Assembly: GCA_905160935.1 (NCBI GenBank)
Contig: CAJHZI010000514.1
Coordinates: 957,501 to 1,021,500, forward strand
Length of the DNA stretch: 64,000 bases
Direction of reading: 5' to 3'
From: Enchytraeus crypticus
Taxonomy: Eukaryota; Annelida; Clitellata; Enchytraeida; Enchytraeidae
The notes under the pieces were generated by a model. It did not search any database and was not told the origin of the DNA. It was given only the letters and a program-made list of their open reading frames with translations. Below are positions 1 to 64,000 of the stretch, one piece after another. Numbering within the stretch: the first letter of the stretch is position 1; every line of letters starts with the position of its first letter. A program made the translations under genes and the position numbers.

Positions 1-761
1 TCATGTTGTAAACCTGCGAGATTATTCATTTGATTACAATTGTGTGTTGAAGAAAAGTATTGTAAGTATTTAAAGTCATTAAATAAAATTAATAATTATT
101 TTAGAGATATTTATTCTAAGCCAGTGCCCTGCAGAAGCTGGACTTCTCTATGTTACTATGATTCAAGTTTTTCATAATTTTAATTTATTTCAATACCTTT
201 GAACTATTGGAACTGGTTCCACAGCTCAGATTTGATTCAAATAGATGGAAGTGCCATACTTATCTTTTCTTGTTATCACCATTCACTGCAGCTCTGTTGC
301 TAATTTTGTGGTATGTTATTTATGGTCAAAGGATTTCTTAAATTGATTATAAATACTCGAGCTGATACTGATAGCTAAGACTTTGATGTGCTTTTCTACA
401 TACTTATATGCTATTTATATTGTGCATTCACTCTGTGAAGGAAGCACACGCTTATATGATACCTACAATACTACAAAGATTAAGCGTCCGGTTCCTTACC
501 CGAGGATGATATCAGAGACGAAGGGAATATATTACAACCGGAAACTGTGCTAAATGTTCATCTACATAATATGCTGTGTAGATAAGATAAATTTGAGTGC
601 AATATAAGCAAGTATTAGCAGGTGGCAGACAATTTGAATCTCAGCCGGGCCTAATCTTCCAGTAACCTTGTAGTCTGAAAACAGAAGTTAACTCGTGTTT
701 TATGGCTCCTTTGTAGTGGAGTTACTCTCTTAGTGATCATGCTGAGTTTTGTCGTTCATAG
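1..761. other. Deltex intron, no gene seen
   Basis: This stretch is AT-rich and holds no convincing exon. At about 483-520 there is a minus-strand fragment of the SINE/LINE 3' tail that recurs elsewhere in the window (a GACGTTAA-like core next to a GATGATGTCA-like core). Because Deltex coding exons follow on the plus strand and their first phase is open to the left, this is most simply intron of Deltex, with the WWE-coding exons further left. Confidence 0.5.
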
Positions 762-875
762 GAGGCGGCAGTGCTGCTCGTGCAGGAACAAAGTCGAGTG
801 CACGGAGCAGAGCTTCTGCTGGGCCGAGCAAACGAGCCAGGTCATCAACAGGGTCCGGCAGACTAAGCAACAAAG
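762..875 (+). CDS. DTX: Candidate Deltex linker exon, basic and Ser/Ala/Gly-rich
   Basis: This is a GC-richer island with AG before it and GT after it. The frame that leaves one base over joins the next exon in phase and reads as a low-complexity Gly/Ser/Ala/Arg/Lys segment (for example [18 protein letters not shown]), as expected for the disordered linker between WWE and RING in Deltex. The donor context (AAAG/GTTCCA) is weak, and another frame is also open and cysteine-rich, so the exon is only probable. Confidence 0.45.
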
Positions 876-3800
876 GTTCCACCTTCATAGATACTTAACA
901 TACTATACTATGGATACTACTAGATATAGATACTACTCGTAACTCGTGTTATACTACAGATACTACTCATGCTATACTTTATCGTAGATACTAAGTAGAT
1001 GTTGTAGATACTATTAGATATAGGTGCTACTCGTACTATGAAGTATACATACAACTAGATACTGTTGATGCTACTAGATAGTAGATATACTGAAGATACT
1101 ACTAGATATAAACACTAGTCTATTCTATATGACCACTATGCTATTCTACAGATCTAGTTAAATGCTATAAATGCCTCTTTATATAGGTACTGCTAGATAT
1201 TAAGTGGTATATCTATTACTTATTGCTATGAAAATATTTGGAAGCAAAACTTTTCTGTTGAAAACCGGTTGATTGGTTTTGTTTAATAAGAAGCCAGAGA
1301 GAAAGTATGTGTATTTCTTCGTCTTGGACCAGCCATCTGACTGATAGTTGCATGGAGAGAGTTGTGCAAGTGCAGTCTAAAATGATTATTATTATACTGT
1401 TTTATAATTAGTAGCCGGAGTAAAATAGAATGCAATTGATACTGAACTTTAGAAGTTGCCAAAAAGAAGTTTAAGTTAAGCCCTAGGCCTAGTGTAACAA
1501 TATGGTCGATGTATTGTGTCTTTTTATTTAATTCTCGTTTAGTTCATTATAATCGATGTGTTGTTCATTTTAATATAATTTTCATTTTAGTGCAATTTAG
1601 TTGATGTGTTGTGCATTTTCAGAAAAATCATCCCATGCTAACAAATCTTATGAAAAATACCTGACACCTGTGGATAAACCCCCAGCCGATGAGGTAACAA
1701 CTGTTGCTAGTCTTACATCTCTCTCTCTCTCTCTTTCTAGTGTTCTGCCAAGTGGCAGGTCCAGGGTACATACATATTCGTACTCACATGCTGCTTTCAC
1801 ACTTTAAAGAGCACTCCATCGATTAATGAGTTAATCCTTTCATGAAAGGCTATGCCGTAGCTACATCTTAATGTAGTCTATAGTTTGGGAATAATATGGC
1901 CCCTGAGATGGTTTTTCGTTGCCATTCTCAGTTCTTGCTCAGTCTCCTCTAGACAAGTGCAGGTTACTCTTCAGCCTTTTCTTCAGAGTCCGGGACACAA
2001 CACGGGAAAATTCTATATACTGTAAGTAAAATAATTTTAATATCGCTAAGATTTCCTCACTAGAGAGGCTTAGAGTTGTATGATTCACTTGCATCAGTAG
2101 ATTGACTAAAATCTTTTACATTTCATATGACAGTGTGTAAGATGAAGGTATTGTATAATATTATTATTTATTAAGTATTATTACTAGTAATAATTATATA
2201 TGTATGTCATCATAGTAATAATAGCGTTTATAAAAATAAGAACGATATAAATAGAGTATTATTTATAGCATTACTATTGTTTAGTATAAATATTTAACAT
2301 CATTGAATAGTAGTGGCAAACTATTAATAATTACTTAGATAATCAATTAATAATTAGTTAAGTAGTCAATGTCTATTACTAACTAATTATTTTCTGTCGT
2401 TCTTAATTAAAAAACTGAGCTTGATTTTGCTATTGCCTTCTCAGAGCCAGTTAGTTTGATTTTATGAAGCATAAAGACTTTTTGACATCTTAGAAGAATT
2501 ATTTGTCAGGTTTAAAGATGATGGTGTAAATTATAGATTTTGGTTTGTGTACGTTTGCATCATTGTTTGTGATATATATTATGAGAATAATGTTACAAAA
2601 TCGCTAGTATGTGATTTGAAGTTATTTAATGATATTGCAGGATTGCCCAATCTGCTGTGATAGCCTTACATCTGCCTCTGAATACGGTAAAGCCAATACG
2701 GAGGTGATAAAACTTTCCAAGTGTAACCACTTTTTCCACAGGGACTGCATTGATGCTCTTTACAACAGCAGTGTGCAGGTCTGCTTTCTTACAATTACAT
2801 TCATTTCTTGAATGTCTCAATAGCGTAGGGGTAACGTCACAAACTTTTAAATGACATATCCTGAGGTGAATTGAACTCTCGCGGGTTGAATCCCAGCCAC
2901 GCTGATATGAGACTAAAATCTTAGACATTCACTGGACTGGTTATATGGAAAACGGACTAAATTGCCTAACGATTTAAACATGTGGTGTTAAAAGTGATAG
3001 ATATCAATATAGTTGATCATTTCACAATAATGCGTGTTTACTTTACTTTTACAGTATGCTTTTCTTCAAAGACGATTTAAAAACCTTTGTCTGAACTCAA
3101 CTGATCCTTGTTGTTAACTCGTAAACAGATTTTGTTATTAGTTATTTGAGATTAGATTTATTTGGACAGCAAGTGCAGGATTATTTTTGTTGTATGTGTT
3201 ATTCCAACTTGTTAAACAGCATAATAAATTATTCCCGCACTCTTTTATATTTTAACAGAATATATCTGGTTGCTGTATATATGTTGTGTGTATTATATAG
3301 CTGTACCTCTAATGTTCAATAGGACAGAGCATTAGTGATACATTAGTAACACAGTATGGCAACATTTTCTCTTTGTATTAGCGACTCGCAAAGTGACTGT
3401 GTTGTGTGTTTAATGTGACATCTTCAGCTTGTATCAACAAGTTGTATACACTTACGTTCATTTGTTATAGGACGGTAGTCTGCAGTGTCCCACGTGTAAG
3501 GAGATATACGGAGTGAAGCACGGCAATTGTCCCGATGGCTGGATGTCTTACAGAGTTATCAACACATCTTTGCCAGGCTTCGAGGACTGTGCAACTATTG
3601 TAATCACGTACGAGATACGTCCTGGTATACAGGTAACTAGTGGCTCTTAGGTCCTGCTTGCACATTGTTCTCGAGTCTGCTGGTAGTTTCCTGATATTTT
3701 GTTCTTTAATGACGAGGTTGTGGTCTTGCTTTTGTTCTTTAATGACGAGCTTGTGGTCTTGCTTATCTTCTTTAATGACGAGCTTGTGGACATATTATGT

Positions 3801-6800
3801 TGTGTAGATATATGATATTCTTTCATTTTATTGTACAACTATATTTTCTATATATTATTCTATTCTGTTTTAGTTATTCCAAATGAGATTATGATATTCA
3901 TTAAGAGGTAAATTAGGACTTTATGATTTATATTTCTCTCTTCAGTATTTTTTGTTTTATCTTTTTAAAATATCGTTTATTATTAGTTATATTATTTATT
4001 ATTAGTAATTATTAGTCACACATGAGTTCTGGACTTCCCAGGTGATGGAGAGACAAAAGGTTAATACTAGAGAATATTGAAAATATTTATTAAAATCTCT
4101 AAACTTGAATCATGCACGTACCCTTATTGTGTCCGAGTTGCTGAAGAATAGACCAACTATTGACTGTGCATGCCGTAGAAGGCGAAAAAGCACTAAAACC
4201 AAACCAACTTCAGAAAGGGCATTCGGTTGGTGAGTGCCTTGGCGCTAGAAATTGCTACAAAATTTTGTAAAACGAATGGAAGTATCCCGACCCCAGCAAA
4301 GTGAGATTCAAGTGAAGATGATGATGATGATGATGTAATTTACGTAACAAAATTTGTATGATTTAACGAGTGCTGTTAATGCTTAACATTCGTTTAGAAG
4401 ATGTCGTTTATATTGTCTATATTGATTAATATTGGTTTTAATTTATTTTAAATTATTCATATATCCCATATATTTTAAGCTTTATTATATATTTGTGTGT
4501 ATTTTCTTTTCTGTTAAATTTATTTCAATTAAGGTTAAGATTTTCTTGAAATATTGCATATGAAACTAATCTTTATTGTAATGTCTGGAGCAAATCGTTT
4601 CTACAGAAGTCTGAATAATTTAAAAAAAAGAAATATGAAATGTAACAATATAAAATAACAAGTGAAGTAATTTGAAAATATAGAAAAATTACACAAATGT
4701 GTGATTTTCTCTTGGGGTTGAGAGTAATTTTTGTTTGGTCTATAGTGAAATGCCATTTATATTGTATAAGCAGTCGTCTAGGATTCTGGATTTAGTCCAT
4801 ACATCGTTATCGAGTTACGAATAGTGTGCTGTCTAATGTGAAAATATGCTTAGGCAAGGAATATAAGAATACATCATTTTAATTGTAGTATCAACGATGT
4901 ATACTATCTATAATTCTTGCAGAACATATCATATTAAATCTAAACTTATTTTCTTATTATTGTGTTTTCGTAGTTTAGTCTCATTAAAAACCATGACATG
5001 ATGACTTAATTTTCTCTACAGGGTCCGAATCACCCTAATCCTGGAAAACCATACGGTACACAGGCCTTCCCTCGTCTAGCCTACTTACCTGACAACGACG
5101 ATGGACAAAAGGTTGGTTGTTGGTGCTGGTGCTTGCTGATCGATTCTTGTGTAAGATGATGAATGTTTTGACGCCAATTATATATAATCAATCTTATCAA
5201 TCTATGCTCTGTGATGAATTTTCATTATTTGGTTTCATCAGTGATTAATTTTTTATATGTTCTAGTTCTGTCTTCACTATTCGATTTCATGTAAAATCGC
5301 GACACTTTTGACGAATTAAAAAGTTGGTACTAATTTTTATGGGTACCGTATCATATTAGCGTATACGAGCAGATAATATATGGCTAGTTGCATAATTACG
5401 TATAGTTGTGCTTGTTTGCTTGCATGAAGCTACGCTTAACAGCTGTTTCCTCGTAAAAACTAGGTTTTTCCAGACTACACAATGGAATAATAATTTGGCG
5501 CAATATTATAAGTATTGTTTGCTTATGCAGTTATAGTTTTATTTTAAATCGCGAGTAGCACTGGAGAAACAAAAAAAACTGTTAAAACTGTTCATGCAAT
5601 TTTTTAGCAGTTTTTCTGCTGTGATGTTAGGTAGGTTGTTCTGTTCTTCAGTAGATTACTTATTTGTGTTTCTTGTGGGCATAATTCTGTGGCTCACCTC
5701 AGTTATGATGCCTTACGTCAAATATGAGCTGCTACTGGTACTTCCTGAGGAAATTTGCGTTAGACATCCTGAGTTCGCCCGTCACTGATATCGCTTTTGG
5801 AAGATGGAACTAGCGTTAACACCGGTTTTACAGCTCACTTAGATGGGTGTTCAAGAAAGTTTTGTCTAATGTTGAAACGGATCTAACGTTCGTATTGATA
5901 GAAACCACAGAGTCTAATAGTAGATTGCTGTGCTTAGCTTATTGTGTTGTTACTGATAAGAGTGTAACAATATTGAAACTTTATAAAAAGAGTAAAACTC
6001 AGTTTGGGTATAGTCACTTACATCACAATTTGAACATTGATGTCTAGTATGTATGTTATATAGAATGATATTCTGTTTTATATATTTTTATATGAAATAT
6101 ATAAAAGCTAAAAAAGCTAAGGTTAACGTCAGTTTCCTCACTCGAAAGCGATGTCAGTGACGGGCGAGCCCAGGATTTGAACCCTGCACATACTGATCCG
6201 CGGTCGAGAATCTTACCGACTTCGCCACTGCCAGTAACATAGCCATATAACATTTTCTCCTCGGTCTTTACTAATTATTGTTATTTAGAATGGTGCTCAA
6301 ATGTAAAATATATTTAGACATCCTTGTTTTGCATATCGTGAGGCGAAGCCAGTGTTTGAAAGACAATTGATGTCGCTAACGTACTCTAACAAACTGTTAG
6401 TGAGAGGCGATATTTCTGCATAGACTGATAGAACAAATATAACCGTGGATTCATTGGTTAACGTCGAATTATCTGCTAGAGAAGATTGATTATTTTTATT
6501 ATTATTATTATTATTAACAACGAAAACTTATATAGCAGTGTCATGGCCGAACTCGGTCTTCGAGACTACTTTGCAGGAAGAGTTCAATAGTAATCGTGAG
6601 CTAAATAACAATTACATTTAAATTAATATCTTAAGTAGTAAAAATTTCTACATGTGAGCGGAACTTTAAGCTATCCAGAAACACTCGTTCCAATCTTCAT
6701 ATACAAAATACATATAATAAACATACCTACGTGTATAATACTTTCATGTAGAAAAACTACGCGACCACGATAATGTTTTCACACCAAATTGATGATTGGT

Positions 6801-7061
6801 ACCATGCAGGTCCTGCGATTGTTGAAGAAGGCGTGGCTGCGCAGACTGACGTTCACTGTGGGCACCTCGGTGACGACTGGAGCGACAGACACGGTCGTGT
6901 GGAACGAGATTCATCACAAGACCGACACGTCCAATAATCATGGACACGGCTATCCGGATCCTAACTACTTCAGCAATGTGCTGGCTGAGCTAGCTGCTCA
7001 GGGCGTCACCGATGAGGACTCTGATGACGAACGTGATGATGATGATGATGATGATGATTAG
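762..7061 (+). CDS. DTX: Deltex-type E3 ubiquitin-protein ligase, 3' part of gene
   Basis: Deltex proteins are RING E3 ligases that act on Notch trafficking and signalling in the cytoplasm and on endosomes. Coding segments read here: 762-875 (candidate), 1623-1693, 2641-2778, 3471-3632, 5022-5111 and 6810-7061, stop TAG at 7059-7061. All junctions are AG/GT and in phase. The RING runs from CPICC through CNHFFHRDC to LQCPTC. The Deltex C-terminal fold follows: the [12 protein letters not shown] exon, then [24 protein letters not shown] and [20 protein letters not shown]. These are the conserved blocks of DTX1/2/4-type proteins rather than DTX3. The amino-terminal WWE domains are not in the window, so the gene is partial on the left. 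The protein ends in an acidic run of eight Asp encoded by a GAT microsatellite, which family members I know do not need. Known: family role. Inferred: Notch link in this organism. Confidence 0.93.
885..1215. repeat. Degenerate tandem array of TACTAGATA-like units
   Basis: Short variants of 'agatactactagatat' recur many times with substitutions and indels in the intron downstream of the candidate Deltex exon. It is an old, diverged minisatellite with no coding potential that I can support. Confidence 0.6.
1623..1693 (+). CDS. DTX: Deltex exon just before the RING
   Basis: A short 71-nt exon with acceptor TTTTCAG and donor GAG/GTAACA. It encodes [20 protein letters not shown] followed by ADE. 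The motif 'KYL-P--PP-E' directly before the RING cysteines is typical of Deltex. It begins with two bases of a split codon and ends in phase 0, matching the RING exon at 2641. Confidence 0.85.
1715..2000 (-). mobile_element. Repeat C copy, antisense
   Basis: Reading the minus strand, this matches the 3' half of repeat C: the block with CAAACTATAG, a 'GGCATAG...CTTTCATGAAAGGATTAAC' region, TGGAGTGCTC, then TGTACCCTGGACCTGCCACT and TGGCAGAACACTAG, ending in a (GA)n tail that appears on the plus strand as ctctctct at 1721-1736. It lies just inside the Deltex intron after the exon ending at 1693. Confidence 0.7.
2641..3632 (+). CDS. DTX: Deltex RING-finger exons (2641-2778 and 3471-3632)
   Basis: The first exon encodes DCPICC, an insert, then [19 protein letters not shown]. 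The second starts [14 protein letters not shown] and supplies the last zinc-ligand pair. Together they form the RING that recruits E2-ubiquitin. Both exons are phase 0 at both ends (138 and 162 nt). The second exon continues through the start of the Deltex C-terminal domain ([17 protein letters not shown]). The intron between them contains a SINE-b copy at 2810-3043. Confidence 0.93.
2810..3043 (+). mobile_element. SINE-b, tRNA-type SINE, near full length
   Basis: The head has a box-A-like TAGCGTAGGGGTAAC and a box-B-like GCGGGTTGAATCCC about 60 bases apart, the layout of an internal RNA polymerase III promoter. The body continues with ACTGGACTGGTTATATGG and AACGATTTAAACATG, and the tail contains GATATCAATATAGTTGATC. 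A second near-full copy on the minus strand at 37060-37281 aligns throughout, which is what makes this a family. It sits in the Deltex RING intron. Confidence 0.75.
3690..3800. repeat. Three-unit minisatellite, about 33 bp
   Basis: The unit 'ttctttaatgacgagcttgt' plus 'ggtcttgctt' is repeated three times in the Deltex intron after the exon ending at 3632. Confidence 0.75.
4128..4337 (+). mobile_element. Repeat E copy, head to (GAT)n tail
   Basis: The head is TTGTGTCCGAGTTGCTGAAG, then the CATTCGGTTGGTGAGTGCC block and AAATTGCTACAAAA, and the end is 'gattcaagtgaagatgatg' with a GAT repeat tail. Further copies are at 9390-9478 (tail), 28145-28320 and 52652-52915. The copies share ends and are all on the plus strand. 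No ORF is present, so this is a short non-autonomous retroelement-like family. Confidence 0.75.
5022..7061 (+). CDS. DTX: Deltex C-terminal domain exons (5022-5111 and 6810-7061)
   Basis: The exon at 5022-5111 reads [20 protein letters not shown] and [10 protein letters not shown]. The last exon begins [20 protein letters not shown] and contains the WNEIHHKT and GHGYPDPNY signatures of the Deltex C-terminal domain. This fold positions ubiquitin and binds NAD-related or nucleic-acid ligands in studied homologues. The final 19 codons are acidic ([12 protein letters not shown] then poly-Asp). The intron of 1.7 kb holds two SINE-a copies. Confidence 0.93.
5763..5835 (+). mobile_element. SINE-a fragment, plus strand
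   Basis: This fragment carries GAGTTCGCCCGTCACTGATA and a degraded GTTAAC tail. It matches the box-B end and tail of the SINE-a copy at 6114-6236, read in the opposite orientation. Confidence 0.6.
6114..6236 (-). mobile_element. SINE-a, tRNA-derived SINE
   Basis: On the minus strand it begins GGCAGTGGCGAAGTCGGTAA (box A region), followed by GGGTTCAAATCCTGGGCTCG (a good box B), then CGTCACTGACATCGC, GAGGAAACTGACGTTAACC. The tRNA-like head is clear, but a body and tail follow it and a near-copy exists at 61900-62035, so this is a SINE and not a tRNA gene. Its tail resembles the 3' end of the LINE at 21690-22690. Confidence 0.8.
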
Positions 7062-7124
7062 GGATGTGGTACCTGGAACGAGCGGTGATTGAGGGGTGTC
7101 AGCATCACTGTTAGGATACTGATG

Positions 7125-7130
7125 AATAAA
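7125..7130 (+). terminator. Candidate poly(A) signal of Deltex
   Basis: An AATAAA hexamer lies 64 bases after the Deltex stop. If it is used, the tandem array at 7365-7640 is outside the mRNA; if a later site is used, the array is in the 3' UTR. Confidence 0.4.
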
Positions 7131-7364
7131 CTACAACACTAGATCTCATGACTCTGATTAGTTTACTTATGTAATCGTGTTTGATGAATGTAGCGCTGTG
7201 ATAGATAATTATAATTAATTAATTGTACAAACGTAGTAGTTTTATGTGTATGTTTTGTGTATTTGCTCTGTATAGTGTGAGTTTCACACCTGTACTAGAG
7301 GTTGTACTTTTTGGAAGTGTCGTAAGTTTTGAATAGAGGTATGTTGAATCTATCCATTTGTTGG

Positions 7365-7640
7365 TAACATTTAGCTATTGGTCTGTTGGTAGCACTGAGC
7401 TAGTATTCTGTTGGTAGCACTGAACTAGTATTCTGTTGGTAGCATTGAGCTATTGGTCTGTTTGTAGCACTGAGCTAGTATTCTGTTGGTAGCACTGAGC
7501 TAATATTCTGTTGGTAGCAGTGAGTGACTGAGCTAGTATTCTGTTGGTAGTACTGAGCTAATATTCTGTTGGTAGCAGCGAGTGACTGAGCTAGTATTCT
7601 CTTGGTAGTACTGAGCTAGTATTCTGTCGGTAGCAGTTTC
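7365..7640. repeat. 25/33-bp tandem array downstream of Deltex
   Basis: About ten units of 'ctgttggtagcactgagcta' plus 'gtatt' are arranged head to tail. Most are 25 bp, and two are 33 bp through an 8-bp extension (gtgactga). It begins about 300 bases after the Deltex stop and may lie in the 3' UTR. Confidence 0.85.
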
Positions 7641-7644
7641 ATTT

Positions 7645-8911
7645 ATATGCGCCATTATCTTTACTTAATCAATTCTTAGTGAATATGTACTGAAATTTGA
7701 TTCTGTCGTGATGCAATCAACTTTCGGTTGATTTCGATATCAAGAATCACCTTAAAGTTGAATCTGTTATGATGTGATCATCTGAAAAGTGAAACCAGTT
7801 GTATGTAGGCAATAGAGGTAGGCTAAGTAGCATAGCAGAAATAGCGGGAATAGCATAGCGGGAATATTAATATTCCCGGGATGGGTAGAATGTGCCATTT
7901 TTTGACGTTACATGAAGATGGTGAAACGGAAGTTAAATATAATTTTACGGGTTAAAATTTAAATTGATGGAGGCGAAACTGTGCTTTAGGTAACGTTTGT
8001 TAGCGTTTCATTGTTTGTAGCTGTGCTTGTTGGTTGGTTTCTATCAGTTAGCGGTATCCAGACGAAGACGCTTCCTAGCATGTAAAATGTAAGTGATTCC
8101 TATGAACAGAATAAGAAAATGTAAACAAATGTAAATTAATTTTACTGTAAATATTGATGCTTTCTGTGTAGTTAATATCTATATAGCAATTACGTAACAA
8201 ATGTCCAGAAATGTAATATTCACAAATTGTAGATTACAATATCGATCTTTTCTGTCTATCGTAAATTAAGGTTGTATCTCTGCGCGAGTGATAATCACAA
8301 AAGAAATATATTAATATATAATAAAAAAGTAAAGATTATAATAAACTTCATTGTCTCTAATACGTTGTAGAAACGTCCCAACAGGTCATATCGCACTAGG
8401 CTAGTTTATTTAAAGATTTGTTTTTGACAGAAGGAAGAATTAAACAGTACTGAAATTTAATTAGTTACAGTATTTGATTAGAATTCTATGGGTGTGATAT
8501 TAGGTTTGTTATACTTATAAGTGATAGTTAATTTAGCCGCTATCTTCTTGAGGACTGTGAAATATTAGCGGACAGTTTCTCAAGACGAACAAAGTTATTG
8601 GTCTCTAGTAATTTTAATGCTAGGTTTAAATATCATTGTAGGCAATAGTTCATTACTCTGTTTGCGTGAAATTTTTACTGTGCTTACTCAAAACTAATTC
8701 AATATACAGTGAAAAAGTGACAATCTTGCAACTTAACGTGAGTACTGTTAAATAAAATCCAGCAATGGTCAATTTATGTACATATGAATTATATTAGTGA
8801 AATTTCATAATATTCATGTTCCGCTGTTTGGCTGTTGCATTAAAGCTATGAATAATGTGAGTGCGAATAATTCCATAAATTGAAGGCCCTCCCATCTCTA
8901 AAGAGAGAAGT

Positions 8912-8953
<42 letters not shown>

Positions 8954-11900
8954 GATTAATACTCAAGTATTATACGTATATACTCGATATGCGTTAATGT
9001 TTGGCGCTATTCCATAGATCTCCCGCAGTACTCTACTTTGCTAGGTGAGAGTTGATAGTACTTAAGCATTGAGTTAGCTTCGTACCACATATGTATAGCT
9101 TATAAAACTAAACATACTTTACTGTGCAAAATTGAAATATTAGTACGAAAAATGTGTAATGGTTTGAACATCTAATTTTCGCTGATGCAATTTATTATTA
9201 CATCGTATAACTTGTAACGCCTGATGCAAACATAATTAATTTTGATACTACATGTATTTAATTTTATCACATGAACACTCGGATTAGAAATAATATATAC
9301 GTACAGGTCGTTTTTTGTTGTACTTGTATATTTGTAGATTATATTTTAATAACCGTATTGAATATACATTGCGATTGACTAATGATATGGTATAGGAGAG
9401 ATAGGAGTGGAGATGGTCTATTCGTATCCCAACCCTAGTTAAACTGGGATTAAAGGGAAGATTATGATGAGGATGATTGACTATACATTAAGATTATGCG
9501 ATACATATAAATAGAATAACTAGGATGATAGTTTTACTGACCCAAACTAAACTGGAATTCAAAGAAGATGATGATGAGTCCATCATAATGTGATTGATGG
9601 AGTGGATAGGGTTTCAAATCTATATTGTTAATAGTATACAGGCAGGTGTAATCAGGTAGTCAAACAGGTGAAAATTACCTACTTATAATTAGTACAATTT
9701 TTTTGTTAATTATAATAGTAATTATTATCTAATAACTGCATTCAAGCGCTTGTAAATTATTGTAATAATGATGCAAACTGATATAATGAATTTTTGTAAC
9801 TGAAATTGTAAAAATTATACTTGGCACTGATGGAATAGCTTATTTGTAAGTACATTAAAGGTAGGTTGTGTTCTTTTTGTAACTATGACATTTTCAGACA
9901 CTTAATGCAGGCGCAAGCACGCGAAAGAGTACATAAGAATAGACCTATTTAACATTAACATAAAAGTAGGCCTAATAAGAGTAGGCCTATTTAACCTCAT
10001 AATAATCTACCGGTGTATTTTAGTACCCTAACCTGTAACAAATATAGCTAATGTATATCTAAATACCTAATATGTAGAGAGTCGGATATTAATTAGTCTG
10101 GTCGATCCTGAGGTAACATTAATTACCGTGTGACCATTTCCCGGCTGAAGGATCCGAGAGTAAAATTACAGATCATCTATACTCAAGAGCAATAAATTAT
10201 TAATAAGAGCTTAACGAATTTTATGTTTGGTATTACAGATATAGCGATTATTATTTCACTATATGATACGAAATTCATCGTCGTCTATACTTAGTTTTGT
10301 AGAGCTTCAAAAAATAGATTAAACAAGTAAGCTTACTTTGTACTAAGAAAATACTATCATCAGTCTGTGACCTTCTCACTAGTCTTAAGTAATTTCCATT
10401 TCTAAAGTGATTCACCTTTGCCTACCTGGTTTTTAGTGCAGCACAGTTCATTGTAAACTATCTAAGAATATTTTACAATATCACATAATATAAAGCGCTT
10501 GCCCGGTCAATATGTTGTTTAAAAACTGCAATGCAATAACAAAAACAAAGTAACTAGAGTGCTACTGATATTAACAACATGTGCACTGTGAATCTAGTAT
10601 AAAACTAGTTCTTGGTTTAGTTCTAGAAACAGTGTTATTTGGAGGCATTGAGAACTTGTGTAGCTATATATGTGTAGCTATGCAAGACCATTACAGGTTA
10701 CCATGACAAACACACCCCCTTTAGTGTTCCATCTAATAGCAGGTCCAGTGCACATATTCCTACAATACAATCTGCTTTGAAGCTCTTAAAATTGCACATT
10801 AATGTTTTGGAAACAGCACAAGAGTCATACCCTATAAAATCCTTACTGTAATCATTTGCTTGGAAAAAATATGGTTTCTGAGACAAACTCAAGCCTTTCT
10901 CAGTTCTTGGCATAGTCGATCCTTACAACATGCCTATTTTACGATCGATCAAGTATTCAGAGATTAGTATAAGACACGAGCAATATTACAGACAAGTTAT
11001 ATGCATTTCATTGAACGAATAAAATGGACAATACAGTAATCACACAAAACAATATAATCTACAGCGAACAGAAAATAATTTCTAAATCTTGTCAATTGAA
11101 GAACTTGTGTCAATAGTGATTGTCAATTTTTGTAACTTTTTATCAATATAGATATTATCTTACGACAGTAGAAATAAATGTGTGCGACTTGAAAATGATA
11201 ACCTCCACAATCAGACATCAAATGATCTATTACTCTTGTTAACATACAGGTTTACTCATACTGGATCATACAGAGAGATTAGCTACAAATCTAAATTATC
11301 GTTTTTGCAAGTAAACATGCAAATTATAAATACGACTTATTGAAATTAGTAGACTACATCGCAATTCATAACATTCAACGCAAATTCAGAACACTAGGCA
11401 AGTCAATTAATATTTTTTTAAATTGTCAACGTCTTTTAGAGTATAGAAGCAATTAGCACATCTGAGCAATCAATTTGACGGATAGATTTACAATATGGCG
11501 CATTCAAATATTATCATGGTAACTAGCTAGAGATCAAATTCTCATTCAGTTAAAATTTAAATTGGATTTAGTATTTTAAATTCTCTCAAGCATAGTCTGG
11601 TCAGAGGTCAGCAACAGGAGCCTGCTTGAATTCCATGTAAAATAAATTATTTCATTTTTAAATGTCATGCAAAACTGCTCTATATCTCCTTATAATTTCA
11701 TATACTAATGCTAAAAAACTAAAGCAAAGTTTAACTTATTGTCGCGCTCCATAGCATATCAGTGTGACGGGGGAGAGTACTAGGATTTGAACTCTGCACC
11801 TAGTGAGCAGTTGTCGAACAACTTATCAAAATGCCACCAGCTTAGCCCAAAAATTACTGAAAAGGTTTGTTTCCCTTTGCCACCATATATACGAAATGTT

Positions 11901-12232
11901 CACAATATAAATTTAATCCAGAATTTCGGATGATATCCTTAATATAAATAAACTAATAATATTATATTCAATATAGGAGCACAAAGTTGAGTATATTTAG
12001 TAGATCATGCAAAGACAGAGGTGACAAGTAATCCTATAAAGGCCTACGATCCTGACGTAGAAGCGTTTGAAATAGTGATCCATTTTTGCCAATGGCATAA
12101 TGCAATTAATAAACAAATCTACTAATACAGAATGTAATAATTTTCACACAATGTTCACTGACACCCGAACCAAACGATAATCACTTAATAGAAATCTTTT
12201 TCTTCTCAATCATCAACTATTCATCGCTGAAT
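7645..12232. other. Convergent intergenic region between Deltex and TTK
   Basis: No protein gene is supported. Contents: a GA-rich tract at 8898-8951; two repeat-E tails at 9390-9478 and 9535-9600; a degenerate antisense repeat-C relative at about 10690-10915; and an old SINE-a-like copy at 11712-11850. The remainder is AT-rich with no structure that I can name. It must contain the 3' UTRs of both flanking genes, but I could not place the TTK poly(A) site. Confidence 0.6.
11712..11850 (-). mobile_element. Old SINE-a-like copy
   Basis: On the minus strand the order is a TGGC head, a GTTCAAATCCTAGTACTC box-B-like block, then CGTCACACTGATATGC and a tail ending near AGTTTAACTTAT. It is clearly more diverged than the 6114-6236 copy. 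Confidence 0.5.
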
Positions 12233-12477
12233 TCATCTAGTAACATACGGGTGCTCCAACAGCTCATCAATGCTTGGTCGATTACGAGCATTTCTGTCCA
12301 GACATTTCTATTTAATAAACAATACGATTTACTACTAAATATGTTATAACTGGAAGAGATACATTTAAATGTATGGCTAGTCATTTTCAATTGAATGATA
12401 TAAAATTCATGACAAAAATGTCAATCTTCAATAATGTGATAGTGATTATATGCTTGTATGCATACATGTATATACAA

Positions 12478-12528
<51 letters not shown>

Positions 12529-12580
12529 CAATATACTGTATATATATATATATATATACATATATATACATGTATATACA

Positions 12581-12620
<40 letters not shown>

Positions 12621-13458
12621 TGTATATACATGTATATACACTGCGAGTAAAAAAAAACATGTGCGCACTGTCTCGTCCATAACTTTGGTATTAGTGACCC
12701 GATTTTTTAACTTCTTGCATAGATATAGTCAGGATAACATTTGCTATAAAAAACGTTAAGTGACTCTGTTAATTTCTATTTTTGCGTTGAAGCAGTGCTT
12801 GAAATGTGCGCCACTGAAAATATTCAGTTTAAATAAATAAATCGCTACAGAATGTTTACAAATCCATGGCTTAACTAACAACGAAACACACGAAACAAAC
12901 AGTGTAATACAGCTACTGTCAACTGACAACGCTAATGCTCAAAATGTCCTCCTTTGACGCGAATTCAAGCTCGGAGACGCTTGCGCCACTAATCTACTGC
13001 GTTGTCGATGACAGATTGCTGCATGTTTAGCCAAACGTCCACCAGGCGTTACTTCAACTCGTCCACGTTATTTATTTTCTTCTTTTCGGCATAATTTCTT
13101 TAATAAGCATTCTAGCCCTCCCAGCGTCCAGTTTTTTGTCGGAAATTCGGCAATCAACCGATGTGCGCCATAACCCTTTAAGAGGTACAAGTTTTTTATG
13201 AGCGCTTTATCTTCATTAGCAAACACCATTTTAAAATTTCAACAAAAGCAGACTATGTCTGTAAAATCGTCTGTTATTGTTTAAAATAAAGCGGAACTGT
13301 AACAAAACCAGATTTAAGATTAATACTTTTCTTCTTCTTTATAATTCTGCAAATATTTTCAAAATCGGTTCACAAGTGTCAAAGTTGTGGACGAAATACT
13401 GCGCACATGTTTTTTATGACTCACAGTGTATATATATATATGTATATACTTGCATATT

Positions 13459-13520
<62 letters not shown>

Positions 13521-16083
13521 CTATATATACTTGTATATATACATGTATGTATACAAGTATATATATCAATAAACATAAACCGTTACTTTTACATACGTCG
13601 TTATAGGATAACACACAGTAAATGTGAAACATAATTAAAATGTAAAATTGCTCAAGCAAAGAGGCCTTCAGTATGAGAAAGGAGCTACTAACCAAAAGTT
13701 TGAAGAAATTAACCCACGAAGTTGAAGATTGTAAAGACTTTAGTGTGGACTACGCTCCTCTACGGTTATGAAACACGGACGTTAAGAAAGGAGGATTTCC
13801 GGAAACTGGAAGCGTTCGAAATGTGAAGAATAATGGAAAGATCAAATGGACTGACAAAATTACTAATGGAGAAGTGCTAGATAGGGTCGGCGCTAATAGA
13901 CAATTGATAAATATCATAAGGAATAGAAAGAAGAGTTTGATGGGCCATTTTCTGTGAGGGGATGGTTCACTAAAACAGGTAATAGAAAGAAGAACAGAGG
14001 GAAAGAGGGTTACAGGACGACCGAAATTTAAGATGTTAAATGATTTGATAATTACCTACGTTGATAAGGAGAATGATAGAAATATGCAGAAGGTGCAAAA
14101 GATAGAAATATGAGAAGTTATATGCCATGGACCTGCTAACAGACAGTGCACTGAGAGAGAAACTACAAAGGCAGTAGCTGCAAGTTAATTTTAGAGCATT
14201 AAAGTAACTTACAAAGATATGTAATTATATTAACCATTTACACGGCATTCTAAGCGACAGTAAACAAATAGAGGTATTTGCTAGAGAGATAGACAGCCGG
14301 TCAATTATTCCATAAATTTGTATTTAAAGCAATCGATTTATGAATTGTTCAAAAGTCGCAGTGACCAGATATCACAGTTCAGCTTAAACTACATAAAACT
14401 CTGCTACATATATACAAAGCAAAGCCTTTCGTAATATTAATTCTTATTGCACAATTCCATTTCATCAGATTTGTAAGTGTTTAGAAAATTATAAATACCT
14501 TCAATATGTCTACAACCAGTTCGTCGTTGCAGGGAGGGAATTCAATTGGATGATTAGGATTGATGATGGCCTGCAGTTTCATCACCTGCATTTTGACATT
14601 CTCGAATGGTACTCGCCCATAGACGAGTAAATACAATATACAGCCTAGACTCCATACATCGCTCTTTGTGCTAATCTACAAGCAATTCAGTCAATCAATC
14701 AGTTAAATCACTTGATTAAGATGTCTACCTTGTGCTAATCTACAAGCAATTCAGTCAATCAATCAGTTAAATCACTTGATTAAGATGTCTACCTTGTGCT
14801 AATCTATAAGCTAACAATAACTTGATTACAATGGTTATTTAACGAAATTTAGTTTAATATCATAATTGAACATTTTCTGCAAAGTAGTCACGAAGACAGA
14901 TTTCGACCATGACACTGCTATACCAATTTTTGCTGTTAATAATAATAATAACAATAAGAACATGAGAACCAGCATTAACGCAGGCGACCAACGCGAAAAA
15001 CCCTTTCTGTGGCAGCGCCTGTCCATTGCACTCCAGCGCTTTAATGCTGTCTGCGTTCTTGGCACATTGGGGAATGCGGCTCCCAGAGTGTAGAGAAATT
15101 ATTGTAGACATTTCATTTTAATATTTCTTTTAAGTAAAGCCCTTCTTTTACCTTATTTTTAGCCCAGGGCCTATAAAGCCCAGAGCATTTACAATAATAA
15201 TAATAATGATAATTTACCTTGTGTTAATCTACAAGCAATTCAATCAATCAATCAGTTAAATCTCTTGATTATGACGCTTAACTTATGCTAATCAACAACA
15301 ATTCAATCAATTAAATCATTTGAATATTACGTTTATCTAATGCCAATCTACAAGCAATTCAATCAATCAATCAATTAAATCATTTGATTATGACGTAAAC
15401 TTACTTGTGCTAATCTACAAGCAATTCAATCAATCAGTTCAACCAATAAAATAGTTTGCTCAATTGATAATGTGGTAAAGAGAAAGCCTGCACATGTCAC
15501 TCTCTATGCTAAGCAACAAGAAGTTCAATCCATCTATCGGCTTAAACCACTTTTTGAAATGATTCTATACATACATGTATACATAATAAAGTATGAACTC
15601 ATTCACATCTTTTTAAATTATTGCAACTTGTGACGATAGTAAACAAAAATCTCTAACGTAAAATGTTATATTTCGTGAGCGGCTCCAGGATCATGAGCGA
15701 TGCTAGAAAGAAAGCGGAGGGAGGTCTTCGTGCAATAATTTAACTTAGAGCTCTATTACGCTTATTTTTGTGCTATAATGTCTCAGTCAGAGAAGCCTCG
15801 GCTGGGATTAAATCTCGTGGTCTCCAGTGTATCAGGCAAGTATGTTCACACTCAGCAGTGCAACTAGTGTCACTTTTGTTCTCTTTCTGGAATTTCTCTA
15901 AACCAATCCTATCCATGACAACACCCAGCATTGAAATCATTACACTAAATGACTCAGAGAGAACAGAGTATGAAGCGTTCTTCAGATACCCCGAAGACTT
16001 CAGTCAAACTCTCTAGTTCAGCTTCAACAAAACTCTACCATCCACTAAGCTATAGTATATAGTTATAGTGTATATATGTAGGC

Positions 16084-16155
<72 letters not shown>

Positions 16156-18460
16156 CTATAGTGTATATAGCATAAGCATCTATAAATATTCATCTGACCT
16201 TGATGTGAGGTTTGTATGTTCCATTCAGATCCCGCCCACCGTTGAGATCTATGACGGCCTCAGGGCTCATGTAGTTGAGTGTGCCGACCATCTGATCGCA
16301 CGTCACACTCGTCTTGTCTGCCTGGATCGACTTGGCGATGCCAAAGTCTATCAACTTCACCTGACCACATACCATTATAAAGTTTGCCGGCTTTAAGTCC
16401 GAGTGAACTATTCCTACACACAAATTACAGCAATATTATAGCAATATATAATAATATACTCATAGAAAATTAGACTTTCAAGCAAACTATTAAACAAGAG
16501 GCAAAATTGCATATTTCTCACGAATTGTAAGTAAATAATGAATGATGTTAATTTAACGAGGCCAAATTAACGATATATTCACATCCTACAAACAACGTCA
16601 GCCAATGGAAATTCTAGAACTTTACAGTGTATCTATTGACTCCAGCGCAAGAGTAACAACTACAGTTATCAGACGTCACATACATTCACAATATTTATTT
16701 GTAAAACGTTGTCCACATAATTAATTTAAAAATATAGCACTTTAAATATTCGTATAAATTAAATAGTGCTTCAGTGCCCTTCGAATGCAATTAACTATTG
16801 AAGTATTTTCACAATGAATTTAGAGACAGCAATTGCAAAAAATCTAATGATCAAATAACAAATTTGTTCAATATTAAAACGCAGTAAAGCTGTATATGGA
16901 TTTGTACATTATATTAACATGATGGCAACCGCGTTGAAGCTGTTCAAGTTCAGCTATAAGTAGGCTAACCTTCTCGGTGCAGTATGTGAACAGCTTGTAG
17001 CATCTCTATCCAGAAAGGTCTTACGAGAAGCCGTCGAATATTCATGTTGCTTCGTTTGACACGAAAATATTTAGCAAGATCCATGTCTCCTTTCTCCATT
17101 ACCACATATAACTTACTGCTGGCTTCATCAAACATACTGTACAAAAGAATAGCATATGTTTTACTAAATAAAATGTCGTCGTAAGCTTCTTAAGAATTAA
17201 CAATTTAATTAAACAATTAATTAAACATTTGTAATTTTACACATGCAATACTATTTTAGAGTAGTGTTTCTGCACAAACTATCAACAATTCTGTCAGAAA
17301 CAGCGATTGCATTTCTTATAATACCAATTAATTTATTGGCTGAACCAAAAAAGATTATGCTCATTGCTTAGGGTGTACCACTAGATCATTCTACCCAGCA
17401 ATGCAATCGCTTATTTAAATTCTGCAATGCAGTGCAACACGCACGTCAACACTGCTGCACACTTGGACAACCACATCTAAGATTAAGAATATTTACTAAC
17501 AAGATATTATTTGTCCGATTAACTGGCAAGAGTAACAATCAGTACTACACTTATTAAACTATTAATTGCAGCACAAAAATAGAAAAATACATACTAATCA
17601 TAAAGTTTCACAATTTCGTCATAATTCTGAAGTTTCTGCAGAAGATTGATCTCATTTCTAAAGCCATTAATAATTGACTCCTCAGCTTCATTCAGATCAA
17701 CACATTTTACGGCACAATCTATCCCGTCTTCACTTATCGCATGATACACCTGAAGAACAAAGAGCATACATATAAGATGTCAGCTAACGCCAACATTTCA
17801 CAGCAACCCGGCGATTAAAATAGTATTGAGAACAAAATCGACGTAGCGAAAGTATAAGTCAATTCACACATCACGAGGTTCTGCCACAGATGAACTGGGC
17901 TAGGAGACTAGAAACCCCAGCCCTGCTGCTGTACACTTGTGTTAACTTGCTCATTAAAGAGCAAATATAAGCCTAAAATGTTTATTCAATTACACCGGAG
18001 GCTTTGCGCTAGTTAGAACTGAAAAATCAACGAAACCTGTAGCTTGCAACTAAAATTTTTGATACAATATGGCTTTACATTGATCCAATGTCGAGTTTTC
18101 AAAATTTGTTATAGGTTGCTTGCAAAAAAACTTAACTTCATTATAATATTTTAGGTAGTCGCGAAGATTTGCAATACTAGTCCAGCCGCAATTTATATTT
18201 CATCATAAAAATATTGTAAAGAGAAAAATAAAAACCTTGTTGTTACAGAAAAATTTGGACGAGATTAGCTAGCACAAAAGTGCAGTTTTATTATCTATGC
18301 GAGTGTCGCAGCATTTATAGCATACAATTTCAACGTGCAAACTTCTCAAAGCTGGGTACGAGAAAAAGACTAGGCGTGTACAAACCTTGCTGGAGCCTCC
18401 TGTGCCAATCACTTTAATCAAGATGTATATAGCGCCATTGATAGAAATTGTAGTAGAGCC
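12233..18460 (-). CDS. TTK: TTK kinase-domain exons (coding exons 10-15)
   Basis: The domain opens with [19 protein letters not shown], equivalent to the ISVKG start of human TTK. Catalytic features: glycine loop GTGGSSK (802-808), Lys823 in CAVK, Glu841 in RNEI, catalytic HSDLKPAN (919-926; TTK has HSD instead of HRD), IDFG (937-940), activation segment [19 protein letters not shown], then [14 protein letters not shown] and [13 protein letters not shown]. All residues needed for activity are present, so this is an active kinase by sequence. One oddity is Cys931 in the loop after the catalytic Asn. Introns contain a mariner-like element, RTE debris and the acceptor array at 14661-15545. Confidence 0.96.
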
Positions 18461-21400
18461 CTGAAAACATCAACAATCGTGTATATACAAACAATAACAA
18501 CAACAACAACAGAATTAGAGTGCCTCTGTCGTCCGTGACAACATTGAGCACTATGGTACCAAATCGAATCAGATGAGCAGAGTATGAGGTCCAAAAACGG
18601 TGCAAGCCAAAATCCGGGAGTTCAGTCCGAGGAAGGGTACTAGTGGAATGGAGGTTTACGTGTTGGTCTCAGTTCCTGTGCAGTGGTTGAATAGGAGAGG
18701 TCAAAGAGAAAAGGAGCCATACACCTCTGAGTGCGAACTATGGCAAATAAAAAGCTTACAAAGTTTGTTACAGTAAATACTTCCGAACTCAACACAGCAA
18801 TATAAAGCGTTACAATTCTAAACTACTAAAAATGTTATGTTTATAAAATATATGTTTACTGTCAAAAGAGAGTCAACATTTGAAATAAATGATTATTAAA
18901 ATGTTCATTAATTCCAAGGCTCACTGACTATTTTGGTAACCGGTTCACAACGGCATAGCTGAACTCCTTCTAGGAATATGTTGCTTATTCCGTTTGAAAA
19001 TATTTACATCATTAAGGATCATTAGGTAATTTAAACTTATTTTAATCATTATGGCCTTAAATTGTTGTTAACCTAAACGATGCATTCATACTACAGACTT
19101 TATTGGGTCTCAAAACAAAAGTAAGAGATATATAACTGACTGTAAGTTAAATTTTGTTTACTGCTCCAATAATTAAGAGATTCAAATTAAATTTAACATG
19201 AAAAGACGTGCTTACACAAAAATTAAATAAATTTTAAGAACTTTAATTTCAAAATGAAACATCATAAATAGCAGCAATTATCTTCGTTAATCACTGAAAA
19301 TGAAAAGTCGTATCTACTGGTCTACTTAGCTAAAGTACCTCAATTAAAAATATCTACTATGGCAATCTGGGTTAGTCTGATATGGACATAATATCTGAGA
19401 GGTATGCCGATAGCAAACTAGATGATTGACAAATAGATAGACAAACAAACACACTCATCTGGAAAACATGCTACTTAGTCAATTGTAACCAATATTTAAA
19501 ATTCCACAATTCCTTCAACAATATTTTTAAAATTTAAAAATCAAAACACCAAAACAGACCTTAATGGGCACTTTCGTTTCAGTAGGCTTAAAAGAAGCAG
19601 CAATTGAGCGTGATGCAGAACTTTGCGAATCAGCATATCTTGAATTCGTTTGATTACAGTGGCTGTCAAGTATTGACGAACAAGTACCCACGTGTGCCTG
19701 TGGTACATCCATCTGCTGATCTCTCGACCTTTCGAGCAAGCGTGTAGGTTCAATAACCGTTTTTGCAGAATGAACAGGCAAAGGAATAGCAAAACCACCC
19801 CTCTCATCCAAATCCTTCTCCCTATCATGTTTCTTGTACACAATCATAGAGTCCATAGCCGTTAAACCAACATTACGATGAGAGTTTGATTCAGAATTCT
19901 TGTCTTTTAAGTTTTTAGTATTATTACCATATTCTGACATAATGGAATGATCTCCTGTAACACAGGCTTGTTCTTCCACTGGCAGAGACGTAGCACCGTC
20001 TACAGATAATTTATTAAAACAGTCAGATAGATCACAGTTCCTAGGCTGAGCACAGTTGTAACCATAAGAATTTTCATCAGAATTAGAGCGCGTGTTGGAG
20101 ACAAAACTCGACAGCTTTCGTTTGGAATCCCTTAGCCCCAACAGCTCGTAGCTGTATTCGGAGAGCTGCGGCGGACCTTCGATCTCATTCATAATATTCT
20201 GCTTTTCATTTCTCAAATCAACTGATCTGTCGCGATATTTTGTCGTCCCAGGGACCGGAATGCTTTCTCGTCTCAGAGCATCCTCAGAAGTCTTTAAAAC
20301 TGCACTACTTGTTGAAAGCTGCGGCGTAGCCTGTAAAAATTTATTGTCCAAAACTTTAGGAGTGAAATTTCTCCAATCTTTAGGATGTTTCTCTGTAGGT
20401 TGATTTGTTGAGATTAGCGTGGTGGAAGGAAGAAGTTTTAAGGAAGGGGTAAGAACTGCTGACGTATTTATGGAAGCAGAATTAGAAGTGTGTAATGGAA
20501 GTAGAGAACTCGCAATATTTGTTGATATTGGTCTCGCTCTCGATGAATCGCTCAGCGCATGATTACTGGGAGCATACGCTCCACATATCTTGCTAGCGGA
20601 TGATAAACGTGAATCAGTGCTTGAACCAGGCAATGCATTAGATGAAAAGCTATTTCCACCTTCATATCTCTTGTCAGTTTTGCTTCTATTGATATCAGAA
20701 CCTGAATGACAAAAAAGGTTTAACATAATTGCTTTAGCTACAGTACACATGAGAAGGTGTATACTAAAGTACATGCTCACAAGGAACTATAACTAGAATT
20801 ACTAGATTAGAAGAAAACATAAAACACATTAGAACTTTCTAGAAGACATCGGAGAACGTCATATGTTTAAGACAATTATGCTGGATTCAAGTGTGAAGTT
20901 TTAGACATGTATCAAATAAGTACATTTCCAGAACAAAAATGAGCAAAATCTGCTAATTTTTTACCCCATCCATTCAAACTCATCCATTGTTCATAACATC
21001 GCTCTCTTTCTCTATGTCTCTGTCTCTCCCTATACCGATAAGTTTTGCAACAGGTCACTTTACTTTGTTTTTCTTTATCCTATGCATTTCACTTCATCAT
21101 ATCTATGTATACATGCATTAAACACATGATCAAATTATAATTATCAAACATTCCTAGTCTCCATCTTAGTCTACATTTTCAAATCAATTATCTCCCTTAT
21201 ATAATTTTCTCCCTTATCATCTCCCTTAGAACACCAACTACTCAACTTTTCCATTTTAAACCTATTTTGCTACCCATCCATACCAATATTCACTAGTTCG
21301 TCAGTTGTAATTTAGGAAAATCAGTACTAATCGCCTCCAATCTTTTTCACATTTCCACTGCTCCCAGACAAAAAAACACAAATCATATTAAAGAACTCAC

Positions 21401-24400
21401 CTGTTAAGAGTGACTTGCTATTTGATGAGTTACTCTCTAGTGAGTCATTTTCTGCCATAGCCATCTGTTGAGAGGCTGGAACCCTCATAGCACCGACGCG
21501 GTAGCTTGATCTGTCAAACGCAGATTCAAAACTGAGAACAGACTTGCATGATAAACAGGAGCATATGGGTTTAAATTCCAGTCAGATCATCTGTGTCAGC
21601 ATCCTCACGGTATAGAAAAAGACGTTAAACTTGCTTTAATTTACCATCATTTAATTAAACACAATTATATATTTCCTTTTCTAATCATGATTCCGATCAG
21701 AAACTGGCTCATCTCTCATCCATTCTAGACACGGTTTATTCCTGGTTTTGCGCTAACCGTCTTGCTGTTAATCCCTCCAAAACTGAATACCTTTTAATTG
21801 GCACTTCTTTGCAAAGAAGTAAAATTACCAATAACTCTGTTAATTTTCAGAATCTTGCTCTTTCACCTTCTCGATCTGTCAAAAACCTTGGAGTCATATT
21901 TGATGAAAATCTTGACTTTAAATCCCATATCTCTTCTGTTTGTCGCGCTTCTTTCTTTCAGATTCGTCAGATTAGGCAAATACGTCGATCCCTTACTAGA
22001 AATTCAGCCACTATCCTTGCTAATTCTATAGTTCATTCAAAGCTCGACTACTGTAATTCATTATTACATGGGCTGCCTACTTCTTCTCTCAATCGTTTGC
22101 AGCACGTCCAAAATTCTCTTGCACGTGTTGTTTGTAAGTCCTCTCGACTCAATTTCGCTCTCTTTCTCTTCTTCGCAGTCTTCACTGGCTCCCTGTTAAT
22201 CAATGCATAAAATATAAAATAGCTCTATTAACTTTCAAAACTCTGCAATTTGGCAAGCCTTCTTACTTATCTGAAATTCTTCTTCCCTATCGCCCCCTCA
22301 AGTACACTTCGCTCCACTGATGCCAATCTTCTCTCAGTTTCAAATATTCTCACGTCATTGGGCAGACGTTCATTTTCTTACGCAGCACCCACAATCTGGA
22401 ACTCTTTACCTGCTAATCTTCGCTCTTGTGTTTCTCTTTCAACATTCTCTAGCAAGCTTAAGACTTACCTTTTCCCACCATAGACATAATCAATCTACCT
22501 TGACCATTTTTTGATCACCGAACTGGCTTTCGTTTAGAACCTTACTTCTCCTCAGCACATTTCTTTCGCAGATTGGTCTGGGTGAATTGATCTGTAGTGA
22601 TATGTGCTGTTGGGGACGTCCCTGACATCATCCCTGGATGAGGAAACGGACGTTAAACCTTTATTATTATTATTATTATTATTATTAAACTTTAAAAAAA
22701 CTTTTAAAAGAGCTTAAAAACGTTAATTTTACAATTCAGTAACATGTTTCAATGCACTTACATCAGTTGTAGAATATTTTACCATCAGGTTAAATAACCC
22801 TACCACACATTATTCTGCCAATAAGATAAGTGTGTACACTAAACAATTTTCATCAAAGAAAGACTTAGTTTATGTAGAAAGTACTTGATCAAAAGTTTAT
22901 GTAGAATGTACTTGATCAGAAGTTTATGTAGAATGTAATTGATCAGAAGTTTATGTAGAATGTACTTGATCAGAAGTTTATGTAGAATGTACCTGATCAG
23001 AAGTTTATGTAGAATGTAATTGATCAGAAGTTTATGTAGAATGTACCTGATCAGAAGATTATGTAGAATGTACTTGATCAGAAGTTTATGTAGAATGTAC
23101 TTGATCAGTAGTTTATGCAGAATGTACTTGATCAGTAGTTTATGCAGAATGTACTTTATCAGAAGTTTATGTAGAATGTAATTGATCAGAAGTTTATGTA
23201 GAATGTAATTGATCAGTAGTTTATGTAGAATGTACTCGATCAGAAGTTTATGTAGAATGTACTTGATCAGTAGTTTATCTAGTATGTACTTGATCAGTAG
23301 TTTATGTAGAATGTACTTGATCATTCAACTATCAATTGGTTTGATCGACAAAAGGGAAAATGATATTATAAATACCTGGAATAAAAATTACAATAACAAA
23401 TATAACTAGAAAAAAATACCTATAACAATACCTGCAATAAAATGACCTTTATCGCAAATGCCCAGAATGCCTCTAAATATAGCAACAACATTCACACCAA
23501 TCAAAATAATAATATTCGAATATAAGAATATAAGAATAACAATATAAGAATATTCGACAAGACAGATACTGTCCAGCAAGACTAACAATATGAGACTATT
23601 AGAATAACAATATAAGAATATAACAATATTAGAATATAACAATATAACAATACAAGGTAACAATATATGAATATTCAACGAGACACATACTGTCCAGCAA
23701 GACTGGAGATAGACCCACCGGCAGCCACTGAACGACTGGCTAAACCCCCCGACCCTGCTGCTCTACACAGCTCCGTTAGACTGCCGCTCTGGTTATGTGA
23801 TGACCGAAGACTTGGCTCAGATGCACTAGCCAGACAGTCTGTAGAATAATGGTGGCTCAACTTTCCTGCCGAAGACTTAGACAATCCACTTGACGCCGAT
23901 CTGTAAAATGCATAAACAAATACTGCAAATTATTATTGATAGTAGTTGCTATCTAACGTACAGTAGAAAAATTCATTCACAAGACAATTCAAAAAGAGTA
24001 ATCTATATAACATCAATAGGATTCCCAGAATACACGTATATTTTATACTATGATACTGCTACTATAATGCAGTAGTTAGTAGTCTACAGTACAATGCAAT
24101 GAAGATTGTATAAACAAACTCAATAAATATATCCATTGTATACGATTTTTGTATGAAAATAATTTGAAAAATAATTTAGTTGAGTTAGAGACCAACAACT
24201 ATTTAAAAATAATTTAATCGAGTAGGGACACATCCAATATGCAAGATTAAGTTTAATTACCTTTTAAAAAAAATTCAAGCCAGACACTAAAGGTGTGATA
24301 AAAATTACAAATACAAATACATACGCATCTTCAGAAGTCTGCTGCAGTTTTGACAGTTTTACGTCGTTACTCAATTTCTGACTGGTTTCAGTTTTAAAAT

Positions 24401-25457
24401 CTAAAAATTCTGAAGGTCTGCTGGGTAATTTCAAAGCGCTTTCTGACACCGCAGGGACGGGTACCTACAGAGAGCAGAAAATACAATAAATTTAACTCAA
24501 AAATCTTTTTTCTTTGTAACTATATTAATGGACTAATTTTCAATTTTAAAAATAAATTTATAAAGAGTAATTAGTTATGTAACTATTTAATTTATTAAAG
24601 TGAGATAAAAAAATGTATAGCAGAATTATGATAAAATTTAATACATTGTTATATAGAAATGTTAATCATACAGTAATTTTTATGAAACTCATAACAATTT
24701 TTCCGTACCCTTTCACCAGAGACTTCAGTATCTACTTTCGACTTTCGTCTTGAAATAAAATAAAATGGACAAAGAATTCTATTGTTTTGTATTGCATTGC
24801 TAAACTGAGAGTCGTTGCACCAATACTACTTCAACCTATAGATGCTATATTAGATCACTGAGCCTTGCATTATATAGTTAATTATAATAGGATCATAAAA
24901 CTATTAAATTTCTATATTATGAAATAATTAAAAAAAAAAAGAATTTAATGTCTGGTTCCTAAACATACGGCATGTCAGGGACGTCTCAAGCAGACTCTAC
25001 ATCAACAGACGCCAATGCACTACACGATGACGACTGAGTATAAAAAGACCGCATGAGAAAGAGAGATCAAAACAGTGCATGTCCAAGATGACAGGCAGGG
25101 GGTCAGAATATCGACTTATGGCGGAAATAAATGGATTTTCGCTTGGCCAGGAAAGTGACAATATAATTACAAAATCGAAGATCTTGTGATAGAGAGTTCA
25201 TAATATTGGAGCATAAAACATGAAGGAGCGTCTGCCAATGGCAGATCTAATGCACAAAACAGTGAGATGATTTTGATTTTTACTGCAGGATGGAAGATTA
25301 TAAGAGATTTCAAAGACTGAAAACAGGTCAGGCAGAAAGGATGGATTACCATAATTAATCCTTTGAAAGCAAAGGAAGCTATCTTGGATTTTATACGTTG
25401 AGAAATTGCAAGACATTGTAGTTACTTAATGAGACAAGGAGTGTGAAAGTAGACGTA

Positions 25458-25490
<33 letters not shown>

Positions 25491-28400
25491 GATTTAACGT
25501 CCATTTCCTTATACAAGGATGATGTCAGTGACGTCATAATAACGACAATCAATTAAATTAATCAGAAGTATCTAACACTGAATGCAGCAACCATATATTG
25601 GAAGAGATTGGAGTTTGAAAGTTTACAAATATCAGCATTAAATCAAGTCATTCATAAATAAAAAAACGTGATAAATTATAATTCAACACACACGTTTTTG
25701 TCCAGAGTACTGGCAACAGTCGCCTTGCCGAGCAGAAAACTTCCACTAACGTCATAAGAGGAGGAAAGTCTGCAAAACATTTGCAAACACCTTCAAACAC
25801 ATCTATACAAAATTTACAGTGCAACTAGAGATATTTATAACTATATACCAGTGTATTCTGCAGTAGAAAAAAATTGAGAATCGATTAATCAAAAACTGCA
25901 TTTTACATGACCGCTTACTAATACAAAAATTGAGAAAAACGATGAAAAAACACCTCATAAGACATTACTTTCAAAGCTAGGGCCTAACTCCTGTGTAGCA
26001 AAAAGGTACAGTGTAACGGGCCCACTTCTGTTGATCTCTCTCTCTTCTCTTCAGTACACTGCAGAGGGGAAGGTTCAAGGAACATTTTCATACTCAAAGT
26101 CCGCTTTCTCGCTCCATAAGAGCATTCCTTAGATCAACAAGTTAATCCCTTCACAAAGTCTACGCCTTATCCATACCTGGATAAGGCGTATAGCCCGTAG
26201 CTTGGGAAAAGTATGTCTTCTGAGGTGGTTTCCTGTTGCCTTCCTGTATTGATCTATGGAGAGCTATTAGCAAACTGCATGAGTAGATATATATGTATCT
26301 TGAATTTGTTATTTGGCATAATTTTTTGAAGAAAGATTGCTCAACTATAAGCATTGGCCACTTTAAATATCTCTCTCTCTCTCTCTTAGTGCACTGCCCA
26401 CTTGCAGGTCCATGGCAGTAAACGCCCCCACTCATCTCTATATTCCATTTTCCTCTTCATAAATCATCTAACTCCCCGTGTTGTGCTCGGGTGTGGTTGG
26501 ACCACTGCAGAATAGGGCAACAGCAAACAATCTGCCGCCTGTACGTAAGAGGCGACTAAAGGCAGGAGCTGAGGATGGCAAGAGGGGATCCACCTCACCA
26601 AGAAATATTTTCCCCAACGATTAAATGGCAATTAATCCACCTAACTGAGGAAGGCAACGGGAAACCATATATTTCCTCAGAAGCCATATATTTCCCAAGC
26701 TATAGGCTACATAAGGTATAGACTTTGTAAAGGGATTAACTTGTTGATCTAAGGAGTGCTCTTATGGAGCGAGAAAATAGACTTTGAGTATGAATATGTA
26801 CCTTGAACCTGCCACTTGGCAGTGCACTAAAGAAGAAGAAATCATCTAACATTCCTTTTGATATACCATTATTCTTTGAGGGATTCGGCTTATGACGAGG
26901 TGGCCACCTATGCCTTCCTCAGCTTCCACTACCATTTACTGAGCAGGGGCGTCATTCCCAGAGAAAACTATCCTCTGTTTACACAAACTATTCTGCTTAC
27001 CCAAACTATCCTGTTACCCAAACTATCCTGTTACCCAAACTATCATGTTACCCAAACTATCCTGTTACCCAAACTATCATGTTACCCAAACTATCCTGTT
27101 ACCCAAACTATCATGTTACCCAAACTATCCTGTTACCCAAACTATCATGTTACCCAAACTATCATGTTACCCAAACTATCCTGTTACCCTTAAACTATCA
27201 TGTTACCCAAACTATCATGTTACCCAAACTATCATGTTACCCAAACTATCATGTTACCCAAACTATCCAGTTTGCCCAACATTAAATAATATTAATATAG
27301 AGCTATAAATTATTATGTAGCTTAGAGCTATAACAGCTCTAAGCTACATAATAATATACAGCTAAGCTATATGGCTTGAAAAATATCACTTCTTAGGTGG
27401 TTTACTATTGCCTTTCTCATTTCACACTTAGCCGCCTGTGCAGTTACTGCAATTGAATATATATATACATATATATATACTGTGGCATTCCACATAAACA
27501 AACAAGTATAACCTTATTTATGAGTCTTTTTCCTTATTGTTGATTGTTTAACTGAAATAAATTTTTGGAAATAATGGCAGTGAGGAGACTGATGCAGACA
27601 AATATCAATTAGAAGCAAGAAGAAAGTTACAACAGCAACAATAAGCATCATATACGTAGAAATATACAGAGAAATATACATGACAGAAGAAAACTTACAG
27701 TACTTCACCAGATCTCACTTCATTAGTTAATGTAGGATAAGGATTGTACAGAACTCCACCGTCAGTGAACGCCCTCTTGCGTTCAACATCACATCCCATC
27801 GATCTGTCACCTGTGTAATCTGTAGCATTAAAGTAAGATATAATTATATTGAATGCATATAACATTATGTGTAAAAATGCTAAACTAGCTGATCCCTTGA
27901 TATAGTTAGAGATACCATGTATCACTTAATATAATATTGAGGTAATTATTAATTAAATTCAATCAGTTATCAGTTCTTGTCCAATAGTTCCAATTAATGC
28001 AAATGATATCTAGTTAGCTAATATATTTAATTAGAAAACATTTTATCAGTTAATTTATCTGATTAGAAAATAACAAATAATTATCATAGTTACAAAAATA
28101 ATTATAAATTCTTATTACAAATAATAATTAGTAACTTCTCTAACCAAAATCTAAACCAATGTCAGAAAGGGCATTCGGTTGGTGAGCGCCTAGGCTCCAT
28201 AAATTGCTACAAAATTGAAACGAATGGAAAAATGTTAAGTCTCAGTGTGAGAGAGGATTGGAGAAGGTCTACCGACTCTAGTTAAACTTGGATTTAAAGG
28301 AAGATGATGACGCTGATGATCTAATCACAATCTAATGACTAACTGTTTAAATTATAATTTAATAATAAAAGCGGCTTATTAAACCCGTTAAAATGTAACT

Positions 28401-30078
28401 GAAATTATCAGTTCCTTAACCTGAACCTACACAGCTACGAAAATAAAATGCAAGAAAGCTTAATTGAAGAACTAGAAATATGGTTTGCAATAATCATCAA
28501 TAGAATAGTCACAAAATATAAGACAGTTAATAAAGGTTAAGCGCTGCATATAACTGTTTCATTAAGTATTAACCAGTGTGTTATTTTACGAAACATTTGC
28601 TCCCCTTGCACATTGTTTGAAATATATTTCTTGACAGATTACTTCTTGATCTTTCCCCCTGCTTGCAACTCTATAATGCAATTTTAATTAAACACACATT
28701 CACTTAACGGAGCAGGACATAAAAACTGGATATCAATTGAATCTAGATACAAATGTTTCAGAAGTTTGAAAGGAAGTAACCACTAGCTTACTTGCTTAGC
28801 CTTAAACATACCTGACAATGAATCCACACCAGTTGTTTGATTGAACCTATCTGGCATGCCATCAGTTGACATCACACTCCCCGATTCAGATTTTTTATCA
28901 TCATCACAAATATTATCAGCACAATCATCATCATCTTTTTCCTCATCACTCTCCATCAGCATATACTGGGCTGAGGCCGGTACTCGCATGGCTCGCATGA
29001 ATGGCCTGTACAAAGATTATAGCTTGAAAATAGTAAATATTAAATCATTTATAACTGATTTAATACCTATTATTTTAAAATGAAGTATTAATAAACATTA
29101 AATCAATGTAAAATAAATAGACATTTTTCAAATAAATTTTAATATTTTTAGTTCATCTTGAAAGTTTTATGATTTCAAGTTTCTAGAATTTAATCTAAAA
29201 ATAAATACAAGTACAATCAGTTATAGATTTACTTGGCTACAGATATAGTACTAGATTTAAAATTGTAACCTAGCAGAGGAGCACTGACTGAAATCGTTTA
29301 CAATACCAGAAATAAACAATGTACAATAAAATAAAAAGAGTCTTAGCATAAATATTATCATTTGACGACGCTCATGTAAATTACGGCATTGAGTTAAGGG
29401 TATGCGTAGTAAATCCACAGATAAGGGACATTGGAAAATATAATCAAATATAATCTTGAGCTGTCTTCTTCTAGTGCTCTGCCTAACGGCAGGTCCAGGG
29501 CATATAACTCTTCCAACCAATTCTATAGTCAGTCTTTCTTTTCATCTCTATATATGAATATAGAGATGAAAACACACGTGATGCATAACTTACCAACACG
29601 TTACCAGCTTGGTGTAGTAGTATTAAGTTTGATTAAAAACTTAGATATATGTTATAAAATTCTGTTTAGCACTGACAGAACGAATTGATATGGAATGGTC
29701 CTCTAATTATTAAATCAAACTTCACAATATTTCAAGCAAAAAGTATTTAACTGACCTTGGTGCACTACTGGTAGAAGGAGCAGCATTCGGTCTATCATCA
29801 GTTACTGTAACCGCAGACCTTTCCGGCTTTGAAGAAGACATAGACACATTACTGAACGAAAGACTACATTTTATTTTGTTTTCTTTATCATCTTCTTCAC
29901 CTAGTCTTTGCGCATTCATAGAAACGGCTTTTATTGTACTTGGAACAGATTCTGGAGCGAGTGCAGGTTTGCAGGATGATAATGATGAAATATCCCCAAG
30001 AGCCTTTCTCTGCTTAGACTTGGAATCTGATTCTACTGATATCATTTTACCTAACTTCCTCTCCGCATAATCAGACAT
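12233..30078 (-). CDS. TTK: TTK/Mps1 dual-specificity protein kinase, complete
   Basis: Mps1 drives the spindle assembly checkpoint by phosphorylating kinetochore proteins. Fifteen coding exons on the minus strand, in order: 30078-29756, 29005-28812, 27810-27699, 25769-25692, 24748-24709, 24464-24325, 23900-23691, 21510-21401, 20701-19560, 18460-18386, 17749-17595, 17136-16970, 16413-16199, 14675-14499, 12307-12233. Every junction is AG/GT and every phase fits, giving 3213 nt (1070 residues plus stop). The kinase domain is residues 784-1070; the long amino-terminal part is Ser-rich and disordered. Human TTK is 857 residues with an N-terminal TPR domain, and I see no TPR-like segment here. The start ATG was chosen because a 3' splice site lies just upstream (exon start 30106), giving a short 5' UTR. 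The C-terminus ends only two residues after HPYV, so the vertebrate C-terminal tail is missing. The donor at 25692 is the least certain junction. Confidence 0.95.
12479..12636. repeat. (TA)n array with self-complementary interruptions
   Basis: Long TA runs are interrupted by palindromic steps such as TATACATGTATATACAGTA. The mariner-like element at 12639-13428 is inserted in or next to it, and a similar array continues at 13459-13560. Open reading frames here are only Tyr-Ile repeats. Confidence 0.9.
12639..13428 (-). mobile_element. Mariner/Tc1-like element with long TIRs, degenerate transposase
   Basis: The two ends are inverted repeats of roughly 65-70 bp with some mismatches: both begin CACTG-GAGT, share CATGTGCGCA, TCGTCCA and AACTTTG, and extend to CGATTTT. 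TA dinucleotides flank both ends, as expected for Tc1/mariner target duplication. Internally, on the minus strand around 12940-13030, the reading [13 protein letters not shown], stop, [17 protein letters not shown] resembles the C-terminal end of mariner-type transposases. At 790 bp with stops it is an internally deleted, inactive copy. It lies in TTK intron 14. Confidence 0.75.
13459..13560. repeat. (TA)n array with palindromic flank
   Basis: A pure TA run is followed by ACTTGTATATATACATGTAT and GTATACAAGT, which mirrors the sequence left of the array at 12450-12482. Confidence 0.85.
13648..14162 (+). pseudogene. RTE-type LINE fragment, end of reverse transcriptase
   Basis: Read across stops, it gives [59 protein letters not shown] and [11 protein letters not shown], then the RTE end ATGCCATGGACCTGCTAACA and CAGTGCACTGAGAGAGA. 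The same blocks occur in the better copy at 45370-46452. It contains in-frame stops and is dead. It is in TTK intron 14, opposite to the gene. Confidence 0.8.
14661..15545 (-). repeat. Tandem copies of the TTK exon-14 splice acceptor
   Basis: The real acceptor of coding exon 14 (AG at 14677-14676, reading GCTTGTAG/ATTAGCACAA on the minus strand) is part of a unit of about 64 bp. Equivalent cytosines of the AG fall at 14676, 14740 and 14804, and further copies at about 15229, 15290, 15348, 15415 and 15510, with unrelated sequence between 14815 and 15210. Each copy carries the first about ten exon bases. Several are followed at once by a GT donor-like sequence (AAG/GTAGAC, AAG/GTAAAT, CAA/GTAAGT). 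Confidence 0.8.
16070..16170. repeat. (TA)n array with TAGGCTATA flanks
   Basis: A TA run of about 60 bp is bordered on both sides by 'taggctata' and 'tatagtgtatata'. It lies just 3' of TTK coding exon 13 (intron 13). Confidence 0.85.
18461..19559. other. TTK intron 9
   Basis: This intron is AT-rich. A stretch around 18515-18610 (AGAGTGCCTCTGTCGTC, ACAACATTGAGCAC, AGGTCCAA) resembles 48330-48420 (AGAGTGCTACTGTCGTC, CATCGAACAC, AGGTCCAA), probably an old dispersed repeat of unknown type. Otherwise I see no feature. Confidence 0.4.
19560..30078 (-). CDS. TTK: TTK N-terminal regulatory exons (coding exons 1-9)
   Basis: Residues 1-783 are rich in Ser, Asn and charged residues without a recognisable fold. 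Exon 1 carries a cyclin-B-like destruction box, [10 protein letters not shown] (R24..L27..I30), and a KEN box in DDKENK (65-67), both APC/C degrons. The motif AMRVPAS occurs twice, in exon 2 ([15 protein letters not shown]) and exon 8 ([15 protein letters not shown]). Exon 2 also has an acidic stretch ([19 protein letters not shown]). The 1142-nt exon 9 is the largest. Exon 5 is only 40 nt. What is seen: motifs and phases. Inferred: cell-cycle degradation. Confidence 0.9.
21565..21645 (+). mobile_element. SINE-a-like fragment beside a LINE
   Basis: A box-B-like GGGTTTAAATTCCAGTC is followed by GTGTCAGCATCCTCACGG and AAAGACGTTAAACTTGC, the SINE-a/LINE tail. It lies immediately upstream of the LINE at 21690 in TTK intron 7. 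Confidence 0.5.
21690..22690 (+). pseudogene. CR1/L2-like LINE, 3' part of reverse transcriptase and tail
   Basis: Conceptual reading gives [80 protein letters not shown], then with frame changes [14 protein letters not shown] and [20 protein letters not shown]. These are the C-terminal blocks of CR1/L2-group LINE reverse transcriptases. The 3' tail is CTGACATCATCCCTGGATGA, GGAAACGGACGTTAAACC and (ATT)n. It is truncated at the 5' end, broken by frameshifts, and antisense to TTK in intron 7. Confidence 0.85.
22863..23325. repeat. About 27-bp minisatellite, some 16-17 units
   Basis: The unit 'gatcagaagtttatgtagaa' plus 'tgtactt' is repeated with few changes (gatcagtag, tgtacctgatcag variants). 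It produces a long spurious repetitive frame on the minus strand (YILHKLLI). It is in TTK intron 7. Confidence 0.9.
23500..23680. repeat. AT-rich 'aagaatataacaata' low-complexity tract
   Basis: Short variants of 'ataagaataacaatataaga' repeat up to a few bases 3' of TTK coding exon 7. A piece around an AGACAGATACTGTCCAGCAAGA-like stretch at 23560-23583 resembles the exon-7 donor region at 23681-23701 (acacatactgtccagcaaga), so this may be another partial copy of an exon end. Confidence 0.6.
24749..25691. other. TTK intron 4, mostly unassigned
   Basis: Apart from the LINE/SINE tail at 25455-25537, I see no identifiable feature. The piece at 24950-25450 has a somewhat higher GC content and no consistent frame. 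Confidence 0.4.
25455..25537 (-). mobile_element. LINE/SINE-a 3' tail fragment
   Basis: On the minus strand it reads GTCACTGACATCATCCTTGT, AAGGAAATGGACGTTAAATC and then (ATT)n, the same 3' end as the LINE at 22610-22690. Only the tail remains, in TTK intron 4. Confidence 0.7.
26036..26245 (-). mobile_element. Repeat C copy, antisense, with internal palindrome
   Basis: The minus strand matches repeat C from the AAACCACCTCAGAAG block through GGAGCGAGAAAGCGGACTTT to CCTTCCCCTCTGCAGTGTAC and a (GA)n tail. At 26163-26190 the copy contains an 11-bp inverted repeat, ACGCCTTATCC and GGATAAGGCGT, absent from other copies. Confidence 0.7.
26370..26970 (-). mobile_element. Repeat F (RTE internal-deletion derivative), split by repeat C
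   Basis: The minus strand joins the RTE 5' leader (CACCTCGTCATAAGCCG region, about 26880-26960) directly to the last about 100 bases of the RTE element (GGCGTTTACTGCCATGGACC, CAGTGCACTAAGAGAG, 26375-26460). The same junction exists in an uninterrupted copy at 60798-60990, so F is a family and not one chance deletion. A repeat-C copy (26473-26838) interrupts it. Confidence 0.65.
26473..26838 (+). mobile_element. Repeat C, full length with 12-bp target duplication
   Basis: The element starts TCCCCGTGTTGTGCTCGG and ends CTGCCACTTGGCAGTGCACT followed by AAAGAAGAAG. It is flanked by AAATCATCTAAC at 26461-26472 and 26839-26850, which fixes both ends (366 bp). The terminal hairpin CTGCCACTTGGCAG and the following TGCACTAAG match the 3' end of the RTE LINE (46420-46452). 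There is no ORF. It is a non-autonomous retroelement probably moved by RTE machinery. Confidence 0.85.
26995..27268. repeat. 17-bp minisatellite in TTK intron 3
   Basis: Units of 'acccaaactatcctgtt' or '...atcatgtt' recur about 16 times, with one unit extended by two bases (acccttaaac). The two unit types (CCTG and CATG) partly alternate. Confidence 0.92.
27309..27355. repeat. Perfect 21-bp hairpin
   Basis: The arms at 27309-27329 and 27335-27355 are perfectly complementary (ATTATTATGTAGCTTAGAGC plus T) with a 5-nt loop ATAAC. It lies in TTK intron 3 next to the 17-bp array. Confidence 0.95.
28145..28320 (+). mobile_element. Repeat E copy lacking the head
   Basis: It starts at TGTCAGAAAGGGCATTCGG, continues GTGAGCGCCTAGGCTCC and AATTGCTACAAAATTG, and ends TAGTTAAACTTGG, GGAAGATGATGACG. 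It is in TTK intron 2. Confidence 0.75.
29455..29580 (-). mobile_element. RTE/repeat-F 3' end fragment with fold-back
   Basis: The minus strand reads TATGCCCTGGACCTGCCG, TTAGGCAGAGCACTAGAAG, the RTE 3' end. Next to it, 29539-29553 and 29558-29572 form a perfect 15-bp hairpin (TTTTCATCTCTATAT) with a 4-nt loop. Confidence 0.6.
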
Positions 30079-30734
30079 CGCAAAGATATTAGTTGTCTTA
30101 GTTAAACTGAAATATTCAGTCAATTTTTTCTAGCAAATACGCTCATAAGGTTTAGATTAAATTCTGCCTAGAATCACAAAGGATATCAAAACTGATCAGC
30201 TATGATATGATGTTGTTCATCAAACCTTGTTGGAATCCACAGGGATCACAAGGGATTTTATTCAACCTTATATGAAGTTTAAGTTTCATTAAACATGAAC
30301 CTACTAATTTAGACCTTAATGTTGTTTACTTTTCTATCAGATTTATTTTACTCCTCCTAAAAATAGTTTAAGAAGTCAAGGCTAATAGAGAATAATCATC
30401 TAAGATGTTTATTAGCTGCCATTTTCTTCAAGGTTAAAGTAATAATTTATAAGTGAATGATCGATGCGAGTTCCTTCTAGGTATTATTAAATAGTTCTAT
30501 CATCCATGGTGCTAGAATTAAAGGCATGCAAAATGAATAATTATTAGCCTACTTTCTCAAAAGCTATCCCCATTTATAACTTTTGTCACAAATTTCAACT
30601 GTTAGGCAGTTTATATGCAGTTGTTCATATTACCAGTCCTGCAAATGTCTTAGATTTTACTCTCTGTTCAGCTCGACAGAGAAATAAACTAATAAACATT
30701 AAACTGAGTGAATTAGATATTCAAATCCAAGATA

Positions 30735-30970
30735 CAAACACTTTCTCTCTCTTTCTCGGTGCACTACCTATATATTGGCAGATCCAAAGCATATTTATAA
30801 CTGCTCCACATTCCCCTTTACATTATTTCGCACTTCTTCGTAATTTTGTCAGTCCATTTGATCTTCTCCGTTCTTCTATATAGCAACATTTTGAACGCTT
30901 TCAGTTTCTGAATATCCTCCTTTCTTAACTTCTGTGTTTCACAGCTGCACAGGAGCGTGGCCTGTACTTA
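30735..30970 (-). pseudogene. RTE-type LINE fragment, antisense
   Basis: The minus strand carries the RTE motif region equivalent to 'LLYSCETQKLRKEDIQKL' and '[10 protein letters not shown]', ending with the RTE 3' end (CAATATATAGGTAGTGCACC, GAGAAAGAGAGAG). It is broken and truncated. It lies upstream of the TTK start. Confidence 0.7.
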
Positions 30971-31346
30971 AGTTTTTATAATTTTTATCTTCTTTTATTT
31001 TATTTTTTATTTTATTTTCAGAACAATGTCCATATAGAAATTGTATGACATAAGCATGATATATAACATATACGAATAACATAAAAATAAGGAAGAAAAA
31101 CACTAACAGTCATTTTCCGGAAGTGGCAACGCTCCTCTACTTTATTTCCTGATTTATATTGTGATAAATATTAGATTAATTCGTTAATTTCGGATTATTG
31201 GATTGCATCACTAAGTCCGTTAGGACTAAGCCATCATCTAAACCTGTCAGCGATCAGATTTGTATTCTTAATTTTTCTATAGTGAGGCTAATTACTTGTA
31301 ATAGGTTTATTATCCATTACACACGTGTGATTGAAGTACTCCTATT

Positions 31347-32437
31347 ATGGTTAAGGTGTCGACTAAGATGGAGCTGAATTGGGTTTCGTGCGATGTATGC
31401 AAGAGATGGGATATCTTCGACAATGTCTCAGAGGTATTAGGCGTAGAGACTTTTGATGCGGCTAAGCTGGACTCATTTAGCTATGTATGCAGACAATGTG
31501 TGTTAGATAAAAAGTTCCAGGAACTTGAGGAAAAAGTACAATTGGCAGGAGTGAAAGAAGTAAACGAGGAAGTTAAGAAACTAAAAAAGAATGTAACGGA
31601 GTGTTTGGCTCTGAAGCAAGCCTTGTCTGGACTGGAGACAACTTCAGCAGCTCTGACTGAATTGAAAAAGGCTTTGGGTGATGTGAAGGAGATAAGGGAT
31701 GGATTAGAGGAGATTGGACATTTAAAGAATAGATTAATGGAATTGAAGAAGCCAAAGAACATTTCGAAAGAGGTTGTTGAATTAAAGAAACTTAAGAGGG
31801 CTGTAGAGAAAGACCTCCAGGAGGCTAAGAAGGAAGTGGAAGATCTGTCTGGAATTAAAAGAGGTTTAGACAACAATGCGACAATTGCTGGGGATCTACA
31901 GAAAGATGTTGGAAAGGTAGAAGAATGGAGGACGATAGTAAGCAAAAATTCTAAACAGGTAAAGCTAGTATCAGAGCAACTCGATATAGAGCAAAGAAAG
32001 CTGAATGTAATTGTACATGGCGTTAAAGAAAGCTTAACAGGAGACAATGAGGAAAGTGATAGGGAGAAGGTTAACAATATTTTTAGTAAAGGGCTCAACA
32101 TGAAGACCAAGCATGACTTAAAGGTATCCAGGATAGGCAAGTTGAATGAGGATAACGAGAGGCCTAGGCTTATTAAGCTTGAACTAAGCTCAGTTGAAGG
32201 AAAGGTAGAGGTTCTAAAGAGAGCTAAGCAACTCCGAGAATCTGAGGACTACAAGAAGATTTTCATAGTGCCTGACCTCACTAAGAAATAACAGTTAATG
32301 GACAAAGAACTTAGGGATAAGGTTAAAGAATTTAGGTCAGAAGGAACAAAAAATGTGGTAATTAGCAAAGGAAAAGTAGTAAAAAACGTAGATGGAAAAC
32401 AGGTAGTGCTATACATTCCGAGTATAGAGAAGAAATA
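31347..32437 (+). pseudogene. CR1 LINE ORF1 (PHD-like zinc finger plus coiled coil), nonsense mutation
   Basis: The product starts with a Cys-rich segment, CDVCKRWDIFDN and later YVCRQC, resembling the PHD-like finger of CR1 ORF1 proteins. A long Lys/Glu/Leu coiled coil follows (about residues 50-210), then an RNA-binding-like segment containing LNVIVHGVKESLTGDNEESD and KVSRIGKL. A TAA at 32289-32291 interrupts the frame. The same frame then continues for about 48 codons to a second stop at 32435-32437, so the stop is likely a point mutation rather than the natural end. Role: RNA-binding chaperone of the retrotransposon particle. Confidence 0.8.
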
Positions 32438-32446
32438 GATAAATGT

Positions 32447-35316
32447 ATGTATATTAGTCAAAGTAGATTAGATCAATATGGTAGCTCTAATGAGGTTATA
32501 AAATCAATTGATAAGTTAGACTGTATGTTTTGTAATGCTAGGAGTATTGTTAATAAACGTAATGAATTAGAATTATTGGTAGAGCAGAATAATATTAGTA
32601 TCATTGGCATCACTGAGACTTGATGGAATAGTTCAATAGACAACTCTGAAATAGAATTAGAAGGTTACACAATTTTTAGAAAAGATAGAATCAGTACTGT
32701 TAAAACCAGAGGAGGAAGGGTTCTATTGTATATTAAGGATCACATAAATGTAGTGCAGAGAGATGACATATGTGATACCAAATTTCCTGAAAGCCTATTT
32801 TGTACCATAGAGTGTAAGGACGAAAAATCACTCCTAGGCATATGTTATAGATCCCCTGATAGCGCAGTTGATAATAACTTAGGGTTATTCAATTTGTTGG
32901 AACAAGCTTGTAGTGATTGTAAAAATTGTGTGATATTAGGTGATTTCAACTACAAGGAATTAGTATAGAATAATTTAGATTCATTATCAAATGACCATCC
33001 ATTAATAATCTGTATAAATGATAACTTCATGTTTCAGTTAGTGAACCGAGTCAAAATGGAAATTTTTTAGATCTATTATTCAGCTCAGACGAAAATATTG
33101 TAGAGAATATAACGGTTAGAGAACCTTTAGGAACTAGTGATCAAAGCACGATAGAATTTCAATTAGTCACTAATAAAATAAAAACTGAGAAAGAGAGTAA
33201 AGTATTGAATTTTCACAAAGCTAACTATCAAGCTATAATTGCAGCTGCTCAACTAAAGGGTTGGGACAACATATCCTTGAATAATGTTAATGATATATGG
33301 TCAATTTTGAAGAATGATATTTTAAAAATCAGAAATAAATTGCTACCTTTAACATATAGGTCAAAAGTAAAATGCAAATGGGCAACTAAATTATGCAAAA
33401 AGTTAAGGAGAGCAAAGAGACGAGCTTGGCATAAATATATAAAATCGGGTAGAAATTTGTCATATTACAATAAGTATAAGGAGAAATTAAGCAAGTCTAC
33501 TAAGGCAAATGATGAGGCAAGGAAACAGTTTGAGATTAAATTAGCTAATAATGTAAAAAATGACAATAAAAGTTTCTTTGCCTATGTTAGAAATAAAGAG
33601 AAGAACACAGCTAAAGTAGGTCCATTGCGGGATGCCGATGGTATCATTATCACTGATGATGAGCTCACAGCAAACATGTTCAATGACTATTTCAGCAGTG
33701 TTTTTACAGTAGAAAATCTAGATAATATTCCAATAGCAGATAGAATATTTACAGGTCTAGAATCAGAATGTTTAAGTGAATTAGTCATTCATAAAGAAAT
33801 AGTTTTAAAGAAACTTAGTGAAATTAACTGTAATAAAAGTCCAGTTTCAGATGATCTTCATCCTAAGTTACTATTTGAGCTGAGACACCAATTAGTAGGT
33901 CCCCTTACTAAATTGTTCAATCTATCGCTCGAAACTGGAATTGTACCTCAAGACTATAAAGAGGCCAGGGTGTCTCCCTTGTTCAAGAAAGGTAGAAGAG
34001 ACAATCCTGAGAACTATAGACCAGTTAGTTTGACTAGTATCATAGGTAAGGTGTTTGAGAGCATTATTAAGGATAGTTTAGTTAAACATTTAAATAGTTA
34101 TGAATTAATAAGAAATAGTCAACATGGATTTACCAGCAATAGATCTTGTCTAACAAACATTTTGAGCTTTATGGAATCTGTCAATTCATAAAGAAATAGT
34201 TTTAAAGAAACACTGCATGTTGATAACAGTAATCCAGTAGACATTGTCTATTTGGATTTTGCAAAGGCGTTTGATAAAGTGCCTTACGAGAGATTGTTTT
34301 GTAAACTTGAAGCTCATGGAGTTACTGGCGCTGTCCTGAATTGGATTAGAAGTTGGTTAACCTCCAGGAGACAAAAAGTTTGCATTTCAAATCATGACTC
34401 GGCTTGGCGCAATGTCACTAGTGGGGTTCCACAGGGTTCAGTGTTGGGTCCAATTTTATTTTTGGTTTACATTAATGACTTAGACAACAGCATAATATCC
34501 AAAATGAGTAAGTTTGCTGATGATACCAAATTATGTAAAAATATAGGTAATCTAGAAGATATGTTATCACTTCAGAGAGATTTAGAGAGTTTGCATAATT
34601 GGGCAACTACCTGGCAGATGAGCTTCAATGTTGATAAATGTACAATTATGCATGTAGGTCACAATAATAGTTGCAATCAATATAAACTTGGTAAAGCAGA
34701 ACTAAAATCATCTATTAAAGAAAAAGATCTAGGTGTCATTATTGATAATACCCTAAAATTTTCAGAGCAGTGTAAATCAGCAACAAATTGTGCTAATCAC
34801 ACTTTAGGTTTAATTAGGAGAACTATAAAAAGTCGTAATAAGGATGTAATAGTGAAATTATATAAAGCATCAGTAAGACCTAAATTAGAATATTGCGTAC
34901 AAGCGTGGAGATCTTTTTTAAGGAAGGATGTGAAGTGTATGGAAAGAGTTCAAAGGAGAGCAACTAGAATGATTGCTGAATGTAGAGGTCAAAACTATGA
35001 ATCTAGGTTAGATGTATTAGGTCTAATTAGTTTAGAAGATAGACATACCAGAGGGGATTTAATTCAAGTGTATAAAATAGTTAAAGGTTTTGACAATATC
35101 GAATGTGAAGAATTTTTCAAACTATCAGATTATGCTAGAACAAGAGGGCATAGATTCAAAATAATAAAGGTTAGATCCAGATTAGAAGTTAGAAGAAACT
35201 TTTTCAGTCAGAGAGTTGTCAATATATGGAACAGGTTACCTCAGTATGTAGTAGAGGCAGAGTCAGTGAATGCTTTTAAGAATAGGCTAGATAAGTATTG
35301 GAAAGAAATACATTGA
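32447..35316 (+). pseudogene. CR1 LINE ORF2 (endonuclease and reverse transcriptase), broken
   Basis: The endonuclease part shows CNARSIVNKRNELELLVEQN, IIGITET, GICYRSP and ILGDFNY, as in APE-type nucleases of CR1. The reverse transcriptase shows SPLFKKGRRDNPENYRPVSL, DFAKAFDKVPYERL, SGVPQGSVLGPILFLVYIND and the catalytic FADDTK. The C-terminus ends with FFSQRVVNIWNRLP and VNAFKNRLDKYW. Lesions: TGA at 32621-32623, TAG at 32966-32968, a frameshift near 33040, and an inserted block with TAA at 34189-34191. The point stops sit where family members carry Trp, fitting G-to-A decay. Confidence 0.88.
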
Positions 35317-35399
35317 ATTGATAATTTGTTTGTTGTTTTGTGTAGATAGGCTGATTAGTTTCACACCACATGAGGGTATTTGGTTTCTAGGTATTCATG

Positions 35400-36020
35400 A
35401 GTGTGGGTAAGGCTTGTATGCTTATGTATGCGTAGGTGTGTGTATGTGAGTACACATGCATGTATGTCTATGTATGTTTGTGCATGTATGCTTGTATATA
35501 TTGTAATGTATGACTATATATTGCGACTGGTTGATATGCCTAGTATGTAGTTATATGCATGCTTGCATATTTTTGTCTGTAAGTTCGATGTGTGTATGTG
35601 TGAGTGTATTCTATGTGTATATATGTAGGTGTATGTATAAGTGTGTATGTTTTATATATATGTATGTGTATGTATATATGTATATGTGTATGTGTATATG
35701 TATGTGTATATATGTGTGTATATGTGTATATATGTACGTATGTATATGTATGTATGTATATATGTGCGTGCATGGGTATGTATATGTATGTGTATATGGG
35801 CATATTTATGTGGATATGGGGTATGTATGTATATGTATATGCATATAAGTATTTGATAAGTGTATGTATGTTTATGTATGTGTGTATGTGCACGTGTTTG
35901 TGTGTATGCATGTACATGTATGTGTGCATGCATGGATGCATAATGTATGTGTAATGTGCATAGTTATGTACCTGTATGTAGGTTTATATGTGAGATGGTT
36001 ATGTGTGTGTGTGTGGTATT
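35400..36020. repeat. Long TGTA/TATG-type microsatellite
   Basis: An imperfect TGTATG/TATG repeat of about 600 bp immediately follows the CR1 ORF2 stop and 3' leader. It creates long spurious frames in five or more phases (Tyr/Val/Cys or His/Thr/Tyr runs), which are not genes. Confidence 0.9.
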
Positions 36021-36394
36021 TTGGTGAGTGTTTAGTTTTTTCTTATATTCTTCCTTTGAAGCCTATCAACTTGTCAAGGTTTGTATCTTCTGTTCCCTTT
36101 ACGGTTTCTATGTATAGAGGTATGAAATTACATAAAAAAAGCTGGTGTTACAGGTCCTTGTGACTTCCTTAACCAGTATAATTATGTTAAGTCATATAAT
36201 AACACAAGCAATAGGCCTATAGGCTAGTCAAGCAAATTGAATTACATAGAATCATGGTAGACAAATACGCTACGCTTAGACTTGTAAGAATACAGTACTA
36301 TATTCAGTAAATAAAATTACATTTATTGATTTCATATTTCTCTGCAACTATCTAATTCTTGCGTTATGAAACACAGTGTCAAAAACTGGTAGTC

Positions 36395-37281
36395 TAAACG
36401 CGTATAATATAACACGCATTATAGTGAAATGATCAACTGTGTTGATATCTATCACTTTTTAACAAACATAAAAATAATAATATTAATATTAATATTAATG
36501 ATTGGGTAGTCTTGGTAGGTTACTTCAAACTTTTTTGTTAGTAGCCCTTTCTTCTTATATAAAGTCTCTTTTACGAAAATTTTATTAACTCTAATATTAC
36601 TGTAAATAGATAAATAAGAGATTATAATAGAGGTAATTACAACAATTAATACCTTTTATCAAAGCTATATAATGTATAGCTATATTAATACTATATAGCT
36701 ATATTAATACTAAAAATAAACAAACACAAATCCTCTTCGATTCAAACAACGTGAAAATAAACTGATGCCTATGATTGGTGGACATATGGGTCAATATTGT
36801 TTATAACCATGTCTCAAGCTGAAATTAAACCGGAAGGCAAATCTCTATTGCTTTTTGATGCAGTCGATGGCCAATGTTGTATTTAAAGCTAGTAAACTTC
36901 GTTAATTTAATCAGTGTATTTAATATAGTTATTAGAACAATTTTGCTCTGTGTCTACGAACATTTGGTAACGTCATAAAATGCTAAATAGCTGCTCCCGA
37001 GGTCCTGGGATAAAATCGCGATAGTGCTGATCAGAGAGTGAAATTTCAAGCTTTAAACGTAAACACGCATTATATTGAAATGATCAACTATCTTGATATC
37101 TATCGCTTGTAATACCTCATGTTTAAACCGTTTGGCAATTTAGACCATTTTCTGTATAACTAGTCCAGTAAATGTCCGAGATTTTACTCTCAGATCAGCG
37201 CGGCTAGGATTTCACTTCACTTCAGGATCTGTCATTTAAAACTGCATGACGTTACCCCTACGCTACTGAGACATTCTAATG
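36395..37281 (-). mobile_element. Cluster of SINE-b copies
   Basis: There are three pieces. 36395-36466 is a minus-strand tail (GATATCAACACAGTTGATC). 36965-37058 is a partial, apparently plus-oriented copy (GGTAACGTCATAAAATGC, TGGGATAAAATCGCG). 37060-37281 is a near full-length minus-strand copy with box-A-like GTAGCGTAGGGGTAACGTCA and the tail at 37060-37110. Comparison with 2810-3043 supports the family. Confidence 0.7.
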
Positions 37282-37806
37282 TATCACTTTCATATGTCCG
37301 TTAACAAAAATAACTTACTAAACTGCTAACGGTTAAGCATTCGGTTTTAAATGTGATAGGTAATGGACGTAATCACAAATGTTCATTGGAAAATCTAGTG
37401 GTGCATGGAATGGATGGAAATAAACCTTTGTCAGATAGGACTTATTAAAATTGAGCCATTATTTTTATCATACTATTGCATCACCAAAACCTACTGGTGT
37501 GTCTATAGTGCAATAAGTGCAATATTGCCAATTATAATTAACCGCTACCCAAAAATTGGGGCCACCAACATTGGCTTCGATGGTCTACTCGTCTCTGCAT
37601 TCTTCCCATGCCTTTATTATTTCTGTTTTTCATCTTTTTCTATTTAATTTGTTCTTATGTTATTTAATTCAAATACTCGAGGTCATACTATTTGCTACTG
37701 TGAGGTCATACTATTTACTATTGCAGCATTGAACATTTTCGCTTAAGTTTTTTATACTTAACACCAATTAAACTCTCAATTCCTGTGTTTTATCTAAAAA
37801 AACACT

Positions 37807-38225
37807 TAAGAATAGACCAACCATTAACTGCACATAATAAAGGGCAACTCAGCAAAAAATAATAAAGTCAATAGGAAACCACCTCAGAAGCCATATTTCC
37901 GTGGCGTAACGTGGAGGGGGCAGGAGGGGCATGTACCTCCCCCATTATGTCATGTTACATTATATTAAGCTCAAAATATAAGTACACACAGTGTATAAAG
38001 TGTGTACTTCTCCCAAAGAACCTCCCCCAATATTAAAACCTGGCTACGTCACTGCCATATTTTTCTCATGTTATATGCTATGTAAGTTGATAATTGCAAG
38101 GCGTAGCCTTTTTTAAAAATGGATTAAGCTGTTGAGCTATGGAGTGCTCATTATAAAACACGAAAAGCAGACTTTGAGTATGAATATGCTCCATGTATCT
38201 GCCACAAGTTGGTAAACCACTAGAG
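37807..38225 (+). mobile_element. Repeat C copy interrupted by a hAT MITE
   Basis: The left part (37807-37898) has AAGAATAGACCAACC and GGAAACCACCTCAGAAGCC. The right part (38063-38225) resumes with TTTCTCATG, AAGGCGTAGCC and continues through TGGAGTGCTC and GACTTTGAGTATGAATATG to CTGCCACAAGTTGG. The MITE at 37899-38054 splits it exactly. Confidence 0.75.
37899..38054. mobile_element. Short hAT-type MITE with 8-bp target duplication
   Basis: The left end is CCGTGGCGTAACGTGG. The right end read inward is CAGTGACGTAGCCAGG, an imperfect terminal inverted repeat (11 of 16 identical). Both sides are flanked by CCATATTT (37891-37898 and 38055-38062), the 8-bp duplication of hAT elements. The repeat-C target is restored if the 156 bp and one duplication are removed. 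It has no coding capacity. Inner ends carry G-runs and C-runs (TGGAGGGGGC and CCTCCCCCA). Confidence 0.85.
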
Positions 38226-38459
38226 AGCACTTTCAATTAATGAAAATTGTTTAATTCATATGCAGTAATAATTTATTGGCTCTCTAATGCAATTCTATTA
38301 AAAGTGTCCAAATATCTTCATTTTCCTGCCTATTGAATTAATTTTATGCTTATAAGTGTACAAATGTCTTTGACTTTAATTTTATGCTAGACAGCTAGAA
38401 AGTTTGTTATTACTTATTTCAACATTTTCTTTATTTTCTAATATGTATGTGCAGATAAG

Positions 38460-41400
38460 ATGACCTTTTCGAGGTTTGAGGCTGACTCCTGGGCGGTGGC
38501 ATTGACGACTTTATTTCTTCTAGTCACTACAGCTCTACTTTACCTTGTATACACATTTTATCATAAAGAGAGGTCAGCAAAAAATTCTCAGCAACGGAGG
38601 TTGCAAAAATCTAAATTTGTCAGTTGTGAATCTCCTGAATGTGTGCGCTGCCATAAGTATGAAATGATTCGACAAAATGCCAAGGAGAAACTGAGTCAGT
38701 TTTCAGAATTCAACGGCTCATCAGAATTGCATAGAATTCAAGCAGCAGTAGAATTTGAAAAGATATTGCCTTTGAATTCACTTCAGAATCCTAATGTTGT
38801 TTATGTGCCGGGTCTGCGCAGTCAGGCCTGGTGGACAGGTGAACAGGACTTTGTGAAGACGTCTAGGTTCCTGGAGAGGCAGTGGGCTGAAATATTGAAC
38901 GAATATAACAAGGTGTATGAGAATGCTTCGGCTCAGTGGGTGAGGAACAACACAAAAGATGGTGTATGGATGGTGTTCAGCCTATATAATCAGGGAGCTA
39001 AAGTTGAAGAGAATTGTAAACTTTGCCCTCGTACAACCTCAGTTGTTGAATCTTTGTCGACTTTCATGCGTTCTAGTACTTTTGGCAATGCTATGTTTTC
39101 TGTCTTGCTGCCTGGGACATCAGTAGCCGAACATTGTGGTCCATGTAATATCAGAATTCGTTGTCATCTTGGTAAGTGTTTTTGACTCATTCGATGTTCA
39201 ATTTTCTTATTTGCATATATACTGCCATATAACCTTAATTTTACTAGTTTTATAAGTATTGCTGATTGACATGATGACTAGTGTATAGGACTTCCCAGGA
39301 GGAGATCAAGGAATGTTTTAGGAGCAGATCCAGGAATTTTTTAGGGAGGGCACGAAAATATTTTTGGACAGTGTTGTGTTACTGGCTGCCATGAATTGAC
39401 AGCAACTTTTTCTAATTTTCCCCTTCAAGAATAAAGTTACGACCTTTCTTCATTACTTTTTGCTTGCTCAAATAGATTTTTTGATTATTTTTCGGGCATT
39501 GACGTCCAATAGGGGGCATTTGCCTCCTTCGGCCCCTGCCTTAAATCCACCCTTGGAACTTTCGATGAGTAGTACACTAGTTATAGTTTACTAACTCTAC
39601 TAAAATCGCCTTATAGCTTTAAATTTGGATATCCCAAATATCTGTACTCTTTTATGAAATATCTGTGCACATTTACCTTTCTAATTTAGTTGCTGAATTC
39701 CATATTCTTTCAATATTTTGGCTATCTCTAATACAATTGGATTATAATTATTAGTGTTCACCTGTGTTGATTATGTTCAGAGAATTGAGTTTTTTGCTGT
39801 TTTATTTTGTTCATTTGTCTACACACATGACATACTACACATACTACTGAGTTTCATTAATAAGTTTTTATTTTGTTACTTCCTCCTCCCACTTCTTTGC
39901 TATTAGTAATCGTTGCCTTTTTATAGCGCATCAATAGCAGACGGTGTGAATTTAGGAAAAACTTTTCAATGCCTCAGGCTCCTGAGTTTTTTTAAATTCA
40001 ATGCCATCAGCACTCGTTCTTCCAAACTGGTCACCCATCCAAGTGCTAACCATGCCACATGTTGCTTAACTTCATTTTTGATACGTAATACAGTCATTTT
40101 TGCATACTTAATCTAGTCAGCCCCGTAGCGTGAGTATGGGGGGGGCCTGAAGAATAGCAAGGGGGCACATGTTAAGGGGTTAGTTCTGCAGCGAAGCGCA
40201 GGTGGGGGTGTAATTTTGCATATGGGGTGTGTTTTGCATGGGTGGGGGTGTGTTTTGCATATACCAGAACCTGTTGGGGGTGGTATACCCCCAGGTGGGG
40301 TGTGTTTTGAATATACCAGAACCTATTGGGGGTGTGTATACCTCCAGGTGGGGTGTGTTTTGCATATACCAGAACCTGTTGGGGGTGTGTATACCCCAGG
40401 TGGGGGTGTGTTTTGCATATACCAGAACCTGACGCGAAGCGGCAGGTTCTGGTATATGCAAAATGGGGTGGCCAGAAGGGTGGCAAGGCAAAATTTAGGG
40501 GGCACATATGGCATTTTTCGGGGAGGGCGCTATTAAACCCCTCCCCGAAGGGGGAATTTTGTGAAATTATAGTCAAGGAACCGTATATTTTCTGAGCATC
40601 TTTATAATAGATATAGGGGATTATTTTTCTTTTTGGAATTTGTCATAAATAAATCTTTTCAATTATGTATCATCTTCAGTATTATCACATCTGTCTAAAT
40701 AAGCATACAAAATTTGGAGTGCATGCAGTCCCTGGCAACATCCAACTATGATGTTTTATAAATGATACTAAACAAATAGCTAAAACAATTAACGTAGAAA
40801 TCTTAAACGTTCTAAATTCGCATTAAAGGAAACATTAATAATTTTCCCAAATCATGACATAAAACAAACATAAACTGAACGAAACCTTCATTAAATAGCC
40901 TATTTAATATATGAATTACATCTATATATTTATTGTCATTTCGTACTTTAGGCCTAAACGATATAAATAAAGAAAATGATATCTTAGCTTACAGTGTAAC
41001 AAATTAACGTCTAAACAACTTTCAGATTCGTACCGAGAGATTTTGCACTCAACTACATAAGGTTAGGATGTTTTACGACAGTTGGAGAGTTGATTGTTGG
41101 AGCTTCGATGGAAGCAGCATAGTAAAACAATTAGACAATTTGCACTTAAACTACTACAACCGATTCGTTGTTCTGCTGGTGTCTCAATTAAACTTTTACT
41201 TGACTTAATCAGCCTACTCCTATCAATATCCTACTGATATACTTTAATGTTTACGAAGTTTAGCAAAGGTCGCCATTCGCGAAAAAATGACTTAACAATA
41301 ATTATCACGGTAATTTTTTTAAATTTTCAGTTCTGCGAGCAGGAGGGGTCCATAAATTAGCAGGGGGGGCCCGGCCCCCTGGTGCCCCCCCCCCCGACGC

Positions 41401-42485
41401 TACGGGGCCGAATCTAGTGCTCTAAATCCCGCCTGACTTAATCTTGATTGTAACACTAATTAGTAGTCTAAGCACATAGTAAAATTATGTTTTATTTGTT
41501 TATAAGTCTATTTACGCAAAATTTCTATTTGATCATTTTACTCAGGCGTGCAAGGATAGAGACAGAGGAGAGTTGGTGCTTCTTTGTTAACACTGCAATT
41601 TGAATCTACCTGTACTTAAAAAGCACCAGATACATGATAATTTAACTATACTCTTGATAATAATTGTAACTATAACATAGAGTGAAATGTGCTGTAGGGT
41701 GCATTATAGCATAGTAATGTTAATTTTTGGCAAGATTTTTCATGAAACTATACTTGTGCATATATTTCTCAGTTGTAATTATTGTACTATCCATTTATTT
41801 TAATTCAGTTTAATATTTTATTTAGTAGACACCTTGAAAATTTGATGCATTTTGATTTTAAAAAATGGCTAATTCTAAGATAAGAGGATGCATCTTCAGT
41901 CAGATTTTCTCATGCTAAAGGCAACAATGATGTTTTCAACTTTGTGGTAAGATGCACAAATTTGTTGATGTAAAAAAGATTTGTTGATTTGTAAAAATTC
42001 ATTATCCCCTGAATCCCATCTAACTAGGGTCGTGATACGAATAATTTGAATAGACATTCTCCATTCCTCAAACTTTGACATTCGATTGTTTAACAAAAAC
42101 ATTTGTTATTTTCGAGTTGTTGTTGAGATCAAGTTAGTAGCACAATTGACATCAATTTGCACTAGCGTGAAAAAGAGATAGTGAGAGTGAGAGATTAACA
42201 TATTGAATATAAATCATAGGCCTAATTATCTGTCTTATATTTATATGTACTAATTTTGTTATATGCATAGGTTTAGTGACCCCAGAGAAGGCTACCTTAA
42301 CAGTAGGAGGTGAAACGAGGACTTGGAATCCTGGCTGTTGCGAGTTCTTTGATGATTCATTTGTTCACAATGTTGTTCATCATGGTTCATTACAACATCA
42401 ACCAAGGGCTGTTCTTATACTAGATCTATGGCATCCTGATCTCTCAATTAAAGAAAGAAATGCATTGAGTGAAATATTTCGATAG
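38460..42485 (+). CDS. ASPHD: Aspartate beta-hydroxylase domain-containing protein (ASPHD family)
   Basis: Two coding exons: 38460-39171 and 42271-42485 (split Gly codon, stop TAG 42483-42485), 308 residues. An N-terminal hydrophobic stretch (about 11-34, WAVALTTLFLLVTTALLYLV) predicts a single-pass type II membrane protein. The Cys-rich PECVRC motif follows, then the AspH-type 2-oxoglutarate/Fe(II) dioxygenase fold: FSVLLPGTSVAEH, CNIRIRCHLGL, VGGETRTWNPG, FFDDSFVHNVVHHG and LDLWHP. Candidate iron-binding histidines are His225 and His270, with Arg234 nine residues after the first, as in aspartyl/asparaginyl hydroxylases. Function beyond the fold is unknown for ASPHD1/2; they resemble ASPH, which hydroxylates EGF-like domains in the ER. 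The start was chosen at the first ATG after a pyrimidine-rich TGTGCAG acceptor (38454), implying a 5' UTR intron. The 3.1-kb intron holds a 5S-SINE and a hAT element. Confidence 0.93.
39300..39560. mobile_element. Possible degenerate hAT-like MITE
   Basis: The left end AGGAGCAGATCCAGG followed by a G-rich stretch and the right end CTGCCTTAAATCCACCCTTG form weak inverted repeats. Possible flanks GAATGTTT and GAACTTTC agree at only 5 of 8 bases. The case rests on resemblance to the CAG-GGC-GATCC style of hAT ends and is weak. Confidence 0.3.
39893..41438 (-). mobile_element. 5S-rRNA-derived SINE, split by a hAT element
   Basis: On the minus strand the 5' end CAGGCGGGATTTAGAGCAC lies at 41415-41435. 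After the hAT insertion, the 5S-like part continues with AAGTTAAGCAACATG, GGCATGGTTAGCACTTGGAT and GGGTGACCAGTTTGGAAG (about 40010-40080), then the SINE body to TTGATGCGCTATAAAAAGGC and TAATAGCA near 39900. The order GTTAAGC, GGTTAGCACT, GGGTGACC is that of box A, intermediate element and box C of 5S rRNA. A plus-strand relative is at 53253-53560. Confidence 0.82.
40118..41410. mobile_element. Non-autonomous hAT element, 1293 bp, 8-bp target duplication
   Basis: The ends are CAGCCCCGTAGCGTGAG and, read inward from the right, CGGCCCCGTAGCGTCGG. The exact duplication AATCTAGT flanks it (40110-40117 and 41411-41418). The left interior has a G-rich tandem array at about 40190-40460 (units near 57-61 bp containing TTTTGCATATACCAGAACCT). 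The right interior is AT-rich without a transposase frame. It interrupts the 5S-SINE inside the ASPHD intron. Confidence 0.88.
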
Positions 42486-42872
42486 ATTATAATTATGTTT
42501 CAAGATAATTATATACTAGTTATCATTTAAAACCTATCATTTGTAGTATTGTAAAGTAGTTTACGCAAATGTCCCTTTGTCACAAATTTATCACAACTTC
42601 GGATTAGAGGTAGACAATCACTACTTCGAAATAAAATGATAGCTTTTACAAAAGTAAGCTGATTGGCTGATCACCGTGAGGGATGCTATTGCAAATGATT
42701 GATCAAAAAAATGTAGCGGCTTAGCTTGAAGTTAGCAACCAAGCTTCAGTTTCTTTTAAGTACCATTTATATTGTAATTGGCAATAATGACGTAATAGAT
42801 AATGAAGCCTATGTTTGTAAATACGGCTAATAGTTTGACAGTAGCAGATGCTGTTCCTGGAGTCATAATCAT

Positions 42873-42878
42873 AATAAA
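42873..42878 (+). terminator. Candidate poly(A) signal of ASPHD
   Basis: An AATAAA hexamer lies about 390 bases after the ASPHD stop on the coding strand. No other hexamer was seen closer. Confidence 0.35.
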
Positions 42879-43322
42879 ACTAACTTTTAATTATTGAAAT
42901 CAGAATAAGAAAATTGAATGCAGAATCTCAAAATTGACCTTTGAAATAAATTTTTTCTACTTATTTTAGGAAACATTATTAGAGATTTTCTGTTCCATGT
43001 CAGATTATTTTGGTCTATTACAAGTGTAATTTGTTTATTTTACTTATGATTGATGAGTTGGTAGCAACCGTAGCATGCTTGAGTGATAAGTAATGGACTA
43101 CAATTTTAAACTTAACCAGAACATCGCTTACAGCACACGTGTAATCATGGGCGTCGACTTTTTATTTTGAGCATCGGGCAACACTTTTTCCAAAAGTCAA
43201 CATATACTGTGTGCGCGACAGTACGCACAATTGTGCAGTATGATAAACTATATGCTTTGCTCTAGCTCTTTCAAAATACCGTACCAGATTTCTGTTACCC
43301 CTGTGGAGTCGGCGCCCATGCT

Positions 43323-43390
43323 TGTAATACAAAAACAGATATTAAAGATAGCTTATATAAGGTAAATTTAATATCTGTTTCTGTATTACA
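43323..43390. repeat. 24-bp inverted repeat (fold-back)
   Basis: The arms 43323-43346 and 43367-43390 match at 23 of 24 positions (TGTAATACA, ACAGATATTAAA) around a 20-nt loop. It lies in the intergenic region after ASPHD. Confidence 0.92.
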
Positions 43391-44299
43391 GATAAATATA
43401 ATCAGATCCTCTGGTCTCAGTTTATGGATTGGAACTGAATATATCTTATTTTCTCTTTGTTCTCTACATTTGCAAGCGTGTCCTACCTGGTGATGCAAAA
43501 AGTCCTGCAGCACTTTTCATTATATCTTTAACTACACTGTAGTTTTATCTGTGGTGTGATATCTCTAGTTAGAAAAAGACTTAAATCGTTTACTTATTTT
43601 GTTATAGTTTTCTATACTTCTTATAGAACAAGTGTTCGTGTAGATTCTGTAAGAGTCGTCCCAGATATTGCCTTATGATAAGGAACCGGACGTTAATTCA
43701 TATTGATTTGAAGATTGTTGATTGATAAAGCAATTTGGAACAGAATTAAACAGTTGACAGACAATTTAAACTCCACTTCATCTACTGTTATTCTAAAACG
43801 GGTTAAAAACAAAATGGATTGTTTTTGTACAATTTTTATACACTATCTATCATCATATAAATTCATATAAACAATAGATCAATCATTGACATCCATGCAG
43901 AAACTGAAGTAATGATAAAATAAATTTGTAAACAAATTAAAAACAGTTCATGTTGAAAAAGTACTAACTGCAATGACTAAACTCTTTCTGTTATAGTATA
44001 AATATTAATCATTGCATGTGTATAAGTTAACAAAAATTATGAAGTCACTAACAAAAATTATGCAGTCACTGATATCTATCTACGAGGTTCAAAATATAAG
44101 ACTCGAGGCTTTGAATTCTAATTAGTTCGCTAACTATTATCACAATCATTAAACTTTATAAGCAAATAAGTGAAACACATAAATATAATGAAGTAGATAT
44201 ACTATTCTAAAATCAAACAACTTCAATAGCAAATAAAGAAAATAACTTTAAAAGTGGTGGCTCTAGAATTAGTGAATTACTCTAGATTATAGAATATCT

Positions 44300-45370
44300 C
44301 TCTCTTAGAATGCACGGCCTACTGACAGGTCCATGGTCTATAATGCCTCCACTCTTCTCTGTCTTCTGCTTTCCTCTTAATGTCCACATATGAGTAGATC
44401 TTTAGATTTTTAAATCACACACACACACACATATATATAGGCCTATATATATATATATTATATATATATATATATATATATCAGAATGTAGTCTATCTGG
44501 TATCTGCCCTCGCTTCCGGTGCTTCCTGGTTTCTTCCATGTGTAACGCCTTCTCTTCTCATGTTTGAACCAAGTGTTGGTCACCACTAATCTCATTCTAT
44601 TGCAAAAGTCCACCAATTTTTGTCCTCTCTCATTTCTTTTTCCTAGACCATATTCTCCAACTTCATTTCCATCTCTCCCTTCACCCACCACCGCGTTCCA
44701 ATCCCCCATAACTATCACTTGATCTGTGGCTTTTTCTCCTTTAATCATTCCTTCTATTTTTCGTACATCGCTTCAATTTCCTCATCCTCTGAGGCTGATG
44801 TAGGCATGTAGATTTGCATAAACACCAAATCTACTGGATCTGCTTTGATCCGCACTAACATCAGTCTGTCTCTGCACTGGAGAACCTTTGTTACGCAATC
44901 ACTTACATTTCTATCCAATATCATAGCCACACCCTTCTCCCTTTTATCTCCTCTGGAGTAAATAACCCTGTACCCATCACTAATAAAATCTCCCGTTCCC
45001 AACCACCTTACTTCACTCATCCCTAGGACATTTATTTTACCTTTCTCCATCTCCCTCTTTACATTTTCTAACTTTCCCCTTTCACCCATAGTTCTCACAT
45101 TCCATGTGCCCACATTTATCCTTTTGGGGCGCATGGAATGTCCTCTTGGTATATCTATGGGGCATCCAAGGTGCCGACTTGCCGTGGGATTCTTAACACC
45201 CCCTCCCCATTTAAGGGGTACACGGGACTGGGGGCGTTCATTTTTGTCGTGATATACCATTATTTTCTTGGGTGATATGCTTTTTGACGAGGTGGGCCCC
45301 CTATGCCTTCCTCAGCTTTGACTGACATTCACCGGGCAGGGGGCGTCATTCCCTGCGAAAACTATACTAT
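44300..45370 (-). pseudogene. RTE-type LINE, antisense: leader, endonuclease and 3' end, RT missing
   Basis: The minus strand from about 45370 carries the leader, then KRINVGTWNVRTMGERGKLE, INVLGMSEVRWLGTGDF, VDLVFMQIYMPTS and, after one frame change at about 44755, VIVMGDWNAVVGEG and RRYTWKKPGSTG to DYILI (44480). These are the APE-endonuclease motifs of RTE/BovB-like LINEs. A (TA)n/(CA)n stretch replaces the middle, and 44300-44412 is the antisense RTE 3' end (GGCATTATAGACCATGGACC). It is dead. Confidence 0.8.
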
Positions 45371-46450
45371 AAAAGTTTACCTGTTTGCGAAAGAAGCTTA
45401 GAATATGGAAATGACGTTTTTGTATGCTTTGTAGACTTCGAGAAGGCCTTTGACAGGATTGATTGGATAACGATGATGAATATCATAAAAAATAGGAATT
45501 GACTGGATTGATAGAAGACTAATTTTGAGCTTGTACAAGAATCAAAGAGCAGTAATCAAAATCCAACAAGAATACTCAGAAGAAGGTGAAATAGGACGTG
45601 GAGTAAGACAAGGTTGTAGCATTTCACCGTTGCTGTTTAACATTTACGCTGAGGCAATGATGGAGGAAGCCATGGAAGACTTGGAAGAAGGAATAAAAGT
45701 AGGAGGGAATTTGGTACAAGATATGGTTGCAGATGACCAAGGCATGGTAGCAGGCAGTGGATAGGCTGAATGATACGGCTTTAAGATATGGCATGAAGAT
45801 TAATATAAAAAATACCAAGGTTATGAGAGTGTCCAATAATAAAGGTGAAGTTAATATCACAATAAATGGTACGAAATTGGAACAGGTAAGGAGTTTCAAA
45901 TATTTGGGTCATACTATAACCGATGATGGGAAATGTGAGATGGAAATATGCAGTAGGATTGCACAAGCAAAAGCGGCCTTTGGTAGTAGAAAAGAACTAT
46001 TAACAAAAAGTCTAAAGAAAGACACAAAGATAAAGATAGTGAAAACTTTGGTTTGGACCACGCTATTGTATGGATGTGAAACATGGACCTTAAGGAAGGA
46101 AGATATTAGGAAACTGGAGGCATTGGAAATGTGGATTTGGAGAAGAATGGAGAGGATTAGCTGGACTCAAAAGGTTACAAATGAGGAAGTTCTGGAGAGC
46201 ACAGATAGACAGTTGATAAATGTATTAGGAAATAGGAAAAGAGATGGATAGGACACATTCTAAGGGGAGAAGGCCTATTAAAAGAGGTCATGGAAGGTAG
46301 AATGGAAGGAAAAAGAGGCAAGGGCAGGCCGAGATTAGGTATGTTAGACGATTTAAAGACCCACTCATATGTGGAAATGAAGAGGAAGGCGGAAGACAGA
46401 GAAGTGTGGAGGCGTTATGTACCATGGACCTGCCAGTAGGCTGTGCACTA

Positions 46451-46452
<2 letters not shown>
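45370..46452 (+). pseudogene. RTE-type LINE reverse transcriptase fragment
   Basis: It starts within the reverse transcriptase (FVDFEKAFDRIDW), continues [71 protein letters not shown] and GRPRLGMLDDLKTHS, and ends ACCATGGACCTGCCAGTAGG, CTGTGCACTAAG before a (TA)n run. The catalytic region is damaged: the expected 'YADD' area reads VADDQGMVAGSG with a stop. There are several frame changes. It faces away from the antisense piece at 44300-45370. Confidence 0.85.
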
Positions 46453-46495
<43 letters not shown>

Positions 46496-46510
46496 TAGAT
46501 AGATAGATAT
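46452..46510. repeat. (TA)n then (TAGA)n tail
   Basis: A TA run directly follows the RTE 3' end. The same arrangement is seen at 50501 and 60797, so the run may arise from the element's tail. Confidence 0.85.
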
Positions 46511-47477
46511 ACATAAGCTATAATATATAGAGAGTTGGAGGAATTAAAGTCCACAGGGTGGATCTAAAAGTGTTCTCAGATGGAGTGCACTTGGCCTCAG
46601 GCAGAAGTACCTATACAAATTTTGAGCAAGGCAAGACTTTGGAATTGATGATTTAGGGTACCATGTGATTTGAATTAGAAATTAAGTACACGTAGGATTG
46701 TGCTGATAAAAAAAAATTTATCAGACAATTTCTGAGAGGTATTAAATATACAGCAATATTACATTTCAATGTCGAATATAACCACTTATAATTATTAGGT
46801 TCAAAATAAACTATTTCAGTCATTTTCAGAAAGTTGCGTTTCAATATATATCTATACAGTGACTCATTCTGTAGTTATATTTAAATGCAGCTTTTCTGAA
46901 CTGGTTTATTTATCAATGATATAATGTATGAATGAAAATAATATATCACCAAAAGCAAAAGGGAGAGAACAGATCAGAAAGCTTCTCTGGGGGGGGGGGT
47001 GTGAATTTGATTGATACACACGTAACACAACTGTGCACTGTTTCAAAGCCTCTCTGTATGATCATGCTATTTGAGAAAGTAGAAGACCGATGGTTAGATC
47101 TCTTAATTAGGTTGACTGACCCTGTCCTCCTCCCATGCAGTGTTACACTACTGTAAGCTTTATTTATAAGTACATTTTTTCTTCAAAAATTGGTCTCCAA
47201 CTTATCAAAATCAAAGCAAGAAATCATTCAAAGAAGTTAACTTCACAACATCTCATTTTCACAGACAAAATCAAATGTACATTAAAAGTACATTTAAACA
47301 TTATGATATAATCTTGATAGGTTAAAATAAAACAACATAAATATATGTAAGAATAGGGTCACAATACAGCAAAGTTAAATCAATATTTTATAATAGATGA
47401 CTTTATGGAACATTTTATACTAGATGCACTTCTTGAAATACAACATTTGCTAATAACGTTCTGAAAGTGGCCAGTGG
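46511..47477. other. Region between RTE fragment and MPV17
   Basis: It holds the MPV17 3' UTR on the minus strand (a TTTATT at 47161-47166 gives an AATAAA signal about 310 bases after the stop) and a G-run at 46988-46997. No other gene or repeat is recognised. Confidence 0.45.
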
Positions 47478-48050
47478 TTAATTTCCTTCAGATTTAGTTT
47501 GCTTAGAACTGACATCACTGAAATTGGAAGCTCTGTAAGACAGGAACGTATTCCAGAACAAAGCCACAAATCCCGCAAAGAGTACTCTTTGATTAAATGG
47601 GACTAAGTAGAAATTTATTGTCTGCGCTGCTGGCCACACCTGGTAGTTGACGAGCAGAACTGGAAAATAGTCCCTTTTCAATGTATCTACAGTTTGCTGC
47701 ACAGAACCCGATGACCAAAATGTCATAACGGTAAAAAATGTGCCCAATACTACAGGAGCCATAAGAACCTGATCCAATAGCATTTTATAAACTCCGCCCC
47801 GTGCACCAGGTGTTTTAACCACACGATTCAAATATCTGTACCACACAGACAGTGTAGGACCCAGAAGACAGAAACCAAATACGGCAAATCTAGCGCTCCT
47901 CTTGGCTGAATATTGCGCTAATGTTTTTCTTTCAATCACGAATTGAGCAATAAGATCTCCCGATGTCGTCAATACGCCTGTTGTCGCCGCTTGAACTTTC
48001 ACAGGATGTCTAGACAGCACTGACAAATACACTTTTAATATTGACGCCAT
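47478..48050 (-). CDS. MPV17: Mpv17/PMP22-family inner-membrane channel protein, single exon
   Basis: A 190-residue protein, close to the 176 residues of human MPV17, with start ATG at 48050-48048 and stop TAA at 47480-47478. MPV17 is a mitochondrial inner-membrane protein that forms a channel and is needed for mitochondrial DNA maintenance. Family blocks: YLSVLSRHPVKVQAATTGVL, GDLIAQFVIERK, GFCLLGPTLSVWYRYLNRVV, MLLDQVLMAPVVLGTFF, TLKRDYFPVLLVNYQVWPAA, QTINFYLVPFNQRVLFAGFV and LFWNTFLSYRAS. Four hydrophobic segments fit the family topology. The whole frame is uninterrupted in one exon, whereas vertebrate MPV17 has several introns. It is divergent from ANKRD13. Paralogue choice (MPV17 against MPV17-like or PXMP2) rests on motif likeness. 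Confidence 0.93.
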   Translation of the reverse strand: MASILKVYLSVLSRHPVKVQAATTGVLTTSGDLIAQFVIERKTLAQYSAKRSARFAVFGFCLLGPTLSVWYRYLNRVVKTPGARGGVYKMLLDQVLMAPVVLGTFFTVMTFWSSGSVQQTVDTLKRDYFPVLLVNYQVWPAAQTINFYLVPFNQRVLFAGFVALFWNTFLSYRASNFSDVSSKQTKSEGN

Positions 48051-48661
48051 TCTTATTTCCCTTATTTACTGGCGTCGGACGATAGTAGTCTATAATAGGC
48101 CTAATTATAATTCATTTAGCACTTTTAATATTAGCACATGTCATATTGTGTTTATTTACAATTTTATATGGCCTAAGCTTACGCATTAAAACTTTGCTGT
48201 GTTTCCAGCTGCGCGTAAGAAAAATATATTCGCTTAGTTTTCCAGTTTTTTGATGATCTTCGACAGATATCATATAGTTTTGTATGCTTCAAGTTAATAC
48301 AGTGGGCTTTTAACTGAAACAAATGTTATTAGAGTGCTACTGTCGTCAACAACCACATCGAACACTTTGAAATCAGGTCCAAGTACGGGAGTAAAAATTC
48401 ATTAGCCGTTGAGTCCCAGCCAAAGATCTCGTGTACGTCGGGATACGAAAAGTCTGAATATATCTCTTCTCCATAACTCAAACTTTTTTATTAGATTGTT
48501 TTACGAAAACATTTGTTATTACTTTCGAGGAATTAAAGATTAAGGGGGCCAAAAATTAAACAAGATGCTGCAGCCACAAAACGACCGTTTATAAAGCTGG
48601 AGAAATAAGTTCAAATAACTTACATAGGTCTAAATTTAAAGGAAATTTATATGATGATTAT

Positions 48662-48765
48662 CATTGGCGTAACCACCGAGGGGACAGGGGGACATGTCCC
48701 CCCAGAATTTAGACTGGGGGACATCCATGCAAATGTCCCCCCCCCCAGAATTTAGACTCAAATAT
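48662..48765. mobile_element. Possible hAT-like end with internal duplication
   Basis: CATTGGCGTAACCACCGAGG is like the CAGTGGCGTA ends of hAT elements. It is followed by two copies of a GGGGGACAT-to-CCCCAGAATTTAGACT unit. I found no matching right end or target duplication. Confidence 0.35.
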
Positions 48766-48984
48766 ATATACTTCATGTAAGAAATTGTGCGTATTTTCAA
48801 TGTCGCTCAATAACTGCATGTGTCAGTATTACTAGCATTTATAGAGCTGTGCTGTAGATCGAGTTGTAAACTGATACGCTTACATGATATTAATTATTGG
48901 CATCTGCGTATACTCGGCCTTAGACTCCTATATACTGTCACATACTTTAGTAGTAGCCTATATAGGAGATTATAGGGCTGAGCA

Positions 48985-49685
48985 TATATTAAGAAAGATA
49001 TCGATAAATTAGATAGGGTACAAGCCAGAGCAACAATTAAAAAGGCTGGTATTTGACTGTCAAAAACTTAGTTATGAGAATAGATTAAAATTCGTAGGAT
49101 TAACCTCTTTAAGTGAGAGAAGAATTAGAGGAGATTTAATAGAAGTTTTTAAGATACTTAAAGGCTTCAGCAAAGTTAACCATAGTATTTGGTTTAATTT
49201 ATCAAACTACAGAAACACAAGGGGGCATATTTATAAACTTAGTAAATTCAGAAGCAGACTAGATTTAAGGAAATTTTTCTTTAGTCAGAGAGTTATAAAT
49301 GCTTAGAATAGTTTGTCAAGCGAAGTTGTGGAAGCAGAATCAGTGAATGTTTTTAAAAATAAATATGATAAAGAACATGTAAATTAGATGCTAATTGCAT
49401 GTGTCAGTTTTAGATGCTAATTGCATATTCAGTGTTAGTATGATTTGATTTATATTAATTGGTTTTAGTTAAGAACCTGATGAGTCCTAAACAAGCATAT
49501 AATTGCTTCTCAAAGATATGGAATTATAATTATAATTCTTTATTCTATGTTGCTTCCTGACTCTGTAATGCTATGTTATAAAGGTTATACTGGTAAAATG
49601 TAATTTAACTTGTTTTGAAGTTTTTACATCTGGTAGCACTTGGAAATCAGAATTAATATATTTGTTAAATAAATAAATAAAACTG
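48985..49685 (+). pseudogene. CR1-type LINE, 3' fragment
   Basis: Read in one frame it gives LSYENRLKFVGLTSLSERRI, RGDLIEVFKILKGF, LSNYRNTRGHIYKL, FFFSQRVINA, stop, NSLSSEVVEAESVNVFKNKY, clearly related to the C-terminus of the ORF2 at 32447-35316 but a different subfamily. There are two in-frame stops. A 3' UTR follows and ends TTAAATAAATAAATAAAAC. It lies between the divergent MPV17 and ANKRD13 starts, so it may sit in or near their promoters. Confidence 0.85.
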
Positions 49686-49749
49686 GAGAACTGTTTCTAT
49701 CATATTTTTATTAATGTTTGGATTAAATAGAACATAAGCAGTCCTAACC

Positions 49750-50079
49750 ATGACGTCCATAGAAGATCGCTATCCGCTGCACTATCATGCTTGGTATAAC
49801 AATTTTGAGGCTCTTCATCAGTTGCTGTCATCAGGACAGGTTTGGTCCTACTTATTTATATTGCCGGTTGATGAACAATATATGCATGAGTAATTGTCAT
49901 ATGTGTTTAATCTTTGACTGCGGTGCCTTTAAGAGGTCTAAAAAATTAAGAATTCTTACTAATATAGAAACTATAATGAAGATTACCGATCCCGTATTAA
50001 ACTAACATCACAAGTCTTTGTGACTTCCTTAATCAGTATAATATTGTTAAGTTAAATTCATTCCAAGCTGTCAACTCTA

Positions 50080-50139
<60 letters not shown>

Positions 50140-50498
50140 CGTGTTGTGCTCGGGTGTGGTTGGACCACTGTAAAATAGGGCAACCACAAACAATCGGCCG
50201 CGTGTACGTAAGAGGCGACTAAAGGCAGGTGCTGAGGATGGCAAGAGGGGACCCACCTCACCATGAAATACTTTCCCCCTGGATTAAATGGAAATTAATC
50301 CACCTAACTGAGGGAGACAACGGGAAACCACCTCAGAAGCCATATTTTTCCCAAGCTATAGGCTACTTAAGGGTATGGATAAGGCATAGACTTTGTGAAG
50401 GGATTAACTTGTTGATCTATGGAGTGCTCTTATGGAGCGAGAAAGAAGACTTTGATTATGAATATGTACCTTGAACCTGCCACTTGAAGAGAGAGAGA

Positions 50499-50538
<40 letters not shown>

Positions 50539-50620
50539 TCTCTCTCTCTTCAGTGCACTGCCAAGTGGCAGGTTCAAGGTACATATTCATAATCAAAGTC
50601 TTCTTATATATATATATTAT

Positions 50621-50685
<65 letters not shown>

Positions 50686-52592
50686 CCATATCACTATCCA
50701 TAACAAAGTGACAAGATTTAACAAAGTAACTAGAAATTAAGTATCATGTGCAATTTGATCAGAAAGATTAATATGAATTTATAAATTCAAAATCCAGTAA
50801 GTTTTGCTTATAGCTTACCAATACCTGAATTAGCAGTTTCATGAATTTTAATAACTAATTAGTGATTCCTGACCTTACAATAACATTACGTCAAAATACA
50901 CTAGAGTAATTGCTAATTATGGTATTGCATACAATTATGAAGTATAAACTATAAACATTTCTTATGTGTACCAATCATATTGCTGCAGCATGATGTAGAC
51001 TTTTTTTAAAACGGCAACTATTAAGTTGGTCTACAATCTTAAGAATATACATAATATAATATATTAATATTAAGCATATTTGACAATGAACTTTGCCTAT
51101 CGCTGCAATGATAAAAAAAATAACACCTATAAAATATCCATATCTGCACTTGGCAAACGAAATTATGAGAACACGCTATGTCAAATTAGGAATAACTAGA
51201 TTAGGATTAGTTACGTACTTAGGTTAGGTTTGGATTAGTTTAAATTCGCTATTTGTTGGATTCCATGATTGTACATGTATAAACTTAACACCAGTGTCAG
51301 AGTCAAATTCAAAATCAAATTTTCAAATTAAAAAAAATGATTTTGAAGGTGATTTTGATGTTTGAAATTTACAAAAGCAGCCAAATTTTGATTTTGAAAT
51401 CAAAATCATTTTTGTGAAATGATTTCAAAATGAAAACCGTGATTTTGATTTTATTTTGTGATTTTAAATCAAATGATTTGATATTATTACCCAAAACTGT
51501 ATGTATAAATATATATGTGTGTGGGCATGTGTCTATGTATATATGTATGTATTTAGGTACATACGTACGTATGTATGTATTGATAAATTTGATAAATTTA
51601 TAGTTGATTGACTGCATGAATGACTATATGAGCAATCAATCAAGCAACCACTCTGTATATGGATGGCTTCAGGTTTACGATGTAGAAAAAATTGATCCAA
51701 GAGGCAGAACACCGCTTCATCTAGCTATTGCACTGGGGCACCTCGAGAGCGTTAAGGTTCTGCTGCTTCATAATGCTAATGCTGACGTGGAAAGCAGCAA
51801 ATACTGGACAGGTTATTTAGCTAAATATTATATTTACTTTACTGGCATCTTGTTATTTATAAGCCATAGCTTACTGGAACAAGAGTACTTTTTCAGGCAT
51901 TTGACATGTGTGTAACAATAGGAACAAAATTAATTGCCATGTATTACTGCCTTTTGCTCAATGGCATTGAAGCTTTTGGACAGTACCTTTGGTAGGCTAC
52001 TAGGTTCTTCTGGTCTATTTGGTCGGCCATAATAAAAATAGTACAATCCTTAATAGGGAATCCACAATAAATGTTCTATTTGCTAACTTGGTAGTAAGCT
52101 TGCTTAATGGTAGTATATATATAGGCCACTGAATAATTGAGAATTCCATTTAATTATGCAAAATAGTCTGCTGACCTGTAATGATCGTCATTAGTAGTGT
52201 TTATTGTAAGATTAACATTTTTAGGAACTCTTCTTTTATACGATTAAAGTTAGTTGCCGCAGGGATTGGCTTCATATAGACCCATCTAGCAGGCACAATT
52301 ACCTAACCTCTGAAATGTCTAAAATCTGAAATGTTGAATGTTTACACCTGAAATTATTTCAAGTATATTGTTAGGGATTTGATAGAGCTTATTGTTGGGT
52401 ATTTGATAGATGAATGTTTGGACAGTGTGACTCTACTTGTTGATGTTTGGATTGTATGTTGTCACAGCTGTTCAGGAAGCCATTGCGACGGGAGACCCTG
52501 AGCTCGTTCAGATTTGTCTTCAGTACAGAGAGGCTCGTAGGAACACAGACCGTATTGCCGGGGTGCCCGGGCTTCTGAGAAGACTTACTGAG
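49750..52592 (+). CDS. ANKRD13: ANKRD13 ankyrin-repeat exons 1-3
   Basis: Exon 1 (30 residues) supplies [20 protein letters not shown]. Exon 2 has the cleanest ankyrin repeat, [20 protein letters not shown]. Exon 3 gives [20 protein letters not shown]. The start ATG was chosen because it opens a frame that aligns from residue 1 with the family and ends at a GT donor. Intron 1 contains a repeat-C copy, a palindrome and TA arrays. Confidence 0.94.
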
Positions 52593-55500
52593 GTTCCTTT
52601 CACGAATCACTCATATTCTACATGTATATTAATAGAACTGCTAATATCCCCTTGTTGTGTCCGGGTTGTTTGAAGAATTGACCAACTGGTGACTGCACGT
52701 GTCGGAGAAGGCGACTAAAGCACTAAGATCCAAGCCATCGTCAGAAAGGGCATTCGGTTGGTGAGCGCCTAGCTTCCAGAATTGCTACAAAAAATTTAAA
52801 CGAATAGAAAAGTCTCAAATAGGGGATTGACTGATGGATGATATGATGTAGGACAGAGATGATTTGAGTCAGTCTGTTTGTAGTTAAACTAGGATTCAAG
52901 GGAAGATGATGATGATGAATAGAACCGCTTTATGGATCAAATTACTATCGTTATGCTACAATGAACAATATATGTTCAGATAGTCGTGTATTCTGTAACA
53001 TATACTTGTGTCCCTTGAAGACAAACTTTTGTTTTTACAACCGATACTGCAACTAGGATCTCTGCAAATCTAGGCCTTGTTTTCTTGAACACAACCACCT
53101 TATACACACTTAACTATCTCCAATATTGCGATTTGAATAATGACATACACATATACAGTATGTGACTATTTTTTAAGATATTCAACATTTAGATCTAGCA
53201 AATAGCATTAATAAATGTAAAGCATTTTTGTATATGTTTGGTTTTATCTGATATAGACGGCGGGATTAGCGCACTTGGTTTAGTTGCGCGTCAGTTATCG
53301 AAGTTAAGCTGCATCGACCTCGGTTAGTACTCTGTGGGTGACCACTTTGGAAGACCGAGTATAGGTAAAAGCTTAGGAAGGAAAAAAATCCCAGGGTGAT
53401 GGAAGGGGTTATTCTTAAATCTGCGCCGGCTGCAATTGATGCGCCATCAAAAGGCAACAATTACTAATAACCATGGAGTGGAAGGAGGAAATGGGTCTTA
53501 AAACAAGCATCCGTGCTTCCTGACCCAGTGTGCCATTATGTTATGTTATGTTATATTGGTTTTATTTTATATTGGCTTTATCTTGATATTGTTTTTATGA
53601 TTATTATTATTTATTTGATTATTTCATTATTAGCCTTGTTGATTGTGAGTTTGTAAAGTTGATATGTTCTTTGAATATATTTGATTCTTTTCATAGGCTC
53701 CTGATTTCTATGTTGAAATGAAATGGGAATTCACGAGCTGGGGTGAGTATTTAGTGAGTTACTAAATTTAAGTTTCAGTCTATTATATCCATTATTTTTG
53801 TACAATGGTCTATTCACTAAAGTCTACGGATAATAGCTGATGTTATACTTTAAGTAATGCTCCATCAAATAGTCACATTTTTTCTGTAGTAATTGAACAT
53901 ATTCTTTTTTTAATGTACTTTGTTTCAATTTATTTGTTAGTAGGCAAATGGTTAATGAGCCTATGTTTCATTAGAATTGTAATATTAAATAAGTGCATTT
54001 GGCTGTTAAATAATTCACATTGCTGTCAGTTGTTTCATTTAGAATGCTGCAACATTTGAACCATTTTGTTACATAGTCTAGGAGTTATTCAAAACAACCT
54101 ACAATAGAAGCACATTTCATTATGTTTATTATTTCAATATAATATATTAAGTTTATTTAAAAATTATGTTTATTATTTCAATATAAAATATTAATATATT
54201 TAGCACATTTCATTATTTTATTATGTTTTTTCATTTCATTTCATTTATTATCATTTTATTTCACATTTCATATCATAAGTGAAGGGTTCAATTCCAGTAC
54301 TCTCGCATAACTTACATGCTATTCGAGCAGGAAGTTGATATTAAATTTGGCGTTACCCTTTTTTCACCTGCTAACAGTTTAGTGAAATTCAAGCATTACT
54401 GATTTACTGTGTGGAAGCTAAAAGGAAACTGCTATGTTTCACAAAGAATTTATGAATTAAGAATTAAAAATTTATGCTTATTAATGCCTTTGTGTGTTGG
54501 TGGTGTATGTTGTAGTTCCATTGGTTTCTCGCATGTGTCCAAGCGATACTTATAAAGTTTGGAAATCTGGTGAGTCATTTATATGAACACTAATATCTAG
54601 GATTAACTAAATCTAAAGAAAGTTTCTCTTCTTAGCATTTATTTTGTTGTCAAGTTTTTTTTTAATGTTTAGTTTTCCCTGTCACAGGGTAAATACATGT
54701 GCAGCTTCTTGTACATTGCATATTGCATGGTATTACATTTTCTGGCAGTTGTTATAATAATCCATTGGTGCATCATAATCTTCCAAATCATATGACGCGT
54801 TGAGTGACTAATTTTGACATTTCGGCTGCATTGATAAACGATAAGAAAAATAAGTTATACACGTATATAGATATACTAGATGTTGTTGACACAACTACTA
54901 ACAATTATCCAGATTTCTTGATCACGTGATACTCTAATGTGTACACAGGTTCTAATGTCCGAATCGACACTACACTGCTGGGGTTTAACAATATGAGCTG
55001 GCAAAGAGGCAGTAGGAGCTATATCTTCAAAGGGCAGGGTAAGTTTATTACATTGGTAGCTTTTCTTAGCTGTAAAACTAAGTTTAACATCTGTTTCAGT
55101 GTAACTAGTAATACAGTCTGAGCCAGTCTACCTGAGACTCCAACTGGTGGCCTCCCGCTTTTCTAGCAAGCATACTGTTCTTATTTCTGGTTAAATTTCT
55201 GTTACAATGTACCATTTTTGTGTCAGTGGTGCGTCATTATTCTGCAGCGACATTCACATAACAATATCATGTCTTGTAATCATCCTGTGGCTGCAACCAG
55301 CCCTAGGATGTTCACCTGACGTTACACTGTTGTGTCAATGTCGCTGCAGAATACTCAATAAAACGCAGTGTTAGAGAAACGTTATAGAATTATATTCAAA
55401 AATGGTGCAATTGTTAAATCAAAGCTTTAGAAATTCAGCACCGAAATGAATCATACAATTCTGTGCGACCCGGTTTATTGAAAACAATTATTAGTACTCA

Positions 55501-58500
55501 ATCTACTGAGCTGTTGGCGTGAATAGTGATGGTTCAAACTCACAGCAGGTTATCTATGAGTAGTTGTTATTGCTATATTAACAGATAGCGTAGCGACAGT
55601 GATGGAGATAGACCACGACTCACAGCAGGTTATCTATGAGCAATTGTTATTGCTATATTAACAGATAACATAGCGACAGTGATGGAGATAGACCACGACT
55701 CACAGCAGGTTATCTATGAGCAGTTGTTATTGCTATATAAACAGATAACGTAGCGACAGTGATGGAGATAGATCACGCCTCTCAACAGGTTATCACAGAG
55801 CAAGTCAGAGTCACTCCAGAGGCTTGTGACGTCTCTTATCTGCGACCTTCTGAGGACGCTGTCGCTACTCGTCTTACCTCTCCCATAGTAACAACTTACC
55901 TTGACACAGATAAAATATCATTTGAAAGGTTTGCTTCTTACCTCTCCTAACAACTTACCTTGAATTGATAAAATATCTTTTGAATAGTTTGCTTCTTTCC
56001 TCTCCCACAGTAACAACTTATCTTGATATAATTAAATTATCATTTGAAAGGTTTGCGTCTTACCTGTGCCTTCCTAACAACTTATCTTGATACAGATAAA
56101 ATATCATTTGAAAAGTTTGCATCTATCCTCCTAACAAGCGTCTTGCCTCTCGCTAACTATCAACTTCAGTGACTTTAATAACTTGTAAAAGCTGGTAAAG
56201 CTAAGGTTAGCGTCAGTTTCCTCACTCGAAAGCGATGTATGTATTGATCTTTGATCTATTATTTTTATTCTATTGATCTTTGTTTTATTATGCCTTTATA
56301 TCATTTTATGATCCTACATAAATTGGCGTCATCATATGATGATGCATGTACATCATTGCATTGTTGTGCTGATAAAGTATCATTTGAAAAGTTTGCATCT
56401 TTCCATAGTAACATATTACCTTGACACAACAGAAATATTAGTTTTTAAAATATCCTTTTTATTAATTAAGTAGTTAGATTTAAATTAATTTACTTCATGT
56501 TTGTACTTAAGTTACAAACACTTAGCCCTTCTTTACACTGGTTATTATTTTTAATACTTGTTTATCTATTGTATGAATTATGCAATTTTTATAGAATCAT
56601 TATCATTCATAAATTTGCTTCTCCATATTATTATGTATGGACATTTTGTTTGCATTATCATACTTTTAAATCTTAATATTCTAGTACTTTTATCTTATGA
56701 TAATTTCACTATTGTGTAGCCTTATATAGTCATACTTATACAGAATTATGTTATATATTAAACTTTGCAGTTTTGTTTTAACAAGGTTTTACAGCTTAAG
56801 TTCTTATAGCTTCAAATTCAGTATTTTACAACGTCAAATTGTGCTTGTGATTTAGCAGCTAGTATGTAATTGGAATATTTAATTTTGCTCAAAAGGCACA
56901 AAATAGGACTTAATAATAGTTACGATGCAATACTAGTAATTCTACTCTTGTAATAGTATCAGTAATAGTACGATCTCTTATTGCTTATGTTTTTATGACC
57001 TTAGTCTTTGTCTGACTTTGGATCAATAGGTACCAGGCTAAAATCTGCTGCTCCTTTGGTCACTGACATGCTTTCTGAACAGGGAATTGACGTTGAACTT
57101 AGCTTTAGCCTTCAGCCTTTACCTTATCACACCTTTAAATTTGCTTCATAGTGAGTGTTGTTGTATTGTAGAAGCAAATCTGGCATGTGGGGCTGGAAAA
57201 ACGATAAAACTGAAACTGTTAATGGTTATAGCTGTAAGGTACGTGTAAGATAAGTTACTCGTGCACTGCAGTCATCACCTGCTTATTTATAAAAGTTTGC
57301 TACTTTTTAATTCTAAATTTGATGCATTACAGTTTTACTGTTGACCAGATTTTTGGTTTCAATAGTTGCAGCTAATGTAAAGTATTATGGTAACATATTT
57401 AGGTCACTGAAATGAACTATGATAACTTCAGCGTTTTATTGGTGATACTTTTCTATTGGAATAAGATGTATGCTTCTAAAGTATTCTTCTAAGATATTTT
57501 TTATGCATTTTATAACTTGCTCTTTGCAATTTGTCAGGATATAGGCATCTTTAACTTTATTCTGAAAGTTTTGAATCATTAGTTATTCTATAATTTTTCT
57601 AAGGTTTTGCATTAGTTATTCCGTAATTTTTCTAAGGTTTTCTGTGCGTCCAATGTAAACCTCGTGACGAAATCGAGAACAGAACATCTGACGGAGCAAG
57701 ACAAGAAGCAGAGCAAGAAGACGATGAGGAACCCGCTCGAGTCATTCCTTGGAGTGGTGGAAGGAGAGGAGAAAGTTCACAAAGCTGCTGCTGGCAACAA
57801 CGCTGCTGAGGCTGATGTATGTTTCTCACTAGTAGTCTTAGAGTTTATGAGTCATGAGTCATTGACTCAGAGTTAGGTTAACGAGTCATGAGTCATTGAC
57901 TCGAGTTAGGTTAACGAGTCATGAGTCATTGACTCAGAGTTAGGTTAACGAGTCATGAGTCATTGACTCAGAGCTAGGTATTGACTCAGAGTTAGGTTAA
58001 CGAGTCATGAGTCATTGACTCAGAGCTAGGTTGACGAGTCATGAGTCATTGACTCAGAGCTAGGTTAACGAGTCATGAGTCATTGACTCAGAGCTAGGTT
58101 AACGAGTCATGAGTCATTGACTCAGAGCTAGGTTAGCGAGTCATGAGTCATTGGCTCAGAGGCTCATGGCCAAGTTAATGATATTTGCCTTCATTTTTAT
58201 TTAATGCTAAAATTGTCTACTCTTCCATACATAGTATTTCTGTTAGTTAATTTCGTCTACGTTCATTAAATGTTGCATTATGATGCATTTGCATTTATGT
58301 AATTTGTGTTGCATACTCACTAAAACTATAATATTTATCACAATCTGTATTTCTTTACTGTCAGTGCATGATGTACTGATTAATCTAATATTTCTATTTA
58401 ACAAACAAAAACACACCCATCTGACTTTATGTGCTGTTAATTTTTTATTTAACAAACTTAAGTTAACAAATATGATATGATATTTAATCTGACTAACGTG

Positions 58501-60728
58501 CTGGAGTTTTTGGGTTCGACTTTTAAAAATTATCGTTAGGAGACTAACTCATCAGATCCCTTGTCATTATGTGAGTTATTGCTTTTGCACAGAATTCAAA
58601 TGAAATTCTAGAAAGTCACAGATTAATTATTTTTGTTTACTATTTCTAATGGCATTTTAGGAGAAAATCTGTAACTATCCTTCACTATGAAGTTATCCAT
58701 GCTATAGGCTAAAACCAATTTTATCTGCAGTTTCCTTACTTGTCTATGACCAGGCAAGTCTTAAATTTGAGCTATTTACCTACTGAACAGCAGTCGGAAG
58801 CCTAATAGCTCTGCCGTGTCTGTTACCATTGTATCAAGGATGTGACGCTTTTATCCCGTAACCCGTGTCACATTACACCCGAGGAATACTTTGACCCAGA
58901 CTTTGACCTTGGGGCTAGGGACATTGGTCGACCGATCGAGCAGACAACCAAGACGCAGAAGTTCAAGGCCCAGCTGTGGTTGTGTGAGGAGTTTCCTCTC
59001 TCTCTACAAGAACAAGTTTCTCCAATCATCGATCTCATGTCTGCGTCAAACGTCCACTTCCGCAAGCTGAAGGACTTCATCACGCTTCAACTGCCGTCGG
59101 GGTTTCCTGTTAAAATCGGTGGGTGACATTCGTACGTTATAGTTGAACTTTATGGTCAGGTTTAGTCTGAACAGTGACTCTTGTGGAATATTGCTTCAAT
59201 TGTACTACTACATTTAGCAAATTATTACATAGTTAAACTTTCTTTGATTACTGTAAAGAAAGACAGCTTGTACAAACATTAATTTGTACTAGCCTATATA
59301 TTTTTAATTCACGCAACCAATTTTGGCTGAATTATATATGTTATTGTTTAGTTGTGTATTGTATTTGAAACATTATTTTCGTTAATTATATTATTTTGGT
59401 TAACGTTATTTAAAACGTTAAGCAAAATATGTATTTTAATATGGTTAAGTAATATTAATGCTCTAAAGCCATTAATATAGTTAAGCAATATTGAAGTTAT
59501 TTTGAAGCATTAATTTCTATTCCTGTTGACTGTATTATTATATTGTTTCAGAAATACCATTATTTCACGTATTGAACGCACGTATTACATTTGGTAACAT
59601 CTTTGCGTCAGTGTCAGAAGCGCCCGGTGTTATACTGCTGAGAGACAACGACAAGATGATGTGCACGGTAGACTCCATGGTGTTCGATGCTCCTGCCACG
59701 TACAGCGTTAGAGGTTTGTCTCTGAGCTGTGATGCTATTATTATCCTATCCTTTGTCGTCCTCATGTCTGCTATTTTTGGTGTGGTTGACTTGCTGTTAG
59801 TTATTGCGAATATGAGAGTGATTGGACTAAGAGACGTCGAGATGCTGGATATAGAAGGTAGATGTGTCACACTTGCTGTTGGACTTAGTAAAGTTAGTTA
59901 ATATTTGCAAGTAAGTTGTAAGTTTAACTTAAAGTGTTATAGTTTGATTAATTGATTGATTTTATGTTAAGAGAAGGTCAGTATGCACGACTACGAGAGG
60001 AGGATGATCAGCTGTTACAGTTTGATTGATTGATTGATTGATTGTATGTTAGGTGAAGGTCAGTATGCACGACTAAGAGAGGAGGATGATCAGCTGTTAC
60101 ATTAATTGATTGATTTTGATGATTTAAGAGAAGGTCAGTATGCACGACTACGAGAGGAGGATGATCAGCTGTTACAGTTTGATTGATTGATTGATTGATT
60201 GTATGTTAGGTGAAGGTCAGTATGCACGACTAAGAGAGGAGGATGATCAGCTGTTACGGTTTGATTGATTGATTGATTGATTCAATGATTCATTGATTGA
60301 TTGATTGTATGTTAGGAGAAGGTCAGTATGCACGACTAAGGGAGGAGGATGATCAGCTGTTACAGTTTGCTATACAACAGAGTTTACTAGAGAGTGGAAC
60401 TGAAAATGATCAGGTACTACACTTTGATTTGTTATTCAGGACCCAAAGTCGCTAGAGTATATACGGAACATATGGAGATTGCATTTTACTTATGTGCCAC
60501 TTGTCAGTAGATAATGACAAAACTTGAGTTTATTTTAGTTCTATCCCCTGATAGCACATTCATTTTTAGATGCTTGTAAAAATATAATAATGAGCCTTGA
60601 GTCACTCTAATGAGGATCTCGTAATGGATGGTCTAACAGTGTGGCTGCTGAAAAATAATTTTCTGATGGAAAGACCTTGAATGACTTACACTGTGACATT
60701 TAAGTTTTGCTTCCAACATATACATGTA

Positions 60729-60799
<71 letters not shown>

Positions 60800-62258
60800 T
60801 AGTACACTGCCTAATGGCAGGTCCTTGATATATAACGCCTCCACTCATCTCTGTCTTCCGTATTCCTCTTCAAATCCACATAGATCATCTAGAATATGCT
60901 TTTTGATGTACCATTATTATTGGGGGATTCTGCTTACAACGAGGTGGCCCTCCTATGCCTTCCTCAGCTTCGACTAACATTTACTGTCAAACAGTAACAA
61001 CGTATTATATATAAGTAATATATATGTCAATATTTGATATAAATCGACATTTACTATTATAGTATATATTAGTTGCTTTTCTAGAAATTCTATTATATGT
61101 TCTTGAAGTGCTATATCTTAATAAATTCGAAATTATTACTCAGAATATGCAATTAGACTTTCTATAAAGCTGTATTTAAAGTATTTCAGGAATTTTCAGA
61201 GAAATGATTTGCAGTTTTGTATGAGTGTTTATAACATTTTTAGTATCCAAGATAAATATCGTTGGATAAAAGACATTTTTTGTCAAATTTGAAGACATTA
61301 AATAATATTAATTTTTGCAGTTTAACTCTTTGCAAGGGTTTTTCTCGTGTCAGGTCTTGTGTCCGGGCCACTGAAGAATAAACTAACTGTAAACTGCACA
61401 TATTGTAAGAGGATTTTACTAAGCAAGAACTGAGGAAGGAAATGGCAAACCCCCTTCATAAGCCTTAGTATTCCCAAGCTATAGGCTACATTAAGGTGTG
61501 CTTAAGCATAGCCTTTTGTGAAGGGATTTACTCGTTAATCGATGGCGTGGTCTTAAAGGAGCGCAAAAACAGAATGTGAGTAGGGATATGTACCTTGGAC
61601 CTACCATTGGGCAGAAGAAAACAAGAAAAGGAGAGAAGGTCTCTCATGAATTTATTTAGTTATTCTTGTGTATTAGTTTTAAATTGTTTATTAGTTTATC
61701 ACTAATATTTTAATTGGGCTTCCTTTGGATAAAATGAAGATTGATAAGATTTATATATTATATATTAATTTGTTTAATGTTTACAAAATTGCTTAAGTTA
61801 CATCAGTTATATGTCAGGTGTATAATGACATTAAAGGATTGGAGTTGAACATAAAATGTGTCAATGAGTTAATAAAGCTGCAGATTGGTACTTTACATTT
61901 GGTAAAGCTAATGTTAACGTCAGCTTCCTCACTCAAAAGTGATGTCAATGACGGGTAAGCCCAGGATTTGATCCCGCACATACTGATCCGCAGTCGAATA
62001 TCTTGCCGACATCGCCACTGGCTCCAGCATCTGTGCAATGCCTACAAGAAGATGTTACTGATAAGTGGAATGGTTAATGAATTGAATTGTTTTGATATGA
62101 CAGCTGTTTGAAGGTGAATATTTGATATGACAATGTTTATAGGTTACACTGTGGGAGGCTTTGAGTCGATCCAGTACTTCGTCTGCTTTAGATCAGAATG
62201 TTGCCGGCCTCAATCGGTACCTATCGTTCTACTTTGGCTCCCTCTCTTTCTCTCTCTC

Positions 62259-62295
<37 letters not shown>

Positions 62296-63162
62296 GTCTG
62301 TCTCCGTCTGTCTCTCGTTCGCTCTCAAGTGTTGGGGTAAAAGGCCGACTGTCATGTTCACTCTCCATCAACTATTGCTATCACATGAATCACTCTATTT
62401 TATGTCTTTATCAAACTTATGATTGTTCATTTCCTGGTAAGCAATGAGGCCTCCTAGAGGCCTTTTCCTTGCCGTCCTCGGTGTCTTGCTTGTATTGGAT
62501 TGTGTTTAACCATCTTCTAGTGTATTGATTACCGTTTACCTGACATCGTCTCTACTCTCTACTGATGAGGAATTGTTGTAATAACTTAGTGGTCAAATTA
62601 ATTGTATCTTTGTTATGAAATAAAGGGCGACTCTATGCAGTTGTTCGGATTGGTTGCATTATCAACACTAACGTATAAATAATTTATAATTGACTCCTTA
62701 TTCAGTTGCGCAGGCTGTTCAGTAATATTTTTCGTTTGACCAAATCTTTAAAGTTGATTGAGTGCTGGATTATTATCAAACACTAGATGACTTTATGATT
62801 CACGTATGACTCGAGGCGCTATCTGACCTCAATGATACAGTTTGTTAGCGTAGTTATTATTACCAGAGGATGGACTGATTTATTGATTATTGATTTGAGT
62901 TTATTGATTATTGATTTGAGTTTATTGATTATTGATTTGAGTTTATTGATTACTCAGAACGCTGGGTGATGGAGAATGTGACTCCAGTGAGATAGTAGGT
63001 CGGAGCAGCATCTTGCCTCCATCCTATCAGTCGTTAGAGGAGCAGCAGCTGCAGGCAATACTGGAGCTGTCCAAGCGAGAGCAGCAGGAGCAGGAGAGAT
63101 TGAGGCAGGAGGAGGAGGAGCAGCTGCAGAGGATTCTACAACTCTCCCTCAATGAGAAATAG
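49750..63162 (+). CDS. ANKRD13: Ankyrin repeat domain-containing protein 13 (ANKRD13), complete
   Basis: ANKRD13 proteins bind Lys63-linked ubiquitin through UIMs and regulate internalisation and endosomal sorting of receptors. Fourteen exons: 49750-49839, 51673-51811, 52468-52592, 53697-53742, 54516-54569, 54949-55038, 55745-55928, 57172-57238, 57637-57816, 58839-59118, 59552-59713, 60316-60413, 62143-62216, 62958-63162. All junctions are AG/GT and in phase: 1794 nt, 597 residues (human family members are about 590-626). Order: ankyrin repeats ([59 protein letters not shown]), the GPCR-chaperone-like central domain ([109 protein letters not shown]), and UIMs at the C-terminus. VTLWEAL (exon 13) is like the B/D subtypes. 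Confidence 0.96.
49990..50055 (+). mobile_element. Retroelement 3' end fragment (CR1-like)
   Basis: CTTTGTGACTTCCTTAATCA followed by GTATAATATTGTTAAGTTAA matches 36150-36185, the proposed 3' end of the long CR1 element. It is in ANKRD13 intron 1. Confidence 0.5.
50138..50500 (+). mobile_element. Repeat C copy inside a (TA)n array
   Basis: A near full-length copy from TTCCGTGTTGTGCTCGGG to AACCTGCCACTTG and a GA tail. It is preceded by a 55-bp TA run and followed by another. Compared with the copy at 26473 it lacks the final GCAGTGCACTG. Confidence 0.85.
50443..50605. repeat. Large inverted repeat of repeat-C 3' ends around a TA spacer
   Basis: The left arm 50443-50500 and right arm 50537-50605 are reverse complements (AAGAAGACTTTGATTATGAA through GAGAGAGAGAAG), except that the right arm has 11 extra bases (GCAGTGCACTG). 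The spacer is (TA)n of about 36 bp. Confidence 0.93.
50606..50682. repeat. (TA)n array
   Basis: A TA run with a TATTATCTTATATA interruption follows the right arm of the inverted repeat. Confidence 0.9.
51295..51490. repeat. Self-complementary low-complexity tract (TGATTTTGA/TCAAAATCA)
   Basis: Short words such as TCAAAATCA and TGATTTTGA alternate on both strands for about 200 bp in ANKRD13 intron 1, just before the TGTA repeat at 51490-51590 and exon 2. Confidence 0.8.
52652..52915 (+). mobile_element. Repeat E copy, full length
   Basis: The head is TTGTTGTGTCCGGGTTG, then GACTGCACGTGTCGGAGAAG, CATTCGGTTGGTGAGCGCC, and the tail is TTAAACTAGGATTCAAGGG and (GAT)n. It is in ANKRD13 intron 3. 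Confidence 0.8.
53253..53560 (+). mobile_element. 5S-rRNA-derived SINE, near full length
   Basis: The head TAGACGGCGGGATTAGCGC, then GAAGTTAAGCTGCATCGACC, TCGGTTAGTACTCTGTGGG and GTGACCACTTTGGAAGACCG, follows 5S rRNA order and spacing (box A, intermediate element, box C). A non-5S body follows (TCCCAGGGTGATGG, TTGATGCGCCATCAAAAGGC), ending ACCCAGTGTGCCATTATG and a TTATG repeat. It is too diverged to be a functional 5S gene. It is in ANKRD13 intron 3. Confidence 0.88.
55501..55744 (+). repeat. 80-bp tandem copies of the ANKRD13 exon-7 acceptor and exon start
   Basis: The unit runs from TTGCTATATTAACAG through ATAACGTAGCGACAGTGATG and GAGATAGACCACGACTCACA to TATCTATGAGCAG. ACAG begins at 55581, 55661 and 55741, exactly 80 bp apart, the last being the real acceptor. 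A degenerate unit occupies 55501-55580. Each intron copy has the acceptor and about 60 bases resembling the exon start. Confidence 0.92.
55929..56430 (+). repeat. Tandem copies of the ANKRD13 exon-7 end and donor
   Basis: The end of exon 7 (CTCCCATAGTAACAACTTAC, ATAAAATATCATTTGAAAGG) recurs at about 55945-56005, 56006-56068, 56073-56128 and, after a SINE-a tail (56190-56240), at 56365-56430. The third retains GAAAG/GTTTGC, and it is also preceded by a good acceptor, CCTCTCCCACAG. Confidence 0.85.
56190..56240 (-). mobile_element. SINE-a tail fragment
   Basis: The minus strand ends CATCGCTTTCGAGTGAGGAA, ACTGACGCTAACCTTAGC, as in the tail of the copy at 6114. It interrupts the donor-side array of exon 7. 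Confidence 0.7.
57005..57115 (+). mobile_element. LINE/SINE-a-like tail fragment
   Basis: TTGGTCACTGACATGCTTTC, AGGGAATTGACGTTGAACTT and AGC match the SINE-a tail in plus orientation. It is diverged, in ANKRD13 intron 7. Confidence 0.5.
57592..57645 (+). repeat. Two-copy acceptor region of ANKRD13 exon 9
   Basis: AATTTTTCTAAGGTTTTGCA and, 38 bases later, AATTTTTCTAAGGTTTTCTG both carry the same acceptor and first exon bases. The second is the acceptor used in the in-phase model (exon start 57637). Confidence 0.7.
57838..58165 (+). repeat. 34-bp array rich in AP-1 consensus sites, ANKRD13 intron 9
   Basis: Nine near-identical units of 'gagtcatgagtcattgactc' plus 'agagctaggttaac' lie just after the exon-9 donor. 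Seven carry the full TGAGTCATTGACTCA, two AP-1 (Fos/Jun) heptamers one base apart; the second reads TGACTCG and the ninth TTGGCTCA. I count nine TGAGTCA and eight TGACTCA words by eye. Confidence 0.9.
59960..60315 (+). repeat. Tandem copies of the ANKRD13 exon-12 start
   Basis: GAAGGTCAGTATGCACGACT followed by AAGAGAGGAGGATGATCAGC and TGTTACA occurs at about 59974, 60056, 60131, 60211 and 60318; the last is the real exon. Each copy is preceded by an acceptor-like TTAAG or GTATGTTAG and followed by GATT repeats. Copies hold about 50 exon bases and then lose homology. Confidence 0.93.
60316..63162 (+). CDS. ANKRD13: ANKRD13 UIM-bearing C-terminal exons 12-14
   Basis: Exon 12 carries the first UIM ([16 protein letters not shown], residues 484-499, with canonical Ala491 and Ser495). 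Exon 14 carries two more, [16 protein letters not shown] and [15 protein letters not shown]. In these the canonical Ala is replaced by Ile; human ANKRD13A has Val at the last one. A Gln/Glu-rich stretch joins them. Exon 13 ([20 protein letters not shown]) has no canonical UIM, so this protein has three against four in the human A form. Confidence 0.93.
60734..60990 (-). mobile_element. Repeat F copy with (TA)n tail, antisense
   Basis: The minus strand goes from the RTE leader (AGGAGGGCCACCTCGTTG, TAATGGTACATCAAAAAGC) straight into the RTE end (GGAAGACAGAGATGAGTGG, CAAGGACCTGCCATTAGGC, AGTGTACTAAGA), then (TA)n. It is an intact counterpart of the split copy at 26370-26970. Confidence 0.75.
61352..61625 (+). 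mobile_element. Repeat C copy with the repeat-E type head
   Basis: The head TTGTGTCCGGGCCACTGAAG, AATAAACTAACTG matches repeat E. The rest (CCCAAGCTATAGGCTACATT, GTACCTTGGACCTACCATTG, GGCAG) is repeat C. This copy connects the two families. It is in ANKRD13 intron 12. Confidence 0.75.
61900..62035 (-). mobile_element. SINE-a copy
   Basis: On the minus strand the head GCCAGTGGCGATGTCGGCAA, then GGGATCAAATCCTGGGCTT, CGTCATTGACATCAC and GAGGAAGCTGACGTTAAC. It is very close to the copy at 6114-6236. It is in ANKRD13 intron 12. Confidence 0.78.
62242..62325. repeat. (CT)n tract just after ANKRD13 exon 13
   Basis: A long CT/TCTG pyrimidine tract begins about 25 bases after the exon-13 donor. Because it is pyrimidine-rich on the coding strand it could act as a binding site for polypyrimidine-tract proteins. 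Confidence 0.85.
62875..62957 (+). repeat. 21-bp repeats leading into the last ANKRD13 acceptor
   Basis: Four units of 'ttattgattattgatttgag' end in TTTATTGATTACTCAG, the acceptor of exon 14. The units contain branch-point-like TTGAT/TGATT words. Confidence 0.85.
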
Positions 63163-64000
63163 TAGTTCCTGCGTCGAGTATTAGCCATGTGACTGAGCCT
63201 GCGCGCACGTCGAGTTGCACTTGTGTATTTGTGTTTGTATTTTCAATTGTGTATGTATTTTCAATTTGTGTACGTATTTGCAGTTGTTTGTGTATGATAC
63301 GCGTGTGTATGTTTTGAGGTAAGATGCGTGTGTATATGCTTGTGTGTACGTGTATGTGCATTCTTGAATGTGTGTGTGTTTTTATATCAAAGTGTATTTG
63401 TATCTGTACATCTTTGTATATGCCTGTGCTGTGTGCATATGCAGTGAGGTGCACTTGTGTGTTTCTGCATGCCTGTGCATATGCAGTGAGATCACTTGTA
63501 TCTGTCTGCATGCCTGTGAATATGCAGTGAGGTGCACATGTATGTGTCTGCATGCCTGTGAATATGCAGTGAGGTGCACATGTATGTGTCTGCATGCCTG
63601 TGAATATGCAATGAGCATATGTGCTTGTTTGTATACTTATGTGTGTAGTCAGTTATTTCTTTTATCCCAACTCCTTACAATCAGTATGTTTTTCGATAAC
63701 AAGATTATAAAATTGTCAGATCTCAAGAAGGTCAGAGAGCGCTTACACATCTTACTCTAAGTAATAAGAACGTACTACTTGATGACATGCAAAATCAAAA
63801 ATGACGCGATTAACATACAATGTTATGATGCCTGAAAGTATAAAAGAATTCATACTATAGGGCGCAATTCATATGTGATGGTATTTTTTTAATCCTCGTA
63901 ATTTAATCCTCAATAGGATCTAGACATGTGTAGAATAAAATTTCATTAAGGTATAATCAGCCTGTAAGAAAAATTGTATCATAATAATAATAATAAAAAT
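63163..64000 (+). other. ANKRD13 3' UTR and downstream region
   Basis: A TG-rich stretch is followed at about 63418-63615 by about five units of a 42-bp minisatellite ('tgcatgcctgtgaatatgca' plus 'gtgaggtgcacatgtatgtgtc'). An AATAAA at about 63933-63938 is the first good poly(A) signal that I see. No further gene is visible to the end. Confidence 0.6.

Follow-up and report, generated by a model that had tools for sequence, protein, structure and literature searches.

The original paper on 'mirages' is said to be that of Canestro and others in 2002. In amphioxus, this name is used for tandem duplications of intron-exon borders: according to two reports, the units are 10-160 bp long and are found at both kinds of boundary, many copies carry splice signals, regular splicing is not disturbed, the length of the arrays is unstable and a model of intron gain has been proposed (PMC3087553, PMC3902484). 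Similar repeats are mentioned for PGBD5. The mirages of amphioxus are the closest system to the arrays described here, which are located in a stretch of 64,000 nucleotides of DNA from Enchytraeus crypticus (the window). The likeness to the mirages as reported (PMC3087553, PMC3902484) is close: the arrays in the window span a splice site and part of the exon at acceptors and at a donor, and AG or GT is present in many but not all copies. Some copies may also have been homogenised mutually, as the signs at site 2, and partly at site 4, suggest. The units at five sites (33, 64, 64, ~78 and 80 bp) are inside the reported range. Unlike the amphioxus mirages, our arrays are known from the DNA of one assembly. 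The pattern is real, recurrent and common here, and it is of an already known kind.

Duplicated borders have also been described in other systems. In potato, an intron was gained from a duplicated border (PMC4974935). As in the Rogers model and in this gain in potato RdRp, tandem duplication in the window brings splice signals to new places; unlike in gains of the Rogers type, the spare copies are inside an existing intron beside the copied junction, and the proteins read on normally. A new intron of the Rogers type was considered for the window and rejected, because each unit combines intron and exon sequence from a single existing junction and the homology of the proteins to their families continues across the introns. 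At none of the five sites was there a new intron between two exonic copies of an AGGT segment. The variable internal tandem repeats in human segmental duplications are likewise minisatellites at exon-intron boundaries and are able to alter splicing; in contrast to our arrays from a single assembly, the human repeats are length differences between paralogues and have transcript support (PMC2812944). In UBC, tandem dual-specific AGGT sites are described (PMC10809524), and in our arrays too splice sites are in tandem and some copies have AGGT (TTK, CACAAGGTA). However, the UBC repeats are coding monomers, whereas the copies in the window are intronic and lead to stops where they were read. Among the papers listed in our searches of the open-licence literature, we noticed neither a genome-wide tally of mirages nor a report under this name outside lancelets. 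A search for related loci gave 75 pattern stretches in genome contigs and 20 in viral contigs, of which none was confirmed; a plasmid search gave no lead and Rfam gave 0 matches.

Border-spanning arrays in TTK and ANKRD13

The genome that holds the window is 524 Mb in 802 contigs. The window contains genes for Deltex, TTK, an aspartyl/asparaginyl hydroxylase, an Mpv17 relative and ANKRD13, with reverse-transcriptase elements in between. For example, a LINE-like element at 31335-35316 has a long frame and a reverse transcriptase (RVT_1, E=5.2e-25), and pieces related to this element are present at 49012-49361. We built gene models by hand for ANKRD13, for TTK with its kinase part, and for portions of Deltex and the hydroxylase. 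The ANKRD13 model has 12 exons in one open frame of 508 codons, plus 5 codons after the exon 6 acceptor was placed by homology (this raised the Pfam score from 308 to 319.8 bits), and its protein matches Pfam ANKRD13_C with E=5.4e-91. The kinase part of TTK is on the minus strand and matches human TTK with E=3.9e-83; the acceptor of its SDVW exon was also set by homology (ISTKSDVW here, ISPKSDVW in human TTK). Among the 50 window junctions in the models, AG is present at 25 of 25 acceptors and GT at 25 of 25 donors.

A preliminary description of this DNA claimed that, at several places in TTK and ANKRD13, a splice site and some exon bases had been amplified into the adjacent intron. As listed in Table 1, we confirmed five such arrays, one in TTK and four in ANKRD13. 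Four of them are at acceptors and one is at a donor, and the unit comprises the used splice site with 5 to ~59 exon bases. Two further places had been called weak: the one at 57592-57645 was borne out as the two-copy exon 8 acceptor, and at 23560-23583 the repeat is real and the exon is putative. For each of the six sites, 500 dinucleotide shuffles of the intron beside it were scored and none reached the real value; chance similarity is therefore ruled out.

Table 1 Positions of the arrays, their used splice sites and related features
Feature	Position	Strand	Description
Site 1, TTK 3' splice-site array	14666..14811	-	acceptor 14676/14675 (SDVW exon) with 10-11 exon bases; 64-bp unit
Site 1, older diverged copies of the TTK 64-bp unit	15218..15545	-	
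Dispersed element between the two TTK array blocks	14847..14960	-	82% over 114 bp to 6493-6606, inverted
Site 2, ANKRD13 exon 6 acceptor array	55526..55803	+	used acceptor 55744/55745; 80-bp unit of 22 intron and 58 exon bases
Site 3, ANKRD13 exon 6 donor array	55870..56124	+	used donor 55928/55929; 64-bp unit
Site 4, ANKRD13 exon 12 acceptor array	59944..60375	+	used acceptor 60315/60316; ~78-bp unit, 157-bp higher order
Site 5, ANKRD13 exon 8 acceptor	57577..57641	+	used acceptor 57636/57637; two copies of a 33-bp unit, 5 exon bases
Site 6, end of putative TTK exon	23536..23704	-	two copies (43/48) of a 47-48 bp stretch; putative donor
Contrast array without exon sequence	57849..58161	+	34-bp unit, intronic, begins ~33 bp past the exon 8 donor
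(TTGA)n tracts upstream of acceptors (examples)	window 60280-60315, L022, L031, L033, L035, L043	sense strand	

The copy numbers given here include the used copy. Site 1 has 8 copies in its two blocks, degraded ones being counted. Because the dispersed element sits between these blocks, the array probably predates that insertion. Site 2 has 3 copies and 1 partial copy. At site 3, the unit consists of ~59 exon bases and ~5 intron bases and is present in 4 copies, with a degenerate one near 56371. Site 4 has 5 copies with ~54 exon bases in the unit; it forms a 157-bp dimer, and copies 1 and 3 are identical across 55 bases. Contact with a junction is absent in 13 of the 18 gene-body arrays, four of the 18 having been extended or added by hand. 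One minisatellite in the window (22867-23323; 27-bp unit, 17 copies) is open over 161 codons on the minus strand.

The sites differ in their signs of homogenisation. In the exon part of site 2, the intronic copies match each other at 56 of 58 bases and the used exon at only 50 of 58, as in a drifting array. Such homogenisation, in which the boundary copy is spared, is partly seen at site 4 and is absent at TTK, where, unlike at site 2, the used copy is the same as the neighbouring copy over 55 bases. We rejected the idea that the intronic copies are fossils of an ancestral exon 6, because a copy-like version gains just 1.2 bits (321.0 versus 319.8). At just two of the five sites, direct repeats flank the duplicated segments at their outer ends: AGTTTG (6 bp) at site 4 and GTTTT (5 bp) at site 5; in both, one end is intronic and the other exonic, as judged from flanks read by eye. 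When site 4 (60300-60420) was searched for elsewhere in the genome, all of the matches listed, at least five, were inside its own array. In the self-comparison of the window with low complexity masked, none of the five arrays had a partner at more than 1.5 kb. By eye, the ANKRD13 intron at 56190-56231 and a segment across a myosin exon end (L023, about 2807-2850) have almost the same 40 bases (AGCTGGTAAAGCTAAGGTTA.CGTCAGTTTCCTCACTCGAA), which are probably a dispersed repeat.

Border copies in the window and in further genes

Arrays were defined in the window by a period of at least 15 and a score of at least 60. They cover 9.6% of the introns and 1.7% of the exons of the window genes; coverage is 8.4% in gene bodies and 4.4% outside genes, the latter with hand-extended arrays. 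Five of the 50 junctions are inside arrays, and rotation of the arrays within each gene gives a mean of 4.1-5.4 (P 0.41-0.65). Before junctions were corrected and arrays extended by hand, 4 were observed versus 3.6-5.0 by rotation. If the 18 gene arrays are placed at random, 3.73 of them are expected to touch a junction, versus 5 observed (P=0.31). The preliminary description proposed a comparison of exon edges with random intron positions, and named a rate no higher at the edges as the outcome that speaks against a process specific to borders. With periods up to 6 masked, this test gave hits at 3 of 50 junctions for 60 exon bases (3.3-6.1 expected), at 5 of 50 for 30+30 bases (3.5-6.1 expected) and at 4-5 of 50 for 10+30 bases (3.0-4.9 expected). 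Thus, the rate at exon edges within the window (3-5/50) is not higher than that at random intron positions (3.0-6.1 expected), and this outcome is the one named. Because the window provides only five events, a two-fold border effect could escape notice (ratio 0.3-2.9).

From the same genome, 145 junctions were added, which gives a pooled total of 193. Sixty-two exons were taken from 81 myosin-head matches (35 in set 1 and 27 in set 2). The third set consists of curated exons with 13 acceptors and 10 donors and supersedes an earlier, incomplete form (9 acceptors, 6 donors). Its genes were recognised from their translations alone, and we take them to be KDM1B-like, WD40 (WDR26-like) and FN3-type genes. 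This set is not blind, because it was chosen from genes already noticed in the coding-score scan described below, and three of its border arrays were known beforehand. The boundaries of set 2 were fixed ahead of the repeat test, with one upstream copy (L032) already visible. An ambiguous acceptor (L028), a set 2 donor (L037), three donors of the third set and two window junctions at a short intron were left out.

In the main test, a 40-nt segment centred on the junction was compared with 250 nt of adjacent intron, with a score of at least 18; periods up to 6 were unmasked in this test, in the third set and its control, and in the (TTGA)2 counts given below. A border-spanning copy was found at 5 of 48 junctions in the window, 11 of 69 in myosin set 1, 8 of 53 in myosin set 2 and 6 of 23 in the third set. 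Control positions in introns, 150 nt or more away from any known exon, gave 7.4%, 8.9% and 7.0% for the first three sets (8.0% overall), and 11.9% for the third set; four exons of that set were added to its list after this control had been drawn. The pooled count is 30 of 193 versus 16.3 expected, a ratio of 1.84 (CI 1.24-2.62; Poisson P=0.0015), in which junctions within one gene and in the paralogous myosin genes are non-independent. The recurrence across genes that had been claimed from TTK and ANKRD13 extends to the myosin, KDM1B-like and WD40 genes of the same genome, where further border-spanning copies are present. Composition alone was ruled out, because junction queries reach a score of at least 20 against other introns in just 0-0.8%. 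In 15 arbitrarily chosen stretches (143 kb), G+C is 0.355, as against about 0.41 in lancelets, and minisatellites make up 6.8%. A coding-score scan of random stretches gave 35 putative exons with 64 edges, of which 5 reached a score of at least 20 versus 5.9 expected; by eye, some of these exons are transposon-like or low-complexity frames.

One of the further arrays has an unusual form. In the WD40 gene at L015:3571-4640 (stretch C400:100001-110000), the exon end and donor are followed by nine downstream copies, each with (TTG)n and CAG before it and GTAGG after it, and each copy therefore resembles a short cassette exon complete with acceptor and donor. This array is a natural test case for the published mirage model of exon/intron gain.

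We consider it likely that the arrays are minisatellites of the mirage type, namely tandem duplications that chanced to straddle borders in a minisatellite-dense genome. Slippage or microhomology-mediated duplication would copy some tens to 160 bp and would be blind to splicing. Only the copy that adjoins the rest of the exon would keep the message readable and remain in use; the spare copies would turn into intron, where the arrays could expand and drift. Selection would then hold the used copy fixed, so that border duplications would be recognisable for longer than other intronic ones, and this should produce a modest apparent excess at borders. In a simple model, which was not fitted, the detectable time increases 1.4-fold when half of the sites of one copy are frozen and 2.0-fold when all of them are. 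The pooled ratio falls between these predictions, and a half or fully frozen copy can explain it under this model. Because the pooled excess has the size expected from a frozen copy, neither mutation directed to borders nor selection for arrays would be necessary. The abundance of minisatellites in the arbitrary stretches and in the gene introns supports this explanation, as does the absence of enrichment at the window junctions; the limitation of microhomology to two of the five sites is a point against it. The preliminary description reasoned that ordinary minisatellites would not be expected to gather around splice sites. This reasoning loses its force if, as we infer, a duplication that straddles a border necessarily leaves its spares in the intron. 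Its proposal of a mechanism or selection at borders is partly supported: the pattern recurs in other genes, and a frozen copy can account for the modest pooled excess.

Acceptors, donors and (TTGA)n tracts

A frozen copy does not account for every feature of the border copies. In the first three sets (the window and myosin sets 1 and 2; 170 junctions), 17 of 85 acceptors and 7 of 85 donors had a junction-centred match. In the 30+30 test, in which periods up to 6 were masked, the counts were 20 of 85 versus 7 of 85 (Fisher P=0.011), and among all 193 junctions the main test gave 21 of 98 versus 9 of 95 (Fisher P=0.028). Moreover, the density of intronic duplications climbs toward acceptors, from 6% at -300 to 20-22% at -60 to -20. 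A frozen copy alone fails to explain this rise, which occurs where little is frozen, and the acceptor-donor contrast is also beyond it. Of 86 acceptors, 11 have a sense (TTGA)2 tract in front of them, and none of 86 donors has one behind it (P=0.0007); among random intron windows the share is 2.9-7.4%. Matches were found at 7 of the 11 acceptors with the TTGA motif in the first three sets, versus 10 of the 74 without it. The (TTGA)n tracts before acceptors may serve as the pyrimidine/branch-point region and may seed slippage. The rise toward acceptors, the acceptor-donor contrast and the tracts, like the acceptor result of set 2 given below, speak for a cause that is local to 3' splice sites.

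There is a small chance that tandem duplication really does target exon borders, or that selection retains it there, perhaps at acceptors with (TTGA)n, and that about one junction in six has tandem spares. In its mutational form, this would be a process aimed at 3' splice sites, in which (TTGA)n or T-rich tracts seed slippage and the AG and the start of the exon are carried along. The 17 of 85 acceptors against a background of 8%, the higher rate at acceptors with the motif and the restriction of sense tracts to acceptors all argue for such a process. The idea about acceptors came post hoc from the arrays of set 1 and had been put on record by the time set 2 was retrieved; in the test first in use, the acceptors of set 2 then gave 5 of 27 versus 1.35 expected (P=0.0098). 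However, the result was weaker in the later test (4/27), and the predicted gap between acceptors and donors failed in set 2, where donors gave 3 of 26, or 4 of 26 in the later test. When set 2 and the third set are taken together, acceptors (8/40) and donors (6/36) have no clear contrast (Fisher P=0.77). For the first three sets, the cluster bootstrap interval of the acceptor-donor difference spans zero (-0.005 to 0.236), and the window acceptors alone are within chance (4/24 versus a control of 9.8%, P=0.2). We therefore regard an aimed process as unlikely, and the preference for acceptors as a hint that is unsettled.

Spare splice sites and their possible consequences

Splice signals are retained in many, but not all, copies of the window arrays. 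The scores given here come from a matrix made from the window's own junctions, an earlier version of which was used for sites 3-5. Selection might retain arrays of spare sites to regulate or buffer splicing, the spares being decoy, poison or back-up sites. Several spares indeed score as high as the used site: at site 1, four of the seven intronic acceptors score 9.6-10.2 (used, 9.6), and at site 2 both full copies score 6.5 (used, 5.6). The spare acceptors of site 4 score 5.3, 9.6, 1.9 and 9.6 (used, 9.4) and that of site 5 scores 7.3 (used, 7.9). Furthermore, translation from each spare acceptor examined, of which six belong to site 1, two to site 2 and four to site 4, meets a stop after 4-29 residues. 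In contrast, other spares have partly decayed: the donors at site 3 score 2.4, 9.0 and 4.7 versus 9.0 for the used one, the remaining acceptors at site 1 score 6.1, 6.0 and 0.1, and at site 4 the AG is missing from its exact place in 2 of the 4 spare copies. At site 2, the exon part of the spare copies is no better kept than the intron part, since 50 of 58 and 20-21 of 22 bases, respectively, are identical to the used copy. The amphioxus mirages are also reported not to disturb splicing (PMC3087553, PMC3902484). Selection for spare sites is thus improbable as the cause of the arrays.

Inflation or collapse of copy numbers through mis-assembly is very improbable. The copies mostly differ (65-97% identity at sites 2 and 3), the TTK array contains an inserted element and the contigs are up to 3 Mb long. 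On the other side, the copy numbers are those of the assembly, the TTK copy in use matches the neighbouring copy at all of 55 bases, two site 4 copies are identical, and for amphioxus an aberrant assembly of one mirage in the draft genome is reported (PMC3087553).

Chance duplication across borders, with selection that keeps the used copy, is the explanation that we prefer. The data also provide a calibrated null: before a border-specific process is claimed, the density of arrays within those very introns has to be matched. If about 15% of junctions have tandem spares and the genes work, the genome offers a natural experiment in spliceosomal choice among near-identical sites, and the spares would be a standing source of intron/exon gain, as has been proposed for mirages. 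If duplication is directed to borders or kept there, it would keep decoy sites, new introns and cassette exons in constant supply, and mirages would be a general feature beyond lancelets.
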